Assembly (NCBI RefSeq): GCF_900115435.1
Contig: NZ_FOWK01000003.1
Span: 124,001-188,000, forward strand
DNA: 64,000 nucleotides
Direction of reading: 5' to 3'
Origin: Prevotella sp. tf2-5
Lineage (GTDB): Bacteria > Bacteroidota > Bacteroidia > Bacteroidales > Bacteroidaceae
Below are positions 1-64,000 of this stretch, piece after piece; positions within the stretch are counted from its first letter, which is position 1; each line of letters starts with the position of its first letter. The notes under the pieces are model-generated. The model was not told the origin of the DNA and made no database searches. It saw only the letters and a program-made list of their open reading frames with translations. The position numbers and the translations under genes are program-made.

Positions 1-476
1 GGGTCGGCAATCTGACTCCAACCTGGTGCATACCAGAAACGGTTAAGAGAGAAAGAAGCATCCTTCATTATATTATGCTCGAAATCAACCTTAAAGCCGG
101 CAAAACCATTCATAATGGTGTGATCAACCGTGAACGATTTGATAATAGAACCATCACTGATTCCATTAGCATTCATAATCTTACACTCTACAGTATATTC
201 ACCAGCTTTACGATAATACTTTGAGGTTGTGAAATCTGTTGAATAGGTATCACCGTTGACAATCCATACTGGCTGCACACCAGCAGCCCCAGTGAAGCTA
301 AAGGTCGCTACATTAGTCTCCTGATTAACAGATATCGTGAAATTATCAGAATAATCTGTTACATTAGGTATACCATTTGAGTTAGCGCCACTATAATCGT
401 CTGGCGAGCAAGCTGTAAAAGCCAGTACACCAAGAACCATCAGTGAAGAACTGATATACTTGAATATTTTGTTCAT
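1..476 (-). CDS. Surface lipoprotein with PKD-like domain, partial (3' end outside window)
   Basis: The start is the ATG at 474-476. The reading frame is open to the window edge, so the C-terminus is missing. The first 23 residues form a lipoprotein signal ending in a lipobox (FTAC, Cys23), followed by SPDDYSG. Residues about 35-125 are a beta-rich segment resembling a PKD/Ig-like fold (VWIVNGD, then AGEYTVECKI), and the last visible part (FSLNRFWYAPGW) begins a new domain. It is the third gene after susC and susD on the same strand, 28 bp after susD. That is the usual place for a surface glycan-binding protein of a polysaccharide utilisation locus. I infer a beta-glucan-binding outer-membrane lipoprotein. 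A glycoside hydrolase fused downstream cannot be excluded because the end is not seen. Confidence 0.75.
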   Translation of the reverse strand, partial: MNKIFKYISSSLMVLGVLAFTACSPDDYSGANSNGIPNVTDYSDNFTISVNQETNVATFSFTGAAGVQPVWIVNGDTYSTDFTTSKYYRKAGEYTVECKIMNANGISDGSIIKSFTVDHTIMNGFAGFKVDFEHNIMKDASFSLNRFWYAPGWSQIAD

Positions 477-504
477 AACGAATTCTTATTTAATGTTTAT
501 ACTA

Positions 505-2046
505 TTAATATCCAGGAACTTGTTTCAAATTGGGGTCGGCACTCAACTCGCCTTGCTCAATGGGCACATACTTACGGTTCTCAGACCAGTTGTTTGTGCG
601 ATTCGCAACAGAGCCTGCAACTAATACAGAAGCCGCTTTCCCTGTACGTACAAGGTCAAAGTAACGTTTACCCTCGCCCACGAATTCCAGGCGACGCTCC
701 TCAAGGATATTGTCTTGTGTGGTAGTAGACACATCACCTAGTCCGGCACGCAGACGGACACGAGATACATAGCGTGCAGCCTCGCCATTATCACCTCCAG
801 TGAGAACTAATAATTCCGCTGCATTCAACAGTGTTTCCGCAAAGCGATAGACACGCAGATTGTTATTGAAGTTAAGGTCTTGATCCCAACCAGCGTCTTT
901 CACGTTCTCGACACGAGGTAGATATTTGTTCAGGAAGAAACCTGTATGCTGCCAAGCATGTTCATACTCAATACCATTGGCTGCTGCTACTGCATCTGCA
1001 TTATAGCAAGTCGCATCACGGCGTGTGTCGACAGCACTGTACATGTCATAAGTTTCTTGACGAACAGGGGCAAAACTCCATCCATTGTCAACGCCATCCA
1101 CACCAGAAGTCCAGCCACGAGGTCCAATCAGACGAGGAAGTACCGTACCACCTACAGCCATTGTGTTGCTCCAACCGCGCTGGTGGTTGTCATCATTATA
1201 GTTAACTTCGTAGATACTCTCAACTCCCCATTCACCAGACTCAGTCCAAATTGCAGCATAATTAGGATTCAAATCGTATTTTCCAGAATTTATAATATCT
1301 TTCATATAGTTAAGTGCTTTTGAATAGCGGCTTGAATCTTTCTGATACAACACAAAATCAGCATAGATCATCTCTGCGAAAGCCTTAGTGACATAGCCGG
1401 CACGAGCCTCCAACTCACGCATCGGTAACACATTCAAATTAATGGCATCTTCCAGGTCTGTGATCACTTTTTCATAAATCTCTGATGGCTCATATTGCTC
1501 GCCGAGGTAGTTACCTGTCAGATTCTCTGTATAATATACGATATATCCCCAGAATTTCCAAAGATTCAGGTAGTAATAAGCACGAAGCACACGAGCCTGT
1601 GTCTTATAGTATATGGCATTTGCTTCGGTAATATCCGTATTCTCAAGATTCAGAGCATCTATATAAGAAATCAGGTCGTTGGCGCGCTTCACACCACTAT
1701 ACTCTGCTGTCCAGAGACCACTCAGTGTCTGGTTGGAATTACCATTATAGTTGGAAAGCAACTGCCAGTTCATCATATCTGAGGAACTACCGCCACCCAC
1801 ATTAATTTGGTCGGCAAGAATATCCGAAACAATATTCAGAGGATTGTATGCACCATTCCAATCTGGCCAATGCAAAGGATCATAAACAGCCACTAATGCC
1901 TCTTTGATATGGGCATCGTTGGAGAAATACTCTTTCAGGTCGTCAGAGCTAGGATTCTCAACCTCAAGGAAGCTATCAGAGCAACCAGAGAGGGATACTG
2001 ATAAAATACCTGCAACCCCAATGATTAAAATATTTTTAAGTTTCAT
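505..2046 (-). CDS. susD-like: SusD-like glycan-binding outer membrane lipoprotein
   Basis: This is a 513-aa SusD/RagB-family protein that captures oligosaccharides at the cell surface as the lid of the SusC transporter. The start at 2046 gives a clean lipoprotein signal, MKLKNILII...LSGC, with Cys22 as the lipidated residue. An upstream in-frame ATG at 2097 would add 17 residues ahead of the signal, lies inside the 3' end of susC, and is rejected. Family marks include the helical TPR-like core (TQARVLRAYYYLNLWKFWG) and the C-terminal region RVRLRAGL...ILEERRLEFVGEGKRYFDLVRTG. The gene lies 20 bp downstream of susC and is surely co-transcribed. The beta-1,3-glucanases next door suggest a laminarin-like ligand; this is inference. 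Confidence 0.95.
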   Translation of the reverse strand: MKLKNILIIGVAGILSVSLSGCSDSFLEVENPSSDDLKEYFSNDAHIKEALVAVYDPLHWPDWNGAYNPLNIVSDILADQINVGGGSSSDMMNWQLLSNYNGNSNQTLSGLWTAEYSGVKRANDLISYIDALNLENTDITEANAIYYKTQARVLRAYYYLNLWKFWGYIVYYTENLTGNYLGEQYEPSEIYEKVITDLEDAINLNVLPMRELEARAGYVTKAFAEMIYADFVLYQKDSSRYSKALNYMKDIINSGKYDLNPNYAAIWTESGEWGVESIYEVNYNDDNHQRGWSNTMAVGGTVLPRLIGPRGWTSGVDGVDNGWSFAPVRQETYDMYSAVDTRRDATCYNADAVAAANGIEYEHAWQHTGFFLNKYLPRVENVKDAGWDQDLNFNNNLRVYRFAETLLNAAELLVLTGGDNGEAARYVSRVRLRAGLGDVSTTTQDNILEERRLEFVGEGKRYFDLVRTGKAASVLVAGSVANRTNNWSENRKYVPIEQGELSADPNLKQVPGY

Positions 2047-2066
2047 ATTGATTACGTTTTTATTTA

Positions 2067-5000
2067 TTAGAATGAAACATTGAAACCGATAGTCCATGTA
2101 CGAGCCTGTGGATAGACACCATAGTCAACACCAAGAGAAGTACCACCAGAAGAAATTTCAGGATCGAAACCATGATACTTGGTAAATGTTAAAAGATTCT
2201 CTGCTGCCACATAGAAACGGAGACGCTCGATAGCAATACGTTTTGTCAGATGGCGAGGAAGTGTATAGCCCAATTGGATATTCTTCAATCGGAAATAGCT
2301 ACCGTCAAAGACATATAAGTCAGAAGACTCCCAGTTCTGTGTAGCTGTTGCATCAAGACGGGGAACGCGGTTGCTGGTCTCAGCACCTGTCCAACGTTCC
2401 AGCATCCATGTGGGATAGTTGACAGAAGAGATATCTACACGATGGGTTGCGTCAAATACGTCTGCACCGCTAACACCTTGCCAGAACATACTGAAGTCAA
2501 TACCACGCCATTCAGCGTCAAATTTAAAACCAAAGGTCCAGTCAGGAGTACCATTACCGATATCGGTACGGTCATCAGCTGTGATAGAACCATTTCCGTC
2601 AACATCTACAAAGCGAACGTCACCAGGTTTTGCATTGGGCTGGATAAGACCACCGTCAGCATTGATATAAGAATTGACATCATTCCATGTCTGGAAGATA
2701 CCAGCTGTTTTGTAACCATAGAAGTAAGGGAATGGCTTACCATTCATGGCACGTGTGATAGTACCGACACCCTGAAAAGAATCTAAGTCAGCGAAACCTG
2801 TCTCATTACCATATTCTACCAGCTCGTTCTTCAGGTAAGATGCATTACCCTTAATCGCAAAATGTGCATCGGCAATATTGAACTTATAACCAAGCTCAAA
2901 CTCAACACCCGAGTTCTTCATGTCACCTACGTTACCAATAGGCTTTGCCTCACCAACGTATGAAGGAATATTCATTGTCATCAGCATGCCATTGGTCTTC
3001 TTTACGAAATAGTCGACAGAGAGAGTCAATGCATTATTGAAGAAACCTAAGTCAATACCCAAGTCAGTCTGCTCACTCTCCTCCCACTTCAGGTCAGGAT
3101 TAGGCAGTCCGTTGGCTTTTGTTCCTTGTGCCAAGGTTACAGGATTGCCAAAATAAGCGTTGTTACCACCTGCCGTACCTACCGTGTAGCGGAAATCACC
3201 AATGTTATCGTTACCATTCTTACCCCATGAGAAGCGTACTTTGGCTTTGGTTAACCATGAGGGACGAACATTCTTTAAGTAAGGTTCATTGGTAATATTC
3301 CAACCCAAAGAGAATGATGGGAAAGTACCGTATTTATGATTGGAACCGAAGCGGGAGCTACCGTCACGTCGGATGGTAAACTGTGCCATATATCGCTCAT
3401 CGTAGTCATAGCTGCCACGGAAGAAAAGGGATGACATCGTGTGAGGTGCATTTATCCAGCCTGCAACACCATGCTCTACAACAGCACCTGTTATTTTTCT
3501 GCCAATCTCATTTCCATCGGCATCATATATTTTATCATCACCATATGTTAGGTGATAGTCACCCTGTGCATAACTAATGGAGGGTTTGTTAGGATTAACC
3601 AAATATTCACGAGAACCATTGAGACCATATCCTTTGTTCTTAAATGCGCTTTGACCAAGAACGATGTTGAAATGGTGATTGTCAATGGTCTTGTCGTAAG
3701 ATAACACATTCTCTATTTGCCATACTACACCACGCTCAGAATCAGAATATGCCTGAGTAGTAGATGCGTTGTTGTTACCTGAACGATAATAGGTCTGAGG
3801 ACGAGAACTGTCCTGACCCCAGAAACTCATATCCGCACTATAAGAGAAACGATATTTCAAGGCATCGAACAACTGCAATTCTGCTGCAAAGTTTGCAACA
3901 AACTTATGGCTCCAGTTCTTGGCTGCAGGGAGAACCATCAATGAAATGGGGTTGTTGATTTCGTTATAGCTGGTTCCAGGAATCATCAGTACTTGACCAT
4001 TCCAATAAAGAGGATCGTACATCTGTGTGTCACCATTCTTGTCTTTATAAGTATAAGAAGCAGTCTGTGCGGCAGCAGCGGCATCATCCAGTGTCGGAGT
4101 AAGAATTGGTGAAAGTGCTAAAGCAGAACCCAAGACAGAACCCCACTGTGAGTTAGTACCAATACCAGTACTTTTTACACGTGCATACGAAACATTGACA
4201 GACAAATCAAGTTTATTGAGGAACTTACGCTCTTTACTTGCGTCAAACAGATTGTAATTGGTGTTACTACGAAGTGTCATACGTTCATAGTTAGACTGTC
4301 CAAAATTACCACCTACAATACCATCTTGTGCATAGTAGCCCAATGACAGATAATAGTTCACTTTTTCTGATGCACCGCTAACGGAGAGCTCATGATTTTG
4401 CACAGGGGCATTATCGTTGAATACCAGATCTTGCCAATCAGTTCCCTTACCTAAGCTATAGGGATCTGCATACAATGGAGCCTGTCCGCCATTCAGACGC
4501 TGCTCATTCTGCAGAATAGCATAGTTTGTGGCATCCAACACATCACGCTTACGCCATTTACTTTGCCAACCATACGAGAAATTGTAGTTGATCTGTGCCT
4601 TACCAATCTTACCTTTCTTGGTAGTAACGAGGATGACACCATTAGCAGCACGGGCACCATAGATGGCACCAGAAGCAGCATCCTTCAGAACTTCGATAGA
4701 CTCGATATCGGAAGGATTGACATAATCCAAACCACCCTCGATAGGCATACCGTCTACGATGTATAGAGGATCACTGTTATTAATGGTACCTGTTCCACGT
4801 ACACGAATGCGGGCAGCATCACCAGGCTGACCAGAGGCAGAAGTAACGTTCACACCAGCGGCAAGACCTTTCAAGGCATTATCCATGCGAACTGGAGCTG
4901 TACTTCCCAAGTCGTCGGAGGTCACTTTAGCGATAGCGGCTGTTACGACGCTCTTCTTCTGAACACCATAACCTACGACTACCACCTCATCCAACATCTG

Positions 5001-5291
5001 GTTGTCAGCCTTCAGGACGATTTGCAGGTTGTTGGCTGCTTTCACTTCCTGAGAAATGTAACCAATGTAAGAGACGACTAAGGTCGCACCCTCATCGACG
5101 GTCACAGAGAAGTTACCGTCGAAGTCAGTCACTGTACCAACTGAGGTACCTTTCTGAACGACAGAAGCACCGATGACGGGTTCGTTCTGGTCGTCAACGA
5201 CCGTACCCGTATAGGTATGCTTCTGGGCAAGAGCAGTTGCCGACATCATCACAAATGACAGCAACAAGAATAAAAACTTGCTTTTTTTCAT
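2067..5291 (-). CDS. susC-like: SusC-like TonB-dependent outer membrane glycan transporter
   Basis: This 1074-aa TonB-linked outer-membrane protein is predicted to import beta-glucan oligosaccharides with the downstream SusD. Residues 1-23 are a signal peptide (ending ATALAQ). Residues 25-95 are a carboxypeptidase-regulatory-like beta-sandwich (GTVVDDQNEPVIGASV...DGNFSV). DEVVVVGYG at 101-109 is the usual SusC TonB-box region. The plug domain follows (DPLYIVDGMPI, GARAANGVILVTTKKG, to about residue 227), then a long beta-barrel ending in an aromatic residue (GFNVSF). It is the first gene of the susC-susD-lipoprotein operon, and its promoter carries the shared regulatory module at 5366-5515. 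Energy would come from an ExbB/ExbD system such as the one at the right end of the window. Confidence 0.97.
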   Translation of the reverse strand: MKKSKFLFLLLSFVMMSATALAQKHTYTGTVVDDQNEPVIGASVVQKGTSVGTVTDFDGNFSVTVDEGATLVVSYIGYISQEVKAANNLQIVLKADNQMLDEVVVVGYGVQKKSVVTAAIAKVTSDDLGSTAPVRMDNALKGLAAGVNVTSASGQPGDAARIRVRGTGTINNSDPLYIVDGMPIEGGLDYVNPSDIESIEVLKDAASGAIYGARAANGVILVTTKKGKIGKAQINYNFSYGWQSKWRKRDVLDATNYAILQNEQRLNGGQAPLYADPYSLGKGTDWQDLVFNDNAPVQNHELSVSGASEKVNYYLSLGYYAQDGIVGGNFGQSNYERMTLRSNTNYNLFDASKERKFLNKLDLSVNVSYARVKSTGIGTNSQWGSVLGSALALSPILTPTLDDAAAAAQTASYTYKDKNGDTQMYDPLYWNGQVLMIPGTSYNEINNPISLMVLPAAKNWSHKFVANFAAELQLFDALKYRFSYSADMSFWGQDSSRPQTYYRSGNNNASTTQAYSDSERGVVWQIENVLSYDKTIDNHHFNIVLGQSAFKNKGYGLNGSREYLVNPNKPSISYAQGDYHLTYGDDKIYDADGNEIGRKITGAVVEHGVAGWINAPHTMSSLFFRGSYDYDERYMAQFTIRRDGSSRFGSNHKYGTFPSFSLGWNITNEPYLKNVRPSWLTKAKVRFSWGKNGNDNIGDFRYTVGTAGGNNAYFGNPVTLAQGTKANGLPNPDLKWEESEQTDLGIDLGFFNNALTLSVDYFVKKTNGMLMTMNIPSYVGEAKPIGNVGDMKNSGVEFELGYKFNIADAHFAIKGNASYLKNELVEYGNETGFADLDSFQGVGTITRAMNGKPFPYFYGYKTAGIFQTWNDVNSYINADGGLIQPNAKPGDVRFVDVDGNGSITADDRTDIGNGTPDWTFGFKFDAEWRGIDFSMFWQGVSGADVFDATHRVDISSVNYPTWMLERWTGAETSNRVPRLDATATQNWESSDLYVFDGSYFRLKNIQLGYTLPRHLTKRIAIERLRFYVAAENLLTFTKYHGFDPEISSGGTSLGVDYGVYPQARTWTIGFNVSF

Positions 5292-5365
5292 ACTGTTAAT
5301 TATAAATTGTTTATTTGGTTAGTGATTTATCCAATAGCTTTACGCCCCTTGGACGATTTCCGTTG

Positions 5366-5515
5366 CAAAGGTATTTAAAATAATAAGGTGAAAATTTGGG
5401 AATGGCTGAAAAAGTGGACGATATGAACCACTTTAAAAACGTAAAGCGTTTATTTGCAGTGTTTTACGAAATTTGCGAGAATCAAAAAGAGTGGACTAAA
5501 TATAGAGGTGTAAAC
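5366..5515 (-). promoter_or_regulatory. susC promoter with shared PUL regulatory module
   Basis: Read on the minus strand, a TACCTTTG -7 element lies at 5366-5373, 75 bp before the susC ATG. No TTTG is present at the -33 position. That place is taken by a box containing TTTTCACCTTAT (plus-strand GGTG at 5387). A GTGGAC box follows at 5414-5419, a second GTGGAC at 5491-5496 exactly 77 bp away, and a distal box TATAGAGGTGTAAA with GGTG at 5507-5510. The same order and spacing occur upstream of the genes starting at 14533 and 24009. This implies a common regulator of the three transcripts; the regulator is not in the window. Confidence 0.7.
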
Positions 5516-5521
5516 TAAACA

Positions 5522-5556
5522 ATTATCCCGATAAACGGGTTGTTTATCGGGATAAT
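5522..5556 (-). terminator. Hairpin terminator after the 55-aa peptide gene
   Basis: Perfect 15-bp inverted repeat: ATTATCCCGATAAAC at 5522-5536 and its complement at 5542-5556, with a 5-nt loop. It lies 48 nt past the stop of the small peptide gene at 5605 and is followed on the minus strand by a weak T-rich stretch (TTGTTTAG). It also abuts the distal box of the susC promoter, so it separates the GH81-peptide unit from susC. A nearly identical hairpin at 24215-24248 occupies the same relative place. Confidence 0.7.
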
Positions 5557-5604
5557 AATCAGTCAACAACTGTCACTTCTCTATCAGAAGTCATCAAATG
5601 TACG

Positions 5605-5772
5605 TCAGCCGACTTCCTCACCATCGCCAAAGGAACCATCGACACCATCATAGTCGATGGTGTCAGTACCCAATAGCGGATTACCAGTACCACTCATCAG
5701 CAATAATGGTTGAACGGTATGAACTTCTATCAACTCCGTTGTGGGTGTAGTATATACTTTTCTTTTCATCAT
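5605..5772 (-). CDS. Small peptide (55 aa) of the MKKxYxxP family
   Basis: The frame runs from ATGATG (5767-5772) to TGA at 5605-5607. It begins MMKRKVYTTPTTELIEV, then has PLLLMSG, and ends in an acidic tail (DTIDYDGVDGSFGDGEEVG). Counted from the second Met, the proline and the LLxxS segment align without gaps, one residue shifted, with the peptides at 10758-10946 and 15486-15614. It lies 29 bp after the GH81 gene and 48 nt before a hairpin. I do not recognise a function. The conserved N-terminus followed by a variable tail resembles a leader plus core peptide, but there is no modification or export gene next to it. A small regulatory or secreted peptide is equally possible. Confidence 0.65.
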   Translation of the reverse strand: MMKRKVYTTPTTELIEVHTVQPLLLMSGTGNPLLGTDTIDYDGVDGSFGDGEEVG

Positions 5773-5801
5773 AGTGATTACTATATGAGATGTTTGAATT
5801 C

Positions 5802-8800
5802 TTATTTTACTACAACGGTCTTTCCACGATAGATGTAGATACCTTTCTGCTGTGGTCGGTTAGTACTCAGGCGGTGACCCTTCAGGTCGTAATAACAATT
5901 GTCTGTCCATGGTGAGGCGACCTTTACCTGTTCTATGGCGGTGACATCGTCGAACAACAGTCGTGCCCCTGTCGGAGCATCGGCAAGGTATGCCCGGAAG
6001 CTGCCGACGATAGCTCCCTCATTGTCCAGCCATGCCAGTTTGCCTGTATTCTTGAAAGCGGCATATCCCTCCGTGCCATTGACGGTAAAGCGTTTGAAAT
6101 TACCGATAAAGCGTACCCCGCCAACTGTCGTTGACAGTTCTCCTGTTCCGCGAGCCAGTTCCACGTTGCCTTTTGTGCCATTGATGGACAGCACTATGGC
6201 AGATGAAGTGGCATTATGCAGCAGGTAAGGCTTGTAAGCCTTGATACCCGTTGTCACCTTTGTGAAATTGATTGCCTCATCGGTTGCCTCATTCAATTCG
6301 TAGACATCCAATCCTGTAGGAACAGTGATGTCACGAGGCAGACAGCAGGAGGCATATTCTCCTGCCAAGATGGTGCGATTGTAGGTCAACGTGGTATTAC
6401 GTCCAAAGTTCATCGGCAGTACGGCATAGCCGTCCTCAAACTCTACCTTGAAGCCTGTTGCCTCCAATGGTAGTATCCACCCGCCAGCGTTATAGGCAAG
6501 GTTCTTATTGTTAGTCAGCTTCGCCTGCTGCGCCGATGCCGCATGGTCGTCGCCACCATCACCATTCAGCAGGATGATGACATTGGGGTTATTAGTTGTC
6601 ACTATCGTCATCGGTGTGGTGTTGCCCAGGGTGATGCCACTCAGGTCGATAGCCGTCACCGTCTTCGGTAGTGCGGCGATATCGCTCAGGAACTGTGCTA
6701 CATTAGCATCCGTCAGCCCCGTACCGAAGGAGGTTACCGTAGAGATACCCTTAGAGTCAGGATCACCTACAAACACCTTATCACCTGTCTCTGTATAGAA
6801 ATACACATTGGCAATCAGGGCAGCATTCGTACCAGCCTGATAATTGTTGAAGGAGAAGAACAGCCAGTTAGCCGTCGTGTTCGTAATAGGTAAGTCGACG
6901 CTATTCCACTGTCCTCCTTTCAATGCCTTGGCATACTCTTTGTTACCAGGAGCACCCTCGATATGGATACTGAAATCAGGAGCATCCGCTAAGGGGTAGA
7001 CATCGGCATGCAGCATATTAGCACCTTCCAGGTCGATATTACCCAAGGCACCGAATCCACATGTTCCCAACTGTTTCACAAAGATAGCACGGCAGGTCGG
7101 AGTGAGGTCGAACGAAGGACCTGTGCGCTTAGAGCCTCCGTTGTAGTCGAAGTTCATCGACGACTCCTCTTGTCCTACGAATATCACCACCTTGTCGCTG
7201 ACACTGGCAGGAGCATCCACGGCATCGTTGATAACCATCACCTCTGCCTCGCTCATTATTGAGCCAACTGTTGCCTTTACAGTATACGTACCAGCCGTTG
7301 TCGCTGTAATGGTCTTCGCCTCGGCGTCAATCGTCAGTCCGGCGCCAGTCTCGTAACTGGGTGTCATATCATAAGGAGCGCCAAACTGGTCCTTTCCCTC
7401 AATCGTGAATGTTGTCGGAATACCTTTCACAAGAATTCCAGGAACCTCGAAAGCCATCGATGTGAGTTTCAGGCTCTCCTCCACAGGTAAGGTCTTATTG
7501 GCAGTCATGCCCTCTACCGTTGCCTTCACCATGACATTACCATATTTCGATGGTGTGAAATTGCTACCACTGAACGTACCGTCCTCACTACTCCATACGG
7601 CAGAGACACTCTTGGTGTTCTTCGCATAGTCATAGCCCTGAATAGATAATGTCGTGGGCTTTCCTTGTTTCAGCACCTCATCGGCACTGATAATCTCCAC
7701 ACCCATCAGGTCATTGGCATCAGCGGAGACAGGTTTTCCATACACTTCCAACTCATAGAGCGAGGTGCCATACGAAGAACCACGTTTCACACCAATCAGA
7801 CGAATGTAACGTCCCACATGGTCATCCAAGGCGAGTTCCGTCCAGTCTTCCGCCTTTCCAGCACCCGTCTTACTGTAAGTGGCATCACCATTCTCCGTGT
7901 CACGTAGTTCAATGCGATACTCCGAGGCATAGCTTGCCTCCCATCGCACGCGAACCTTATATATATATGCATTTTCCCCGAGGTCTACTTGCAACCACTC
8001 ATCGTCTTGAAACACACTGCTCCAACGGGTGTCAAGTTTACCGTCAGTAGCATTTTCCTTTAGGGTTCCCGCATTCTCATGACTACTCTCCGTACAGGTC
8101 TTACCCAAGGCAAGGTTCTTCATCACCAGTCTTTCCCGCAGGTCTGGCTCTGTGTCATCTACAGGATACACATAATTATAGGCAGTAGAGGTGACACCCT
8201 CCACTTTCATCTGTCGGGCAGGCACCACAAGGTGAGTACCGTCACTATAGTTCACGGTAATCTCCGCATCAGTGGGATTATAGGCGATATGCGTCTTCAC
8301 CCCGCCTTTGTCATATACACGAGCCGTAGGATAGTCGGCTGTCACGTTCCACACGATATCCCCATAGGTACGGTGTGAATGGGTGACGAAGTAGGTGATA
8401 CCATTGGTCAAACTGGTCGTCATCGTACCCCAGCCTTTCGTCCAACCCTCGTCGAAGATAGCGGCGGCATCGTCAGGATCACTCCACTGGCGGTAGCTCA
8501 GTACCACATTACCCCAGTCAGAGTCACGCAGGTCAGCGTCACCGATACCACCTGTGCCATCCCAGCCTTTATGCTCCTTGATAGCCATCAGTCGCTCATA
8601 GTCCCATGCGGCAAACGCCTTGTCCTCGCTTAAGTAATCGAGGGCAGGAGAGATAGGCATCCACTGGATACCCTGCATAAAGACAGGATCGCCACCGAAC
8701 CATGTCCACCATCCGATACCATGACTGGTGAGGTTAGAGCTCCACGGTTGGATATAGTCCACCACACCATCCTTCTTATGTTTGAATTTCGTATAGTCGA

Positions 8801-10664
8801 TGTTATAGTCGGGATTGTTGGTCGTATGGAAGTCAGCGCCAACAGACTCCCCGTGACGGTCAAACCAGTATTCGGCAGTGGCGCGGCTCTCACAGATCCA
8901 GCCGAAGATACCGGCGTCACGTAACTCGTTGTCACCCAAGGCGACCCCCAGCAGGTACATACCACCCCATCCTTGCATCGACTCGGAGGTGGACTCCTGA
9001 CCATTACCTGCTCCGTCACCCATACCACCAGCATAGCAATGACCAGCCCATGGGTCCATCATACGCAGGAAACAAGCCCAGTCGTCACGTTTGTAGTTAT
9101 TATAGTCACGAGCCACCAGCTTGATCATCTCCCCATAGTGCTGTTTGAAGTCATCGTCCACCAGTGCCAGCATAGCGGCGGCAAGGGTATAGTACCCATA
9201 ATGGAAATGATGGTCGTTATAGGTATCACTGTCATAGCTGGTGTTATAGCCGATCAGTCCATGGAACCGCTGGTCGTAGGCAAAGAAGAAGTTATCCTCC
9301 CCAGGGGTATACGTCAACCAGTTGACGAGCGCCTCTTTCAGTCTGTCATGACATAGTTTGAAGAGTTCCTCCTCACCCATCTCACGGGCAAACGACATAT
9401 ACAGAGCCATCTGTGTCAGTCCCTTACCACCCCAGTAGGTGTCACCACCGAAGGTTCCCTTCTGGGCATACTCCTCCAGCATCTTCCTCATCTTGGCGAC
9501 ATCATAGGCATGGTCACCTGTTAGGTCGTTGGGCACCCCATACCAAGGCAGCATCCCCGAGAACTGATAGCTGATGCTCAGGTCATTACCTGCGGCAAGT
9601 TTCAGTTTACCACGTGGGGTGGCATAACTATTCCCTAAGAAAGAATGACTGTATGTCGCATAAGGACTACGCCAGTGGTGCGGGATGAATCCCTGCAACA
9701 CTTTATTAGTCTCCGAACCAGTACGCAGGTCTGTCGCTGTCACCTGCCAGCGGGTGGTCAGTGTACCGCTTGCCTGGACATAGTCCCACGACACCTTCGT
9801 GTCCGTCGGTTTGCTATAAGCATAGGTGCCGTAGGTCGTCAGGTCACTGGTCTGTTGTAACAGAGCCACCACCACAAACTGTTTGGCACCACCAAAGGTG
9901 ACGGTAGCCTTTCCACCGTCTATCGCCACCGTACTACCGTCAGGCAGGTAGATACCATAGAGGTCTTGTGTGGCGGCATTGCTGATGCGCACCACAAACT
10001 GCGTGTGACTGCCAGAGGTGAGTGCCGCACCTGTTCCGTCGATGATATCGACGGACACGGGACCTGTCAGTTTGTTGTCGGCACCATCATTATCCGTCTT
10101 CACAGCGGTAATGACAGGACTGATGTTCTCCATCTCTATCCAGGTGAAGGGTACACCGTGTGCAAGTGTCGTCAGCATCTGCTGGCTACCACTCTCCTCC
10201 GAGAAAGACACTGTCCAGTCGCTCCACTGCTCCGCCATCGGTGTGGTAGCATAGAAATCCTCACCGCCACTGATGGTTAGTCTCGACTGTGCCTTCATCT
10301 CCGTGCCGTTATCCACCCAGTATTTCGGATAATGGATGTCCACACCATATTTCATGCCCTGTACATACTGCGGATAAGACCACAGATGTCCTGTCACCTC
10401 CTTACCAGACCGTCCACGGTCAGCATTGATCAGGTCTGTCCACCAGTCGTTAGTGGGAATAGGCTGTCCTGCCTGCTCACGGATATACAACTGACGATAT
10501 TGCATATACTGACTCTGGTCACCACCATGCTCCGCAGTCCTCGACTTCGACAGGGGTGAGTAAGCCGCATAGCTGCCCTTTCCCACTGTTATGGACGATT
10601 GCGCATAAGTCGTAGAAGGGATGATGAGCAGTGTCGTTAAGATCGTTAATAAATAATTCCTCAT
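5802..10664 (-). CDS. GH81 endo-beta-1,3-glucanase, multimodular, secreted
   Basis: This 1620-aa secreted protein has a GH81 catalytic domain, which cleaves internal beta-1,3-glucan bonds by an inverting mechanism. A signal peptide covers residues 1-21. GH81 spans roughly 40-790: PTNDWWTDL near 70, the hallmark DTYNDHHFHYGYY near 480 with the catalytic Asp region, NGQESTSESMQGW near 555 with the two conserved Glu, and FMQGIQWMPISPA near 665. It is followed by an F5/8-type C (discoidin-like) domain at about 865-977 (ATDGKLDTRWSS...YIRLIG...LYELEVYG), two Ig-like segments at about 985-1145, a jelly-roll-like module at about 1155-1300, a ~150-aa beta module shared with the proteins at 11018 and 15635, and a C-terminal tail YDLKGHRL...KGIYIYRGKTVVVK resembling a T9SS signal. 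It sits only 93 bp after the peptide gene at 10758, so part of its transcription may be read-through. Confidence 0.93.
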   Translation of the reverse strand: MRNYLLTILTTLLIIPSTTYAQSSITVGKGSYAAYSPLSKSRTAEHGGDQSQYMQYRQLYIREQAGQPIPTNDWWTDLINADRGRSGKEVTGHLWSYPQYVQGMKYGVDIHYPKYWVDNGTEMKAQSRLTISGGEDFYATTPMAEQWSDWTVSFSEESGSQQMLTTLAHGVPFTWIEMENISPVITAVKTDNDGADNKLTGPVSVDIIDGTGAALTSGSHTQFVVRISNAATQDLYGIYLPDGSTVAIDGGKATVTFGGAKQFVVVALLQQTSDLTTYGTYAYSKPTDTKVSWDYVQASGTLTTRWQVTATDLRTGSETNKVLQGFIPHHWRSPYATYSHSFLGNSYATPRGKLKLAAGNDLSISYQFSGMLPWYGVPNDLTGDHAYDVAKMRKMLEEYAQKGTFGGDTYWGGKGLTQMALYMSFAREMGEEELFKLCHDRLKEALVNWLTYTPGEDNFFFAYDQRFHGLIGYNTSYDSDTYNDHHFHYGYYTLAAAMLALVDDDFKQHYGEMIKLVARDYNNYKRDDWACFLRMMDPWAGHCYAGGMGDGAGNGQESTSESMQGWGGMYLLGVALGDNELRDAGIFGWICESRATAEYWFDRHGESVGADFHTTNNPDYNIDYTKFKHKKDGVVDYIQPWSSNLTSHGIGWWTWFGGDPVFMQGIQWMPISPALDYLSEDKAFAAWDYERLMAIKEHKGWDGTGGIGDADLRDSDWGNVVLSYRQWSDPDDAAAIFDEGWTKGWGTMTTSLTNGITYFVTHSHRTYGDIVWNVTADYPTARVYDKGGVKTHIAYNPTDAEITVNYSDGTHLVVPARQMKVEGVTSTAYNYVYPVDDTEPDLRERLVMKNLALGKTCTESSHENAGTLKENATDGKLDTRWSSVFQDDEWLQVDLGENAYIYKVRVRWEASYASEYRIELRDTENGDATYSKTGAGKAEDWTELALDDHVGRYIRLIGVKRGSSYGTSLYELEVYGKPVSADANDLMGVEIISADEVLKQGKPTTLSIQGYDYAKNTKSVSAVWSSEDGTFSGSNFTPSKYGNVMVKATVEGMTANKTLPVEESLKLTSMAFEVPGILVKGIPTTFTIEGKDQFGAPYDMTPSYETGAGLTIDAEAKTITATTAGTYTVKATVGSIMSEAEVMVINDAVDAPASVSDKVVIFVGQEESSMNFDYNGGSKRTGPSFDLTPTCRAIFVKQLGTCGFGALGNIDLEGANMLHADVYPLADAPDFSIHIEGAPGNKEYAKALKGGQWNSVDLPITNTTANWLFFSFNNYQAGTNAALIANVYFYTETGDKVFVGDPDSKGISTVTSFGTGLTDANVAQFLSDIAALPKTVTAIDLSGITLGNTTPMTIVTTNNPNVIILLNGDGGDDHAASAQQAKLTNNKNLAYNAGGWILPLEATGFKVEFEDGYAVLPMNFGRNTTLTYNRTILAGEYASCCLPRDITVPTGLDVYELNEATDEAINFTKVTTGIKAYKPYLLHNATSSAIVLSINGTKGNVELARGTGELSTTVGGVRFIGNFKRFTVNGTEGYAAFKNTGKLAWLDNEGAIVGSFRAYLADAPTGARLLFDDVTAIEQVKVASPWTDNCYYDLKGHRLSTNRPQQKGIYIYRGKTVVVK

Positions 10665-10700
10665 TTAATCCTTTTGTTTCTTGTTAATATTAGTCTAAAA

Positions 10701-10732
10701 AGGCTGTGCCTGCCTTTAGCGCGACACAGCCT
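10701..10732 (-). terminator. Hairpin terminator or attenuator between the 62-aa peptide and GH81 genes
   Basis: AGGCTGTG at 10701-10708 pairs with CACAGCCT at 10725-10732. On the minus strand the stem is followed by TTTTTAGA, so it has the form of an intrinsic terminator for the peptide gene ending at 10758. Only 36 nt separate it from the GH81 start codon and no TAnnTTTG box is evident there. The hairpin may therefore be leaky and set the GH81 dose; this is inference. Confidence 0.65.
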
Positions 10733-10757
10733 CCAACTTTGTTATAATCTTTACATG

Positions 10758-10946
10758 TTACGGAAGCAACATTTTCATTGGATCATCACCGTTCAGCAAG
10801 AAATTGAAATCGTCGAGTTCACGGCCGTCTGCCCAACCTCCAGTAATAGGATCTGTAGATACACCGGGACCACTACCTGCCAGTAACGCAGCCTGATTAT
10901 TCAGCTCAACCACCTCAATAGCTGGTTTTATATATATCTTTTTCAT
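10758..10946 (-). CDS. Small peptide (62 aa) of the MKKxYxxP family
   Basis: MKKIYIKPAIEVVEL, then LLAGS at 21-25, then a Gly/Asp-rich tail. The first 25 residues align without gaps with the 42-aa peptide at 15486-15614: Pro8 and LAGS 22-25 are at identical positions. The gene lies 71 bp after the 1171-aa modular protein and 25 nt before a hairpin with a T-tract. There is no signal peptide or membrane segment. The function is unknown to me. The common place at the end of each beta-glucan transcript suggests a role tied to that locus, or a co-transferred regulatory peptide. Confidence 0.75.
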   Translation of the reverse strand: MKKIYIKPAIEVVELNNQAALLAGSGPGVSTDPITGGWADGRELDDFNFLLNGDDPMKMLLP

Positions 10947-11017
10947 AAATCTATCCTTATAATTTATTACAAAGTCCTCTTTCCTCCCCTGGACAGGGGA
11001 GGGAAGGAGGGGTCTTC

Positions 11018-14000
11018 TTACTTCAAAATAACCTTCTTGCCGTTCACGATGAAGATACCCTTGGTAGGATTCTTCACTTCCTGACCTTGCAGGTTGTAGA
11101 ACTTGCCGTTCATCAGCTCATCCATATTCTTGATGCCCTTGATGCCTGTAACATCACCGTCATCGAAGATTGCACGAGCGGAAGCACCAGAGAGACCGGT
11201 GAAGTAAACACGGAAGGCACCGATCTTAGCACCGTTGAACGGATGGAGATTACCATCCTTCAGGGCATACTGTGTACCGTCGGTGTCGATAGCGCGAGAA
11301 GTACCGAACTGTGTAACACCAGCAGTTCCGATAGTAGTACCGGCACCATTAGCTGTCAGGTTCAGGTCGATCTTCGCAGTCTCTGTTGTGATGACAACAT
11401 CAGCACCAGTCGTGTTGTGGAGGATCACAGGATCATTAGCACCAACAGCCTGACTTGCCTGCTTGGTGAAGGTCACCTCGTCGGCAGCAGCGTCTGTTGC
11501 TTTATAAACATCCACACCATCAGGTACAGTCACAGAAGCGGGAGCGTTGAAGCTTGCCCAGGCACCAGCGGCAACAGTACGGGTATAGGTAATTCCATCC
11601 TGCTGTGCGTCGATCACGAAGTCGTAAGCAGGCTGTGAGTCATTGTCATCAACGAGGTTGATCACAACACCATCAGCGGCACGACGGTATATACCATCGA
11701 AGACAACGAGGTTGGAAGCAGTGACTTTCGCACCGTTTGCATCGGGAGTACGTCCTGTACCACCTACCACAACTACTGCATTCTTGTTGGCTGGGGTAAT
11801 CGTGATAGCCTCTGTGATGGTAGCGCCAGAGAAGTCGATGGTAGCGACAGCACCAGCGTCAGTAACAATCGTTGCTACGTCGGTGGCGGTCACAGGACCA
11901 GTTACTGTTGCGACATCACCTGTCACGATGACATTCACAGTCTCTTCACCTTCCTCTACCCAAGTGATATCGTCAGCACCGATATTGCCAAAGTTCACCT
12001 CACCTGGTATCATCACATACAATGGAGTATAGATTGTAGGTTTGGTAGTTGAGGTGGCAAGAACGGTTATCATCTTCTTGTCATCGCTGACCGTACAATT
12101 ACTTCCGTTCATGGCTTCGTTTCCACCACTCAGACCCCAATATGAGCCACCCAGACCATTCATGTCGTCGTCAGAGGTGATGACCAGTTTCCAGTTGTTC
12201 TCTGAGCGATCAAGATAGTGGATACCTTGTACCAGGATGGTATGTCCGTCAGCAGTCAGTTCCAGTCCGACAGGAGCTGCGACAACTGTCAGGTCAATGG
12301 TGTTCTTGATAGTAGCATCACTCTTCAGGGAAGCGGTGATCCTCACATTACCCTCAGCGACACCAGTCACCTTACCATCAGCGTCAACAGTAGCTACAGC
12401 AGGAGTACCGCTTGTGAAGTCTAACTCGCTGGCAGCAACGACAGCCTCTGTCTGATCCTTCACCGTCAGTTGCAAGGTCTTGCCTACAGCAACCTCTTTC
12501 TTTGCAGCCTCAACAGTGATAGCGGTAACCACTACAGGAGCACTTGCCTCTTTCCAGAAGTAGATGTTGTCCACATAAACGATTTCTTTGCCGGTACCCT
12601 TGTCAAGCTTCAGTTGGAATGCCTTGGAGTTGGCAAAGTCAAGACCGAACTCAGAGAGCTTGATATCCTTGCTGTTCCACTCACCTGGGGTCAGCTCACC
12701 GACGCTGGTTGGCTTCTCAGTAGGAGTACCACCTGTCATAATAGGAGTGATACCGACAGTCATATCCTGCATGGGCAGTACGTCAATATGAACATACTCC
12801 ATATCCTTCAGGTCGAGTTGTGTGGCAAGCTCAAAACCAAGATAGTTGAAGTTGCTCAGCTTTAGTATGTTGTCTTCGCCAACTGTTTCTGCCTCAACGG
12901 TGGTTGACTGTCCCCAGTTACCATAAGTATAGGTGGAGGCAGCTGTATAAGCATTGCTGTAGAGACTGATGACATCGTCAGCGTCCTGAGAAGGAGCAGG
13001 AGCGGCAGTCAGAGCCAAAGTTGTGGCGTTGACATTCTGTGCGTCAGATGCATTCTCGTTATCATCCTTTGCTATAATAGAAAAGGTATAAGCCTTGTTG
13101 AAGTCAAGTCCACCAACGGTGTAGGTGATCTCCACACCATTGTCACCCTTGGTCGTATAGTCTTTTGTACCGTCATTGATGACATAAGTCACCTTTTCAG
13201 ATATGTTATCAGTAGCCTTCAAGGTGAAGGTGACACTGCCGATACCAGCACTCTTCACGGCTGCTGTATTCAGCACGGGAGCCTCATCGTCGTCAACGGC
13301 TGGTTTTGCGAAATAGAAGTGGTCGAGGTAGAACTCAGACTCACCGACGAGTTCGATCAATGCATAGTTGGGCTGGTTGCTGGTGTTGTCAAACACAAGA
13401 TAATTCCACTGACCAGGAACCAGTCCTGTCTTAGAGATAGCTTTGCCGTAGGCGTTATCACCAAAGAACTTAGCCTCTGTGGCTGTGAAAGGATAAACAG
13501 CGACATGAATCTGGGTGTAGTCGCTGGTAACACCTGCACCACCAGCGGTACGGCTGTTGAAACCAGTACCATTCACATGAACCACCTTATGAGCATCGGC
13601 AATCTCGACTTCCTCAATAGAGTTGTAGAGAGGATTGGGAGCACCACCGCCAACACCCCATGTGGGATTGCTCTCGTTGATACCCTTGCCGTACTTCGCA
13701 CTATAGACAGCAATGACATTTGCCGCGAGGTCTGTAGGCTCTGTAGGATTAGTTGTAGGAGCCGAAACATCGATGGCTTGAATGATCTTATCAACAGATA
13801 CAGCATTATAAGTAGCGGTAATCTTCACGTCTCCGACGGCGGTAGCAGTCAGTGTGGTACCTACGAGTGTGGCGTTTGTGGCAGTATAGGTGACACCCTC
13901 TGTCAGCGTAACTCCAAGCTGATCTTTCGCGGTAAAGGTCATTGCTGTTGCCTCACCGACTTTCACCATTGTTGGGGTGACATCGAGGGAGGTCAGTACA

Positions 14001-14533
14001 GAAGCCTCTTTCTCTAAAGCGACAAAAGTGCGGATCTTCACACCCCATGCATAGTTCGTAGCCTCTGTAGGTACAAAGACGATGTAACGACCACTGTTGG
14101 TAACTGCCACAGCAGCGTCTTTCTTTGACTCCTGTGCATTGGTAAAGGTGGCAATGAGTGTCTCACCAGTCAGTGAGCCGTCAGCAGCAGGTGCTGTATT
14201 GGTCACATAGATGTTAGCACCACAGTCGGCACCTTCCCATGTACTCTGGATGGCACCGATAGACTTTGCCTCACCTAAGTCGATGTAGAAACCCTGAATG
14301 CCTAACGTCTTGTTGTACTCCAGGTTGTCACCGTTCTCGGGGAAGAGGAAGACATTGGAAGTGTTGTCGTCAACGGTGATTTTCTGAAGATTCTCCGTTG
14401 TCACTGAACCTTCTGGCAGGAAAGCCTTCAGACCTCCTAATGGATAGACTGTCTTACCTGACGTCAAGTTCGTCGCTGCAAACGTCATTAGCGACGTCAG
14501 CAGGAAACTTAAAAGTAATAAAGTTTTTCTCAT
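11018..14533 (-). CDS. Secreted multimodular protein, no catalytic domain seen (1171 aa)
   Basis: Signal peptide 1-20 (TSLMTFAA). Residues about 20-155 are a discoidin/jelly-roll-like domain. Residues about 160-245 are a bacterial Ig-like (BIG2-type) repeat (SLDVTPTMVKVGEATAM). Two jelly-roll-like modules follow, at about 265-405 (VIAVYSAKYG...YLDHFYFAK) and 520-665 (VISLYSNAYT...VYVDNIYFWKE), separated by a Fn3-like domain, then another BIG2 repeat (VAVGKTLQLTVKD), a module shared with the 862-aa protein (ILVQGIHYLDRSENNWKLVI), and the common ~150-aa C-terminal beta module. The tail YNLQGQEVKNPTKGIF...GKKVILK resembles a T9SS sorting signal. No glycosidase signature was found. I infer a surface or secreted glucan-binding protein. 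It is the first gene after a shared-module promoter. Confidence 0.8.
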   Translation of the reverse strand: MRKTLLLLSFLLTSLMTFAATNLTSGKTVYPLGGLKAFLPEGSVTTENLQKITVDDNTSNVFLFPENGDNLEYNKTLGIQGFYIDLGEAKSIGAIQSTWEGADCGANIYVTNTAPAADGSLTGETLIATFTNAQESKKDAAVAVTNSGRYIVFVPTEATNYAWGVKIRTFVALEKEASVLTSLDVTPTMVKVGEATAMTFTAKDQLGVTLTEGVTYTATNATLVGTTLTATAVGDVKITATYNAVSVDKIIQAIDVSAPTTNPTEPTDLAANVIAVYSAKYGKGINESNPTWGVGGGAPNPLYNSIEEVEIADAHKVVHVNGTGFNSRTAGGAGVTSDYTQIHVAVYPFTATEAKFFGDNAYGKAISKTGLVPGQWNYLVFDNTSNQPNYALIELVGESEFYLDHFYFAKPAVDDDEAPVLNTAAVKSAGIGSVTFTLKATDNISEKVTYVINDGTKDYTTKGDNGVEITYTVGGLDFNKAYTFSIIAKDDNENASDAQNVNATTLALTAAPAPSQDADDVISLYSNAYTAASTYTYGNWGQSTTVEAETVGEDNILKLSNFNYLGFELATQLDLKDMEYVHIDVLPMQDMTVGITPIMTGGTPTEKPTSVGELTPGEWNSKDIKLSEFGLDFANSKAFQLKLDKGTGKEIVYVDNIYFWKEASAPVVVTAITVEAAKKEVAVGKTLQLTVKDQTEAVVAASELDFTSGTPAVATVDADGKVTGVAEGNVRITASLKSDATIKNTIDLTVVAAPVGLELTADGHTILVQGIHYLDRSENNWKLVITSDDDMNGLGGSYWGLSGGNEAMNGSNCTVSDDKKMITVLATSTTKPTIYTPLYVMIPGEVNFGNIGADDITWVEEGEETVNVIVTGDVATVTGPVTATDVATIVTDAGAVATIDFSGATITEAITITPANKNAVVVVGGTGRTPDANGAKVTASNLVVFDGIYRRAADGVVINLVDDNDSQPAYDFVIDAQQDGITYTRTVAAGAWASFNAPASVTVPDGVDVYKATDAAADEVTFTKQASQAVGANDPVILHNTTGADVVITTETAKIDLNLTANGAGTTIGTAGVTQFGTSRAIDTDGTQYALKDGNLHPFNGAKIGAFRVYFTGLSGASARAIFDDGDVTGIKGIKNMDELMNGKFYNLQGQEVKNPTKGIFIVNGKKVILK

Positions 14534-14617
14534 AATGTTACTATTTAGTTATTGTTAATAAATATTCGTCAAAAGGATTATGCCATATGGACGTTGCCAT
14601 CTAGGCGTTTACGTTTG

Positions 14618-14765
14618 CAAAGGTATATAAATATATAAGGTGAAAAATTGACGAGACTAAAGAAGTGGATAAAGTTGGTTACACTTGATATGTAACCAAT
14701 TCGATATGAGACGTTTACGCTCGTCGTCGATTTGGAAAAGAGTGGATGGAATATAGAGGTGTAAA
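14618..14765 (-). promoter_or_regulatory. Promoter of the 1171-aa protein with shared PUL regulatory module
   Basis: The -7 box TACCTTTG lies at 14618-14625 (minus strand). The proximal box has GGTG at 14639-14642, GTGGAT boxes lie at 14665 and 14742 (exactly 77 bp apart), and the distal box has GGTG at 14758-14761 within ATATAGAGGTGTAAAC. Distances from the -7 box (21, 47, 124, 140) differ by at most 1-2 bp from the susC and 24009 promoters. Between the GTGGAT boxes lies an inverted repeat TTGGTTAC(9 nt)GTAACCAA at 14675-14699. Confidence 0.7.
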
Positions 14766-14804
14766 CTTGACATTTATCGCTAATTACCCCTCATATTAAC
14801 TGAA

Positions 14805-15406
14805 AAAATGTAAAATCCCGCTATCGTGCTACCAATGTGGCTCAAATGCCGATGTATAAAGGGCGCAAGCCGGTAGCACGATTGAGAATATCGTGCTACC
14901 ATCCTGCTACCATGCAGTGACTCTGATTGTCGAAGAGGGAATTAGTGACCTTATATCATTTCCCGCTTAAACCATAGTTCGAAAAGAGTTGTACACCAAG
15001 TGGTGAACATCTTGGTCTAGATGTGACAACCAGTCTTTACTCATTTTAGACAGCGACTGTTTTTTGAGCGGTTTGCTTTCGGCTATAGGCATTCAGTTGT
15101 TTGGCTGGAGCCGCACGGTCGTTTGGCTATAGCCGAACGGTTGAAAGAGCGTACCTAACTCCCTCGAAGGTAGGCACTAACACCCCATCACCAGTAACTT
15201 GTTACCCCCGCGCAAGGCATCTCCATCATCGATCGAAGGCATCTGTTCAATCTCTTGGTAGTTTCTTCGACATTCAGAGTCACTACATGGTAGCAGCATG
15301 GTAGCAGGATTGTAGCACGAAATTTTCAATCGTGCTACCGACTTGCGCCCTTTGTACATCTGCATTTGAGCCACATCGGTAGCACGATAGCAGGATTTTT
15401 CATTTA
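14805..15406. repeat. Long imperfect inverted-repeat element (~600 bp), MITE-like
   Basis: The left arm, about 14805-14935, is closely matched by the reverse complement of about 15264-15406. Shared stretches include GTGGCTCAAATG, AAAGGGCGCAAG, CGGTAGCACGATTGA and GTGACTCTGA. The right arm has a small extra GCTACCATG repeat. Each arm carries smaller hairpins, for example GGTAGCACGAT/ATCGTGCTACC at 14872-14900. The ~330-bp centre has no convincing gene and contains a 22-bp tandem repeat at 15073-15140. The element fills the gap between the terminator at 15411 and the promoter at 14618-14765. It could be a non-autonomous mobile element or a source of long structured RNA. No transposase or clear target duplication was seen. 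Confidence 0.75.
15073..15140. repeat. 22-bp tandem repeat with palindromic core inside the inverted-repeat element
   Basis: Units at 15097-15118 and 15119-15140 are 22 bp each (TTGTTTGGCTGGAGCCGCAC and TCGTTTGGCTATAGCCGAAC, each followed by GG). They are preceded by a diverged 24-bp unit from 15073. The unit centre is a palindrome, GGCTATAGCC or GGCTGGAGCC. Confidence 0.7.
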
Positions 15407-15410
15407 AAAA

Positions 15411-15444
15411 AGGCTGCGTCAGCCCTATGGGCGAGACGCAGCCT
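15411..15444 (-). terminator. Strong hairpin terminator ending the GH16-GH128 operon
   Basis: AGGCTGCGTC at 15411-15420 pairs with GACGCAGCCT at 15435-15444, with an inner stem GCCC-TAT-GGGC. On the minus strand it is followed by TTTTTTAAATG. It lies 41 nt after the 42-aa peptide gene and closes the operon that begins at 24009. Confidence 0.85.
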
Positions 15445-15485
15445 CCACAACAAAAGTATGAATGTTCAATTAAGTCGACGACAAA

Positions 15486-15614
15486 TTATGGAGCGTAGTA
15501 ATTTTCATCGGTTATCTCCTCTGATCTCGCATTTATTGTACTTCCTGCCAAAATACTGACATGCGCATTCATCTTCACTACATCCAACACTGGAGTTATA
15601 TATTTCTTTTTCAT
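15486..15614 (-). CDS. Small peptide (42 aa) of the MKKxYxxP family
   Basis: ATG at 15612-15614, TAA at 15486-15488. The sequence starts MKKKYITPVLDVVKM, has ILAGS at 21-25 and a short polar tail ending ENYYAP. It lies 20 bp after the 862-aa protein gene, so it is the last gene of that operon, 41 nt before a strong terminator. It matches the 62-aa peptide at 10758-10946 in the first 25 residues without gaps, while the tails differ completely. The function is unknown. It is not a truncated enzyme, because a stop and a terminator follow directly. Confidence 0.75.
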   Translation of the reverse strand: MKKKYITPVLDVVKMNAHVSILAGSTINARSEEITDENYYAP

Positions 15615-15634
15615 ATTTTTCTAGCAATTACAAG

Positions 15635-18223
15635 TTACTTTATAACAACCTTCTTACCATTTACGATATAGATTCCCTTGGTAGGATTCTGCACACGGCG
15701 TCCATTGAGGTCATATATTTCTGTATTCATATCTATTGTTCCATTAGCCTTAATAATACCTATTTTGGTAACATCACCGTCAATAAAGATACCACGTGAT
15801 TCACCACCGCCACCAACGGTTACACCAGTAAAGTAAGCACGTAATGGACTAATCTTTGGTCCGTTTGCTGGTCTGATTTCCGTATCGCTTCCTGTCGGAT
15901 AAAGAATCCATTGGGTACCATCAGTTGTGATAGTTTGCATTGTTCCGCGAATTTGTACATTATTAATAGGAGTTACTTCTCCTTGGTTAGCTCCATCCAG
16001 TAATGCATTAGTATTGCCGGATTGCCATGTTAAAGTGAGATCACTACCTGTTGGGTTATAAATCACGTACCCCTTGCCTGCAGATATATCCCCTTCTACT
16101 AAAGTGAAGGTTAACTGTCCAGTAGTAGCATCAGTAAGTTCATAAGCCTTTAGTCCTGTTTCCAACGTTGCGGAAGAGAACCCAGCACCAGCTGCCATAT
16201 ATGTCGTTGCATAACTGCCTGCTGGTATTGTACGATTAATAAATACAGATTTTCCTGCCTCAAAATTAGCATAAGCATGGTTATTAAACCAAAGGGGAAC
16301 ATAGACAGGGTCATCTACGAAAGTGAGACCGTTGGGAGCACCATAATATCGAACATCAGCGGTATAAACACTATTTTTTGTCTTTGTTGCTGCTGCGGCG
16401 GTAGCCTGGTCATCATACAGGAAGAGTGCATTTGGGTTATCCGTGGTGAGTTCATCGATATCACCAGCAATATTAGCATTTCTTAGATCAATAAGTTTTC
16501 CGTTACCTACTGCGGTCTTAAACTCTGCAAGATTGGTAGCAGAAATAGTACCAATAACAGATGCATTGTCTCCGTTTACCATTACATCATACACCTTTGC
16601 ACCAGCTATCTCAACCCAATCAAATACAGGATTTTTATCTGCACTCTCTTTGAAGGTCTTTTCTCCTCCAGGTTCAAATATGATATACAATGGAGTATCC
16701 ATGCTGGGAGCAGTAGTAGATCTCACTCTAACGGTCATGGTCTTACCACCATCAGTAAAAGACTTGTCAGCGTTATTCATAAGAGTTCCTCCAGGTCCTC
16801 CATTTAAGAACCAATAACAGTTACCAAATCCGGTCATAACATTTTCTGAAGTTATAATCAGCTCATAATCATATGTGTTCGTGTAATGACGAGCCTGCAC
16901 AAGAATTTCATAACCAGTTCCCCCAATATCAGAATAATTCTTTCCTGTAGGGGCAGCTTCCGTAGTAAATGCAGGAACATTCATAGGGTCAGAGACATTA
17001 CCAGCATGGTCGGTGGCTGTTACCTTGAAGTCGCCTGCAGAATAATTGGTAGATGCAGTCAATCCATTGATAGTGATAGTAACATCCTCACCTTGAACAC
17101 CTTTACCTGTACCTACTTCCACGTCACTGCTGTTTTTTACTGTATAGGTCAATTTGCCAGTAGTGATATTATCAGTGGCATTGACAGTCAGCGTGGCAGA
17201 CCTATGAGTGGTGGAAGCAACGACAATACTTGACATTTCGGGTTTCTCGGTATCAACCACTGGTGTACCATAGAGATAGACATTTCCAAGGATGAACGAT
17301 TTGCTTCCATCACCATTTACGGGATGATTGTTTGCATCAACATGGTCGACATATTTCATTTGGTAAATATTTCCCACATTGAGACCCAAATCTTCTAAAT
17401 CATCAATATCCAAATCCACAGAATTCCATTGATCTGCGGTTACATTAAACTGTAATCCCTTTTCATCTGTTCCTGTAATGGGGAAAATAGCCAACGTTCC
17501 TGTGAAATCAGGATAGACATCTAGATGAAGTGTTGTATAGCCTGTGGCATCAATTTTGGTGAATTGAGAACCATAATAAGTGAAATCATTGAATCTAGTA
17601 GCACTTTTACCTTGAATACTAATTGCTTCAAGAGTTGTAGAGCTACCCCAAGCATCCCACCCATAACCTGTTGCGTTTGAAAGGTCAAATGATAGTATGC
17701 CTAGCTTATGACTGTCAGACACAATTGAAGGTATTGCGGGAAGAGTGCCATATTGAAGGAGCTTGAAATTTTTAATAGTTTCACTATATTGGTCAGTCAC
17801 ATTCTTATCACTCTTTTTAGAGGTATATTTAATATAACGTGCTGTTATAGATGTTGCAAAGGCTTGTGCTATATTTGTTTCTGGATGCTGAGCAGTTCTA
17901 CCTGTTTCATAGTCTGCTATCTTTGTATACTCGATACCATCAGAGCTATACGAAAGTGTAAAAGAACTCACCCAACGATCACCAGAGAATGTAAGTGCAA
18001 AACCTTGAATCGTCTTTGATCCTAATAAATCCACGACTATGTTCATCTCGCCACTACCATCATAATTATTGGGTTGTGCTCCCGTAGCAGTTAGAACATT
18101 AGAGACATCCGTATCTCCAATTTTTGCAGTAACACCAACCGCACCAGCTAAGTTCGTGTCTTGTGCCCAAGCCCCACTAATGGATGCCATGAAGGCACAC
18201 AAAAGTAAAAGTAATTTTTTCAT
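15635..18223 (-). CDS. Secreted multimodular protein with discoidin-like and carbohydrate-binding-like modules (862 aa)
   Basis: Signal peptide 1-20 (SISGAWAQ). Residues about 22-160 are a discoidin/F5-8C-like domain (IVVDLLGSKTIQGFALTFSG...ARYIKYTS). Residues 165-325 are a jelly-roll-like module (LHLDVYPDFTG...WNSVDLDIDDL...ILGNVYLYG) of the type repeated in neighbouring glucanases. Residues 327-430 are Fn3-like. Residues 435-545 are the module shared with the 1171-aa protein, then the common C-terminal beta module and the tail YDLNGRRVQNPTKGIYI...GKKVVIK. No glycosidase signature is seen. It follows the GH128 gene by 40 bp in the same operon. The likely role is binding beta-glucan outside the cell; this is inference from context. 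Confidence 0.8.
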   Translation of the reverse strand: MKKLLLLLCAFMASISGAWAQDTNLAGAVGVTAKIGDTDVSNVLTATGAQPNNYDGSGEMNIVVDLLGSKTIQGFALTFSGDRWVSSFTLSYSSDGIEYTKIADYETGRTAQHPETNIAQAFATSITARYIKYTSKKSDKNVTDQYSETIKNFKLLQYGTLPAIPSIVSDSHKLGILSFDLSNATGYGWDAWGSSTTLEAISIQGKSATRFNDFTYYGSQFTKIDATGYTTLHLDVYPDFTGTLAIFPITGTDEKGLQFNVTADQWNSVDLDIDDLEDLGLNVGNIYQMKYVDHVDANNHPVNGDGSKSFILGNVYLYGTPVVDTEKPEMSSIVVASTTHRSATLTVNATDNITTGKLTYTVKNSSDVEVGTGKGVQGEDVTITINGLTASTNYSAGDFKVTATDHAGNVSDPMNVPAFTTEAAPTGKNYSDIGGTGYEILVQARHYTNTYDYELIITSENVMTGFGNCYWFLNGGPGGTLMNNADKSFTDGGKTMTVRVRSTTAPSMDTPLYIIFEPGGEKTFKESADKNPVFDWVEIAGAKVYDVMVNGDNASVIGTISATNLAEFKTAVGNGKLIDLRNANIAGDIDELTTDNPNALFLYDDQATAAAATKTKNSVYTADVRYYGAPNGLTFVDDPVYVPLWFNNHAYANFEAGKSVFINRTIPAGSYATTYMAAGAGFSSATLETGLKAYELTDATTGQLTFTLVEGDISAGKGYVIYNPTGSDLTLTWQSGNTNALLDGANQGEVTPINNVQIRGTMQTITTDGTQWILYPTGSDTEIRPANGPKISPLRAYFTGVTVGGGGESRGIFIDGDVTKIGIIKANGTIDMNTEIYDLNGRRVQNPTKGIYIVNGKKVVIK

Positions 18224-18263
18224 AAGTCTTTTGTTTTTAGTTTATTATAATTTTAGATTGTTC

Positions 18264-19820
18264 TCACTTAATCACGACTTTGTTGCCATTCTTGCCTTGC
18301 AAGCGTCCTTCGGCCGAGCGCACGATGTAGATGCCCTTCGTCGGATGAGTGACACGACGACCGTTGAGGTCATAATATACTCCATTGGCTCTTACATCTT
18401 CCTTCTTACTTCTTACATCATAGATACCAGTGGTGGCATCGAAACGCAGTTGGTTGATAAGGATGGACGACGTTCCCATATTATATAATAATAAGGTGTG
18501 CTGTCCAGCCGTCAGTGTCACTTTCGTCGTCACATCCTGCCATACACCATTGGTGGAGGGTAGGGTGGTGTCAAGTCGTTTGTTGGCTGACCCGAAGGCA
18601 CCGTCGTAGATGCGGAAGTCATTGGCGGCAGTCGAACTCATGTGCAGGGTCAGGGTGTACTCTCCATCAGAGGGGAGGTTGATCTGATAGGCTGTCCAGG
18701 AACCGGAACGCCATTCTATCTGCAAGGGGATATCGCTGGATGTCTCTGTGTTGGGACGGACACGAGGTACCTCATTGTCCATGCTGGCATTGATAAAGTC
18801 TTTGGCAAGGATGCTCTCGCCAGTCATATAGTATTTCTCCTTGTCGAAGGAGGACATATAGACGTAAACCTTACCCAGATCAGACAAGTCACTGCTTGAC
18901 GTGTTGGTCTTGAAGATGCTCATATAGGGGAAGGATGCGGCACCTCCAGTGGGATTCGCCATGAACCACGCATAACCCTCCACCATATCGCTGAGTTCCA
19001 GTTTCAGCAGTTTCTGCACCATCTGGTCGATCTGGAAGTCAAGGGTGATACCTGCCGAATAGGGATAGGAGTTCGTCTCCCAAGAGCAGAACTCCGTCAG
19101 GAACATCTTCGGATAATGTCCATGTGCCGTCTTATAGTTGTCCATGAACGCCACGAGGTTCGGATATTTCGCACGGTTGGCAGTGGTCATGAGGTCATTC
19201 TCCTCCTTGTCGGTATAGAAATACTCATTGACCAGCCAGTCGACAGCCGAGTAATAGTTCATATAGGAGTGGAAGCACAGGTAGTCCACCTTCGCATCAG
19301 GTACCAGACGGAAGAACTCGTCATACCAGGCGAAGGGCTCCCATATCTTTCCACCCACATAATCACCTGTGAAGTTAAGGGCGGGGGCTACGATCTGTAG
19401 TCCGAAGTCGGCGGCAACCTGCTCCACCTTCGACCAGGCGTTGGCTGCCTGCTGGGGAGTCATTGCCGATCCGCCAGCACTATATTGTAGATTAGGTTCG
19501 TTAAAGGCAAGTAAGTATTTCACCTCTCCCTGGTGTGCTGTCAGATACTGACGCAGACTGGTGTCATTAAAGTCACCATTCCAGCACATGGGGATGAAGG
19601 TCATGGTAGTGGGAGTGAAGACAGTAGAGCTTCCTGTGGGAGCGACACCCCAGTTGTAGACCCATGCGACACCTGGCGCCATCTTGGCGATAGGAGCACC
19701 GGTGAACTGCTGGTTCTTCTCATCCCAGCAAATGCCTCGCTTGGCACTGCGTTGCTGTGCCAAGACGGGGACATTTACAAACACTAATACTACTAACAAA
19801 AACCTAAAAACGTTTCTCAT
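18264..19820 (-). CDS. GH128-type beta-1,3-glucanase with CBM6-like domain, secreted
   Basis: This 518-aa protein has a signal peptide (1-21). The catalytic domain at about 25-300 is of the Asl1-like/GH128 type: RGICWDEKN, WVYNWG, MCWNGDFN, LLAFNEPNLQ near 103-112 with the probable acid/base Glu, LCFHSYMN, and MFLTEFCSWE near 240-249 with the probable nucleophile Glu. Residues about 340-460 form a CBM6-like beta-sandwich (DIPLQIEWRSGSWTAYQINL...LINQLRFD). The tail YDLNGRRVTHPTKGIYIV carries an unusual insertion (RSAEGRLQGKNGN) before KVVIK. Its ATG overlaps the stop of the GH16 gene as TAATG, indicating translational coupling. It would cleave beta-1,3-glucan to short oligosaccharides together with GH16 and GH81. 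Confidence 0.9.
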   Translation of the reverse strand: MRNVFRFLLVVLVFVNVPVLAQQRSAKRGICWDEKNQQFTGAPIAKMAPGVAWVYNWGVAPTGSSTVFTPTTMTFIPMCWNGDFNDTSLRQYLTAHQGEVKYLLAFNEPNLQYSAGGSAMTPQQAANAWSKVEQVAADFGLQIVAPALNFTGDYVGGKIWEPFAWYDEFFRLVPDAKVDYLCFHSYMNYYSAVDWLVNEYFYTDKEENDLMTTANRAKYPNLVAFMDNYKTAHGHYPKMFLTEFCSWETNSYPYSAGITLDFQIDQMVQKLLKLELSDMVEGYAWFMANPTGGAASFPYMSIFKTNTSSSDLSDLGKVYVYMSSFDKEKYYMTGESILAKDFINASMDNEVPRVRPNTETSSDIPLQIEWRSGSWTAYQINLPSDGEYTLTLHMSSTAANDFRIYDGAFGSANKRLDTTLPSTNGVWQDVTTKVTLTAGQHTLLLYNMGTSSILINQLRFDATTGIYDVRSKKEDVRANGVYYDLNGRRVTHPTKGIYIVRSAEGRLQGKNGNKVVIK

Positions 19821-22800
19821 TACCTAACAACTACCTTCTTACCATTTATAATATATAATCCTCGGGGGAGTGTTACCAGATGAGCTTTCACATCGGAGAG
19901 ACGGGCTACCTGACGGCCCTGCAGGTCGTAGACAGCATCAGCAAAAGGAGCGGCTACCTCGACAGTCTCCTGACGGACGGTCTGGATACCATCGGTATCG
20001 TCCTTCTTCTCACGCCAGAAGAACACGTTATCCATCTGGAGCTCGTCACCAGTATGGGCACCACTCATAAACCATACCAGATTACCCTTCCAAGCAGCCT
20101 GTCCACCATTATTCTGAGGATAGAGGCTGGGGAATGACTTCTTGATATAGCTATAAGGGATGTCGAAGGAGTACCACTCACCATCACGCTTGAAGTCTCC
20201 TACAACGGGAGTCTTATCGTCAAACACTGTAGAGCCGATGGTAAAGCGTGACTCAGCAAAACCTACCAGGTGGTTGCAGTTGTCAGTGCCACGCATAGCG
20301 AAATGCAGATACCAGTCGCCATCCTCCAAAATTCGGAGGTCAGCACCGTCTTCAGCAAGGAAACCGCCACCAGACCAGCCCTGGGTACCTACCACCCAGT
20401 CGATCCAGCCCTGTCCCTCGATACCGAACGAGTTGACAACGGTGCCGCTCTTGCTGCCATTGGTATAGGTGTTGCCGTTCCAGTTGTTAAGGGTATAGTA
20501 GCCGGCAAGGATATTCTCATCCTTTGTGCCACCCTCTGTCTGCATCTGGATCGTTGCCTCAGAGACATTGAAGTTGATGAACTCCTTGTTCTCCATACTG
20601 AAATAGCTCTTGCCATCGGCATCAAGACTCTTGGTGGTGAACTCACCCAGTTCATTGACCTCAGGTTTCGTACCGTCTTTCTTGTTCCAGAAGAAGATAT
20701 TATCGAAGGAGAACGAGCTGCCTGTATATTGGGTATCCATGGTGTAGAAGCAGAGCAGGTTCTCACCCACTTTCACTTTACCGTTACCATTCTTACCCCA
20801 CAGCTTACCATATTTCTTCAGCTCAGCGACAGGGATGTCAAAGGCATACCACTCACCATCGCGGTTGAAATCAGCGAAAATAGGATACTTGCTATAAGCA
20901 CCGAAGGTCAGGACAGCATCGCTGTTCTCCGCACCGAAGCGTACTCGGACGGGGATGTGACCTACTGCTGCGTCAGAGCGCAGGGCGATATGCAGATAGT
21001 AGGAGTCGTCAATCATCGAGAGGTCTTTCTCCGTAGCGGAGGCAATACCCATACCGTTCCAGTCTAGTTTTGTGGTAGATGTCCATGTAGAGATACCACC
21101 GGTATAGACACCTGATGAGTTGGCGACACCATCTTCATGACCACCGACCATCGTGCCCTCCCAGGTGTAATAGTTGTTACTTTGTGTATAGTCACGATCC
21201 TGCTTCACAAGGTCGGTCTCCTGATAGGTTCCGTCACTGGTGACCCCTTTCCATACGTCCTCAGAGAGCTGGAGGGGAATTATCTCACCCACCTGTGTCA
21301 AGTCGAAAGCCCATGTGCCGTCTTCTTTGACACTCTTATAGCCGTATTTGCCGAGGTCTGACTTGGTATCCGCATAGCTGGGAATCTCCTTGGTCTTGCT
21401 CTTGTAGAAGAAGATATTGTCAAAGGACAACTCCGCGTCCGTCTTACCACCACTGATAAAGGCAATGATATTGTCGTCGAAGGCAGCGGCATCACCCTTC
21501 ATCAAGGGATTGGCAAACTGCTTGAGCACCTTGACGGGGATATCGAAGTAATACCATTTGCCGTCACGCTTGAAGTCGCCGACGCTCGCAAACTTGCCGT
21601 CGCTGTTGCCGACGATGAAGTTAGCATTGCTGACAGTAATCTGATGAGAGGTATGTAACTCTTGGTCGTCGCCCTTCATAGCGAAGTGCAACCAATAGGT
21701 GTCGTCAATCTGAGAGAGGTCCTCGTTCTTGATATTAAAACCGAGTCCTGACCATCCCGCACTTGCCACCGTGAACATGTTGTAACCCTCAGCCCATCCG
21801 AAGGAGTTGGTCTTTCCGTCACGATTCACTGGCACATAGGTGTTCTCCCAGATATAGAGGTTACGATTGGTGTTGTTGACATTGCAGTCTTTCACCGTAG
21901 CACCAGCAGAATACAGGTGTCCTGTGACACCCTCACTAGTGGAGATCAGTACGGCATCAGACACGTCGTTGAAGTCGAAAGTGGTCTCCCCATTCTCGTC
22001 AAGAGCCTCTGTGGCGAAACCGCTCAGTTCTGTGACATCGTCGTCCTGACTGGGTTTGTCAGGCTCCTCGGGAATATTGGTCTGCTTGTTACCACTCTCA
22101 TCGGTATAGAGATACTGTGCGTCAGCGTCATCCTCTTTCTGATAGACACGCACCCAGTCCACATACATCTTAGCCTCATCACCGGCATTGGGTAATGCCG
22201 TGATATCTGAGGGGTTGTAGATATTGGTAAACGTACCACCTACGGCAAGGTTGAAGAGGAAATAGAATGGCTTCTGGAAGTAATGACCTGGTGTCATCGC
22301 ATCGTCAGAGGGCGTAATATTCAGTGTGTAATAACGGGCACGGTTCTTGGGACCATTCTTGTAACCTTCCAGGTCATAATACATATAAAGGTATTGACCA
22401 TCCCACTCAATGGTGAAAATATGGTAGTCACCCTCTACGGCACCAATAGCCTCAAACTTTTCCTGAGAGAACTCCTGGCTGTTCTGCTGGTGATGCTCGT
22501 TGCTGGCATCAGGACCATAGTGCAGGGTACCAGAGAAATAGCGGTCCTGCCAACCGGCATATTTACCTGTGATGGCGTTAAAGTGTCCCATTTCGACAAT
22601 ATCTATCTCACCACAACGGGGCCATCCGTACTTGTTGATGTCGTTACCCATCATCCAATAGGCGGGCCACAGACCGTTAGCGGTCTTTGGGAACTTGATC
22701 TTAGCCTGCATGATACCATGCTTGAAGGCTGTCTTCTGGTTGGAGTTGATACGTCCGGAGGTAAAGCTCTTACCTTGATATTCCTCACGCTTGGCGGTCA

Positions 22801-23041
22801 GCACCAGGTTACCGTCAGCCACACTGACGTTCTCCTTGCGATAGAACTGCAGCTCCTGGTTACCACCACCAGTGCCTGACACCTCAATGTTCCAAGCCTT
22901 CTCGTCAAGGCTGGTACCATTGAACTCGTCGCTCCACACAAGCTTATAGCCCTCGGGAGCACCTTCTATTGCCTGGGCAGAAGCGACAGTCGGAGAGACT
23001 GTCGCTAATACTACACCTAATAATATATTAGATAGTTTCAT
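19820..23041 (-). CDS. GH16 laminarinase with three repeated accessory modules
   Basis: This 1073-aa protein has a signal peptide (1-23). The GH16 domain spans about 25-305: YKLVWSDEFNG, NGLWPAYWMMG, and the catalytic motif GEIDIVEMGH near 146-155 with both Glu and the Asp. GH16 members with this motif are retaining endo-beta-1,3(4)-glucanases. Three ~200-aa beta modules follow, starting near 335, 555 and 800. Each has the series YxWExT, SFGxxGxNxFT or an equivalent, WSGxGF, DxxYxLHxAMxG, FxxVGDFxRDGxWYxFDIP and FDNIFFxxxK. The protein ends YDLQGRQV...PRGLYIINGKKVVVR, a T9SS-like tail. The repeats are related to the stand-alone 318-aa protein encoded 11 bp upstream. The modules probably bind glucan chains; this is inferred. 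Confidence 0.94.
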   Translation of the reverse strand: MKLSNILLGVVLATVSPTVASAQAIEGAPEGYKLVWSDEFNGTSLDEKAWNIEVSGTGGGNQELQFYRKENVSVADGNLVLTAKREEYQGKSFTSGRINSNQKTAFKHGIMQAKIKFPKTANGLWPAYWMMGNDINKYGWPRCGEIDIVEMGHFNAITGKYAGWQDRYFSGTLHYGPDASNEHHQQNSQEFSQEKFEAIGAVEGDYHIFTIEWDGQYLYMYYDLEGYKNGPKNRARYYTLNITPSDDAMTPGHYFQKPFYFLFNLAVGGTFTNIYNPSDITALPNAGDEAKMYVDWVRVYQKEDDADAQYLYTDESGNKQTNIPEEPDKPSQDDDVTELSGFATEALDENGETTFDFNDVSDAVLISTSEGVTGHLYSAGATVKDCNVNNTNRNLYIWENTYVPVNRDGKTNSFGWAEGYNMFTVASAGWSGLGFNIKNEDLSQIDDTYWLHFAMKGDDQELHTSHQITVSNANFIVGNSDGKFASVGDFKRDGKWYYFDIPVKVLKQFANPLMKGDAAAFDDNIIAFISGGKTDAELSFDNIFFYKSKTKEIPSYADTKSDLGKYGYKSVKEDGTWAFDLTQVGEIIPLQLSEDVWKGVTSDGTYQETDLVKQDRDYTQSNNYYTWEGTMVGGHEDGVANSSGVYTGGISTWTSTTKLDWNGMGIASATEKDLSMIDDSYYLHIALRSDAAVGHIPVRVRFGAENSDAVLTFGAYSKYPIFADFNRDGEWYAFDIPVAELKKYGKLWGKNGNGKVKVGENLLCFYTMDTQYTGSSFSFDNIFFWNKKDGTKPEVNELGEFTTKSLDADGKSYFSMENKEFINFNVSEATIQMQTEGGTKDENILAGYYTLNNWNGNTYTNGSKSGTVVNSFGIEGQGWIDWVVGTQGWSGGGFLAEDGADLRILEDGDWYLHFAMRGTDNCNHLVGFAESRFTIGSTVFDDKTPVVGDFKRDGEWYSFDIPYSYIKKSFPSLYPQNNGGQAAWKGNLVWFMSGAHTGDELQMDNVFFWREKKDDTDGIQTVRQETVEVAAPFADAVYDLQGRQVARLSDVKAHLVTLPRGLYIINGKKVVVR

Positions 23042-23052
23042 AAAGCACGTAT

Positions 23053-24009
23053 TTATTTCATAATAACCTTTTTCACACCATTGGCGGTCTTCACGAGGTT
23101 CACACCGGGACGGTAGTCTTTGACACGACGACCTGTCAGGTCATAGATCTCTTTTACGTCGTTGGCTGCCGCACCTGTTGCGACAGTCTGCTGAATACCT
23201 GTCGAGTTCTTTTTATAAAGGTATACACCGTCCAGTGCCAAAGCAGAGCCTTTCTGGGTAATGGTGATCTTCTTCATACCGGTATCTGGGTCAACAGCTC
23301 CAGCAGTGAATGCGGAAACGGTACCCTCATTGAACCCTACGTTAAAGATAATAGTTCCTGTAGGCTTGCTGAAGTCACACTCAAAACCATAGTCTCCGTC
23401 CGGGTCAAGAAGGTCCTTGATGGGGATATCCAGATAATACCACTTGTTGATAGTGGGGGCATTGCCGACACCAATTAAATCACCTGCAGCCTGACCAACT
23501 TCCTTGTTGACAACCAGTTTGATCTCACCACCCGTAGGACCGAAGGTGAACTTGAAGTTATTGGTGGCTGTCTCCGCACCAATGTTCATGAAACCGATAT
23601 GCAGGATATGGTCCTCTGTGATACAAGAAAGGTTGTATGGCTGGCTCTTGGCACCGAAGTGACCTGCACCCCAGGCATAAAGAGGAGTCATGTCCAGTTT
23701 GGCGTCACCACCCCAGGAGTTGGTATGTGTATCCTCTATATCATATAATGTGAAGAGTGTTGGATCCCAGTCAGCAGTCCAGTAATAGAACTGGTTCTTC
23801 GTTCTTGTGGGATCGAGGTTCTGGTTAGACAGGATATTGCTGCCCATTGCCGTCACCTGTGCATCAGGGGCATAGATGACCACATAGTCTGTGCCCTTCG
23901 AAAAGTCAAAGCCTCCTGCCGGAGCCTCTGTAATGTACTGCGCACTTGCTGAAACGGTGGTCATCATCATGGCACCGATCATCATAGAAAACAAGTAATT
24001 CTTCTTCAT
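23053..24009 (-). CDS. Secreted single-module protein related to the GH16 repeats (318 aa)
   Basis: Signal peptide 1-23 (TTVSASAQ). Residues about 30-265 contain one module like those in the GH16 protein (FYYWTADW, GHFGAKSQPYNLS, DHILHIGFMN, KWYYLDIPIKDLL, ALDGVYLYKKN). The tail EIYDLTGRRVKDYRPGVNLV...GVKKVIMK resembles a T9SS signal. It is the first gene of the GH16-GH128 operon, 48 bp downstream of a shared-module promoter. No enzyme motif is visible. I infer a secreted or surface-attached glucan-binding protein. Confidence 0.75.
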   Translation of the reverse strand: MKKNYLFSMMIGAMMMTTVSASAQYITEAPAGGFDFSKGTDYVVIYAPDAQVTAMGSNILSNQNLDPTRTKNQFYYWTADWDPTLFTLYDIEDTHTNSWGGDAKLDMTPLYAWGAGHFGAKSQPYNLSCITEDHILHIGFMNIGAETATNNFKFTFGPTGGEIKLVVNKEVGQAAGDLIGVGNAPTINKWYYLDIPIKDLLDPDGDYGFECDFSKPTGTIIFNVGFNEGTVSAFTAGAVDPDTGMKKITITQKGSALALDGVYLYKKNSTGIQQTVATGAAANDVKEIYDLTGRRVKDYRPGVNLVKTANGVKKVIMK

Positions 24010-24056
24010 AATCTTTTCAAGTTGTAGTTATTAATGTTTGTTCTATTTTTCGGTGG

Positions 24057-24206
24057 CAAAGGTATATAATAATATAAGGTGAAAAAAGGTCATATAACTC
24101 AAAAGGTGGACGAATGGAAAGGAAGTCGATACGTAAGTGTTTGTTATCCAACAGGATAACGAATGGGAGTGTCTTAAGAAAAGTGGATGTTATATAGAGG
24201 TGTAAA
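24057..24206 (-). promoter_or_regulatory. Promoter of the GH16-GH128 operon with shared PUL regulatory module
   Basis: The -7 box TACCTTTG lies at 24057-24064 (minus strand). The proximal box has GGTG at 24078-24081, GTGGAY boxes lie at 24106 and 24183 (77 bp apart), and the distal box TATATAGAGGTGTAAA has GGTG at 24199-24202. Distances from the -7 box are 21, 49, 126 and 142. Between the GTGGAY boxes lies GTTATCC(4 nt)GGATAAC at 24143-24160. A 65-codon open frame over this region is regarded as chance. Confidence 0.7.
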
Positions 24207-24214
24207 TAAAACAA

Positions 24215-24248
24215 TTATCCCGGTAAACAGGGGAGTTTACCGGGATAA
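24215..24248 (-). terminator. Hairpin terminator downstream of aqpZ
   Basis: TTATCCCGGTAAAC at 24215-24228 pairs perfectly with GTTTACCGGGATAA at 24235-24248 (14 bp, 6-nt loop). It lies 24 nt after the aqpZ stop. It abuts the distal box of the operon promoter at 24057-24206 and is nearly the same sequence as the hairpin at 5522-5556. Confidence 0.7.
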
Positions 24249-24272
24249 ATATGTTGTATAACAGGTTCTTGC

Positions 24273-24950
24273 TTATTTCTCTGTTGGCTCGATGACCTTC
24301 CATACAAGAGCGGCAAGTGCACCACCGACGAAAGGACCAACGATGAATACCCAGAGCTGAGCCAGTGCCTTGCCTCCCTCAAAGAGAGCAGGACCGATAG
24401 AGCGTGCCGGGTTCACAGAAGTACCTGTGTAGTTGATACCTACCAAGTGAATCAGAATCAGGGCGAGACCGATGGCAAGACCAGCGAAGTTGTTGGTGGC
24501 ACCATTTGTCTTGGAGGTAGCACCTAATACTACAAGCACGAAGATAAAGGTCAATACGATCTCCGCGATCAGACCGTTCATCACATTCTCAGAAGCACAG
24601 GCATTGGCACCTGTTGCCGTACCACGAGCAAGACCTGGGTCTGTGGAAACGAGGAAAGCGAGCAGGGCTGCTGCGATGATAGCACCGATCACCTGGAAGA
24701 CCATGTACATACCACAGTCCTTGGAGTTCATACGACCACTGAGGAACACACCGAGTGTGATGGCTGGGTTGATGTGGCAACCAGAGATTCCACCAATAGC
24801 ATAAGCCATTGCCACTACAGAGAGACCGAAGGCAATAGCCGTTCCTACTACAGATGCTGTGTCAACACCACAGTTCAGGCTGACAGCGGCACCGCAGCCT
24901 AAGAATGTCAGTACAAATGTACCTACCATTTCAGCTAAATACTTTTTCAT
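24273..24950 (-). CDS. aqpZ: Aquaporin (MIP family water channel)
   Basis: This 225-aa inner-membrane channel has the two family signature loops HINPAITLG (NPA at 61-63) and SVNPARSIGPAL (NPA near 180), six predicted membrane helices and the usual bacterial length (E. coli AqpZ is 231 aa). The second-loop sequence TSVNPARS is of the water-selective AqpZ type rather than the glycerol facilitator type, whose second loop has a characteristic NPARD aspartate. It is a single gene with its own promoter (24994-25001) and hairpin terminator, probably serving osmotic water flux. Confidence 0.93.
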   Translation of the reverse strand: MKKYLAEMVGTFVLTFLGCGAAVSLNCGVDTASVVGTAIAFGLSVVAMAYAIGGISGCHINPAITLGVFLSGRMNSKDCGMYMVFQVIGAIIAAALLAFLVSTDPGLARGTATGANACASENVMNGLIAEIVLTFIFVLVVLGATSKTNGATNNFAGLAIGLALILIHLVGINYTGTSVNPARSIGPALFEGGKALAQLWVFIVGPFVGGALAALVWKVIEPTEK

Positions 24951-24993
24951 AATGTTTTTAGTTTAAGTGATTAAATTGTCTGTTAACTAAACG

Positions 24994-25001
24994 CAAAAGT
25001 A
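24994..25001 (-). promoter_or_regulatory. aqpZ promoter (-7 element)
   Basis: TACTTTTG on the minus strand, 43 nt upstream of the aqpZ ATG, matches the Bacteroidota TAnnTTTG consensus. The -33 region is weak (TTGC about 20 nt upstream). Confidence 0.5.
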
Positions 25002-25104
25002 GTTATTTTATTTCACACTTGCAAGCATTCTTTATAATTAATGTGTCTTTTCCTGATTTTTTTCGTAACTTTGGCTTCGCCGAACTTACTTTGCACTCGG
25101 AAGA

Positions 25105-25152
25105 AAAAAGAATAAATTCTTTTTGTCCTTCTCTCGTTTTTTCGTAACTTTG
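25105..25152 (+). promoter_or_regulatory. Promoter and candidate autoregulatory operator of the Fur-family gene
   Basis: TTTG at 25122-25125, a 19-nt spacer and TAACTTTG at 25145-25152 fit the Bacteroidota promoter consensus, 20 nt before the ATG. A palindrome AAAAAGAAT-AA-ATTCTTTTT at 25105-25124 overlaps the -33 element, a position suited to repression by the Fur-family product. A copy of TTTTTCGTAACTTTG also occurs about 80 bp upstream, near 25059-25073, perhaps a second promoter. Operator function is inference. Confidence 0.5.
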
Positions 25153-25172
25153 TCCCCAGAATTGAAACAAAG

Positions 25173-25601
25173 ATGCATCTGGATATTTCTGACGAGCAAG
25201 TATTGGATAATGCTGGCATCCGTGTCACAGCGGTTCGCCTGTTGATATGGCGGCAGATCCGTCATGGTTTTCATGATGCCTTTAGCCTGGGCGACCTGGA
25301 GGCGAAAATGCCCACTGTCGACCGTTCTACTTTGTTTCGTACACTCACCCTGCTCACGGAGGCACATCTGTTGCATGACATCGACGACGGCTCCGGCTCT
25401 CAGAAATACTGTGTCTGTCATTTAGATGACACCCGTCAGTGTGAGGGACATGTCCATCTGACCTGTCGGCAGTGTCATCGCACCTACTGTCTGACGAATG
25501 TACGCATCCCCTCTGTCCCGTTGCCTGCTGGTTTCGTTCAGGAGGAAACGGAGTATATTGTCAAGGGCATCTGTCCTGTATGTGCTGAGCGTCGTAAATG
25601 A
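25173..25601 (+). CDS. Fur-family metal-responsive transcriptional regulator (Fur/Zur type)
   Basis: This 142-aa protein has an N-terminal winged helix (RVTAVRLLIWRQI, then DRSTLFRTLTLLTEAHLLHDI with the DNA-recognition helix) and a C-terminal dimer domain (GHVHLTCRQCHRTYCL). Two CxxC pairs, Cys98/Cys101 and Cys134/Cys137, would bind structural zinc. The length is typical of the family. The residues that would tell iron, zinc or peroxide sensing apart cannot be judged with certainty here; the CHLDDTRQCEGHVH segment would suit a zinc or iron sensor. It stands 46 bp ahead of the GH28 gene on the same strand. Confidence 0.85.
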   Translation: MHLDISDEQVLDNAGIRVTAVRLLIWRQIRHGFHDAFSLGDLEAKMPTVDRSTLFRTLTLLTEAHLLHDIDDGSGSQKYCVCHLDDTRQCEGHVHLTCRQCHRTYCLTNVRIPSVPLPAGFVQEETEYIVKGICPVCAERRK

Positions 25602-25647
25602 CGGCAGGATGTAAGAAAGGTTTTAAGTATTAACAAATCAAAATAAG

Positions 25648-27075
25648 ATGAAAGTAAACAAATTACTTAACTTAATGGCTTTATGCCTGTTGTTTCCAGT
25701 CTCTATGGAAGCACAAGACTACTCAAAGTATTATCAGAATCTGCCCGTGGAGGTTAAGCAGGTCAGTTGTCCAGTCATTCCTGCCAATGAGGTTAACCTC
25801 AAGGATGTGGGGGGTGTCGGTGATGGCGTGACACTTAACACGGACGCTTTCAGCAAGGGCATCAGCAAACTTAACAAGCAGGGCGGTGGTCGTCTTGTTG
25901 TCCCAGAGGGTGTCTGGCTCACGGGTCCTATCTCCCTGAAAGACAACATCGAGTTGCATCTGGATAAGAACGCCTTGGTACTGTTCTCTTCTGATAAGTC
26001 GCTCTATGTTGACGCTAATGCTAAACCTGGCAGTCGTGTCAATGCCTGTGTCCGTGCCTCGAAGCGTAAGAACATCGCTATTACAGGTGAGGGTATCCTT
26101 GACGGTAACGGGGAGTATTGGCGTCCGGTGAAACGCAACAAGGTGAGTGATGTGGAATGGAATATCTTCAAAAAGGAAATAGGGGGCGTGGAGATGTCCA
26201 ATGGTACCTTGTTCTATCCTTGGAACTCCGAGAATACCGCTGCCAATATCGCCGACACGCCTGAAAACCAGGAGAAGATGCGTAACGACTTGATTCGTTT
26301 TACGGATTGTGAGAACGTGCTCATCCAGGGTGTCACCGTACAGAACGCTCCTCGTTTCCATGTGCATCCCTGCTATTCCAAGAACGTCATTGTCGACGGT
26401 GTCACTGTCCGTTGTCCCTGGAATGCCCAGAATGGTGATGCCATCGACTTCAGTGATGTCAATATCGGACTGATCGTCAACTGTACTGTAGATGCCGGCG
26501 ACGACGGAATCTGTATGAAGGGAGGCACTGTCAAACCAGCATCACCAGCTAATGGTTGTGAGGACATCGTTATCCAGGACAATACCGTGTTCCATGCTCA
26601 TGGCGGTTTCGTGCTGGGTAGTGAGACCATCAGCGGTATGCGTCGTATCGTCGTGCGTCATAACCGTTTCAGCGGTACTGACACAGGACTGCGCTTCAAG
26701 AGTGGTATGAGCCGGGGTGGTAAGACGGAGAAGATGTATATCTCCGATATCATGATGACGGACATCAAGGATGAGGCGATCATCTTCCAGTGTGACTATG
26801 TCGACCGCCCTGCAGGGTCAGACCCTCACAAGGTGCCTACCTTCACGGAGGAACAGAAAAAGAAGGCTCCCTATTTCCAGGACATCCATATCTCGAATGT
26901 CGTCTGTCATGGAGCCTCTACAGGAATCAGTGCCAGTGGCATCCTCGGTCTTGACAATGTCCGTGATATAGATATCGAGAACACGACGATTGTCTATACC
27001 AATACTGACAAAAAGATTGACGAGCAGACAGCGAAGCTCCGTCTGAAGAATGTCAATCTGGTGAAGATGCCATAG
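25648..27075 (+). CDS. GH28 family polygalacturonase-like glycoside hydrolase, secreted
   Basis: This 475-aa protein has a signal peptide (1-22, PVSMEAQ). The parallel beta-helix of GH28 begins at VNLKDVGGVGDGVTLNTDAF. Catalytic motifs are in order: NGDAIDFSD near 262-270, DAGDDGICMKGG near 282 (paired Asp), HGGFVLGSE near 316 (His) and RFKSGMSRGG near 347. GH28 enzymes hydrolyse galacturonan or related pectic chains. Bacteroidota members with this DAIDFSD form are often exo-acting or rhamnogalacturonan-directed, so the exact substrate is open. It has no SusCD partner, no pectin neighbours and no evident promoter box in the 46-bp gap after the regulator gene. It ends 3 bp before the convergent lpdA stop. 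Confidence 0.88.
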   Translation: MKVNKLLNLMALCLLFPVSMEAQDYSKYYQNLPVEVKQVSCPVIPANEVNLKDVGGVGDGVTLNTDAFSKGISKLNKQGGGRLVVPEGVWLTGPISLKDNIELHLDKNALVLFSSDKSLYVDANAKPGSRVNACVRASKRKNIAITGEGILDGNGEYWRPVKRNKVSDVEWNIFKKEIGGVEMSNGTLFYPWNSENTAANIADTPENQEKMRNDLIRFTDCENVLIQGVTVQNAPRFHVHPCYSKNVIVDGVTVRCPWNAQNGDAIDFSDVNIGLIVNCTVDAGDDGICMKGGTVKPASPANGCEDIVIQDNTVFHAHGGFVLGSETISGMRRIVVRHNRFSGTDTGLRFKSGMSRGGKTEKMYISDIMMTDIKDEAIIFQCDYVDRPAGSDPHKVPTFTEEQKKKAPYFQDIHISNVVCHGASTGISASGILGLDNVRDIDIENTTIVYTNTDKKIDEQTAKLRLKNVNLVKMP

Positions 27076-27078
27076 CGT

Positions 27079-28344
27079 TTACTCCACTGCCGCTTTCAGA
27101 ATCTCACTGAGGGTGGGGTGGATATGCACCATATCACGTAATTCAGAGCATGCAGTGTCCTTACACATGAGGACGCTGCATTCTTGTATCAGGTCAGCAG
27201 CATGGGCTCCATAGGCATGACAACCGATGATGCGGTCGTCTTTGTCAGCAAAGAGCTTGAGCATCCCCTCCGTCTCGTTCATCGCCAGCGCCTTGCCGTT
27301 GGCACGCCAGAAAGACTTCTTACAGATATATTCTATACCCTGTTCCTTTAACTGGTCTTCAGTAGGTCCTACACATGCTGCCTCTGGCTCTGTGAAGATA
27401 GCGGCAGGCATGATGTCGAAACGGATGCCGTCCTTCTTCCCGATAATCTGGTTGACGACATGTATCGCCTGCATCTCTGCGGCATGGGCAAGCATCTGTC
27501 TGCCATTGACATCACCGATGGCGAAGATTCTTGTCGCAATGGAATCGCAGCCTATGCAACGGAAGTTGTCATCGACGGGGATAGTGCCATTGGGGGCGAG
27601 GGTGATACCTGCCGCCTCCACGTTCAGTCCCTCTGTATTCGCCTTTCGCCCTGTTGCCATAAGGATCACGTCCGCATCAATGTCTTTGAGCGATTGTACG
27701 GCAGTCTTCATCTTAAACGTAATCCCCCGTTTCTCCAGAAGCTTACGTAGTCGTTTGGCGATGTCACAGTCAACCATCGGCAGACATTCCTTGAGGTATT
27801 CGATGACAGTGACCTCAGAGCCGAAACGGTTGAAGACACTGGCGAACTCCATGCCGATGACTCCGGCACCGATGATACATAACCGCTTGGGCAGTGTCTG
27901 GAGCTGTAGCAGTTCCGTGCTGGTCATAACTCTCGGGTCATGGATGTCGGGCAGTGGCAGGAGTCTGGCGCTGCTGCCTGTGGCAATGATGATATGCGGG
28001 GCGGTGATTGTTTCGTTTGTAACGATGCCATCGTTACATACTTGAATGGTCTGTGCATCGACGAAGGAGGCGGTGCCACGTACAAGGGTGATACCTGGAG
28101 CACTGAGAATCTGTTCCACACCACTGCGTAGTTGACTGACCACCTGTTGCTGTCGCCCGACAGCCTCCGCAAAGGTTGTACTATGCACATAGGTCTTGGT
28201 GGGGATACACCCACGATTCAGACAGGTGCCTCCTACCTCATCTTTCTCGATAATCACCACATGCAGTCCTTGCTTGGCTGCATATTCAGCGGCGCGGTAA
28301 CCACCAGGTCCCGCGCCGATGATAATCAGGTCAGTTGTTGTCAT
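27079..28344 (-). CDS. lpdA: Dihydrolipoamide dehydrogenase (L protein of glycine cleavage)
   Basis: This 421-aa FAD enzyme reoxidises the lipoyl arm of GcvH with NAD+. The N-terminal FAD-binding motif IIGAGPGGYRAAEYA, the redox disulfide GGTCLNRGCIPTK (Cys41, Cys46), the NAD-binding CIIGAGVIGMEFASVF near 160, the FAD motif RIFAIGDVNGRQMLAHAA and the C-terminal catalytic HIHPTLSEIL are all present. It is somewhat shorter than the usual ~460 aa. Its start overlaps the end of gcvPB by 14 bp, and it is the last gene of the gcv operon, which fixes its role. Confidence 0.93.
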   Translation of the reverse strand: MTTTDLIIIGAGPGGYRAAEYAAKQGLHVVIIEKDEVGGTCLNRGCIPTKTYVHSTTFAEAVGRQQQVVSQLRSGVEQILSAPGITLVRGTASFVDAQTIQVCNDGIVTNETITAPHIIIATGSSARLLPLPDIHDPRVMTSTELLQLQTLPKRLCIIGAGVIGMEFASVFNRFGSEVTVIEYLKECLPMVDCDIAKRLRKLLEKRGITFKMKTAVQSLKDIDADVILMATGRKANTEGLNVEAAGITLAPNGTIPVDDNFRCIGCDSIATRIFAIGDVNGRQMLAHAAEMQAIHVVNQIIGKKDGIRFDIMPAAIFTEPEAACVGPTEDQLKEQGIEYICKKSFWRANGKALAMNETEGMLKLFADKDDRIIGCHAYGAHAADLIQECSVLMCKDTACSELRDMVHIHPTLSEILKAAVE

Positions 28345-29743
28345 GGATCATTTGTTTATATGTGACAATCGGATGCTTGGCGGCAAGCACGTCATCCACC
28401 CTTCCTATAGGTGTGTTATGAGGTGCTGACTTCACCTGGTCCGGATCATTCTTCGCCTCTTCAGCGATCTTCCGCATCACGGCAATGAAACCATCGATGG
28501 TGTCTTTCGACTCGTTCTCTGTCGGCTCTACCATGAGACTCTCATGGAAGAGCAGAGGGAAGTAGATGGTTGGCGCATGATAGCCATAGTCAAGAAGCCG
28601 TTTCGCGACATCCATTGTGGTGACCCCTGTCGACTTGTCCTTCAGTCCGTCGAAGACGAACTCATGTTTACATAGTCCGTCGATGGGCAGTTCATAGACA
28701 TCCTTCAGACACTCCTTGATATAATTGGCATTGAGGGTGGCAAGTGGTCCCACCATCTTGACATTCTCCTTGCCAAGACTGAGGATGTAGGCATAGGCAC
28801 GCATCACCACGGCGAAGTTACCACTCTCATAAGGACTGACGAAGGGCAGGAAAGACTCCAGTCCCTTGCGGACACCTACCGGTCCGCTGCCAGGTCCGCC
28901 ACCACCATGAGGGGTGGAGAATGTCTTGTGCAGGTTGATGTGCATCACGTCGAAGCCCATGTCACCTGGACGACAGGCACCGAGCATCGGGTTAAGGTTA
29001 GCCCCATCGTAATACATCAGTCCGCCACAGTCGTGAATCATTTTGGCGATACGTGGAATGTCCCGTTCGAAGAGACCAAGGGTGTTGGGATTCGTCATCA
29101 TCATGGCGGCGATGTTGGGTCCCTCTATAGCAACTAGTTTCTCCAGGTCCTCTAGGTCTACCAGACCATCTTTTGTTGACTTCACCTCTAAGATCTCCAG
29201 TCCGCAGACAGCAGCGGAGGCAGGGTTAGTGCCGTGTGCCGAGTCAGGGACAATGACTTTCGTACGGGTCTCGTCACCCCTTGACTCATGATAGCCACGG
29301 ATGACCATCAAACCCGTCAGTTCTCCATGAGCACCAGCAAAGGGCTTGAGGGTGAAAGCTGCCAGACCTGTCAGTTCACAGAGTGCTTTCTTTACCAAGG
29401 TGCATACCGCCTGGGCACCCCGTGTCGTCTCTGCAGGCTGCATAGGATGCAGGTTAGTGAATTGTGGCAATGCCGCCATCTCCTCATTAATCTTAGGATT
29501 ATACTTCATCGTGCAAGAGCCCAAAGGGTAGAAGCCGTTATCTACACCGAAATTGTTGGCTGAGAGGTTGGTGTAATGACGCACCACCGTCATCTCGTCA
29601 CATTCCGGCAACTCAGCAGGCTCCTGGCGTTGCATGCTTGCAGGTATCTCATAATTGCCAAAGCGGTTCTTAGGCAGGGAATATCCCTTACGTCCTTCCT
29701 TCGAGAGTTCGAAGATCAGGTTTCCATATAGTCTGTTGTTCAT
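28331..29743 (-). CDS. gcvPB: Glycine dehydrogenase (decarboxylating) subunit 2
   Basis: This 470-aa PLP-containing half of the split glycine decarboxylase (P protein) transfers the aminomethyl group of glycine to lipoyl-GcvH and releases CO2. The PLP-binding Lys lies in INLHKTFSTPHGGGGPGSGP near 272. GSCTMKYNPK and AHGTNPASAAVCGLE are further P-protein marks. It overlaps gcvPA by 4 bp (ATGA) and lpdA by 14 bp. Confidence 0.96.
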   Translation of the reverse strand: MNNRLYGNLIFELSKEGRKGYSLPKNRFGNYEIPASMQRQEPAELPECDEMTVVRHYTNLSANNFGVDNGFYPLGSCTMKYNPKINEEMAALPQFTNLHPMQPAETTRGAQAVCTLVKKALCELTGLAAFTLKPFAGAHGELTGLMVIRGYHESRGDETRTKVIVPDSAHGTNPASAAVCGLEILEVKSTKDGLVDLEDLEKLVAIEGPNIAAMMMTNPNTLGLFERDIPRIAKMIHDCGGLMYYDGANLNPMLGACRPGDMGFDVMHINLHKTFSTPHGGGGPGSGPVGVRKGLESFLPFVSPYESGNFAVVMRAYAYILSLGKENVKMVGPLATLNANYIKECLKDVYELPIDGLCKHEFVFDGLKDKSTGVTTMDVAKRLLDYGYHAPTIYFPLLFHESLMVEPTENESKDTIDGFIAVMRKIAEEAKNDPDQVKSAPHNTPIGRVDDVLAAKHPIVTYKQMIHDNN

Positions 29744-31080
29744 GGCATCTCCTCCATAATTTGTCTGATGGTATCCACCAGTTCGTCAATCTCTTCCTTC
29801 GTACGCTGTTCCGTGACAGCGAGCATCAGGGTATGGTCGTTGATCTTCACACCGGCGAGGAATCCTTCTTCCACACAGGCTTTCAAGAGTATGTCCACCT
29901 CCTTGTCGCAGGTGATACAGAACTCATTGAAGAACGGTTGTTCGTAGGTAAGTCGGAAAGATCCTGTCCTCTGTAACTCGTCGCAGAGATAATGAGCCCC
30001 GGCATACGACAGCTTCGCAGCATCTCTGAGTCCCTCCTTACCCATCAACGACAGGTATACGGTCACCCATAATGCCATGAGACTCTGGTTGGAGCAGATG
30101 TTCGAGGTTGCCTTCTGACGACGGATATGCTGTTCACGAGCCTGCAGTGTCAGTACGAAGGCACGTTGTCCACGATTGTCCTTCGTCATGCCGACGATGC
30201 GTCCCGGCATCTTTCTTATCAGTTTCTCCGTGCAGCACATATAACCGACGTACGGACCTCCCCACTGCATGGGAATACCTAATGACTGTCCGTCGCCCAC
30301 AGCAATATCTGCTCCCCACTCTCCTGGTGTCTTGAGGACGGCAAGGTCAGCGGCGACACAGTCCATGATGAAGAGTCCTTTCTGCTCATGGATAGTGTCA
30401 GCATAATCACTATAGTCCTCGACGACACCATAGTAGTTTGGTTGTTGTACGAGGACACCTGCGACCTTCCCCTGGTATTGGGACAACAGGTCGTTGAGGT
30501 GTGTCTGATCAGTGGTACCATCCTTTTGACGGATCATCTCAATTTTGATACCATGGAAGTGGGCATAGGTCTCTATCACCTTCAGTGTCTTCGGGTCTAT
30601 CGTCTCACTGATGAGTACAGTATCCTGTTTCTTTCCAGCGGCGACAGCCATCATTACCGCCTCTGCGGCAGCCGTCGTCCCATCATACATCGACGCATTG
30701 GAGATATCCATGCCTGTCAGCTCAGCCATCATCGACTGGTATTCGAAGATATAGTGCAGTGTACCTTGAGAGATCTCCGCCTGATAGGGAGTGTAGCTTG
30801 TCAGGAACTCCGAGCGGCTGAGCAGGTTGGGGATGGCGGCAGGGGTGTAATGGTCATAGACACCAGCACCAGCAAAACATCGGAGTTGCTCGTTCTGACT
30901 TCCGAGTTGCTCGAACAACTGGCGCACCTCTACCTCGCTCATCTGCTCAGGCAACTGGTAGTCACCTTTGAAGCGGATCTCGTCAGGTACCTCCGCATAG
31001 AGGTCGTCGAGGTTCTTCACCCCGACTTTCTCCATCATTACCTGTAAATCCTCCTCGGTATGAGGGAAATATTTAAACAT
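29740..31080 (-). CDS. gcvPA: Glycine dehydrogenase (decarboxylating) subunit 1
   Basis: This is the N-terminal half of the split P protein (446 aa from the chosen start MFKYFPHTEED). An in-frame ATG three codons earlier (31089) lies inside the repetitive TCGTCATATCG spacer and is less likely. Motifs include FAGAGVYDHYTPAAI, YTPYQAEISQGTLHYIFEYQ and DGQSLGIPMQWGGPYVG. It forms an alpha2beta2 enzyme with GcvPB. The 70-bp gap to gcvH holds microsatellite-like sequence rather than a recognised promoter. Confidence 0.95.
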   Translation of the reverse strand: MFKYFPHTEEDLQVMMEKVGVKNLDDLYAEVPDEIRFKGDYQLPEQMSEVEVRQLFEQLGSQNEQLRCFAGAGVYDHYTPAAIPNLLSRSEFLTSYTPYQAEISQGTLHYIFEYQSMMAELTGMDISNASMYDGTTAAAEAVMMAVAAGKKQDTVLISETIDPKTLKVIETYAHFHGIKIEMIRQKDGTTDQTHLNDLLSQYQGKVAGVLVQQPNYYGVVEDYSDYADTIHEQKGLFIMDCVAADLAVLKTPGEWGADIAVGDGQSLGIPMQWGGPYVGYMCCTEKLIRKMPGRIVGMTKDNRGQRAFVLTLQAREQHIRRQKATSNICSNQSLMALWVTVYLSLMGKEGLRDAAKLSYAGAHYLCDELQRTGSFRLTYEQPFFNEFCITCDKEVDILLKACVEEGFLAGVKINDHTLMLAVTEQRTKEEIDELVDTIRQIMEEMP

Positions 31081-31089
31081 AGTCGTCAT

Positions 31090-31146
31090 ATCGTAATGTC
31101 GTCATATCGAGATATCGAAATTCCGAAATGTCGTTATCTCGAAAAA
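31090..31146. repeat. Microsatellite-like spacer between gcvH and gcvPA
   Basis: Degenerate repeats of the type TCGTCATATCG / AGATATCGAAATTCCGAAAT fill the gap. Similar ATTTCG-type sequence lies between the sigma-factor and PspC genes at 58230-58272. Confidence 0.5.
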
Positions 31147-31150
31147 TTAA

Positions 31151-31531
31151 TCACTTCTCGCAGAAGGCAGCGTATGCCTTGGCGTCCATCAGGTTGTCGA
31201 GCTCACTCTTGTCACTGATCTCCACCTTGATGATCCAGTTGGCGAAAGCATCCTGGTTGACCAACTCAGGTTGGTCGTCCAATGCCTCATTCACCTCTAA
31301 CACAATGCCACTGACCGGAGAGATCAGGTCGCTTGCCGCCTTGACACTCTCCACGGCACCAAACTCCTCACCAGCCTTTACCTCGTCATCCACATCCGGC
31401 ATGTCAACATAGACGACATTACCCAATGCGTTCTGTGCATAGTCGGTGATACCAATGAAACCAATGTTTCCTTCTACTTTTACAAACTCGTGTGACTCGC
31501 TGTAATAGAGTCCTTCAATAACTTTTGCCAT
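31151..31531 (-). CDS. gcvH: Glycine cleavage system H protein
   Basis: This 126-aa lipoyl carrier shuttles the aminomethyl group between P, T and L proteins. The lipoylated Lys64 is in FGAVESVKAASDLISP. IGITDYAQNALGNVVYVDMP is characteristic. It lies between gcvT (24 bp upstream) and gcvPA. Confidence 0.97.
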   Translation of the reverse strand: MAKVIEGLYYSESHEFVKVEGNIGFIGITDYAQNALGNVVYVDMPDVDDEVKAGEEFGAVESVKAASDLISPVSGIVLEVNEALDDQPELVNQDAFANWIIKVEISDKSELDNLMDAKAYAAFCEK

Positions 31532-31555
31532 AATATTAAATAGGTTTATTAGAGA

Positions 31556-32635
31556 TTACTTCTTATAGTGCTTGTCATAGAAACGCTTCTTGCAGACAGT
31601 TCCTGGGAAAGTCTTTTTGCGGATCTGTATCTCCACAGGAGTGTCGAGGGCAGCATACTGACTGTCTATCAGTGCCATGCAGACACTCTTGTCGGTGGAG
31701 ATGGTATGGTAACCTGTTGTGACCTCGCCAATCACGTTGCCGTCTTTCAGAACGCTATACCCATGACGGGGTATCGCCTTGTCGTGTAACTCGATGCCTA
31801 CCAGTTTCTTGGGCGCACCCTCCACCTTCTGCTTGGCAAGAGCCTCCTTGCCGATGAACTCCTCCTTGTCGAGTTTGACGAAGATACCCAGTCCCGCCAT
31901 GATGGGGGTGATGGTCTCTGAAAGCTCGTCGCCATAGAGAGGTAGTCCCACCTCGAAGCGTAAGGTGTCACGGCACCCCAGTCCACAAGGTTTGATACCT
32001 GCAGCCATCAGCTTGTCCCAGTACTCGTTGATATTGTCTGCTGAGGCATAGACCTCAAAGCCGTCCTCCCCGGTATAGCCTGTTCGGGATACGATCACAT
32101 CCCCGATGGTCTTGAAGGTATAGAAAGCAAGCTCCTTGCAGGCGATACCCAGTATCTGTTCCATCACCTGTTCTGCCTCAGGACCTTGGATGGCAAGTTC
32201 TCCATATTGGTCGCTCTGGTGCTCCAATGTCACCTCAAAACCGTCAGCCTGTTGCTGGATCCATGCCCAGTCCTTGTCGATATTCGAGGCATTGATGACG
32301 AGGAAGAAACGGTCGTCAGCTACTTTATACACCAGCAGGTCGTCTACGACCCCGCCGTCCTCGTAGCACATCATCCCATAAAGGATTTTCCCAAGAGGAA
32401 TTCCTCGTACGTCATTGGTGAAGATGTGGTTGACATAACGTTCGGCATCCTTGCCAGTGACGAGGACCTCTCCCATGTGGGAGACATCAAAGACACCACA
32501 ATGCTGACGGACAGCCTGGTGCTCGTCTATGATATTCGAATATTGGATAGGCATGTCGAAGCCTCCAAAGGGTGAGATGAGTGCTCCAAGAGCTACGTGT
32601 TTGTCATATAGACAGGTTCTTTTGTTTTCCATCAT
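31556..32635 (-). CDS. gcvT: Glycine cleavage system T protein (aminomethyltransferase)
   Basis: This 359-aa folate-dependent enzyme releases ammonia from aminomethyl-GcvH and makes methylene-THF. YDKHVALGALISPFGGFDMPIQY, GVFDVSHMGEVLVTG, the folate-binding SRTGYTGEDGFEVY and the C-terminal RKKTFPGTVCKKRFY are family marks. Two adjacent ATGs (32635, 32632) are possible starts. The start lies 32 bp inside lplA, suggesting coupled translation. Confidence 0.96.
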   Translation of the reverse strand: MMENKRTCLYDKHVALGALISPFGGFDMPIQYSNIIDEHQAVRQHCGVFDVSHMGEVLVTGKDAERYVNHIFTNDVRGIPLGKILYGMMCYEDGGVVDDLLVYKVADDRFFLVINASNIDKDWAWIQQQADGFEVTLEHQSDQYGELAIQGPEAEQVMEQILGIACKELAFYTFKTIGDVIVSRTGYTGEDGFEVYASADNINEYWDKLMAAGIKPCGLGCRDTLRFEVGLPLYGDELSETITPIMAGLGIFVKLDKEEFIGKEALAKQKVEGAPKKLVGIELHDKAIPRHGYSVLKDGNVIGEVTTGYHTISTDKSVCMALIDSQYAALDTPVEIQIRKKTFPGTVCKKRFYDKHYKK

Positions 32636-33311
32636 ATTCTGTTTCTAAATGTTCTATTGCTGTAATGTCATCGCTTGTCAATAGTAGTTCTCCGTTACAG
32701 AGTGTCTGTCGAATCAGTGCCTTTACTTCTTCGCAGGAGAGATTGACATGGTCTTTAAGTAATGTGATGCGTTGTCGTACACTCTTGATACCTTTTGCTT
32801 CAAGCTTCTCAACGCCTGGTGTGATGGCGTTCAACATATTCTCCATGTTTGTGTCATAGAGTAACGTGCTGTGTATGATATTTCGTCCACTGAGGTGATA
32901 ACAGGCAGTCCCACAGACTTTCCTGTCTCCGATCATGATGTCGTTATGAGTGGTTCCGACAGCCTCAATACCCATCTTCCTGAAAAGGAGCAATAACATG
33001 TTGACGAAACGGTTGAAGGCCTGTCCCACATGCGTCTCAGAGGAGATATACGAAAGCATGATATTATCCATGTCAGCATATACACAACCGCCACCACTCT
33101 TCCGTTGTACAACTTGAATACCATGTTGTTGACAGTAAGCTATGTTGACTTCGTTCTCCATCTGTTGGTTGCGTCCGAAAATGACAGTCGGCTCTACCTG
33201 CCACATGAAGAAACAATCGTCCGCCTCTACCTGTCTTGCCACGTATTCCTCCATGGCAAGGTAGAAAGACAGCCTCCTCACTTGTTTGTCAGGTAGTGCG
33301 ATGTATAGCAT
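32604..33311 (-). CDS. lplA: Lipoate-protein ligase A family protein
   Basis: This 235-aa protein has the ligase core: FGRNQQMENEVN, the substrate-binding loop RKSGGGCVYAD, GDRKVCGTACY and HSTLLYDTNMENM. Proteins of this family activate lipoate and attach it to lysine of carrier domains. As the first gene of the gcv operon, it most likely lipoylates GcvH encoded 1.1 kb downstream. It has no evident separate C-terminal accessory domain beyond a short LplA_C-like segment (residues about 170-220). Confidence 0.9.
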   Translation of the reverse strand: MLYIALPDKQVRRLSFYLAMEEYVARQVEADDCFFMWQVEPTVIFGRNQQMENEVNIAYCQQHGIQVVQRKSGGGCVYADMDNIMLSYISSETHVGQAFNRFVNMLLLLFRKMGIEAVGTTHNDIMIGDRKVCGTACYHLSGRNIIHSTLLYDTNMENMLNAITPGVEKLEAKGIKSVRQRITLLKDHVNLSCEEVKALIRQTLCNGELLLTSDDITAIEHLETEYDGKQKNLSI

Positions 33312-33345
33312 AGATAATAGTTTTAGGTTTTATGCATATTTTTTG

Positions 33346-33353
33346 CAAAGATA
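33346..33353 (-). promoter_or_regulatory. gcv operon promoter (-7 element)
   Basis: TATCTTTG on the minus strand lies 34 nt ahead of the lplA ATG. I looked for a glycine riboswitch in the 490-bp gap to nadB and saw none. Confidence 0.55.
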
Positions 33354-33520
33354 ATGAAAATCGAGTGCAGAACAAAATAAAATGATTTATTTTTTATACC
33401 CAGATGTATCTTAAATTTTGTGTGTAAAGAAAACTTATCGAAAAACGTGTATGGAATTTTGCTCCTTCTAGGATTGGAAAAGGCAAAAAACAGGGGTGGA
33501 AGGGGTGGATTTGGAGGAAG

Positions 33521-33608
33521 GTGCCGCCTTCGAGGTGGTTTGTCGGTACCTTCTTACCCTTTAGGTGCCGCCTTCTTACTCGTTTAGTGCCGCCTACTAA
33601 CAGGTAAA
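33521..33608. repeat. Degenerate 22-bp tandem repeat, four units, intergenic
   Basis: Units start at 33521, 33543, 33565 and 33587, exactly 22 bp apart. The best-conserved part is GTGCCGCCTTCTTAC; the second unit has GGTACC in place of GGTGCC. The first unit lies in the palindrome GAAGGTGCCGCCTTC (33517-33531). The array is in the 490-bp gap between lplA and nadB. The rest of the gap holds the gcv promoter and the nadB hairpin, and no convincing gene. Confidence 0.7.
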
Positions 33609-33716
33609 ACAAGCCTTGGAACACCTCTTTTCAGGCATTATAATCACGTTTTCGAAGACTAAAAACAACCGCAGAATCATTAAGCGTTTGATAGTCAACG
33701 GTTTATGATAACCCTC

Positions 33717-33772
33717 GTAGTTTTGCGTATTTGAGTCCGAGTTGGGACTTGATGGATTTTACGCAAAACTAC
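33717..33772 (-). terminator. Long hairpin downstream of nadB
   Basis: A 13-bp perfect stem, GTAGTTTTGCGTA at 33717-33729 with TACGCAAAACTAC at 33760-33772, encloses a 30-nt loop that has its own small stem GTCC/GGAC. It starts 31 nt after the nadB stop. There is no T-tract right after it on the minus strand, so it may be a Rho-type end, an mRNA-stabilising structure or a small repeat element. Confidence 0.55.
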
Positions 33773-33803
33773 AGAGTTGTTTTGTTAAAATGTTTCATGT
33801 TAG

Positions 33804-35393
33804 CTACTTCTTGTCGTAGGCATGCAGGGGATAGTCAGTCGTAAAGTGCAGACCACGGCACTCCTTACGCTCCAATGCCCAGCGGGTGATGAGATAGCCG
33901 ACATTGATCATGTTACGGAGCTCACAGATGTCACGACTTGCCTTCACACGTTTGAAGAGACGCTCTGTCTCCTCATAGAGCATGTCGAGACGGTCCCAGG
34001 CACGATGCAGGCGTAGGTCGCTGCGTACGATACCTACATAGTTGGACATAATCTGTGCCACCTCCTTGACCGACTGTGTGATCAGCACCTTCTCCTCGTT
34101 GGTCATCGTTCCCTCGTCATTCCACTCAGGCACCTCCGTATTGAAGTCATACTCGTCAATATGCTGCAAAGAGTGCTTGGCAGCAGCATCGGCATAGACC
34201 ACAGCCTCGATGAGAGAGTTAGAGGCAAGACGGTTGCCACCATGCAGACCTGTGCAGGAGCACTCACCAAGGGCATAGAGTCGTTCGATAGACGACTGTC
34301 CGTTGAGGTCTACCTTGATACCACCACACATATAGTGGGCAGCAGGACGAACTGGGATATAGTCGGTGGTGATGTCAATACCCATACTAAGACATTTCTG
34401 GTAGATATTGGGGAAGTGATGACGTGTCTCCTCGGCAGGCTTGTGGGTCACGTCGAGACAGACATGGTCGATACCATGTATCTTCATCTCCTTGTCGATA
34501 GCACGAGCCACGATATCACGGGGGGCCAGCGACAGACGCTCATCATATTTCTCCATAAAGGTCTCGCCATTGGGTAGTTTCAGAATACCGCCATAGCCAC
34601 GCATCGCCTCTGTGATGAGGTAAGCAGGGTGCGTCTCATTAGGGTTGTGCAAGACAGTAGGATGGAACTGTACGAACTCCATGTCTGCCACCGTTCCCTT
34701 GGCACGATAGACCATCGCGATACCATCACCTGTGGCAATAACAGGGTTCGAGGTGGTAAGATAAACGGCACCACAACCACCTGTGCACATCACAGTGACC
34801 TTGGCGAGATAGGTGTCCACCTTGGGTTTGTTGGGGTTGAGGACATAAGCGCCATAGCACTGGATATGTGGAGAGCGGCGGGTCACACGGACACCCAGAT
34901 GGTGCTGGGTGATGATCTCCACAGCGAAATGGTTTTCTTTCACCTCGATGTTGGGATGACTACGCACAGCCTCCATCAGTCCACGCTGAATCTCCGCACC
35001 AGTGTCGTCAGCATGGTGGAGAATGCGGAACTCAGAGTGTCCGCCCTCACGATGCAAGTCGAAGTCGCCTTTCTCGTTCTTGTCGAAGTTTACACCCCAA
35101 TTGACGAGTTCCTGGATCTGCTCAGGAGCATTGCGTACCACCTGCTCCACCGCCTTGCGGTCGGAGATATAGTCACCAGCGATAATCGTGTCGGCGATAT
35201 GCTTGTCGAAGGTATCTACCTTCAGATTGGTGACACTTGCCACACCACCTTGTGCAAACGAGGTGTTCGCCTCGTCCAAGGAAGTCTTGCAGATTAAACA
35301 CACCTTACCTTTGTTGGCACGGGCAATCTTCAGGGCGTAGCTCATACCAGCCACCCCGGCGCCTATAATCAGAAAATCGTACTTGTAAACCAT
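33804..35393 (-). CDS. nadB: L-aspartate oxidase
   Basis: This 529-aa FAD enzyme oxidises L-aspartate to iminoaspartate, the first step of de novo NAD synthesis. The FAD motif LIIGAGVAGMSYALKIA is at the N-terminus, followed by TSFAQGGVASV, HREGGHSEFRILHHADDTGAEI, EFVQFHPTVLH and LYALGECSCTGLHGGNRLASNSL. Length is typical of NadB. It is a single gene; nadA and nadC are not in the window. Confidence 0.95.
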   Translation of the reverse strand: MVYKYDFLIIGAGVAGMSYALKIARANKGKVCLICKTSLDEANTSFAQGGVASVTNLKVDTFDKHIADTIIAGDYISDRKAVEQVVRNAPEQIQELVNWGVNFDKNEKGDFDLHREGGHSEFRILHHADDTGAEIQRGLMEAVRSHPNIEVKENHFAVEIITQHHLGVRVTRRSPHIQCYGAYVLNPNKPKVDTYLAKVTVMCTGGCGAVYLTTSNPVIATGDGIAMVYRAKGTVADMEFVQFHPTVLHNPNETHPAYLITEAMRGYGGILKLPNGETFMEKYDERLSLAPRDIVARAIDKEMKIHGIDHVCLDVTHKPAEETRHHFPNIYQKCLSMGIDITTDYIPVRPAAHYMCGGIKVDLNGQSSIERLYALGECSCTGLHGGNRLASNSLIEAVVYADAAAKHSLQHIDEYDFNTEVPEWNDEGTMTNEEKVLITQSVKEVAQIMSNYVGIVRSDLRLHRAWDRLDMLYEETERLFKRVKASRDICELRNMINVGYLITRWALERKECRGLHFTTDYPLHAYDKK

Positions 35394-35413
35394 TGTAGTA
35401 GTAAATTATGTTG

Positions 35414-35421
35414 CAAAGATA
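35414..35421 (-). promoter_or_regulatory. nadB promoter (-7 element)
   Basis: TATCTTTG on the minus strand lies 20 nt before the nadB ATG. The DNA upstream is a TTGATAATT-type AT-rich repeat (35428-35460) shared with the divergent dacB promoter. Confidence 0.55.
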
Positions 35422-35427
35422 CGAAAT

Positions 35428-35473
35428 AATTGATAATTGGCAATTGATAATTGATAATTATTTTGTATTTTTG
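35428..35473 (+). promoter_or_regulatory. AT-rich repeat spacer and dacB promoter
   Basis: TTGATAATTGGCAATTGATAATTGATAATT-type repeats (about 35430-35460, written here as a motif family) are followed by TATTTTTG at 35466-35473. Only 10 nt separate that box from the dacB ATG at 35484, so the mRNA leader must be very short or absent. The same type of repeat precedes folA at 61337-61366. Confidence 0.5.
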
Positions 35474-35483
35474 CGCATTGATT

Positions 35484-36701
35484 ATGAGCAGACTCAAGAT
35501 TATATTTCTATTATTAATGGCTTCCGTCAGTGTGATGGCACAAACGGAAGAGGTGGATACCCTTGGTGTGGATAGTGTGGATGTGGCATTGCCGTGGCCT
35601 CAGAATATCCAGTACAGACTTGACTCGCTGATGCAGTCGAAATTGTTAGAGACCTCTATGGTTGGCATGATCGTCTACGACTTGACGGCAGACTCTATAT
35701 TATATAAGGTGAACGAGCGACAGGCATTGCGTCCTGCCTCCACCATGAAACTCGTCACTGCCATCACGGCACTCGACCGTCTGGGCGGCTCCTATCAGTT
35801 CCGTACCCAGCTTTACCATACAGGCAGCATAGAGGAGAATACCCTTAAAGGTGACCTCTACTGTGTGGGAGGCTTCGATCCTGCTTTTAATGGTGACGAC
35901 CTGCGTGCCTTCGTGGAGAGTGTGCATCAGATGGGTATCGATACCATTTGCGGACGTGTCGTTGCCGATCTCTCGATGAAGGATGCTGACCTGTTGGGAG
36001 AGGGATGGTGCTGGGATGATGATAACCCGAAACTCTCTCCCTTGTCTATCGGACGTGACATTGAGTTCCTTGACCGTTTTGTGAAGAAGCTGTCGGAGGA
36101 TAGTATTGTCTTTGCTGGCATAAGACTCTCCAACAGCAGTCTGCCGAACGATGCCCGTATCCTTTGTACTCGTACTCATACGATGGATCAGATTTTGCAA
36201 CGGATGATGAAGGTCAGTGACAACTTCTATGCCGAGGCGATGTTCTACCAACTCGGTGCCGCCATTGGTCGTCGTCCTGCTAAGGCGAAGGATGCCGCTA
36301 GTGTGGTCAAACAGCTCATCCAGAAGGTGGGGAACGGCAAGAATCCTTACCGTGTGGCTGACGGCAGTGGATTATCGCTTTATAATTATGTGACCCCGGA
36401 ACTGGAGATGCGTCTGCTCCGTTATGCCTATCGTAACTCACAGATCTATCAGCACCTGTTGCCCTCACTGCCCATAGCAGGACGTGACGGCACACTGAAG
36501 ACTCGTATGAAAGGAACCTTTGCCGAGGAGAATGTGAAGGCGAAGACTGGGACAGTGACGGGTGTTTCGGCACTTGCCGGCTATTGTACGGCAGCAAACG
36601 GTCACCAGTTGTGTTTCTCCATTATTAACCAAGGTATTATGAAGTCTGACCCTGGACGTAACTTCCAGGATAAGGTTTGTAATGCCCTCTGTGCTCCCTG
36701 A
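35484..36701 (+). CDS. dacB: D-alanyl-D-alanine carboxypeptidase/endopeptidase, PBP4 (peptidase S13)
   Basis: This 405-aa periplasmic serine peptidase trims or cleaves cross-links of peptidoglycan. The start MSRLKIIFLLL gives a signal peptide (1-20, SVMAQ). An in-frame ATG at 35451 lies upstream of the promoter and is rejected. Active-site motifs: SxxK as ASTMK (Ser86, Lys89), SxN as SDN near 244, and KTG as AKTGTVTGVS near 353. Length is shorter than E. coli DacB (477 aa), as is usual in this phylum. mscS follows directly. Confidence 0.93.
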   Translation: MSRLKIIFLLLMASVSVMAQTEEVDTLGVDSVDVALPWPQNIQYRLDSLMQSKLLETSMVGMIVYDLTADSILYKVNERQALRPASTMKLVTAITALDRLGGSYQFRTQLYHTGSIEENTLKGDLYCVGGFDPAFNGDDLRAFVESVHQMGIDTICGRVVADLSMKDADLLGEGWCWDDDNPKLSPLSIGRDIEFLDRFVKKLSEDSIVFAGIRLSNSSLPNDARILCTRTHTMDQILQRMMKVSDNFYAEAMFYQLGAAIGRRPAKAKDAASVVKQLIQKVGNGKNPYRVADGSGLSLYNYVTPELEMRLLRYAYRNSQIYQHLLPSLPIAGRDGTLKTRMKGTFAEENVKAKTGTVTGVSALAGYCTAANGHQLCFSIINQGIMKSDPGRNFQDKVCNALCAP

Positions 36702-36702
36702 G

Positions 36703-37812
36703 ATGATGAATGAGATAAAGAATTTCGTAGAGCTGTTGCTCATACAGACAGGACTGCCCTTGGAGTTGGTATCTCTGGCTCGTCATGTCGTTCTGGTTGT
36801 TGGTGCCATCTTGTTGGCTTGGTTTGTGGGATGGCTATTTAAGTTGTTGATTCCATGGGTCATCAAACTGACACGGCGGACAGAGACGAAGTGGGATGAC
36901 GTGGTGTTTAATGAGCAGGTGCTCCGGGCTGCCTGTCAGATCGTTCCTGCTATCGTCGTCTGGATGTTGCTGCCTTCTGTCTTTGATGAGTATGCCACTA
37001 CTCATGAGGTGCTGGCACGTCTGACGGCTATCTATATCACAGTGATGAGTGTCCGGTTGGTGGGTAAGATGATTGACTCGCTGAAACTATTGGATAGTGA
37101 AAAGCGGACAGCCAAGCAACAATATATGTATACTCTTTGTGGGGTATTGAAGGTCATTATGTATTTCGTCGCTACCATTATCGTGATTGCTATTGTCATC
37201 GATAAAGACCCGTCAACCTTGTTGGCAGGACTTGGTGCTGCGTCCGCCATAATGATGTTGGCATTCCAGGATACGATCAAAGGACTGGTGGCAGGTATCC
37301 GCCTTACTTCTAATGATATGGTCCGTGTCGGCGACCGCATCACTGTGCCATCGGCAGGAGCTGACGGTATGGTGGAGGAGATTACGCTGACCACGGTCAA
37401 AGTGCGTAACTTCGATAATACTATCATCACGGTTACACCACAGACCTTGGTAGACGGTTCTTTCCAGAACTGGAAGGGTATGACGGAGAATATGGGGCGC
37501 AGGGCTGTCAGAAAGGTGTTTATCGACTTCCGTTCCCTGACACTTGACGAGGAGGGTGTCCCTAATCTGACACGCTATCGTGAACACATGGAACAATGGC
37601 TCTCCCAACAGGAAAAGGTTCTTGCGGACAAACCTATCCTGGTCCACCAGTTGGATGCTACTCCCACAGGCTTACCTGTAGAGTTCTTGTTCTGGTTGAA
37701 AGTACAGGATGCCCTTCCTTATGAGCATGCTATCTCTGAGATCATGGAATATGCCTATGCGGAGGCAGCGGCTTTCGGTCTTCGTATCTATCAGCAGTTT
37801 CCTGAGCAATAA
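36703..37812 (+). CDS. Mechanosensitive ion channel, MscS family
   Basis: This 369-aa membrane protein has N-terminal helices (ILLAWFVGWLFKLLIPWVIKL), then the conserved TM3/beta region LAGLGAASAIMMLAFQDTIKGLVAGIRLTSNDMVRVGDRI and VEEITLTTVKVRNFDNTIITVTP. MscS channels open under membrane tension to release solutes. The start at 36703 (MMNEIK) is just after the dacB stop. An in-frame ATG at 36682 would overlap dacB by 20 bp and is less likely. The 3' end overlaps the convergent LytTR gene by 22 bp. Confidence 0.9.
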   Translation: MMNEIKNFVELLLIQTGLPLELVSLARHVVLVVGAILLAWFVGWLFKLLIPWVIKLTRRTETKWDDVVFNEQVLRAACQIVPAIVVWMLLPSVFDEYATTHEVLARLTAIYITVMSVRLVGKMIDSLKLLDSEKRTAKQQYMYTLCGVLKVIMYFVATIIVIAIVIDKDPSTLLAGLGAASAIMMLAFQDTIKGLVAGIRLTSNDMVRVGDRITVPSAGADGMVEEITLTTVKVRNFDNTIITVTPQTLVDGSFQNWKGMTENMGRRAVRKVFIDFRSLTLDEEGVPNLTRYREHMEQWLSQQEKVLADKPILVHQLDATPTGLPVEFLFWLKVQDALPYEHAISEIMEYAYAEAAAFGLRIYQQFPEQ

Positions 37813-38510
37813 TTCTCAAAAGCCTCCCGGTAGGCATCGGTGACACGGATAATCTCATCACCGATATAGACACAGAGGTTACGGTCGACCGTTCGTATCT
37901 TATCCAGTCGGACGATATACGAGCGGTTGATACGCATAAATGTATCGGTGGGTAATGTGTCCTCTACCGCTTTCATCGTCATGTGGGTGGTCAGCGGATG
38001 TGACTCACCCTCCACATGGAAACGCACATAGTCTTTCATCCCTTCTACATATAAGATATGTTCAAAGTTCACCTGTCGCAGTTCTCCGTCCACGCGAATG
38101 AACATGGTCTTCTTGGGTGAACCCTCTACGTTCTCAACTTTTGACTCTAAGCTAATCAGTCGCTCTGCTTTCTCCACAGCAGCGATGAATTTGTTATAGC
38201 GAATGGGTTTCAACAGGAAGTCGACAGCGTTCACCTCATAACTCTCAAAGGCATATTCCTTGAAAGCGGTCGTGAAGATGATCTTGGTACCTTCTGGCAG
38301 CATGTGTGACAGTTCCATACCATTCAAGTCGGGCATCTGGATGTCCATGAAGGCAAGGTTGACAGGATGCTCTTTCAGCCAGGTCAGTGCCTCTACGGAA
38401 TCGGTAAAGGAATGCTCCAACTGGAGTTGGGGTGTTCTTGTAACGAACGATTCCAACAACTTGACGGCAAGGGGCTCGTCATCGACGATGATGCAGGTGA
38501 TAGGACTCAT
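37791..38510 (-). CDS. LytTR-family response regulator
   Basis: This 239-aa protein has a receiver domain at 1-120 with phospho-acceptor Asp56 (FMDIQMPDLNGMEL), acidic pair VDDE at 9-12, Thr/Lys switch residues (FTTAFKEYAFESYEVNAVDFLLKPI), and a LytTR DNA-binding domain at about 135-238 (FIRVDGELRQVNFEHILYVEG...MRINRSYIVRLDKI). It is coupled to the kinase gene by an ATGA overlap. Targets are unknown; the TonB-dependent receptor just upstream is a candidate. Confidence 0.94.
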   Translation of the reverse strand: MSPITCIIVDDEPLAVKLLESFVTRTPQLQLEHSFTDSVEALTWLKEHPVNLAFMDIQMPDLNGMELSHMLPEGTKIIFTTAFKEYAFESYEVNAVDFLLKPIRYNKFIAAVEKAERLISLESKVENVEGSPKKTMFIRVDGELRQVNFEHILYVEGMKDYVRFHVEGESHPLTTHMTMKAVEDTLPTDTFMRINRSYIVRLDKIRTVDRNLCVYIGDEIIRVTDAYREAFENYCSGNC

Positions 38511-39559
38511 AGCTGGATGGTGACTTTAACGTGATAGATGTTATCTTGCAGGGATTGCTCCCATGTGTATTTGTCTTTGTAAATGAGTTCCAAGCGACGC
38601 TTGGTGTTCTCTATACCAATCCCTGATCCGCTGCGGTTCTGCTCGTCCTTCGGGTAGTTGGTGTTCTCACAGATAAAGGTCAGAAGGTGGTCATCAGTTG
38701 TCAAAGTGATATTGATACGGGAGTCCCGTCCACTGCTGACTCCGTGTTTGAAGGCATTCTCAATCAGTGAGATAAAGAGGAGGGGAGCTACCTCTAGTTG
38801 AGCGTTGAATGTTGAGAGTTGAGCGAGAACTTCTGTCCGCTCGTTGCAGCGTAGCCGCATCAGGTCGATATAGTTCTGCATGAATTCCACTTCCCCCTTT
38901 AGTGGAACAGTCTCATGACGGGTCTCGTACATCGCATAGCGCAACAGGTCGCTTAGTTGGGCGATGGAGTCCTGTGCCTGATCAGCGTCAATCTGTACGA
39001 GTGATGAGATATTATTCAGGGTGTTGAAGAGGAAATGGGGGTTCAGCTGATTCTTCAACCATTCCAATTCTGCCTCCGTATGTTTTTGTTTCTCCTCTGC
39101 CAGTTGTCGTTTGATTTCCTTGGTCCTGACTAAGTGATGAACCAGTAGGGCAAGTCCTGCCAAGGCAACATATACGAATAGGAAGAAAACGGTGGAGGCA
39201 TAGTAGCCTATAAGCGTTGCTTTCTTAAATTGCTCATTGGGCTGCATGTCCATGATGGTTTGTGGGTCCACAGAGAAATAGTGCCATGCGGTACCACAAA
39301 GGAATAGAAAATTGACAAGGAAGAACAACCATCGTCTGTTACGATAGTAACAAAGAGGTATCAGTATACAGAAATTCGCGAAGTAGACGCCGGCGGGCAT
39401 GGCGATAATCCTTATTGAGTACATCATAGCATGGTAGGAATCCTGCCAGTTATGTGTACTGAAAAACGTAGTGATGGCGGGTACCAGCATCAGTACCAGC
39501 CACACTACGATTTGTATTCCCAGCAATTCAAGGTCGCGTCTTGTGAAATGTATTTTCAT
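38507..39559 (-). CDS. LytS/YehU-type sensor histidine kinase
   Basis: This 350-aa protein has four predicted membrane helices (about 12-32, 45-70, 76-95, 118-142), a short coiled linker and the His_kinase domain with phospho-acceptor His175 (NQLNPHFLFNTLNNISSL), followed by an ATPase domain (LFISLIENAFKHGV, GSGIGIENTKRRLELIY). A short repeat-derived stretch (AQLSTFNAQLEV) is inserted just before the N-box, encoded by 38796-38825. It pairs with the downstream LytTR regulator. The ATG is 5 nt past a TACTTTTG box. Confidence 0.93.
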   Translation of the reverse strand: MKIHFTRRDLELLGIQIVVWLVLMLVPAITTFFSTHNWQDSYHAMMYSIRIIAMPAGVYFANFCILIPLCYYRNRRWLFFLVNFLFLCGTAWHYFSVDPQTIMDMQPNEQFKKATLIGYYASTVFFLFVYVALAGLALLVHHLVRTKEIKRQLAEEKQKHTEAELEWLKNQLNPHFLFNTLNNISSLVQIDADQAQDSIAQLSDLLRYAMYETRHETVPLKGEVEFMQNYIDLMRLRCNERTEVLAQLSTFNAQLEVAPLLFISLIENAFKHGVSSGRDSRINITLTTDDHLLTFICENTNYPKDEQNRSGSGIGIENTKRRLELIYKDKYTWEQSLQDNIYHVKVTIQL

Positions 39560-39564
39560 TGCTG

Positions 39565-39572
39565 CAAAAGTA
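39565..39572 (-). promoter_or_regulatory. Histidine kinase gene promoter (-7 element)
   Basis: TACTTTTG on the minus strand is only 5 nt from the ATG at 39559, so the transcript is expected to start at or next to the start codon. A TCAACTC-type repeat (39592-39611) lies just upstream, between this promoter and the receptor gene stop. Confidence 0.5.
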
Positions 39573-39623
39573 CGAAAAAGATTTTAATAATCACTCAAAA
39601 CTCTCAACTATTAGCTCTATGCG

Positions 39624-42098
39624 TTATTGTTGTCCCATCTGGGCACTATTGATAGTCTCACTCTGGCTCTGGTGCTCGATATAGTCATTCTCTACACGGC
39701 TCTGGTGCTGGCGGAACTGTTTCTTGGTATTACCGAAGTTATAGGCGATGCTGAAGGAAAAACTCTGCATAGGCACTTTGATCTGCATATGGTTGGTGAA
39801 ATCTTTGCCGTGTGAGTAGTTCTCGATATTCAGTTTACTGCCATTGCCAATACCTGTCATTCCAGACAAAGTGAGGGTCAGCTTGTCGTCGAAGAAGTTC
39901 TTGGAGATATTTGCAGTCAGGATGTTGAAACCGGTACTCCATCCCTGTAGGTTGTATCTCTTGGTGGAGGTAATCAGGTAGGCACCGAGTTTGAAGTTGG
40001 CTGGTAGTGTCTGCTGGAGTCCAACCATAGCATTGGCATGCCATCCGTTATTCTTCAGGTCAAGAGCTTTTGAGCGCATGTCGCTATAGTCTATGCCACC
40101 ATTGAGGAAGATACGCATGTTCTTATGCAACAACCAGTTGGCATATACGTTGAGGCTGGTCACATGATTTTTTGCAGTATTGTCATAGGTGGTGTTTAAC
40201 AGGTTGTTGTCGTCATAGAAGGAGAATTGTTCGATGGCGTTATCCGTAAAACTATGACGTAGGTTGACGTTGAGCATCAGTTTGGAAGAGAAGGTATTGA
40301 ATACCAGTCCGATGTTGTGCAACTTCTCTGTGTCCAAATTAGGATTACCATAGGTCAGTGCCGTAGGATTAGAGCGGTCTACGTAAGGGTTCAGGTAGCT
40401 GATACCAGGACGTGAGATACGCATGTTGTAAGTCAGTCCGATGTTTGTGGTGGGAGCGAAGTTATAGGTCAGACTGGCGGATGGAACCAGATTGCCATAG
40501 TTCGTTTTAAAATCAGCTCCGTTACCCAGACGGTAAGCGACGTTCTGCCATGTCTGCTCATAGCGCAGTCCAGCTTTAGTTCCCCATTTCCCAAATTTAC
40601 TGACGAACTCGGCATAGCCGGCGAGGATGCTGTTTTTGTAGTCGTATTCCGAGCTAAGTTCCTCAGCATAGACATCAGCGAGATAATACAAAGCCTCAGA
40701 AGTTGCCTTACGATGGCTGAACTTCAAACCGGCATTCAATGTATTGTTTTTGCCTAATGGAGTGGTGTAGTCTGCTTGGAAAATATGGTCTGTGGTGCGC
40801 TCCTCATTATCAGAATAACGGTCAGTAAGATCTATCCAAGTGTTTTGTGTATCGGTCAGGTCGAACTTATTATCCATCTTATTATTGGTGGGCGCATATG
40901 TCAATTGGTAAGTCAGTGTCAGACTGCTGGTGCGCGCTTTGTTAAGGAAACGCTGGTAGTCAATACTCCCATTGAAGGAGGTACGGCTCATCTTCATGTC
41001 GGTAGTGGTGCCGTAAAAATAGCCGTTGCCATAAATACCACCGCCCATATTGGTCGTGCTATAACCATTGTTCTTCACATGGAAGGAGGTGATACCCGCA
41101 GTCAGTCCTAAGGTACTCATCGAGTCTACCTCATAGCTCATCGTCAGGTTACCCATCGTAAAGGGTGTTTTGGGTTTGGAGGTGGATGATGTAGTCATCG
41201 TGGATGACACAGCACCAATCTGCTCCCGTTCCATCGTTGTTACGGTCTCACCAGGATTCGAGTGATTATACATAGCGTTGGCACTAAACGACAGCTTGCC
41301 CTTCTGTCCACTGACAAAGGCACTGCCGCCCCAGCTTTTATTACCAACTTGGGCACGGATATTACCATTGTAACCATCCATGCTGCCACCACCCATCGCA
41401 GTTGCTGCCTCTTTGTTCATGACGATATTCAGGACTCCGGCACCACCCTCTGCATCATACTTGGCACCAGGGTTGGTGACTACCTCAATGTTCTTTACCA
41501 TTGAGGCAGGCATTGCCTTGAAGACCTGACTAGGTGCTGACGACATCATCATATTAGGCTTTCCGTCCACATATACCTTGAAGGAGGTGGAGCCGTTGAC
41601 GGAGATATTATCCTCGCCGTCAACAGTCACCATAGGTACTTTGCGTAACATGTCCAGCACGGTGGATGCCTTGGAGTCGGCATCCTCCTGTACATTATAT
41701 GACATCTTATCGACTTCCATTTTAACCAAAGGCTTCTGGGCGACAATCTCTACGCCTTGCAGCATCTGGGCATCCTCACTGATAAGGATGGTGCCAAGGT
41801 CTATCTTCTGCTCTTTACCTAAAGTGATCTGTCGTACAGCATCACGTTTGCCAACGCTGCTTAACTGTACTATATACTTCCCGCTGCCACTGACCTCCTG
41901 GCGGAAACGTCCTTCCAGGTCTGTCAGTCCCATAGCGGCAGGCTTCTGTTGCTTGCCAGCCTTGAAGATACGAACAGTGGCATAAGGCTCTGCTTCTTGG
42001 AGGGTAGAGTCAACGAGTATTCCCGTGATAACAGTTTTCTGAGCCATTACCAGTGTGGCGAAGAGACTCATCATGATGGTGAAGATTACTTTTTTCAT
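39624..42098 (-). CDS. TonB-dependent receptor, outer membrane beta-barrel family
   Basis: This 824-aa outer-membrane protein has a signal peptide (1-19), a carboxypeptidase-regulatory-like domain (VITGILVDSTLQEAEPYATVRIF...LEGRFRQEVSGSG) at about 20-110, a plug domain at about 115-220 (MLQGVEIVAQKPLVKMEVDKMSYNV-type start, KNIEVVTNPGAKYDAEGGAGVLNIVMNK) and a beta-barrel (LTYNMRISRPGISYLNPYVDRSNP, NPNLDTEKLHNIGLVF). This is the OMP_b-brl_3 type, not SusC. The substrate is unknown; no SusD follows. The kinase-regulator pair downstream suggests regulated expression. Confidence 0.92.
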   Translation of the reverse strand: MKKVIFTIMMSLFATLVMAQKTVITGILVDSTLQEAEPYATVRIFKAGKQQKPAAMGLTDLEGRFRQEVSGSGKYIVQLSSVGKRDAVRQITLGKEQKIDLGTILISEDAQMLQGVEIVAQKPLVKMEVDKMSYNVQEDADSKASTVLDMLRKVPMVTVDGEDNISVNGSTSFKVYVDGKPNMMMSSAPSQVFKAMPASMVKNIEVVTNPGAKYDAEGGAGVLNIVMNKEAATAMGGGSMDGYNGNIRAQVGNKSWGGSAFVSGQKGKLSFSANAMYNHSNPGETVTTMEREQIGAVSSTMTTSSTSKPKTPFTMGNLTMSYEVDSMSTLGLTAGITSFHVKNNGYSTTNMGGGIYGNGYFYGTTTDMKMSRTSFNGSIDYQRFLNKARTSSLTLTYQLTYAPTNNKMDNKFDLTDTQNTWIDLTDRYSDNEERTTDHIFQADYTTPLGKNNTLNAGLKFSHRKATSEALYYLADVYAEELSSEYDYKNSILAGYAEFVSKFGKWGTKAGLRYEQTWQNVAYRLGNGADFKTNYGNLVPSASLTYNFAPTTNIGLTYNMRISRPGISYLNPYVDRSNPTALTYGNPNLDTEKLHNIGLVFNTFSSKLMLNVNLRHSFTDNAIEQFSFYDDNNLLNTTYDNTAKNHVTSLNVYANWLLHKNMRIFLNGGIDYSDMRSKALDLKNNGWHANAMVGLQQTLPANFKLGAYLITSTKRYNLQGWSTGFNILTANISKNFFDDKLTLTLSGMTGIGNGSKLNIENYSHGKDFTNHMQIKVPMQSFSFSIAYNFGNTKKQFRQHQSRVENDYIEHQSQSETINSAQMGQQ

Positions 42099-42130
42099 GT
42101 TCTATTTCTTTTTTGTTCTTATTTCTGACG

Positions 42131-42162
42131 CAAAGGTAGGCATAATAACTACATGTACCAAA
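42131..42162 (-). promoter_or_regulatory. TonB-dependent receptor promoter (-33 and -7 elements)
   Basis: On the minus strand, TTTG at 42159-42162, a 20-nt spacer and TACCTTTG at 42131-42138 give a full Bacteroidota promoter consensus 32 nt before the ATG. Confidence 0.7.
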
Positions 42163-42215
42163 CCGCTTTCGACGAAATAACCCCTGTCTTTCGACCAAAT
42201 TCAGGAAAAAAGTTG

Positions 42216-42223
42216 TATCTTTG
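42216..42223 (+). promoter_or_regulatory. TSCPD gene promoter (-7 element)
   Basis: TATCTTTG lies 8 nt before the ATG at 42232, implying an almost leaderless mRNA. Confidence 0.5.
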
Positions 42224-42231
42224 CCTGCGAT

Positions 42232-42504
42232 ATGAAAACAAAACACGTACAATACGAGACACACGGCACCTGTTCAAAGATGATTGACGTGACTGCCGAC
42301 GAGAACAACGTTATCCAACAAGTATTCTTCCTTGGAGGCTGTAATGGTAACCTTCAGGGAATCAGTCAACTGGTAAAAGGACAACGCATTGAAGATGTGA
42401 TTCCTAAAATCAACGGCATTCGTTGTGGAGCCAAAGGCACATCTTGCCCCGATCAGCTTTGTCGCGCTTTGGAGCAATTGAGGAACGCACCATTAGAAGA
42501 CTAA
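42232..42504 (+). CDS. TSCPD domain-containing protein (TIGR03905 type)
   Basis: This 90-aa single-domain protein contains GTCSKMIDV, FFLGGCNGNLQGI, the GIRCGAKGTSCPDQLCRAL motif that gives the domain its name, and four to five conserved Cys. The domain also occurs at the C-terminus of some class II ribonucleotide reductases, where cysteines are thought to bind metal. Small stand-alone members are of unknown function. It has its own promoter, and the next gene on the right is convergent. Confidence 0.9.
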   Translation: MKTKHVQYETHGTCSKMIDVTADENNVIQQVFFLGGCNGNLQGISQLVKGQRIEDVIPKINGIRCGAKGTSCPDQLCRALEQLRNAPLED

Positions 42505-42542
42505 TATCTCGGACAGGAGTCGTGCGACAGTTGTGAGTGCGT

Positions 42543-44603
42543 CTATTTCTCAATGAGAATACGCGCATCCACAGCAATGACATCATTCTCGTCGGCAAGA
42601 AGGGGGTTGATGTCAATCTCCTTGATTTCTGTGGCGAAGCGTAAAAGTGTAGAGAGGCGGACGACAATCTCCGCGAATTTCTGTTCATTGACTCCCCGTT
42701 GCCCACGCGTACCTTTTATTATTTTATAGCCACGGAGGGAATGTATCATGGAGTATGCCTCCGCATAGGAAAGTGGAGCAAGACCAGACTGCACGTCTTT
42801 TAGTACTTCAACGAAAATACCACCTAAGCCACATAGTACGACATGCCCGAAACGCTCCTCGTACTTCGCGCCGATAAAGAGTTCGGTACCTTTTATCATT
42901 TTCTGCACCATGACGGCGGTGGCATCTTTTATCTGTATCATGCGATTGAACTCCAAAGCGAGATGTTCTGGCGTACGGATGTTTAATGTTACACCGCCTA
43001 CGTCACTTTTGTGGACTGGACCCACCACTTTCGCTACGACAGGGTAACCAACCTTTTGGGCAAAGGCGATGAGTTCTTCTTTTGAAGAGGAAACCATTTC
43101 TGGTACAAGAGGTATACCTGCACAGCTAAGTATTTCGCGGACAGTCTGTGGCGGGACATAGCCGTTGCTGTCAATACCCATGATGATCTTGGCGAGACGG
43201 GGAATGTCAATACCATAGAGTTGTACCTCAGGTGGAGCCGGTGGCGGTGTCTGCATAATCTGCGAGAGTGCTGTTGCAAGGGTCACCTCGTCAGAGAAGT
43301 TGACATGTCCCTTCGCCAAGAACTCGGCAACCTCCGGTCCTGCCGTATGCAGGCTGGGTAGGATAGGAAAGATTGGCTTTTTGCATTCCTGAATTTTCTG
43401 GTGAAGCATCTCATAGGCTTGATAGAGTGTCGTCAGTCCGGGAGTACCATAGATAACAGCGATAGCGTCAATGTCATCAAAACGTGTCTCACAATAATCG
43501 ATGGTCAGTCCCAATTGCTCTGGTGTGCCTGTGGCGAGAATATCAATAGGATTTGCCACGCTGGAGCCAGGAAAGAGCTTCTCCTTCAATTCCTCGGCAG
43601 CCTCGCCTTCGAGCTTGGGAACAATTAACCCTCCCTTCGACAAGGCGTCTGTTAGCATCACGCCAGGACCTCCGGCATGGGTGACGATGGCGAAACGCTT
43701 ACCAGTCAGTGGTGGTAGCGTGAAGATACATCCTACGGTGGTCAGTTCCTCCCGACTATGACAGCGCACAATACCTGCCTTTCGGAACAGCGCCTCTACT
43801 GCAGAGTCACTGGATGCGATGGCACCTGTATGACTTGATGCGGCACGACTGCCACTCTCACTGCTACCTGCCTTGATGGCGGCAATGCGACATCCCTTAC
43901 GGATAAGACTGCAGGCATGGAACAGCAGTTTGTCAGGATTGGAAATATTCTCGATATAAAGCAACTTGACAAGTGAGTCTGTCTCAGCATTGAAGTGCTC
44001 GTCCATATATTGAAGCACATCCTCAATACCAATCTGCTTACCATTCCCAATCGACCATACACTGTTGAACTGCAAACCCTTGATGACAGCACTCTCCAAA
44101 ATGAATACCGCAGTAGCACCAGAACCACTGACGAAGTCTACACCTTTGGGATGGAGTTTCGGGATAGGTTGTGTGAACACACTGTGATGATTGCGGTTCA
44201 GCAGCCCGATACAGTTCGGCCCAATCAGTGCCGCACCATATTGTTCGCAAGTGTCAAGGATACGCTGCTCCATTTCCGCACCAGCCTTTGTCTCTTCACC
44301 AAAACCGGCGGAGATGATGATGAACGCCTTGGTGTCCTTCTCCTTGGTAAGTATTTCTACCGTATCAGGACAGAACTTGGCGGGAATCACAAGGATGGCA
44401 AGTTCTGTGGGTGGCAACTCACGGACATCGTGGAATACTTTGATGCCCTGTACCTCGTCCTCCTTGGGGTTGACGATACGCAAGGTACCCTCATATCCTC
44501 CTTGTAGGATATTGCGGACAATCGCTCCACCTGGTTTGTGGATATTGTTTGACCCACCTATGACTGCAATGGATTTCGGTGCTAACAGCTCTCGGTTAAT
44601 CAT
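42543..44603 (-). CDS. Acyl-CoA synthetase (ADP-forming), fused alpha-beta subunits
   Basis: This 686-aa protein is an acetate/acyl-CoA:ADP ligase of the Acd type, which makes ATP from acyl-CoA. The N-terminal CoA-binding fold at about 8-130 (SIAVIGGSNNIHKPGGAIVRNIL) is followed by succinyl-CoA-ligase-like domains with GPNCIGLLN, the phospho-His region ASSHTGAIASSD near 257, and a C-terminal ATP-grasp domain from about 460 (GYPVVAKVVGPVHKSDVGGVTLNI...EIDINPLLADENDVIAVDARI). Its ATG overlaps the stop of the 201-aa gene by 4 bp. It probably supports acetate or branched-acid formation in fermentation; substrate choice is not readable from the sequence. Confidence 0.9.
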   Translation of the reverse strand: MINRELLAPKSIAVIGGSNNIHKPGGAIVRNILQGGYEGTLRIVNPKEDEVQGIKVFHDVRELPPTELAILVIPAKFCPDTVEILTKEKDTKAFIIISAGFGEETKAGAEMEQRILDTCEQYGAALIGPNCIGLLNRNHHSVFTQPIPKLHPKGVDFVSGSGATAVFILESAVIKGLQFNSVWSIGNGKQIGIEDVLQYMDEHFNAETDSLVKLLYIENISNPDKLLFHACSLIRKGCRIAAIKAGSSESGSRAASSHTGAIASSDSAVEALFRKAGIVRCHSREELTTVGCIFTLPPLTGKRFAIVTHAGGPGVMLTDALSKGGLIVPKLEGEAAEELKEKLFPGSSVANPIDILATGTPEQLGLTIDYCETRFDDIDAIAVIYGTPGLTTLYQAYEMLHQKIQECKKPIFPILPSLHTAGPEVAEFLAKGHVNFSDEVTLATALSQIMQTPPPAPPEVQLYGIDIPRLAKIIMGIDSNGYVPPQTVREILSCAGIPLVPEMVSSSKEELIAFAQKVGYPVVAKVVGPVHKSDVGGVTLNIRTPEHLALEFNRMIQIKDATAVMVQKMIKGTELFIGAKYEERFGHVVLCGLGGIFVEVLKDVQSGLAPLSYAEAYSMIHSLRGYKIIKGTRGQRGVNEQKFAEIVVRLSTLLRFATEIKEIDINPLLADENDVIAVDARILIEK

Positions 44604-45205
44604 ACGGTGACAATGGATTTGACAGGATAAGCTGCAATCGTAGACTCAGGGAAGTAATAGCCTAATTTCAATACGTGTTTGATAGGTGTGCCGTCAGCTA
44701 CATCGTGACCGTCTTCTTCACGATCCAGTTCTTTGTCAAACTTCCCGTTGATAGGACCATGGACAAAGTCCACATAAGAATCTCCCTCACTGATGACTCC
44801 TATACAGGTGCTGATAAACGGCAACTGACGGTTGACAAACATCCGGATATCGTGGCAAAGCAGGTCCACCTCCTCAATACCTGTCAGCGAGTCCTCGTCG
44901 ACAGCCTTCCCAGTGGCAAGCATCTGGATTAATGGTTGTACCTCTTTCTGGTAATGGCGCAAGTCGAAGATACGGTTGTTGAGTGTGATAAACTTCCTGA
45001 TAGCTTCGTTGTACACCATCATCTGCTCTGGGGTCAATTTTAGTGATTGGGCTTCTTTCTCTTTTTGTCTTTTTTGTTCTGCACGTTTCCTTGCTTCTTC
45101 TCTCTTCTGACGGATCTTCACAACAGCTGTCGTTCCTGCTGCTATTGCAGTAACTCCTATGGTGGCAAGGGCAGCCCATGTAGATTTCTTGTTTTTCATT
45201 TCCAT
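44600..45205 (-). CDS. Hypothetical membrane-anchored protein coupled to acyl-CoA synthetase (201 aa)
   Basis: No family recognised. Residues about 8-28 form a single hydrophobic helix (WAALATIGVTAIAAGTTAVV), followed by a strongly basic/acidic helix (KIRQKREEARKRAEQKRQKEKE in part) likely to be a coiled coil, then a mixed domain of about 145 residues with few Cys (LLCHDIRMFVNRQLPFISTCIG). The translational coupling (ATGA) to the ADP-forming synthetase suggests joint function, perhaps membrane anchoring; that is inference. Two Met at the start (M1, M3) are possible. Confidence 0.75.
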   Translation of the reverse strand: MEMKNKKSTWAALATIGVTAIAAGTTAVVKIRQKREEARKRAEQKRQKEKEAQSLKLTPEQMMVYNEAIRKFITLNNRIFDLRHYQKEVQPLIQMLATGKAVDEDSLTGIEEVDLLCHDIRMFVNRQLPFISTCIGVISEGDSYVDFVHGPINGKFDKELDREEDGHDVADGTPIKHVLKLGYYFPESTIAAYPVKSIVTV

Positions 45206-45230
45206 AGCGTTGCTCGTTTGTATTTTGTCG

Positions 45231-45238
45231 CAAAGATA
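45231..45238 (-). promoter_or_regulatory. Promoter of the 201-aa/acyl-CoA synthetase operon (-7 element)
   Basis: TATCTTTG on the minus strand, 25 nt before the ATG at 45205. It lies back to back with the MATE promoter at 45261-45268. Confidence 0.55.
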
Positions 45239-45260
45239 GTGTTTTTTATTGAAAAAATGC

Positions 45261-45268
45261 TATATTTG
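45261..45268 (+). promoter_or_regulatory. MATE transporter promoter (-7 element)
   Basis: TATATTTG lies 8 nt before the ATG at 45277, so the transcript is expected to be nearly leaderless. Confidence 0.5.
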
Positions 45269-45276
45269 CACAAAAA

Positions 45277-46575
45277 ATGAATCAGAGAGACCAACAAATC
45301 CTGCGGATAGCCCTTCCTGCTATCGTGACGAATATCACAGTTCCCCTGTTGGGACTGGTCGATACTGCTATTGTGGGACATATGGGTAATGCTGCCTATA
45401 TAGGTGCCATTGCAGTGGGCTCTATGATTTTCAGTCTGGTATATTGGGTGTTTGCATTTCTAAGGATGGGAACCAGTGGGATGACGGCACAGGCTCGTGG
45501 TAGAAGGGATTTGCAGGAAGTGATGCGACTTTTGTTGCGTTCTGTCGTTGTATCGTTGGTGATATCTCTTACCGTTATCATCTTCCAGTATCCGCTGCGG
45601 GAGGTCATGCTGTGGTTTATCAGTCCTACGGCAGATGTCCGTTTACTTGCTATTACCTATTTTAATATTGTAGTGTGGGGGGCTCCTGCTGTCTTAGGCC
45701 TCTATTCTCTTAGTGGTTGGTTTATCGGGATGCAGAACTCCAGAATACCGATGCTCATTTCCATCATGCAGAATGTGGTGAATATCCTCGCCTCCCTGTC
45801 GCTGGTTTATGGCTTGGGAATGAAAGTCGAGGGTGTTGCCTTGGGAACCGTCATAGCGCAATATGCGGGGTTGTTTGCCGCTATCGGACTATGGTGGCGG
45901 TATTATCGCCGTCTGTCACATTGGCAAGGGTCGTTGATGAAAGAGAAATTTGTCGACTGGCTTGCCTTCTTCCGAGTTAATCGTGACATTTTCCTACGCA
46001 CCCTTTTCCTGGTTGCTGTCAATCTTTATTTCACTTCGGCAGGAGCGCGGCAGGGGGCTGTTATCCTTGCGGTAAATACCTTGTTGATGCAACTATATCT
46101 CTTCTTCTCATATTTTATGGATGGCTTTGCCTATGCAGGAGAGGCATTAGGGGGCAGATATTGGGGAGCACATAATACAAAAGCATTCCAGGAAATTGTC
46201 AGTCACTTGTTTGTTTGGGGTGGTGCTATGGTTGTCTTTTTTACAGCAGTATATGTCTTTGGCGGGATGCCTTTCTTGCGAGTGTTGACAGATGAGCCTA
46301 ATGTGGTGGAAGCCTCCCGGGAGTATGTGTGGTGGGCTTATCTGATTCCCATCGTAGGTGTTGCTCCTTTTATCTGGGATGGTATCTTCATCGGTATCAC
46401 TGCCACTCGTGACATGCTGGTGTCATCATGCATTGCGGCAATAGTGTTCTTTCTTGGTGTAACAGGATTGATGGGACAAATGGGTAATCATGGGCTGTGG
46501 CTGTCGATGGTTATCTATATCGCGATGAGAGGGGTCGTTCAGACTATCCTTTATCATCGAAGATATTCTATGTAA
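45277..46575 (+). CDS. MATE family efflux transporter
   Basis: This 432-aa protein has 12 predicted membrane helices and the MATE marks LRIALPAIVTNITVPLLGLVDTAIVGHMGNAAYIGAIAVG-type N-terminus (here in part: LLGLVDTAIVGHMG), FLRMGTSGMTAQARGR and YFMDGFAYAGEALGGRYWG. It resembles the DinF-like branch. MATE proteins export drugs or metabolites in exchange for Na+ or H+. The substrate cannot be told from sequence. Monocistronic, followed by a repeat-rich spacer. Confidence 0.9.
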   Translation: MNQRDQQILRIALPAIVTNITVPLLGLVDTAIVGHMGNAAYIGAIAVGSMIFSLVYWVFAFLRMGTSGMTAQARGRRDLQEVMRLLLRSVVVSLVISLTVIIFQYPLREVMLWFISPTADVRLLAITYFNIVVWGAPAVLGLYSLSGWFIGMQNSRIPMLISIMQNVVNILASLSLVYGLGMKVEGVALGTVIAQYAGLFAAIGLWWRYYRRLSHWQGSLMKEKFVDWLAFFRVNRDIFLRTLFLVAVNLYFTSAGARQGAVILAVNTLLMQLYLFFSYFMDGFAYAGEALGGRYWGAHNTKAFQEIVSHLFVWGGAMVVFFTAVYVFGGMPFLRVLTDEPNVVEASREYVWWAYLIPIVGVAPFIWDGIFIGITATRDMLVSSCIAAIVFFLGVTGLMGQMGNHGLWLSMVIYIAMRGVVQTILYHRRYSM

Positions 46576-46576
46576 C

Positions 46577-46642
46577 CGTTTCTTTAGTACGCTTCGCTTG
46601 CGAAGAAATCGTTTCTTTAGTACGCTTCGCTTGCGAAGAATC
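46577..46642. repeat. 33-bp tandem duplication after the MATE gene
   Basis: Two copies starting at 46577 and 46610 of a unit beginning CGTTTCTTTAGTACGCTTCG and containing the small hairpin CTTCGC-TT-GCGAAG. Each hairpin could act as a weak terminator for the MATE gene. A related sequence (TTTTAGTCGCTTCGCTTTG) lies at 62866-62884. Confidence 0.7.
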
Positions 46643-46685
46643 CCTAAATCTCGTTAAAGGAATTGGTTGTTCAGTATATTTCTCC

Positions 46686-46693
46686 TATCTTTG
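46686..46693 (+). promoter_or_regulatory. Promoter of the alpha-2-macroglobulin-DUF1573-meaB-ispH run (-7 element)
   Basis: TATCTTTG, 29 nt before the ATG at 46723. No other TAnnTTTG box is evident in the small gaps of this gene run until about 55355. Confidence 0.55.
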
Positions 46694-46722
46694 CATATCA
46701 ATATACTTAAAACGAATGAGAA

Positions 46723-49700
46723 ATGAAACAGAAAGTTTTAACCCTTATAGCTGTTTTAATGTTCATGCCTATGTGGATTTTCGGTCAAAACTATCGTGAC
46801 CTATGGAAACAGGTGCAAAAAGCAGAGAATGAAGATTTACCCCAAACTGCTATCAAACACCTGACTGCCATAGAGGAAAAGGCCATAGAGGAGAAAGCTT
46901 ACGGACAATTGTTAAAAGCTTCCCTATATCATGTGCGTATGCAGAACGAGATAGCCCCGGACTCATTGGCTCCTGCCGTAAAGCGTCTGGAGAAAAAGGA
47001 GGCGGCTGTCAGTGACGTTGTGTTGCGGTCAGTATATGATGTAGTCCTCTATAGGATCTATCGAGATAACCCTTCTTTGAGTAAGGACGATTTGGAAAAG
47101 AAAGTTCGTACTTACCGTGAGAAGGCATTGGCACATCCCGATGCTCTAGGGCAAGTAAAAGACAAAAGCTATGAGCCCTTTGTGGAGATAGGAAAAGACG
47201 CCGACATCTATGATCACGACATGCTTAGCGTCGTCGGTTATGAGTTAGGTGCATGGGAATGGATGCATACCTATTATGAGAAGACTGGTAACCGTCGTGC
47301 GGCCTGTCTGACGGCTCTCCTTATGATGGAGGAGAACCAATCGACAGATACGAAAAACTATATTGATCGATTGGATTCTCTTATCAACCAATACCAGGAT
47401 CTTCCCGTAGCTGGTGAGGTTGCCATTGCCCGCTATCATCAGATGTGGAAACTCAATGGTGTCACAGCAGCGGAAAAGGTAGCATATCTGGATATGGCTG
47501 TCGAGCGATGGAGCCAATGGAAACGAATAGGCGAGTTACGCAATAACAAGGCGAGACTTATAACATCAAAGTTCTTTGCTAATATTCCCAACTATGTTCA
47601 GGCACCCAATCTCGCTCAAACAGTGAGCCTTTACGGGTTGCGCCATCTGAACGCGTTGACGATGCGTGTTTTCCGTACAGACTTAAAAGGTGATACAGAC
47701 CTCAATCCTAATTATTCGGAAGACTATGAGAAGATCAAAGGACAATTGATTGAGGTGAAGGATGCAACCCAGAGTCTGGCGTTCCCTGTCAGACCCGATT
47801 ATGAGGAGTTCAAGGATTCTCTCCAGCTAAAAGGACTGCCTGCAGGTGTCTATCTTTTGGAGTTTGCAACGACTCCTGGTACGGAAGTCTATCGGCTGTT
47901 GTACTATGTGACAGGACTTAGGTTATTAGCTATCGGTAACCCGGAGTCCGTTATGCGTTATATTGTAGTGAATACTCAGACGGGGCAACCTGTGAAAGGC
48001 GCGAAAATTAGGATCACACCTAATTACTATTATGATGATGAAAAGAATAAGGAGCCAGTAATTCTGGAGACGAATGCTGAGGGCGAGGTTACGTACCGGT
48101 TTGCAAAGGAGAGAAGACATGAGGTATTTGCCTATACCCTTAAGGACCAAGCATGCCCTGAGACGGGTGCCTCGGACAATTTCCATTTCTATGAGGATAA
48201 CAACCGTAGGGAGTATACTCATCTCTATACCGACCGTGCTATTTATCGCCCGGGGCAGACTGTCCATGTGGCGGCTATTGTCTATGCTTTGACGGACCAT
48301 GTGAAAACAGATGCCGTGGCAGATAAGACCATGACGATGACATTGCGGGATGCTAATTATAAGACGGTGGCAGAGAAACGTGTCGTGACAGACCGCTTTG
48401 GTAAGTGTTTTGCAGATTTCACATTGCCTACAGGCTCCAGGAACGGTAGTTTCAGAATTAATTTGAATGGGACGAGTCATAGTTTCCGGGTGGAGGAATA
48501 TAAACGTCCAACTTATGAGGTCTCTTTCTCGGAATATAAAGAGTCTTACAAAGCTGGCGATACCATAACCGTTCAGGGCAAGGCGATGAGCTATGCTGGT
48601 GTTCCTGTCCAGGATGCCAAAGTGAAATATACGGTCCGGCGTCGAGTCGCCTATTGGTGGATGACTTACTCATGGTATTGGAATGTCGGGTATATGGGAC
48701 ATGGAACAGATACTGAGACATTGCTGACGGAGGAGACGACGACAAAGGATGACGGTACTTTTGACGTGAGGATGCCAATGGTACTTCCGAAGGACGATGG
48801 AAATACTCCGATGTTCTATACTTTTGAGGTTGAGGCAGACGTGACAGATCAGGCAGGGGAGACACATGGTGGAACAAAGAGCTTGTCATTAGGAACCCGA
48901 CCTACTGCCTTGACATGTGATGTGCCTCAGCGCATCCGCCGCGACCAGATGAAGCCAGTGACATTCTATCGAAGGAATGCGGCTGGCAGTGAGATAGAGG
49001 GAACGGTTCGCTATCGTATTGACGATGGCGTTTGGAAAAATGGTGCAGCCAATACTCCTCTTTCTATTCTCAACGCTCAATTAAAGAGTGGAGAGCATCG
49101 CTTGGAGGCTGCCTGCGAAAGAGATTCAGTGAAAATCAAATTCATCATTTTCGGCTTGGATGATAAGAAACCTGCTACAGAGACTAAAGACTGGTTCTAT
49201 GTGAGTGACTCTCGTTTCCCAAATGATGGAAAACCGGTTACTCTACAGGTGGGCTCTTCCGACCCCGATTTGTATATTGCCTATGAGATCATGTCTGGTA
49301 ATAAGGTGATAGAGCAAGGCTTCATCCGTGAGAACTGTTCTTTGTTGAATCGTAAGTTTACCTATCAGGAGGAGTATGGCAATGGCTTGTTCATTACTTA
49401 TGCTTGGGTAAAGGATGGAAAGAGTTATCAACATTCAACGACTATTGGACGCCCCTTGCCCGATAAGCACCTGACGCTGAAATGGGAAACTTTCCGTGAC
49501 AGATTGAAGCCTGGTCAACAGGAGGAGTGGCGTTTGTCCATAAAGGACAAGGACGGTAAAGCTGCCGACGCTCAGTTAATGGCAGTTCTATATGACAAGA
49601 GCCTCGATCAACTTGTCCATCATTATTGGGGATTCTATCCTAATACCTATACCCCGCTTCCCTCATCCTCATGGAATGTCATGTCGTTTGGAAGTAGGTC

Positions 49701-52248
49701 TGCATCTGGTGAGAAGGCTCCGACTACGGTGCGTGTTCCTGACCTGGACTTCAGTCTTCTTGATCATGATGTGTTCCCTTCTCGTTATACCGCTTATGGA
49801 AGAGCGATGCTTGGAGGTAAAGTACTCAGGAAAGCATCATCAGATGAAATGGTTCTTGAAGAGGCACCCGTATTGATGGCAGCATCAGTGGCACCTGGTG
49901 AAAATGCTGTTGCCAAACAGGTGGTACAAGACAAAGCTGATTCTGTGGAAAAGGAAGGAGAGGAAAAGATGGAAGAAACGAAAGACGAGTCCGTTCAACT
50001 CCGTGAGAATATGGAGGAGACAGCATTCTTCTACCCCTCCATGATAGCAGACGCAGAGGGACATGTGTGTTTGAAATTCACGTTACCAGAGAGTCTGACG
50101 ACATGGAAATTTATGGGACTTGCAATCACTCCGGATATTCAATATGGAAAACTGAGCGGAGAGACCATTGCTCAAAAGGATGTGATGATACAACCGAACA
50201 TGCCTCGCTTTGTCCGCATGGGTGACATGGCACAGTTCTCCGCCCGGATCTTTAATATCAGCGAACAGACACAACAGGGCGTGACTCGTATTGAATTGCT
50301 TGACCCGGAGACAGAACAGGTCGTTTATTCTGACCAGCAGTCCTTTGTGGTGGAGGCAGGAAAAACAGGACATGCGACTTTCTCTTATCAGCCCACGGAA
50401 CAATATTCGCTTTTGATTTGTCGTATGACAGTGAAAGGTGATAGTTTCTCAGATGGTGAACAGCATTATCTTCCCATCCTGCCAGACAAGGAACGAGTGA
50501 CGAAGTCAGTACCGTTTACCCAGCACGAACCAGGTGTAAAGGCTGTTGATCTGACCAAACTCTTCCCTAAAGGGACTACCCAACAGAAACTCACCATCGA
50601 GTATACCAATAATCCTGCATGGCTGATGGTTCAGTCGTTGTCAGCGTTGAGTCAGCCATATGAGAAGAGTGCGATAGACCAGGTCGCTGCTTATTATTCT
50701 AATATGCTAGCTAAGACAATTCTTGATCAAACCCCAAAGGCTAAGAGTGTCTTTGAACAATGGCGTAGGGAAGAAGGTAATGAAACATCTCTACAAAGCC
50801 AATTAGAGAAAAATCAGGAACTGAAGGATATCATCCTCGCAGAGACACCTTGGGTGAATGATGCTGATAGGGAAGCTGAACAGAAACAACGTCTTGCCGA
50901 CTTCTTTGATGCCAATCGTATTGCCAATCGTTTGTCATCTGCAATGGAGAAGTTACAGACGTTACAGCAAAGAGACGGAGGCTTCTCATGGTATCCTGGC
51001 ATGCCCTCCAGCAATTATATTACGATGGCTGTTGCGGAGATGTTGGCACGTCTACATGTCATGACAGGAACCTACGGACAGGCTGAGCGTCTTCAGACTC
51101 GTGCGATGGATTTCATGGATGATGAGATTGTCAAGATGGTAAATGAGATGAAGAAATGGGAAAAGAAAGGTTACAAGCCATCCTTCCCGTCTCACATGGC
51201 ACTTAGTTGGCTTTATGTCAATGCCCTTGATCAGCGTAAACTGTCCGCCAAGGTCAAAGAGGCGAATGACTATTTGATGCCATTGCTGAAGAAAGATATC
51301 AAAAACCAGACTATTTATGAGAAGGCGATGACTGCTGTTATCCTCTTGCGACAAGGTGATGTCCAGAAAGCTCAAAATTATGTGAAGAGCCTGAAAGAGT
51401 ATACCGTGTATACAGAGGAGATGGGACGCTATTATGACACCCGTCGTGCCGGATATTCTTGGTTTAGTTATAAGATTCCTACAGAGGTTGCTGCCATCGA
51501 AGCGATAAAATATGTGACACCGAACGATACGAAGACCATCGATGAGATGCGCCGCTGGTTGTTACAGGAGAAACGCACCCAGTTATGGGACACACCTATC
51601 AATAGTGTCAATGCCATCTATGCGTTCCTCTTTGACCATACCGATTTGTTGGCATCGCAAGAGCCTACGGTCCTTGCCATCGACCAAAAACAAGTAGAAC
51701 TACCTAAGGCTACTGCTGGTGTTGGTTATGTGAAAACGGCTATTCAAGATCCGAAGGGCAGTGAGTTTACTGCTACGAAGACTTCCACTGGTACTTCATG
51801 GGGTGCTGTCTATGCACAGTTTATGCAGAAAACCTCAGAAGTGGAAGATGCCCAAAGTGGTATTACAGTGAAACGTGAGATATTTGTAGGAAACTCAAAA
51901 CTCTCCACTCAAAACTCTCCACTCAAAGTGGGAGACCGTATCAAGGTGCGCATTACGATAACATCTACACGTGATCTGGACTTCGTTCAGGTACTCGACC
52001 GTCGTGCTGCCTGCATGGAACCAGTACGACAGCTCTCTGGGTATTATAATGGTGCTTATTGCTCTCCGAAAGATTTCTCTACCAATTACTATTATTATGG
52101 TATTGCCAAGGGTAAGCATGTTTTGGAGACAGAATACTATATTGACCGTGCAGGTGTCTATGAGACTGGAACATGTACTGTGCAATGTGCTTACTCACCA
52201 GAGTACCGGGCTACAGCGAAGTCCGAGACGTTGAAAATAGAAAAATGA
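46723..52248 (+). CDS. Alpha-2-macroglobulin-like protein, thioester motif absent
   Basis: This 1841-aa exported protein has a signal peptide (1-21, MWIFGQ). Domains in order: N-terminal helical region to about 380, MG domains including MG2/MG3 (YTHLYTDRAIYRPGQTVHVAAIVY near 500; FRVEEYKRPTYEVSF near 585), the A2M family domain (ENMEETAFFYPSMIADAEGHVCLKFTLPESLTTWKFMGLA near 1095), an alpha/alpha-toroid with GGFSWYPGMPSSNYITMAVAEMLARL near 1420, and a bMG-type C-terminus. At the usual thioester site near 1311 the sequence is SQPYEKSAIDQ, with no CxEQ. Such proteins are thought to trap proteases in the periplasm; without the thioester it would act non-covalently or have another role. Repeat-derived in-frame stretches lie at 49062-49085 and 51889-51928. 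The stop overlaps the next ATG (ATGA). Confidence 0.92.
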   Translation: MKQKVLTLIAVLMFMPMWIFGQNYRDLWKQVQKAENEDLPQTAIKHLTAIEEKAIEEKAYGQLLKASLYHVRMQNEIAPDSLAPAVKRLEKKEAAVSDVVLRSVYDVVLYRIYRDNPSLSKDDLEKKVRTYREKALAHPDALGQVKDKSYEPFVEIGKDADIYDHDMLSVVGYELGAWEWMHTYYEKTGNRRAACLTALLMMEENQSTDTKNYIDRLDSLINQYQDLPVAGEVAIARYHQMWKLNGVTAAEKVAYLDMAVERWSQWKRIGELRNNKARLITSKFFANIPNYVQAPNLAQTVSLYGLRHLNALTMRVFRTDLKGDTDLNPNYSEDYEKIKGQLIEVKDATQSLAFPVRPDYEEFKDSLQLKGLPAGVYLLEFATTPGTEVYRLLYYVTGLRLLAIGNPESVMRYIVVNTQTGQPVKGAKIRITPNYYYDDEKNKEPVILETNAEGEVTYRFAKERRHEVFAYTLKDQACPETGASDNFHFYEDNNRREYTHLYTDRAIYRPGQTVHVAAIVYALTDHVKTDAVADKTMTMTLRDANYKTVAEKRVVTDRFGKCFADFTLPTGSRNGSFRINLNGTSHSFRVEEYKRPTYEVSFSEYKESYKAGDTITVQGKAMSYAGVPVQDAKVKYTVRRRVAYWWMTYSWYWNVGYMGHGTDTETLLTEETTTKDDGTFDVRMPMVLPKDDGNTPMFYTFEVEADVTDQAGETHGGTKSLSLGTRPTALTCDVPQRIRRDQMKPVTFYRRNAAGSEIEGTVRYRIDDGVWKNGAANTPLSILNAQLKSGEHRLEAACERDSVKIKFIIFGLDDKKPATETKDWFYVSDSRFPNDGKPVTLQVGSSDPDLYIAYEIMSGNKVIEQGFIRENCSLLNRKFTYQEEYGNGLFITYAWVKDGKSYQHSTTIGRPLPDKHLTLKWETFRDRLKPGQQEEWRLSIKDKDGKAADAQLMAVLYDKSLDQLVHHYWGFYPNTYTPLPSSSWNVMSFGSRSASGEKAPTTVRVPDLDFSLLDHDVFPSRYTAYGRAMLGGKVLRKASSDEMVLEEAPVLMAASVAPGENAVAKQVVQDKADSVEKEGEEKMEETKDESVQLRENMEETAFFYPSMIADAEGHVCLKFTLPESLTTWKFMGLAITPDIQYGKLSGETIAQKDVMIQPNMPRFVRMGDMAQFSARIFNISEQTQQGVTRIELLDPETEQVVYSDQQSFVVEAGKTGHATFSYQPTEQYSLLICRMTVKGDSFSDGEQHYLPILPDKERVTKSVPFTQHEPGVKAVDLTKLFPKGTTQQKLTIEYTNNPAWLMVQSLSALSQPYEKSAIDQVAAYYSNMLAKTILDQTPKAKSVFEQWRREEGNETSLQSQLEKNQELKDIILAETPWVNDADREAEQKQRLADFFDANRIANRLSSAMEKLQTLQQRDGGFSWYPGMPSSNYITMAVAEMLARLHVMTGTYGQAERLQTRAMDFMDDEIVKMVNEMKKWEKKGYKPSFPSHMALSWLYVNALDQRKLSAKVKEANDYLMPLLKKDIKNQTIYEKAMTAVILLRQGDVQKAQNYVKSLKEYTVYTEEMGRYYDTRRAGYSWFSYKIPTEVAAIEAIKYVTPNDTKTIDEMRRWLLQEKRTQLWDTPINSVNAIYAFLFDHTDLLASQEPTVLAIDQKQVELPKATAGVGYVKTAIQDPKGSEFTATKTSTGTSWGAVYAQFMQKTSEVEDAQSGITVKREIFVGNSKLSTQNSPLKVGDRIKVRITITSTRDLDFVQVLDRRAACMEPVRQLSGYYNGAYCSPKDFSTNYYYYGIAKGKHVLETEYYIDRAGVYETGTCTVQCAYSPEYRATAKSETLKIEK

Positions 52249-53312
52249 CTATGAATAGAAAAACGATAATTACATTCCTGTTGATGCTGATGGTGTTGCC
52301 AGTATCAGCACAGAAACTGATTGCAACAAAGACAACGATTGATGTGGGTAAGACGGGGTTTCAGCAACCTGTCACAGCCGTGTTTGAATTCCAGAACAAA
52401 GGTGTTCACCGCCTGATGATAGAGTCGGTACTACCTGACTGTAACTGTACCATCATTGAGTATCCGAAGACCGTGATAGGTAAGGGTGAGAAATTCCAAG
52501 TTAAGATGACCTATGATGCTAAACAACTCGGACATTTCGATAAGCAGGCAGCTATTATCTCGAATGGCACGAAGAAACCAGTGTATATCCGAATGAAAGG
52601 CGTGGTGTTGGAAAACTATCAGGATTTCTCGGGTGACTATCCGATAGAGATGGGGGCTATGCGCATTGACCAGAATGAACTGGAGTTTGATAACGTCAAT
52701 AAGGGGGAGACGCCTATTGCTCAGATACATGTTCTTAACAATGGTACCAGTCTGATGCGTCCCAATCTCATGCATCTGCCTACTTGGCTCTCGGCAACAG
52801 TATCACCAGAGGAGATACGACCGGGTCGTACTGCTACGATTAGTGTGACACTGAACTCTGCCAAAATCAGTGACTACGGACTGACACAGGCATCTATCTA
52901 TCTAGCTGCTAATCCTGGTGATAAAGCGACGAAGGAGAATCTTATCGGGGTCTCTACCGTCTTACTGCCTTCCTTCGCAAAGATGACAAATGTGCAGAAG
53001 CAGTATGCGCCAAAGATGTACCTTTCTTCTGATCAGGTGGATATTGTCTTCGACGGAAAGTCAAAGAAAAAAACGGAGATACAGATATCCAATATTGGTC
53101 GTACTCCTTTGACTATATCTTCATTGCAGATGTTTACACAAGGTTTGCAAATCTCATTGGGAAAGAGTACGCTCCAGACTGGTGAGTCGACGAAGTTAAA
53201 GATTACGGCTCAGCGTGACGAGTTGCGGAAAGCACGTACCAAACCTCGTATCTTGATGATAACAAATGACCCCGACCAGTCGAAAGTCGTCATAACGATT
53301 AATGCAAAATAA
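52245..53312 (+). CDS. DUF1573 domain-containing exported protein
   Basis: This 355-aa protein has a signal peptide (MTMNRKTIITFLLML...PVSAQ). The start at 52245 overlaps the preceding stop as ATGA; ATG at 52251 is also possible, and a longer frame from 52173 is rejected because it lies inside the A2M gene ahead of the signal. DUF1573 (ASH/Ig-like) domain near 30-125: VTAVFEFQNKGVHRLMIESVLPDCNCTIIEYPKTVIGKGE. Two more Ig-like segments follow, to a C-terminal IQISNIGRTPLTISSL repeat. Function is unknown in general. Coupled translation with the A2M protein suggests a shared envelope role. Confidence 0.88.
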   Translation: MTMNRKTIITFLLMLMVLPVSAQKLIATKTTIDVGKTGFQQPVTAVFEFQNKGVHRLMIESVLPDCNCTIIEYPKTVIGKGEKFQVKMTYDAKQLGHFDKQAAIISNGTKKPVYIRMKGVVLENYQDFSGDYPIEMGAMRIDQNELEFDNVNKGETPIAQIHVLNNGTSLMRPNLMHLPTWLSATVSPEEIRPGRTATISVTLNSAKISDYGLTQASIYLAANPGDKATKENLIGVSTVLLPSFAKMTNVQKQYAPKMYLSSDQVDIVFDGKSKKKTEIQISNIGRTPLTISSLQMFTQGLQISLGKSTLQTGESTKLKITAQRDELRKARTKPRILMITNDPDQSKVVITINAK

Positions 53313-53317
53313 ATACC

Positions 53318-54412
53318 ATGGAACATCCGGAAAATAGCTCAGAATATGCAGGGCTGCAAGTCAATAGTGGAGTAGAGCAGCCTTCTATTATCAATCCTTA
53401 TCTTCAACGTAAGCGTTTCAAACGTCATGAGATGACCGCCGCAGAGATGGTAGAAGGGATCATCAAGGGTGATGTGACCATTCTCTCTCAGGCTGTTACG
53501 TTGGTAGAGAGTGTTAACCCTGACCATCAGGCGAAGGCACAAGAGGTTATCAATAAGTGTCTGCCGTATAGTGGACATTCTATCCGTGTGGGTATCAGTG
53601 GTGTGCCAGGGGCTGGTAAATCTACCTCCATTGACGAGTTTGGCGTCCATGTTTTGAAAGAGAAAGGTGGAAAACTTGCCGTCCTTGCTATTGACCCCAG
53701 CTCGGAACGTTCCAAAGGTAGTATATTGGGGGATAAGACACGTATGGAGAAACTCTCCATCCACCCTGATTCATTTATCCGTCCTAGTCCTACGGCTGGT
53801 TCTTTAGGAGGTGTGGCACGTAAGACACGTGAGACGATTATCCTCTGTGAAGCGGCAGGTTTTGACAAGATTTTCGTGGAGACAGTGGGAGTAGGGCAGA
53901 GTGAGACGGCATGTCATTCGATGGTAGATTTCTTCTTACTTATCCAACTGGCAGGAACAGGTGATGAGTTGCAAGGTATCAAGCGTGGTATTATGGAGAT
54001 CTGTGACGGTATAGTCATCAATAAGTGTGATGGCGAGAATGTCGACAAATGCCATATGGCAGCTACGAATTTCCGCAATGCCCTCCATTTCTTCCCAATG
54101 TCTGAGAGTGGCTGGTTACCGAAGGTGCTATGCTATAGTGGATTCTATGGTACGGGTGTCAAGGAAATATGGGACATGATCTATGAGTATATTGATTTCG
54201 TAAAAGCGAATGGATATTTCGACTATCGTCGTAACGAACAATCGAAATACTGGATGTTCGAAAGTATCAATGAACACTTACGCATGAACTTCTACCATAA
54301 TCCGCTCATTCGTCAGCGTCTGAAAGAGGCTGAGGCGAAGGTCTTGGCTGGTCAGCAGACTTCCTTTATGGCAGCGCAGGAGCTTTTGGATATTTATTAT
54401 AAAAATCTATAG
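53318..54412 (+). CDS. meaB: MeaB-type GTPase, methylmalonyl-CoA mutase chaperone
   Basis: This 364-aa G3E-family GTPase protects and reloads methylmalonyl-CoA mutase with adenosylcobalamin. Walker A is GVPGAGKSTSIDEFG near 94-108. Further marks are AVLAIDPSSERSKGSILGDKTRM, FIRPSPTAGSLGGVARKTRETI, FVETVGVGQSE and NKCDGEN (NKxD). It follows the DUF1573 gene by 5 bp. The mutase genes are not in this window; propionate formation via methylmalonyl-CoA is common in the phylum. Confidence 0.95.
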   Translation: MEHPENSSEYAGLQVNSGVEQPSIINPYLQRKRFKRHEMTAAEMVEGIIKGDVTILSQAVTLVESVNPDHQAKAQEVINKCLPYSGHSIRVGISGVPGAGKSTSIDEFGVHVLKEKGGKLAVLAIDPSSERSKGSILGDKTRMEKLSIHPDSFIRPSPTAGSLGGVARKTRETIILCEAAGFDKIFVETVGVGQSETACHSMVDFFLLIQLAGTGDELQGIKRGIMEICDGIVINKCDGENVDKCHMAATNFRNALHFFPMSESGWLPKVLCYSGFYGTGVKEIWDMIYEYIDFVKANGYFDYRRNEQSKYWMFESINEHLRMNFYHNPLIRQRLKEAEAKVLAGQQTSFMAAQELLDIYYKNL

Positions 54413-54434
54413 TATCTATAGTAACTATAAAAAT

Positions 54435-55289
54435 ATGCTCAAGGTTGAGATTGATAACGGTAGCGGATTCTGTTTCGGAGTGACAACAGCGATACAGAAA
54501 GCTGAGGAGGAACTGGCAAAGGGCAATACACTTTATTGCCTTGGTGATATCGTGCATAATGGAATGGAGTGTGATCGCTTGCGACAGATGGGACTGGTTA
54601 CCATCAATCATGAAGAAATGCGCCGATTGCATGACGTGAAAGTATTGTTGCGTGCCCATGGGGAGCCTCCGGCTACTTATGAGCTGGCACGACGTAACAA
54701 TATCGAGATTATTGACGCCACTTGTCCTGTTGTTCTACAGCTGCAGAAACGCATCAAGAAGCAATATGAGTTAGGTGCCGCACAGATAGTCATCTTTGGA
54801 AAGAATGGTCATGCGGAGGTTTTGGGATTGGTAGGTCAGACGGAATCCTCAGCGATTGTCATTGAGAGTTTCGAGGAGGTGAGAATGCTTGATTTCACCC
54901 GTGATATCTACCTCTATTCCCAGACTACCAAGTCACTGGATGAGTTCCATCGTATCATTGAGTATATCCAGCAAAATATCTCTCATGGGGCGACTTTCAA
55001 GAGCTTCGATACGATATGTCGAAGTGTAGCGAACCGTATGCCCAATATCTCTTCGTTTGCAACCAAACACGACCTCATCCTCTTTGTCTGTGGTCGGAAG
55101 AGTAGTAACGGGAAAGTGCTCTTTAATGAGTGTCTGCGTGTCAACCCCAACACTCATCTCATCGAAGGACCTGAAGAGATAGACTCGTCATGGCTGGAAG
55201 GTATCCAAACAGTAGGTGTCTGTGGCGCCACCAGTACTCCTAAATGGCTGATGGAACAGTGTCGAGATGCCATATTAGCAGAGCATTGA
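54435..55289 (+). CDS. ispH: 4-hydroxy-3-methylbut-2-enyl diphosphate reductase
   Basis: This 284-aa iron-sulfur enzyme makes IPP and DMAPP in the last step of the MEP pathway. The three cluster cysteines are Cys13 (GSGFCFGV), Cys97 (DATCPVV) and Cys195 (DTICRSVANR). LLRAHGEPP, IVIFGKNGHAEVLGL and GATSTPKWLMEQ are further family marks. It lies 22 bp after meaB and is probably co-transcribed. Confidence 0.96.
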   Translation: MLKVEIDNGSGFCFGVTTAIQKAEEELAKGNTLYCLGDIVHNGMECDRLRQMGLVTINHEEMRRLHDVKVLLRAHGEPPATYELARRNNIEIIDATCPVVLQLQKRIKKQYELGAAQIVIFGKNGHAEVLGLVGQTESSAIVIESFEEVRMLDFTRDIYLYSQTTKSLDEFHRIIEYIQQNISHGATFKSFDTICRSVANRMPNISSFATKHDLILFVCGRKSSNGKVLFNECLRVNPNTHLIEGPEEIDSSWLEGIQTVGVCGATSTPKWLMEQCRDAILAEH

Positions 55290-55325
55290 CATGATGGAAG
55301 AAATGAGTAGTATCCTTGATATCCA

Positions 55326-55354
55326 GAGGGCAGACAATAAAAAGGTCTGTCCTC
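55326..55354 (+). terminator. Hairpin between ispH and the OmpA lipoprotein gene
   Basis: GAGGGCAGAC and GTCTGTCCTC form a 10-bp stem with one mismatch around a 9-nt loop, 36 nt after ispH. It is followed by CGTTTATTTG, only a partial T-tract, so it may be a weak terminator; a TTTATTTG sequence next to it might serve as -7 box for the next gene. Confidence 0.4.
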
Positions 55355-55368
55355 CGTTTATTTGATAT

Positions 55369-57393
55369 ATGCGCAAAGTTCTGTTCATGATGCTGGTGAG
55401 CCTACTCCTTGTGGGTTGTGGTGCTGATCAGGCAATGAAAAAAGGAGATAAGTATTATGCCTTAGGCGAGTATTACGATGCCGCGGCACAATACAAGAGA
55501 GCATATGCCCAGACCCCTGTCAAGGAAAGGAAGCTCCGAGGAGAACGTGCCTTGAAAATGGCAGACTGTTATCGACGCATTAACTATACGCAACGTGCCA
55601 TTGCCGCCTATCGTAATGCTTTGCGCTATGGGCAGCAAGACTCCATGACACAATTGTATCTTGGGCAGCAACTGCTGAAGAACGCCAGTTATAAAGAGGC
55701 TGCAAAAGTTTTTGATGATATGCTTGTTGACTCTGTTGCCGCTCAGAGTCCTGCCGTCGCCAAGATACTCGCTCAGGTTGGAAGACGCTCTGCCCAGCAG
55801 GCTCCTGTCTGGAAGCAAGAGGGTTCACGTTATACTGTAAAGCGTGAGAATATCTTTAACTCCCGTCGTGCGGAGTATTCTCCCTGTCTGGGAGGCGACG
55901 CCTATGACCGTCTTTACTTCACCTCTACCCGTAATGAGGCGACTGGTGATGAGTTAAGTGGTATCACTGGAACAAAGAATGGTGATATCTTTATGTCGCA
56001 GAAAGACGAGCAGGGTAAGTGGCAGCGTCCACAGGTGATTGATTCTGAACTGAACTCTGCGGAAGATGAGGGAGCTTGTTGCCTGACTCCTGACGGACAT
56101 ACCATGTACCTGACCATTTGCAAGACAGACAATAATTATCCACGTTATGCGAAAATAGCCAGTTCACGACGCTCTGATGCCGCATGGACAAAGGCGCAGG
56201 AGGTGGAATTGACACGTGATACCCTTTCGCTTTTCGCCCATCCTGCTGTCAGTCCTGATGGCAGATGGCTCTACTTCGTCAGCGACATGCCTGGTGGTGA
56301 GGGAGGAAAGGATATCTGGCGAGTACGCCTGTCGGAAACCAATATGGGTGGTGTGGAGAACCTTGGGGCTCCCATCAATACACCTGGTGATGAGCTCTTT
56401 CCAACCTTCCGACCCAATGGCGACCTCTATTTCTCTAGTAATGGACATGAGGGAATGGGGGGACTTGATATCTTCGTAGCCAAGCCTAACGCTTTTGGAT
56501 GGCAGATAGAGCATCCGGGGTCTCCTCTGAACTCTAACGCAGATGATTTTGGAATGACCTTTGAGGGGATGCTCAACAAAGGCTTCTTCTCCTCGAATCG
56601 TGGGGATGCTCATGGCTGGGATCATATTTACTCGTTTGAGAACCCAGAGATTATCCAGACAGTCAAGGGCTGGGTCTATGAGCAAGAAGGTTATGAATTG
56701 CCACAAGCTATTGTCTATCTCGTTGGCAACGATGGTACCAACCTGAAACTCAGCGTCAAGGGTGATGGCTCGTTTACACAACAGATTAAACCGAATGTCG
56801 ACTATGTCCTGTTGGGAACATGCGTTGGTTACCTTAATCATAAAGAGGAGTTGCGTGTAGAACCAGTAGAAGACTCGGAAGAATATGTATTGCAGTTTCC
56901 ACTTGCCAGTATCACGGCACCTGTCCTCATTGACAATATCTTCTATGATTTCGACCGTGCCACCCTCCGTCCTGAATCCACGGAGGCACTCGATAAGCTG
57001 GTGGTGTTGCTGAATGAGAACCCGCATGTCGCTATTGAGCTTGCCGCTCATTGTGACTATAAAGGTAGTGAGGAATATAATATCCGACTCTCCCAGCGTA
57101 GAGCAGAGTCAGTGATCAACTATCTGATACAAAAGGGAATTGCCAAAACACGCCTGCAGGCAAAGGGTTATGGCAAAGGTAGTCCTAAAAAGATACGTAG
57201 AAAACTTACGGAGAAATATCCGTTCCTGAAAGAAAACGACGTTCTGACAGAGGAATATGTCAGAACGTTCACACCCGAAGAGCAGGAAATCTGTAACCAG
57301 CTCAACCGTCGTACGGAGTTCAGGGTGACCAGTACTACCTATGGCATGTTCGACAAAGAGGGTCGTCTTATCGAATCACCCGCTCGTAACTGA
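55369..57393 (+). CDS. OmpA-family lipoprotein with TPR and PD40 propeller, PorE-like T9SS component
   Basis: This 674-aa lipoprotein has lipobox LLVGC (Cys17). Domains in order: TPR repeats at about 20-150 (GDKYYALGEYYDAAAQYKRAY), a WD40/PD40-like beta-propeller at about 160-425 (SPDGRWLYFVSDMPGGEGGKDIW, FRPNGDLYFSSNGHEGMGGLDI), a carboxypeptidase-regulatory-like fold at about 430-510 (GWVYEQEGYELPQAIVYLV), and an OmpA peptidoglycan-binding domain at about 520-660 (NIFYDFDRATLRPES...LAAHCDYKGSEEYNIRLSQRRAESV). This order and length match PorE (PG1058) of Porphyromonas gingivalis, which is needed for type IX secretion. It fits the T9SS-like tails on the glucanases in this window. Other OmpA/PD40 lipoproteins exist, so orthology is not proven. 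Confidence 0.85.
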   Translation: MRKVLFMMLVSLLLVGCGADQAMKKGDKYYALGEYYDAAAQYKRAYAQTPVKERKLRGERALKMADCYRRINYTQRAIAAYRNALRYGQQDSMTQLYLGQQLLKNASYKEAAKVFDDMLVDSVAAQSPAVAKILAQVGRRSAQQAPVWKQEGSRYTVKRENIFNSRRAEYSPCLGGDAYDRLYFTSTRNEATGDELSGITGTKNGDIFMSQKDEQGKWQRPQVIDSELNSAEDEGACCLTPDGHTMYLTICKTDNNYPRYAKIASSRRSDAAWTKAQEVELTRDTLSLFAHPAVSPDGRWLYFVSDMPGGEGGKDIWRVRLSETNMGGVENLGAPINTPGDELFPTFRPNGDLYFSSNGHEGMGGLDIFVAKPNAFGWQIEHPGSPLNSNADDFGMTFEGMLNKGFFSSNRGDAHGWDHIYSFENPEIIQTVKGWVYEQEGYELPQAIVYLVGNDGTNLKLSVKGDGSFTQQIKPNVDYVLLGTCVGYLNHKEELRVEPVEDSEEYVLQFPLASITAPVLIDNIFYDFDRATLRPESTEALDKLVVLLNENPHVAIELAAHCDYKGSEEYNIRLSQRRAESVINYLIQKGIAKTRLQAKGYGKGSPKKIRRKLTEKYPFLKENDVLTEEYVRTFTPEEQEICNQLNRRTEFRVTSTTYGMFDKEGRLIESPARN

Positions 57394-57709
57394 TAATCTC
57401 GTACACACCAACCATCAAAAGACTGAAGAGTGCCAGGACCACCATTGCGGGATGAACCTGTGGTGGCTCAGCCATTGTGGTACGCAGGAATACCTCCATC
57501 TGCACCAGTAATAGCTCGAAGCCATGGAAGAGATAGAAGAAAATGGCAGCGATGAGGATACAGCAAGTTGTCCAGATGCGTGTGAACCATTTCATGCTAC
57601 GTCTCGGCAACTGACTCATCACCTGTTCTGTGAAGCCATTGTCAGCTATTGTCTGTTGTGCTGCCTCATTGAAAAACTGTTGCAGCAGTTGTTCGTCGTG
57701 TCTATCCAT
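57368..57709 (-). CDS. Small membrane protein downstream of sigma factor (113 aa), possibly anti-sigma-like
   Basis: Residues 1-38 are soluble with a helical EQLLQQFFNEAAQQ segment. Two membrane helices follow, at about 43-62 (IWTTCCILIAAIFFYLFHGF) and 86-104 (MVVLALFSLLMVGVYEII). The layout of an N-terminal cytoplasmic part plus membrane helices, and the 8-bp overlap with the upstream sigma gene, suggest a partner of that sigma factor. It resembles small DUF5056-type proteins, but I am unsure. The 3' end overlaps the convergent OmpA gene by 26 bp. Confidence 0.75.
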   Translation of the reverse strand: MDRHDEQLLQQFFNEAAQQTIADNGFTEQVMSQLPRRSMKWFTRIWTTCCILIAAIFFYLFHGFELLLVQMEVFLRTTMAEPPQVHPAMVVLALFSLLMVGVYEIISYERVIR

Positions 57710-58226
57710 AACCGTTCTGTTTTAAATAGTTTGCTAGTTTTTCCTTTCCCCTGGAGAGGTGTGACTTCACCGTTCCCTCCTTCATCTGCGTGATCTTTGC
57801 GATACCAGCGATGTCGTAGCCATCGATGAGTTGCAAGGTGATACAGGTACGTTCATCAGGCTTTAGCAACGCAAGCGCATGGTAAAGGTCCATCTTCAAA
57901 GTAGGAATTTCTTGTGAGTTCTGCCGCTCTGGTACGTTGTCCATGTCAGCAAGTTGCTTATGCGACCGTGTATAGTCGTAAAATACATTATAGGCGATAC
58001 GCATCAGCCATGTCTGGAAGGAGGCGAGTCCGCGGAACTTCCCGATGTTGGTATATGCCTTGATGAAGGTGTCTTGTGCCAGGTCGTCACTCAACTGCTC
58101 ATCTCCCAAGGTCTGATGCAGGAAGAAACGTCGCACGGGTGACTGGTAACGGCGCACGAGCTCATCGAAGGCTCGTCGTTTGCCTAATACCGCCACCTGT
58201 GCTACTAGGGAGATGTCAGTTGTCAT
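57702..58226 (-). CDS. RNA polymerase sigma factor, sigma-70/ECF type
   Basis: This 174-aa protein has region 2 at about 20-90 (FDELVRRYQSPVRRFFLHQTLG, LAQDTFIKAYTNIGKFRGLASFQTWLMRIAYNVFYDYTR) and region 4 at about 118-170 (LLKPDERTCITLQLIDGYDIAGIAKITQMKEGTVKSHLSRGKEKL). Length and domains are those of ECF sigma factors. It is the third gene of a DUF6249-PspC-sigma-membrane protein run. Its regulon is unknown; envelope stress is a guess from PspC. Confidence 0.92.
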   Translation of the reverse strand: MTTDISLVAQVAVLGKRRAFDELVRRYQSPVRRFFLHQTLGDEQLSDDLAQDTFIKAYTNIGKFRGLASFQTWLMRIAYNVFYDYTRSHKQLADMDNVPERQNSQEIPTLKMDLYHALALLKPDERTCITLQLIDGYDIAGIAKITQMKEGTVKSHLSRGKEKLANYLKQNGYG

Positions 58227-58229
58227 TTT

Positions 58230-58272
58230 GTGATATTTCGGTATTTCGAGATTCCGGTATTCCAGGATCCCG
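58230..58272. repeat. Microsatellite-like spacer between pspC and the sigma gene
   Basis: Degenerate ATTTCGGTATTTCGAGATTC-type sequence, similar in type to the gcvH-gcvPA spacer at 31090-31146. Confidence 0.45.
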
Positions 58273-58273
58273 A

Positions 58274-58468
58274 CTAAATTACCTTACTTTTATCTGGCAT
58301 CACGATCCATGCCACGATATAGAACAATACTCCAGAGAAGCATGTTGCCACTGTCAGGAAAGCATATCCTAAGCGTACGGCAACAGGGTCGAAGTCCAAA
58401 TACTCTGCGATGCCGGAGCATACACCAGCAATCACGCGATCGTTAGATCGATACAATCTTTTAGTCAT
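58274..58468 (-). CDS. PspC domain-containing small membrane protein
   Basis: This 64-aa protein is almost entirely a PspC domain: KRLYRSNDRVIAGVCSGIAEYLDFDPVAVRLGY (part) followed by one membrane helix (FLTVATCFSGVLFYIVAWIVM). PspC-domain proteins take part in envelope stress sensing in other bacteria. It lies 4 bp after the DUF6249-like gene. Confidence 0.93.
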   Translation of the reverse strand: MTKRLYRSNDRVIAGVCSGIAEYLDFDPVAVRLGYAFLTVATCFSGVLFYIVAWIVMPDKSKVI

Positions 58469-58472
58469 TGTC

Positions 58473-59144
58473 TTATTGTGTTAAGTTATTATTATTCAAA
58501 TTGTTATTCTTACTTGCTGTCTTTGCGGCGATTACTTTACCCAAACCGATACAGAATACCAAGGCGCCAATGCCAAAGCCTATCTCGTGAGCGGCGAATC
58601 CAAGGAAGATGGCAAGTCCGATACCCACGAAACACTGACGGAGTCCTTTCTGATACTCATCACTGATCTCTTCCTTGGGCGATTCCAACAACTGGTCGGG
58701 AATCGGTTGTCCGTTCTGCATTGCCATCTGTGCCATCTGCATCTTCTGCTTACGGTTCCTGTTAACCAGATAAAAGAGAAGGAAAAGGAAGAGGATAGGG
58801 GAGAATAACAGCAGGAAAACGAAGATGATAACAATCACGGCGAAAACCCAGGCAAGCCAGGCAAAGCTGGAGTTGTTCATCTTGTCGAAAGCTTGACCTA
58901 TTGCCTCGAAAGCCTTATCGACATCCTCGTCATTGTCACTATCCCATTCAAAAGAATAATGACTGTTGGAACTGCTGTCTACTGCGGTGGTGTCAGAGAA
59001 AGCGTCCACTGCGGAATTGTTTTTGGTAGTATCCACCAACTCTGTGCCCTGTGGGGTGTGACGGTGCTTTTGTGCTATTGTCGGAACACTCATTCCCAGT
59101 GTGAGCAACATCGTTAAAATGATCAGTCTTTGTTTCATGTCCAT
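58473..59144 (-). CDS. DUF6249-like membrane protein
   Basis: This 223-aa protein has a signal-like N-terminus (SVPTIAQ at about 19-25), an acidic, Ser/Asp-rich stretch to about 85, a membrane helix region at about 95-127 (WVFAVIVIIFVFLLLFSPIL), a short basic linker (NRNRKQKMQMAQMAMQNGQPI), and a C-terminal pair of helices (FVGIGLAIFLGFAAHEIGFGIGALVFCIGLG). First gene of the pspC-sigma operon. Function unknown. Confidence 0.8.
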   Translation of the reverse strand: MDMKQRLIILTMLLTLGMSVPTIAQKHRHTPQGTELVDTTKNNSAVDAFSDTTAVDSSSNSHYSFEWDSDNDEDVDKAFEAIGQAFDKMNNSSFAWLAWVFAVIVIIFVFLLLFSPILFLFLLFYLVNRNRKQKMQMAQMAMQNGQPIPDQLLESPKEEISDEYQKGLRQCFVGIGLAIFLGFAAHEIGFGIGALVFCIGLGKVIAAKTASKNNNLNNNNLTQ

Positions 59145-59198
59145 TTGTTTTTTATTGTTTTGTTCACTTGTTTGACGTTACAGTATGTAAATTAGTTG

Positions 59199-59206
59199 CA
59201 AAGGTA
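59199..59206 (-). promoter_or_regulatory. Promoter of the DUF6249-pspC-sigma operon (-7 element)
   Basis: TACCTTTG on the minus strand, 54 nt before the ATG at 59144. It is divergent from the rsmF promoter about 70 bp away. Confidence 0.55.
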
Positions 59207-59273
59207 CTAAATTTTTTTTATTTTGACCTTAAAAGGTTGAAAGTAGGAGGCATTTCGGAAATCCCCAAATAAA

Positions 59274-59305
59274 TTTGGTATTTTTCTCAATTTGCACTAC
59301 CTTTG
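59274..59305 (+). promoter_or_regulatory. rsmF promoter (-33 and -7 elements)
   Basis: TTTG at 59274-59277, a 20-nt spacer and TACCTTTG at 59298-59305 match the consensus fully. The ATG is only 7 nt beyond, so the mRNA should be leaderless or nearly so. This also rules out the longer frame starting at 59292, whose first codons lie inside the promoter. Confidence 0.7.
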
Positions 59306-59312
59306 CAAGCAA

Positions 59313-60545
59313 ATGACGACTTTACCTGTTGAGTTCACTACTTATACCCGTCAACTGATGGGCGATGAGCGCTTCGAGCGATACCTGCGATCGTTCGAGG
59401 AAGAGGCTCCTGTGAGCATCCGTCTCAATCCTAGGAAGCCCGCAGGACAACCTGTTGACGGGGAGGAAGTGCCTTGGTGCCGCCACGCTTACTATCTGAA
59501 AAGTCGTCCGAACTTCACGTTTGACCCTCTCTTCCATGCCGGTTGTTATTATGTGCAGGAGGCAGCCTCGATGTTCTTGGACGAGGTTATACGCCAACTG
59601 TCAACGGTCAACGGTCAATGGTCCGCTTTAGACCTGTGTGCGGCTCCTGGTGGGAAGTCGACACTGTTACGCTCGGCACTGCCGGAAGACTGTGTCCTTT
59701 ACAGTAACGAGCCCATTCGTGTCAGGGCGAATATCCTCTCGGAGAACGTCCAGAAATGGGGTTGGGGTAACCATATCGTCACGAATGCCTATCCTAAAGA
59801 CTATCGTAAGTCAAAGATGAAGTTTGACCTCATCCTCTGTGATGTCCCTTGTTCTGGTGAGGGCATGTTCCGCAAGGACGAGGCGACGATCCGTGAATGG
59901 AGTCCGCAGAACGTGGAGAAATGCTGGAAACTGCAACGCGACATCGTCGTTGACGCATGGGAATGTCTTAACGAGGGTGGACTGTTGATATATAGTACGT
60001 GTACCTTTAATACTAAAGAGAATGAGGAGAACATCCGCTGGATACTCGACAACTACGAGGCGGAGGTGCTGAAAGTGGAGACAAAACCGGCTTGGAACAT
60101 CACCGGTTCACTGCTCAATGGCTTCGATGAACCCGTCTATCGCTTCATCCCAGGCATCACGAAGAGTGAGGGGCTCTTTATTTGCGCATTAAGAAAAGGA
60201 AAGAAACCAATTGTTCCACCCCATGGAACAAAGTGTTCCACCCCATGGAACAAAATGTTCCACCCCATGGGACAAAGTGTTCCACCCCATGGAACAAATG
60301 AGGAACCGGCACCTGTCGCACAGATAGCGCTATCCTACCCTCAGGCTATGGCGTATCTAAGGCATGAAGCCCTCGTTCTTCCAGCCGATACACCCCGCGG
60401 CATCGTGGAGGTATGCTTCCTCGGTCACCCCCTCGGACTTGCCAAGAACATCGGTAATCGCGCCAACAACCTCTACCCTAAGGAGTGGAAAATAAAAACG
60501 ACACATATCCCCAACGAATACGAACCTATACTTAAAAAGATATGA
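59313..60545 (+). CDS. rsmF: RsmF/YebU-type rRNA (cytosine-5) methyltransferase with repeat insertions
   Basis: This 410-aa SAM-dependent methyltransferase of the NSUN/RsmB/F family has the SAM motif [12 protein letters not shown] near 110, the catalytic motifs [18 protein letters not shown] near 180 and [15 protein letters not shown] near 230 (both Cys present), and a C-terminal RsmF-type domain ([37 protein letters not shown]). Start at 59313 follows the promoter. Two repeat-derived stretches are in frame: [13 protein letters not shown] just before the SAM motif (59595-59624) and a Pro/His-rich linker from a 22-bp tandem repeat (60212-60299). Both fall at domain edges. The stop overlaps the thyA ATG by 4 bp. 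Confidence 0.9.
60212..60299. repeat. 22-bp tandem repeat, four units, inside rsmF
   Basis: Four 22-bp units start at 60212, 60234, 60256 and 60278 (unit begins TGTTCCACCCCATGGAACAA). The unit holds the inverted repeat TGTTCC(7 nt)GGAACA. Because 22 is not a multiple of 3, successive units are read in different frames ([28 protein letters not shown]), and none has a stop in any of the three frames used. Confidence 0.9.
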
Positions 60546-61336
60546 AACAATATTTAGACATACTGAACCGTATCCTGACAGATGGTACCCAGAAGGGGGA
60601 CCGCACAGGAACAGGTACGATCAGCATCTTCGGAACACAGTCACGTTACAACCTTGATGACGGCTTCCCTTTGCTGACGACCAAGAAACTTTACCTGAAA
60701 GGTATCATCTACGAGCTGCTATGGTTCCTGAAAGGCAGTACAAACATCAAGTACCTGCAAGAGAACAACGTGCACATCTGGGACGAGTGGGCAGACGAGA
60801 ATGGTGAGTTAGGTCCAGTCTATGGGCACCAGTGGCGCTCATGGCCTGACTATAACGGTGGCGTCATCGACCAGATACAGTATGTGGTCGATCAGCTCAA
60901 GAACAATCCTAACTCCCGTCGTATGATCGTATCGGCATGGAATGTCGCAGAGGTCAATAAGATGGCATTGCCTCCTTGTCATACCATCTTCCAGTTTTAT
61001 GTCGCAGGCGATCGCTTGTCGCTCCAACTCTACCAGCGTTCAGCAGACACCTTCTTGGGTGTTCCCTTTAACATCGCCTCATATGCCCTGCTGTTACAGA
61101 TGATGGCGCAGGTAACGGGATTCAAGGCTGGCGACTTCATCCATACGACAGGTGACACGCATCTCTACCTGAACCATCTCGAACAGGCGAGGCTGCAACT
61201 GACCCGTGCCCCTCGTCCCCTGCCGACGATGACGATCAATCCGGACGTGAAGAGCATCTTTGACTTCCAGTATGAGGATTTCAAACTGGAGGGTTATGAC
61301 CCATGGCCACATATCAAGGCGGAGGTGAGTGTGTAG
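60542..61336 (+). CDS. thyA: Thymidylate synthase
   Basis: This 264-aa enzyme makes dTMP from dUMP using methylene-THF. Catalytic Cys146 is in [60 protein letters not shown] and the C-terminal PHIKAEVSV match the E. coli enzyme in length (264 aa) and motifs. It is coupled to rsmF by an ATGA overlap and followed by folA, which regenerates THF. Confidence 0.98.
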
Positions 61337-61366
61337 TTGACAGTTGATAATTGACAATTGATAGTT
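61334..61366. repeat. TTGACAGTTGATAATTG-type microsatellite spacer between thyA and folA
   Basis: Repeats of the type GTTGACAGTTGATAATTGAC fill the whole gap between the thyA stop and the folA ATG. It is the same sort of AT-rich repeat as at 35428-35460. Confidence 0.5.
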
Positions 61367-61843
61367 ATGATCAGTATTATTGCAGCAGTAGCGAGGAATC
61401 GCGCTATCGGTTTTCAGAATAAGTTATTGTATTGGTTGCCCAACGACTTGAAACGTTTCAAGGCACTGACTACCGGGCATACCATTATCATGGGGCGTAA
61501 CACCTTTGAAAGTCTTCCCAAGGGAGCACTGCCCAACCGCAGGAATGTCGTGCTGAGTCGCACCACCAAAGAACTGCCGGGTTGTGATGTGTTCCCTACC
61601 CTCGAGGATGCCTTGAGGAGTTGTCAGCCTGACGAGGATATATATATAATAGGTGGAGCCCGCGTCTATGAGCAGGCAATCTCGTTTGCCGATCGTCTTT
61701 GCCTGACGGAGATTGATGACATCCCGCAGGATGCTGATGCTTTCTTCCCAGACTATAGCGATTGGAAAGTAGAAACCAAAGAGGTGCATCAGAAGGATGA
61801 GAAGCACGCCTTCGAATATGCCTTCGTGGATTATGTCCGCTAG
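61367..61843 (+). CDS. folA: Dihydrofolate reductase
   Basis: This 158-aa enzyme reduces dihydrofolate with NADPH. N-terminal ISIIAAVARNRAIGFQNKLLYWLPNDLKRFKALTTGH (part), GRNTFESLPKGALPNRRNVVLSR and IYIIGGARVYEQAI are classic DHFR motifs. The ATG at 61367 is chosen; the TTG at 61358 lies in the repeat spacer. It would recycle the dihydrofolate made by ThyA just upstream. Confidence 0.96.
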   Translation: MISIIAAVARNRAIGFQNKLLYWLPNDLKRFKALTTGHTIIMGRNTFESLPKGALPNRRNVVLSRTTKELPGCDVFPTLEDALRSCQPDEDIYIIGGARVYEQAISFADRLCLTEIDDIPQDADAFFPDYSDWKVETKEVHQKDEKHAFEYAFVDYVR

Positions 61844-61845
61844 TT

Positions 61846-62316
61846 TTACTCTTTGTTTCTCTCTGTAGCGGAGTAGTTGATACGAAGGGCTCCAGCTTGT
61901 CGTAATGCTTGTTTGACATCATTGATAACCCCCATGTCCGTATCACGGTCGGCATGGACGCTGACAGTCATTCGCATCTTGTCCTCATTCGACATCTGGT
62001 CACGTGCCTCTGCGATAGCACCGGGTATCTCATAGACAGACACATAATGGTCGTTCACCTGGATACGGGTCTCGTCGGAGATGACCTTTCCTTGTTCGTC
62101 CACAGGATGTCCGATATACAGATACACCACACTGCCCTTATATCCTGTCTTCTCCAGTTCCGTACCTTGTGGGACGACATAGCGCACCTTCAACTCTGTC
62201 TGTCGCATGTGGGTCACAATCATAAAGAAGAAGAGGACGGTGAAGATTAAATCTGGCATCGATGCGAGATTCAACCCTGGTATTTCGTGACTATGATGAC
62301 GACGGAAACGACTCAT
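61846..62316 (-). CDS. ExbD/TolR-type biopolymer transport protein
   Basis: This 156-aa protein has one N-terminal membrane helix (ASMPDLIFTVLFFFMIVTHM, with the conserved Asp in the helix at PDLIF) and a periplasmic domain (VYLYIGHPVDEQGK...VHADRDTDMGVINDVKQAL). It works with ExbB to harvest proton motive force for TonB-dependent transport. It is the last gene of the exb operon and lies 3 bp from the convergent folA stop. Confidence 0.9.
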   Translation of the reverse strand: MSRFRRHHSHEIPGLNLASMPDLIFTVLFFFMIVTHMRQTELKVRYVVPQGTELEKTGYKGSVVYLYIGHPVDEQGKVISDETRIQVNDHYVSVYEIPGAIAEARDQMSNEDKMRMTVSVHADRDTDMGVINDVKQALRQAGALRINYSATERNKE

Positions 62317-62317
62317 T

Positions 62318-62345
62318 GTTTCAATTCTTCAATTTTTCAATTCTC
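62318..62345. repeat. TTCAATT-type repeat between the two exbD genes
   Basis: Short tandem-like TTCAATTCTTCAATTTTTCA sequence fills the 20-bp gap and runs into the 3' end of the upstream exbD gene. Confidence 0.45.
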
Positions 62346-62852
62346 CCTAGGTTGTGCTTCACTGATACGTAACGGATAACGTTGGATGATTTGTTCCCGT
62401 TCCTCTGGGGTACATTGCGAGAAATGATGTCCATAACGCTGTTGTGCCATCTTCTCTCGCAGGGCATGGAAGGCGGCGACAATCGTGTTCTGCATCTCGA
62501 AATATGCAGCATAACTGGTTGTCCGGTCTGTCTGTACTCCCACCACATACTGCTCAGTCTGTCGGCTTGCCACAAATGACTCCACCTGTTGCTGCAAAGT
62601 CGCAAATGATATCGCTTTGTCATCAATCCACAAGGAATCGTGACTGTCGAGACGGATCTGCATTACGTTACTGCGACTGATATCTATCTCCTTCTGGGGT
62701 TGGTCGTCCACAGGAGGCAGTTGGCGCGACAGTCCTTTGTCCGTGTCCATCGAGGAGGTCACCAAGAAGAACACCAATAGCATGAACGAGATGTCAGCTG
62801 TTGACGTGGTGTTCAATAAGGGAACGTCCCTCTGTTTACTGCGCAAGAACAT
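62337..62852 (-). CDS. ExbD/TolR-type biopolymer transport protein
   Basis: This 171-aa second ExbD paralogue has N-terminal TTSTADISFMLLVFFLVTSSM with the proton-path Asp (TADISF) in the membrane helix, then a periplasmic domain with LRLDS-like binding surface (QIRLDSHDSLWIDDKAISF). Two different ExbD-like genes in one operon are common in this phylum and may form mixed complexes. Confidence 0.9.
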   Translation of the reverse strand: MFLRSKQRDVPLLNTTSTADISFMLLVFFLVTSSMDTDKGLSRQLPPVDDQPQKEIDISRSNVMQIRLDSHDSLWIDDKAISFATLQQQVESFVASRQTEQYVVGVQTDRTTSYAAYFEMQNTIVAAFHALREKMAQQRYGHHFSQCTPEEREQIIQRYPLRISEAQPREN

Positions 62853-62860
62853 AACTTCAA

Positions 62861-62898
62861 TTCTTTTAGTCGCTTCGCTTTGTAAAAGCGTCTCGCGA
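62861..62898. repeat. Repeat-like spacer between exbD and the 124-aa gene
   Basis: TTCTTTTAGTCGCTTCGCTT followed by a CGCTTT/AAAAGCG hairpin; related in sequence to the 33-bp repeat at 46577-46642. Confidence 0.45.
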
Positions 62899-62901
62899 CG
62901 A

Positions 62902-63276
62902 TTACTTTAATTTCCTGTTTACTCCCGACATACCATAGATGACAAAGCATCCGGCAATAATCATGAGGATGGCAGACGAGATAATCAGTCCATCTGTGGT
63001 CTTCAACCAGAAACGGTCTGTGTAACTGATACCATTGATCATCAAAGGTTGTGAGGAACCTGCAAAACAGGTGATGAGCAACAACAGGATGGTGCATCCT
63101 GTCACCCCCCAGGCAATACGCTTACAAGGTACTTTGTTGCTGGAGGCAATACTGTCGTAACGATGACGGAAAGAATGTACTGCTGAGATAATGGCTGTCA
63201 CCAATGCGGTCACGAGGGTGGCATACATCAGCCACAGCATCACCTCCGCCAATAGATATCCACCAATATTCCCCAT
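62902..63276 (-). CDS. Small membrane protein of the exb operon (124 aa)
   Basis: Three predicted membrane helices: about 10-30 (VMLWLMYATLVTALVTAIIS), 52-68 (WGVTGCTILLLLITCFAG) and 95-116 (LIISSAILMIIAGCFVIYG). The family is unknown to me by name, but a small membrane protein between ExbB and ExbD is a recurring arrangement in Bacteroidota. It lies 1 bp after exbB and likely belongs to the same complex; inference. Confidence 0.8.
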   Translation of the reverse strand: MGNIGGYLLAEVMLWLMYATLVTALVTAIISAVHSFRHRYDSIASSNKVPCKRIAWGVTGCTILLLLITCFAGSSQPLMINGISYTDRFWLKTTDGLIISSAILMIIAGCFVIYGMSGVNRKLK

Positions 63277-63277
63277 C

Positions 63278-64000
63278 TCAATCGTTCGTCTTTAATTTCT
63301 CTTCTTTCATCTTACAGATGCTGTCAAGCAAGGTAATCGCACTTTCCTCCATCTGGGAGGTCAGATGCTCTATCTTCGAGAGGATATAATTATAAAAGAG
63401 CTGCAAGATTAAGGCGACGATAATACCAAAGATGGTGGTGATGAGTGCCACCTTCATGCCAGAGGCGACGATAGTAGGACTGATGTCTCCTGCCGTCTGT
63501 ATCTGGTCGAACGCCATCACCATACCGATTACTGTTCCTAAGAATCCAAGGGAAGGTGCAACGGCAATGAATAATTTAATCCATGAGCAGCCTTTCTCCA
63601 TGTTGGAGATCTGTACAGTACCATAATTCGTCAACTGACGGTCTATCTGGTCTAAGGGTTCTTTGATATGCAGCAACCCTTGGTAACAGATGCTTGCCAC
63701 AGGTCCGCGGGTCTGACGACAGAGGTCTTTGGCACCCTCCACATCATTCGCTTCCAACTTAGCATCGATGTCCTGCATCAGTTTCTTGGCATTGACCTCT
63801 GACAGCGTCAGGTAGATGATTCGCTCAATGCAGAAGGCAAGACCGATCACCAAGGCGAGTGCCACTAATGACATAAAACCAGCGGAGCCCTCAATGAACT
63901 TCGACTTCAGCAGCTTATGCAGTCCACCACCCTCAGAAGCGTCCATCCCATTGAGGTCAGCATCAATCAAAGCCATTGCAGAGTCCGCGGCAAGGGTGTC
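63278..64000 (-). CDS. exbB: MotA/TolQ/ExbB proton channel family protein, partial (5' end outside window)
   Basis: The frame is open through the right edge (DTLAADSA precedes the Met at 63976), so the true start is beyond the window. The visible part has an N-terminal Ala/Asp-rich region, a first helix (GFMSLVALALVIGLAFCIERIIYL), a cytoplasmic loop with RGPVASICYQGLLHI, and the TolQ/ExbB signature helices (IKLFIAVAPSLGFLGTVIGMVMAF, VALITTIFGIIVALILQLFYNYIL). It is the channel-forming stator of the TonB energising system. Confidence 0.93.
   Translation of the reverse strand, partial: DTLAADSAMALIDADLNGMDASEGGGLHKLLKSKFIEGSAGFMSLVALALVIGLAFCIERIIYLTLSEVNAKKLMQDIDAKLEANDVEGAKDLCRQTRGPVASICYQGLLHIKEPLDQIDRQLTNYGTVQISNMEKGCSWIKLFIAVAPSLGFLGTVIGMVMAFDQIQTAGDISPTIVASGMKVALITTIFGIIVALILQLFYNYILSKIEHLTSQMEESAITLLDSICKMKEEKLKTND

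Follow-up and report, generated by a model that had tools for sequence, protein, structure and literature searches.

What controls the genes for beta-1,3-glucan breakdown in Prevotella sp. tf2-5, and why should several of their promoters carry the same elements at almost the same distances? In the window, by which we mean the whole stretch of 64,000 nucleotides analysed, three promoters (P1 to P3) share such a module. Our analysis indicates that this shared 140-base module very probably acts as the switch through which a sugar-sensing regulator of the SusR family, encoded nearby, exerts its control. It also predicts a feature not described before, an IHF-type site midway between the two repeats of the module, in spacer previously called non-conserved.

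Promoter module and genes in the window

The promoters precede the following genes:

2067..5291, minus strand: SusC-like transporter, first gene after P1 (PF00593, PF07715, PF13715)
505-2097: SusD-like protein, after the SusC-like gene (PF07980)
11018..14533, minus strand: 1171-aa protein with a Big_2 domain, first gene after P2 (PF02368)
5802-10664: GH81 protein, after the 1171-aa gene (PF17652)
18264..24009, minus strand: three genes after P3 (PF03935, PF11790)

The three genes after P3 encode a 318-aa protein with no Pfam match, a SKN1/KRE6-domain protein (PF03935), which we take to be of the GH16 type, and a glycosyl hydrolase catalytic-core protein (PF11790), presumably of the GH128 type.

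A recheck of the three promoters found all five elements of the preliminary description on the minus strand where it had placed them, at offsets from the -7 box of 21/48/125/141 (P1), 21/47/124/140 (P2), and 21/49/126/142 (P3), with the two GTGGAY/TCCAC boxes 77 bp apart in all three. With the central palindrome discussed below, the features are:

5366..5373, minus strand: P1 (susC), -7 box TACCTTTG
5387..5394, minus strand: P1, TTTTCACC box at the -33 position, a local variant found in only 4/41 modules
5409..5419, minus strand: P1, proximal putative SusR half-site (R3)
5442..5466, minus strand: P1, central IHF-type palindrome (midpoint 5454), 81 bp upstream of the -7 box
5486..5496, minus strand: P1, distal putative SusR half-site (R2)
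5501..5514, minus strand: P1, distal accessory box TTTACACCTCTATA
14618..14625, minus strand: P2 (1171-aa protein, then GH81 gene), -7 box TACCTTTG
14639..14646, minus strand: P2, TTTTCACC box at the -33 position
14660..14670, minus strand: P2, proximal putative SusR half-site (R3)
14693..14717, minus strand: P2, central IHF-type palindrome (midpoint 14705), 80 bp upstream of the -7 box
14737..14747, minus strand: P2, distal putative SusR half-site (R2)
14752..14765, minus strand: P2, distal accessory box
24057..24064, minus strand: P3 (GH16-GH128 operon), -7 box TACCTTTG
24078..24085, minus strand: P3, TTTTCACC box at the -33 position
24101..24111, minus strand: P3, proximal putative SusR half-site (R3)
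24134..24158, minus strand: P3, central IHF-type palindrome (midpoint 24146), 82 bp upstream of the -7 box
24178..24188, minus strand: P3, distal putative SusR half-site (R2)
24193..24206, minus strand: P3, distal accessory box

The pattern TCCAC-N72-TCCAC occurs three times in the window against 0.19 expected, a count reached by none of 100 shuffles, and the combination TTTTCACCTTAT...ATACCTTTGC occurs three times against 0.00 expected. The GGTG box (TTTTCACC), which had been listed as one of the shared elements, is present at -33 in the three window promoters but does not belong to the conserved operator. The four modules that carry it are those of the three window promoters and that of a single relative (L033, G035); in many relatives a T-tract takes its place. 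We rejected it as a core element, as it is absent from 37/41 modules and from a fourth module of the same genome. The distal box TTTACACCTCTATA taken alone was also rejected as a genome-wide element: with two mismatches allowed it gave 23 matches in this genome versus 32 for the reversed control, so that matches beyond the three exact ones are noise.

Spacing and spread of the module

Comparison with related loci supports the earlier proposal that the spacing itself is selected. A total of 61 distal candidates yielded 48 past the joint filter, 45 with no more than two distal mismatches, and 44 once loci fetched by the 77-bp pattern were left out. The repeats are spaced exactly 77 bp apart in 39 of these 44 and 76-78 bp apart in all 44 (40/45 at 77 bp when all loci are counted). 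Column statistics used 41 modules, retained from 43 at spacing 77 by an 80% spacer-identity rule; four of the 41 stem from the 77-bp pattern search. A search across 150 genomes found 22 places in 18 genomes versus 5 for the reversed control, one of the 22 (G084, L024) being without a TCCAC box.

A profile built from 39 of the 41 modules (L106 and L117 left out) found four strong modules in the window's own genome (E <= 5.7e-16, the next candidate at 0.126), all of them in the beta-1,3-glucan locus. The regulon, first proposed to comprise three operons, includes at least four promoters. Occurrence of the module at many unrelated genes was looked for in this genome and not found; of 1498 first-look candidates the profile was scored on 150, and its 39 training sequences included the four own sites, so weaker own-genome sites may have escaped.

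A neighbouring SusR-family gene

The preliminary description saw no regulator gene within the window; the likely regulator is a SusR-family gene just outside it. This gene (L046:4766-6433, equal to C9:108766-110433) matches NF058541 at 491 bits, against a cut-off of 480, and lies 13.6 kb to the left of the window inside the same beta-1,3-glucan locus, which also encodes a GH149 1,3-beta-glucan phosphorylase and GH81, two GH16-type, GH30, GH3, and GH5 proteins. A SusR homologue is present in 25/27 genomes with the module versus 58/123 genomes without it, and among the 150 genomes at least 25 of 33 pattern matches share a contig with a SusR homologue, nine of them at a distance of no more than 500 bp. 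Published predictions of SusR motifs place the centres of two direct repeats at a distance of 67 or 77 bp (Ravcheev et al. 2013, PMC3878776). The 77-bp repeats found here have this geometry, and a regulator on two distant sites, as first suggested, is still the best reading.

In a structure prediction for a SusR relative (L133), from an alignment covering 23/80 SusR loci, the N-terminal part was all-helical and confident and was accompanied by a long helix, while the C-terminal DNA-binding part scored below pLDDT 60. A PDB sequence search returned no significant match.

A conserved palindrome between the repeats

The spacer had been described as diverged, and across the 41 modules it is less than 80% identical; its centre, however, holds a conserved palindrome. 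The central dyad, at +57, scores 2.64, a value reached in 0 of 1000 column permutations, and the central columns read TAAnnnnCTGAttatcAGnnnnnTA. Compared with the E. coli IHF consensus, given as WATCARNNNNTTR (PMC7962754), the palindrome has at most one mismatch in 36/41 modules, and in 33/37 when loci fetched by the 77-bp pattern are set aside. At 128 other offsets the match rate averages 0.15%, with a maximum of 4.9%. Exact matches occur in only 9/41 modules, and 5/41 have two or more mismatches on both strands. The 77-bp repeats of L180 are accompanied by no IHF match, and 8/50 module promoters are missing an IHF-type site at 80-82. Exact CTGATTATCAG cores number five in the fetched DNA, and a comparison of their flanks was dropped since five sites are too few. 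The predicted central site lends support to the DNA bending or looping that had been suggested for these promoters.

Position of the site across SusR clades and genera

In other SusR clades and genera, the IHF-type site is found 80-81 bp before the -7 box where the repeats are 77 bp apart, or 70-71 bp before it where they are 67 bp apart; the two positions are one helical turn apart. The half-sites differ among the clades that share the palindrome (TCCACTTTT, ACTACTTTT, CATTTATATTTT, and GTWATACAAA). Among 16 promoters hand-chosen from 68, in some of which the palindrome was seen by eye before the consensus was named, 12 have the site at 80-81 or 70-71 and four (L216, L217, L220, and L231) lack it at the expected distance. 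A fresh set of 93 promoters, drawn from 40 SusR loci in other genera, gave sites at distances of 70 (9), 71 (6), 81 (6), and 80 (4) bp, against a mean of 0.66 per position; 67/93 have no site at either distance, as would be expected if most of these promoters are not SusR targets.

The class of the repeat agrees with the class of the IHF-type site in 19/19 promoters with one clear class each (67/70: 11, 77/81: 8, p = 1.3e-5). In the set of 27 promoters that have a 9-of-10 repeat, the 67 type includes three without a site at 69-71 (two of those have it at 72), one promoter of the 77 type has both distances, and four have other best spacings. As a control, long-ORF (susC-like) promoters of HTCS loci have the IHF-type site in 0/16 cases versus 13/22 in SusR loci, or 9/18 when the SusR loci are restricted to other genera (p = 0.001). 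The arm-length table holds 24/140 promoters, those in which both repeats are accompanied by an IHF-type site at 69-72 or 79-82. One of these, L222 (561 aa), comes from a divergent promoter read in the opposite direction and is an outlier.

Proposed mechanism and alternatives

We consider it probable that a membrane-anchored glycan sensor-activator of the SusR family uses the module as its operator, with an HU/IHF-family protein bending the centre and one SusR assembly holding the repeats antiparallel. Two SusR DNA-binding domains would sit on the direct TCCACTTTT repeats, the proximal domain beside RNA polymerase, some 40 bp upstream of the -7 box, and the other 77 bp beyond it. A nucleoid protein of the HU/IHF family on the palindromic site midway between them would bend the DNA back, bringing the repeats side by side and antiparallel where a single SusR assembly could hold both. 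A fixed helical phase would let the spacing shift only by whole turns (67 or 77 bp within the family). The inducing signal would be a beta-1,3-glucan oligosaccharide. At the level of sequence, this mechanism draws on the repeats, their spacing and conservation, the SusR gene, the four modules, the match to the IHF consensus, and the quantised position across SusR clades. Whether SusR-family promoters in general are bend-assisted switches, in which an HU/IHF-family fold at a fixed centre lets repeats 67 or 77 bp apart be clamped antiparallel by a single membrane-anchored SusR assembly beside RNA polymerase while the arms evolve by whole helical turns, is in our judgment evenly balanced.

A SusR operator consisting of two repeats only, with the palindrome serving either as a third contact for SusR or as the target of a non-bending regulator, is the strongest alternative, though an unlikely one. 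The window's own palindromes are weak, with one mismatch on the better strand and 2-3 on the other, and such a palindrome could be contacted by a DNA-binding domain. The genome has four HU/IHF-superfamily genes (PF00216), none of which is an IHF subunit by the curated cut-off, their best IHF-model scores falling below it; this fits the two-repeat operator, and it is why we name the binder only at the level of the HU/IHF family. Against a third SusR contact, the palindrome is common to SusR clades whose repeats differ, and the motif is frequent at other places in the genus (302 strand matches in 17 genomes versus 23 for the reversed control, near-palindromes counting on both strands), so a general DNA-bending protein fits better than SusR. 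Cur/Crp was rejected as the binder of the central palindrome, since TAAnnnnCTGAttatcAGnnnnnTA is unlike the published wwwTATGTTnTAnAACATAwww.

Control by an HTCS or an ECF sigma factor is very improbable, even though the three characterised Bacteroides beta-1,3-glucan loci have HTCS regulators (PMC7157763). HTCS motifs are described as direct repeats averaging 21 bp apart (PMC3878776) rather than 77 bp, all 11 Y_Y_Y matches in the genome lie on contigs other than C9 (HTCSs without Y_Y_Y would escape this count), and the geometry is absent from HTCS-locus promoters; on these three grounds HTCS control was rejected. The -7 box of the module promoters is the ordinary TAnnTTTG; an ECF sigma promoter would be expected to have non-standard boxes, with an ECF/anti-sigma pair close by. 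Equally improbable is a recent promoter duplication with equal spacing by shared descent only: the three promoters do lie within one locus, with similar terminator-like sequence upstream of P1 and P3, yet spacing and central positions are kept across the 41 diverged spacers, and other SusR clades show the same geometry with half-sites of another sequence.

Comparison with known systems

SusR is the founding regulator of the starch utilisation system, and its mechanism was called undefined in 2019 (PMC6874557). A conserved bend-type site whose position is quantised would account for the odd repeat spacing of 67/77 bp, and its helical-turn placement offers a testable idea for how the SusR family activates fibre-digesting genes. 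If true, it would give precise base-pair predictions and make a chromosome-structure protein part of how fibre digestion is controlled. SusR regulons might then be recognised from sequence by a simple rule, namely the repeat spacing combined with an IHF-type centre lying 70 or 81 bp upstream of the -7 box.

The module resembles the SusR-like operators of Bacteroides (PMC3878776) in its repeat geometry, its place upstream of susC-like and hydrolase genes, and its linked SusR-family gene, a likeness drawn on spacing, placement, and gene linkage. Unlike the spacer of those operators, described as long and non-conserved, the spacer here has a conserved IHF-type palindrome in a constant position. 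Among beta-1,3-glucan loci, the Figure 1 legend of PMC7157763, on loci from six species including Prevotella loescheii, names a SusR-like sensor-regulator as one of the gene types for the set as a whole; the SusR of Hoylesella (Prevotella) loescheii (L207) is 50% identical, and its gene lies downstream of two that look like susC and susD. The loci characterised in that paper differ from the present one in being of the HTCS type, and its passages on them describe no SusR operator. Sites of Bacteroides Cur (BT4338) are likewise palindromes upstream of carbohydrate genes (PMC6989115), with a consensus unlike the central element here. Like IHF-assisted activator promoters such as those of RpoN, which have a bend site between the upstream activator site and the promoter (PMC7962754), the module would combine an activator with a bend. 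Unlike IHF-assisted RpoN promoters, it would place the putative bend site between the half-sites of the same membrane-bound regulator, in a member of the Bacteroidota and at an ordinary -7 promoter.

Architecture of the module in the window

The preliminary description placed five elements at set distances in the promoters of susC (P1), the 1171-aa protein (P2) and the GH16-GH128 operon (P3), and all five, with their distances, are exact on the minus strand in each promoter. Read in the coding direction, the module runs from an accessory box TTTACACCTCTATA through (R)TCCACT to a second repeat 77 bp further on, followed by TTTTCACC and TACCTTTG. In the window, TCCAC-N72-TCCAC is seen three times where 0.19 would be expected (none of 100 shuffles reaches three); the proximal block TTTTCACCTTAT...ATACCTTTGC likewise has three occurrences, against 0.00 expected. 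Upstream of the first repeat, TGT and ACACCTCTATA boxes are near-invariant in this module's clade, are absent at the second repeat and were not seen among the listed promoters of other clades in other genera; they may give the distal subunit an additional point of contact.

Terminator-like inverted repeats of the ATCCCGATAAAC...GTTTATCGGGAT type lie at about 5520-5560 and 24210-24245 of the window, the first ending right before the distal box of P1 and the second right before that of P3; in a relative (locus L033) a similar repeat likewise ends before the distal box. In several relatives (L028, L035, L038, L039, L203), GTCCAC has its inverted copy GTGGAC after it, with a T-run, directly past the first repeat; this small hairpin-like arrangement was not seen in the window sites. 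A subset of relatives (loci L177, L183, L195 and L196) shares an extra stretch resembling CGTCnnGAGACGTAT about 26 bp past the second repeat, before the -7 box.

A SusR gene in the beta-1,3-glucan locus

Direct repeats with centres 67 or 77 bp apart are the predicted sites of SusR-like regulators according to Ravcheev et al. 2013 (PMC3878776). The analysis also covered the 20 kb left of the window. The features concerned are:

C9:108766-110433, SusR gene, left of the window (start C9:124001)
Between the SusR gene and the window, sugar transporter, GH30, GH149, GH3, GH5 and GH16 proteins, plus two others whose family is less clear or which have none
Within the window, SusC/SusD, GH81, second GH16-type and GH128-type proteins
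C9:107350-107507 (L046:3351-3508, in the fetched DNA), fourth module, left of the window, preceding the gene of a 488-aa protein whose DUF4114 match falls below cut-off
G000:C11:195598-197205 (contig C11 of the same genome), second full SusR, 31% identical to the C9 SusR, divergent from a neighbouring enzyme

The 555-aa C9 protein scores 491 bits against the model 'SusR family glycan utilization regulator' (NF058541, cut-off 480) and also matches PF19904; the intervening GH149 protein (1,3-beta-glucan phosphorylase) scores 1364 bits. We read the SusR gene, the interval and the window genes as one beta-1,3-glucan locus, the GH16-type and GH128-type names in the window being those that we take their Pfam domains to denote. 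None of the 11 own-genome matches to an HTCS-type sensor (Y_Y_Y) lies on contig C9. The sole NCBIfam match of the enzyme beside the C11 SusR is a Bacteroides retaining alpha-galactosidase model, below cut-off; we infer that the C11 regulator is an alpha-glucan SusR beside a GH97-type enzyme.

Two repeats 77 bp apart (up to 3 mismatches) were found in this genome at the three window sites and once on contig C1, with no match for the reversed control. A profile built from 39 modules gave four matches at E <= 5.7e-16, all in the beta-1,3-glucan locus, the next being at E = 0.126; the training set included these four sites and 150 of 1498 first-look candidates were scored, so weaker own-genome sites could be missed. 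The -33 region of the fourth module lacks the TTTTCACC box.

Conservation of the spacing and association with SusR

Of 150 genomes of the genus, 18 carry the distal composite (up to 2 mismatches), at 22 places in all, compared with 5 places for the reversed control; one of the 22 lacks a TCCAC box. When sites were picked by the distal element alone and the second repeat was left free at 50-114 bp, the best-match spacing in 45 modules was 77 in 40, 76 in 3 and 78 in 2; excluding loci fetched by the 77-bp pattern (44 modules), these counts were 39, 3 and 2, with no ties. The 77-bp pattern itself (up to 2 mismatches) is found at 33 places in 27 of the 150 genomes, with one match for its reversed control. 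For at least 25 of these 33 places a SusR homologue is on the same contig, no more than 20 kb away in 23 cases and no more than 500 bp away in 9. The remaining 8 are on contigs without a SusR homologue among the matches listed, two of them shorter than 14 kb (G103:C14 and G013:C24). By genome, a SusR homologue is among the matches listed for 25 of 27 genomes with the module versus 58 of 123 others (p = 8e-6); G134 and G142 carry the module and have no SusR match among those listed.

A central IHF-type palindrome

The earlier view that the intervening sequence is diverged needs qualifying: counted by column across 41 modules whose spacers are less than 80% identical, the spacer keeps TAA, CT, A, AG and TA positions. 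These conserved columns have dyad symmetry at +57 (score 2.64; best of 1000 column permutations, 1.57), and the midpoint of the two TCCAC boxes is 56.5. Each half of the palindrome reads as WATCARNNNNTTR, the E. coli IHF consensus given in PMC7962754. When no more than one mismatch is allowed and a match on either strand is accepted, this consensus is found in 36 of 41 modules (exactly in 9), and in 33 of 37 without the four modules from the 77-bp pattern; at 128 other offsets the match rate has a mean of 0.15% and a maximum of 4.9%. In each of the four own-genome sites there is a match with one mismatch, and its centre is 80-82 bp upstream of the -7 box. Since the IHF consensus was named only after the columns had been seen, it was tested on other loci.

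Across 17 whole genomes, the central motif TAANNNNCTGATTATCAGNNNNNTA gave 302 strand hits versus 23 for the reversed control (more than tenfold), near-palindromic sites counting twice, once on each strand. Four examples of this motif (from L233-L262) were checked, and three of them (L241, L244, L258) have a tRNA-Pro gene no more than about 30 bases away; the motif also stands in part in hairpin-like settings.

Placement of the site in other SusR clades and genera

In the loci collected earlier, 42 of 50 module promoters have the site at 80-82 bp, and non-module promoters have it at 69-71 or 80-82 bp in 15 of 47 cases at SusR-paralogue loci and 0 of 139 elsewhere. Twenty loci around SusR homologues about 30% identical supplied 16 hand-chosen promoters with other half-sites, in some of which the palindrome, though not its distance, had already been seen by eye. 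In seven (L218, L219, L222, L224, L225, L228, L229) the IHF centre is 80-81 bp upstream of the -7 box, and it is 70-71 bp upstream in five (L215, L221, L223, L226 and, at 70 bp, the C11 SusR promoter L232); four (L216, L217, L220, L231) fail the distance test. These promoters gave 37 matches against 17 from shuffles, and some background therefore remains.

Other genera of the family supplied 40 previously unseen SusR loci with 93 promoters, in which the distances show peaks at 70 (9), 71 (6), 81 (6) and 80 (4) against a mean of 0.66 per position. When repeats with 9 of 10 identical bases were sought independently of the IHF site, 27 of 140 promoters had one, with spacings clustered at 67 and 77. 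The 67-type repeats pair with a centre at 70 (11) and 77-type repeats with one at 81 (8), never crossed (p = 1.3e-5). As exceptions, one 77-type promoter has both distances, three of the 67-type have none at 69-71 (two at 72), and four of the 27 have other best spacings. Two SusR loci, L310 and L334, each hold a 67/70 and a 77/80 promoter.

Mean distal and proximal arms are 36.8 and 30.1 bp in the 67-type (14 rows) and 36.0 and 40.9 bp in the 77-type (10 rows, one outlier), with the proximal repeat 40.4 and 39.8 bp from the -7 box, respectively, in rows selected for a site at 69-72 or 79-82, a selection that fixes part of the result. What the comparison adds is that neither the distal arm nor the distance between proximal repeat and -7 box changes, which puts the helical turn between the centre and the proximal repeat.

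As a control, 20 HTCS loci (47 promoters) were examined; HTCS motifs average 21 bp according to PMC3878776. A match at 69-71 or 80-82 occurs in 4 of 47 HTCS promoters versus 26 of 93 at the SusR loci of other genera (p = 0.009). With ORFs of at least 850 aa as a stand-in for susC, these figures are 0 of 16 versus 9 of 18 (p = 0.001), and 13 of 22 at SusR loci when the paralogue loci are included.

A possible mechanism

The proximal repeat is centred about 40 bp before the -7 box, a common position for activators that contact RNA polymerase. If the DNA were straight, 77 bp would be too far for one protein to bridge easily. Bending it sharply at the centre would place the two arms side by side, and the direct repeats, one on each arm of this U-turn, would then run antiparallel, as a two-fold symmetric protein would require. 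In the predicted structure of a close SusR relative, the N-terminal part is all-helical and leads into a long helix, which, as we read it, could cross the membrane and continue as a coiled coil; the DNA-binding part is not confidently predicted. The genome has four genes of the HU/IHF family, and for three of them the highest scores come from IHF models, none reaching its cut-off. Two HU/IHF-family genes stand in tandem at G000:C5:107503-108065, the second extending into a longer C-terminal part; judged by sequence, the preceding gene reads as rimO and the end of the second as LysM-like.

Comparison with known systems

A figure legend on beta-1,3-glucan loci in PMC7157763 includes a SusR-like regulator in its list of gene types, and the repeat geometry and its link to SusR are already published in PMC3878776. 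Our search, whose scope took in few subscription papers, found no paper mentioning both SusR and IHF, and within the same scope no title or start of an abstract suggests that SusR promoters contain a bend site. Thus, the operator type is known, while the central bend-type site and its quantised place are apparently new.
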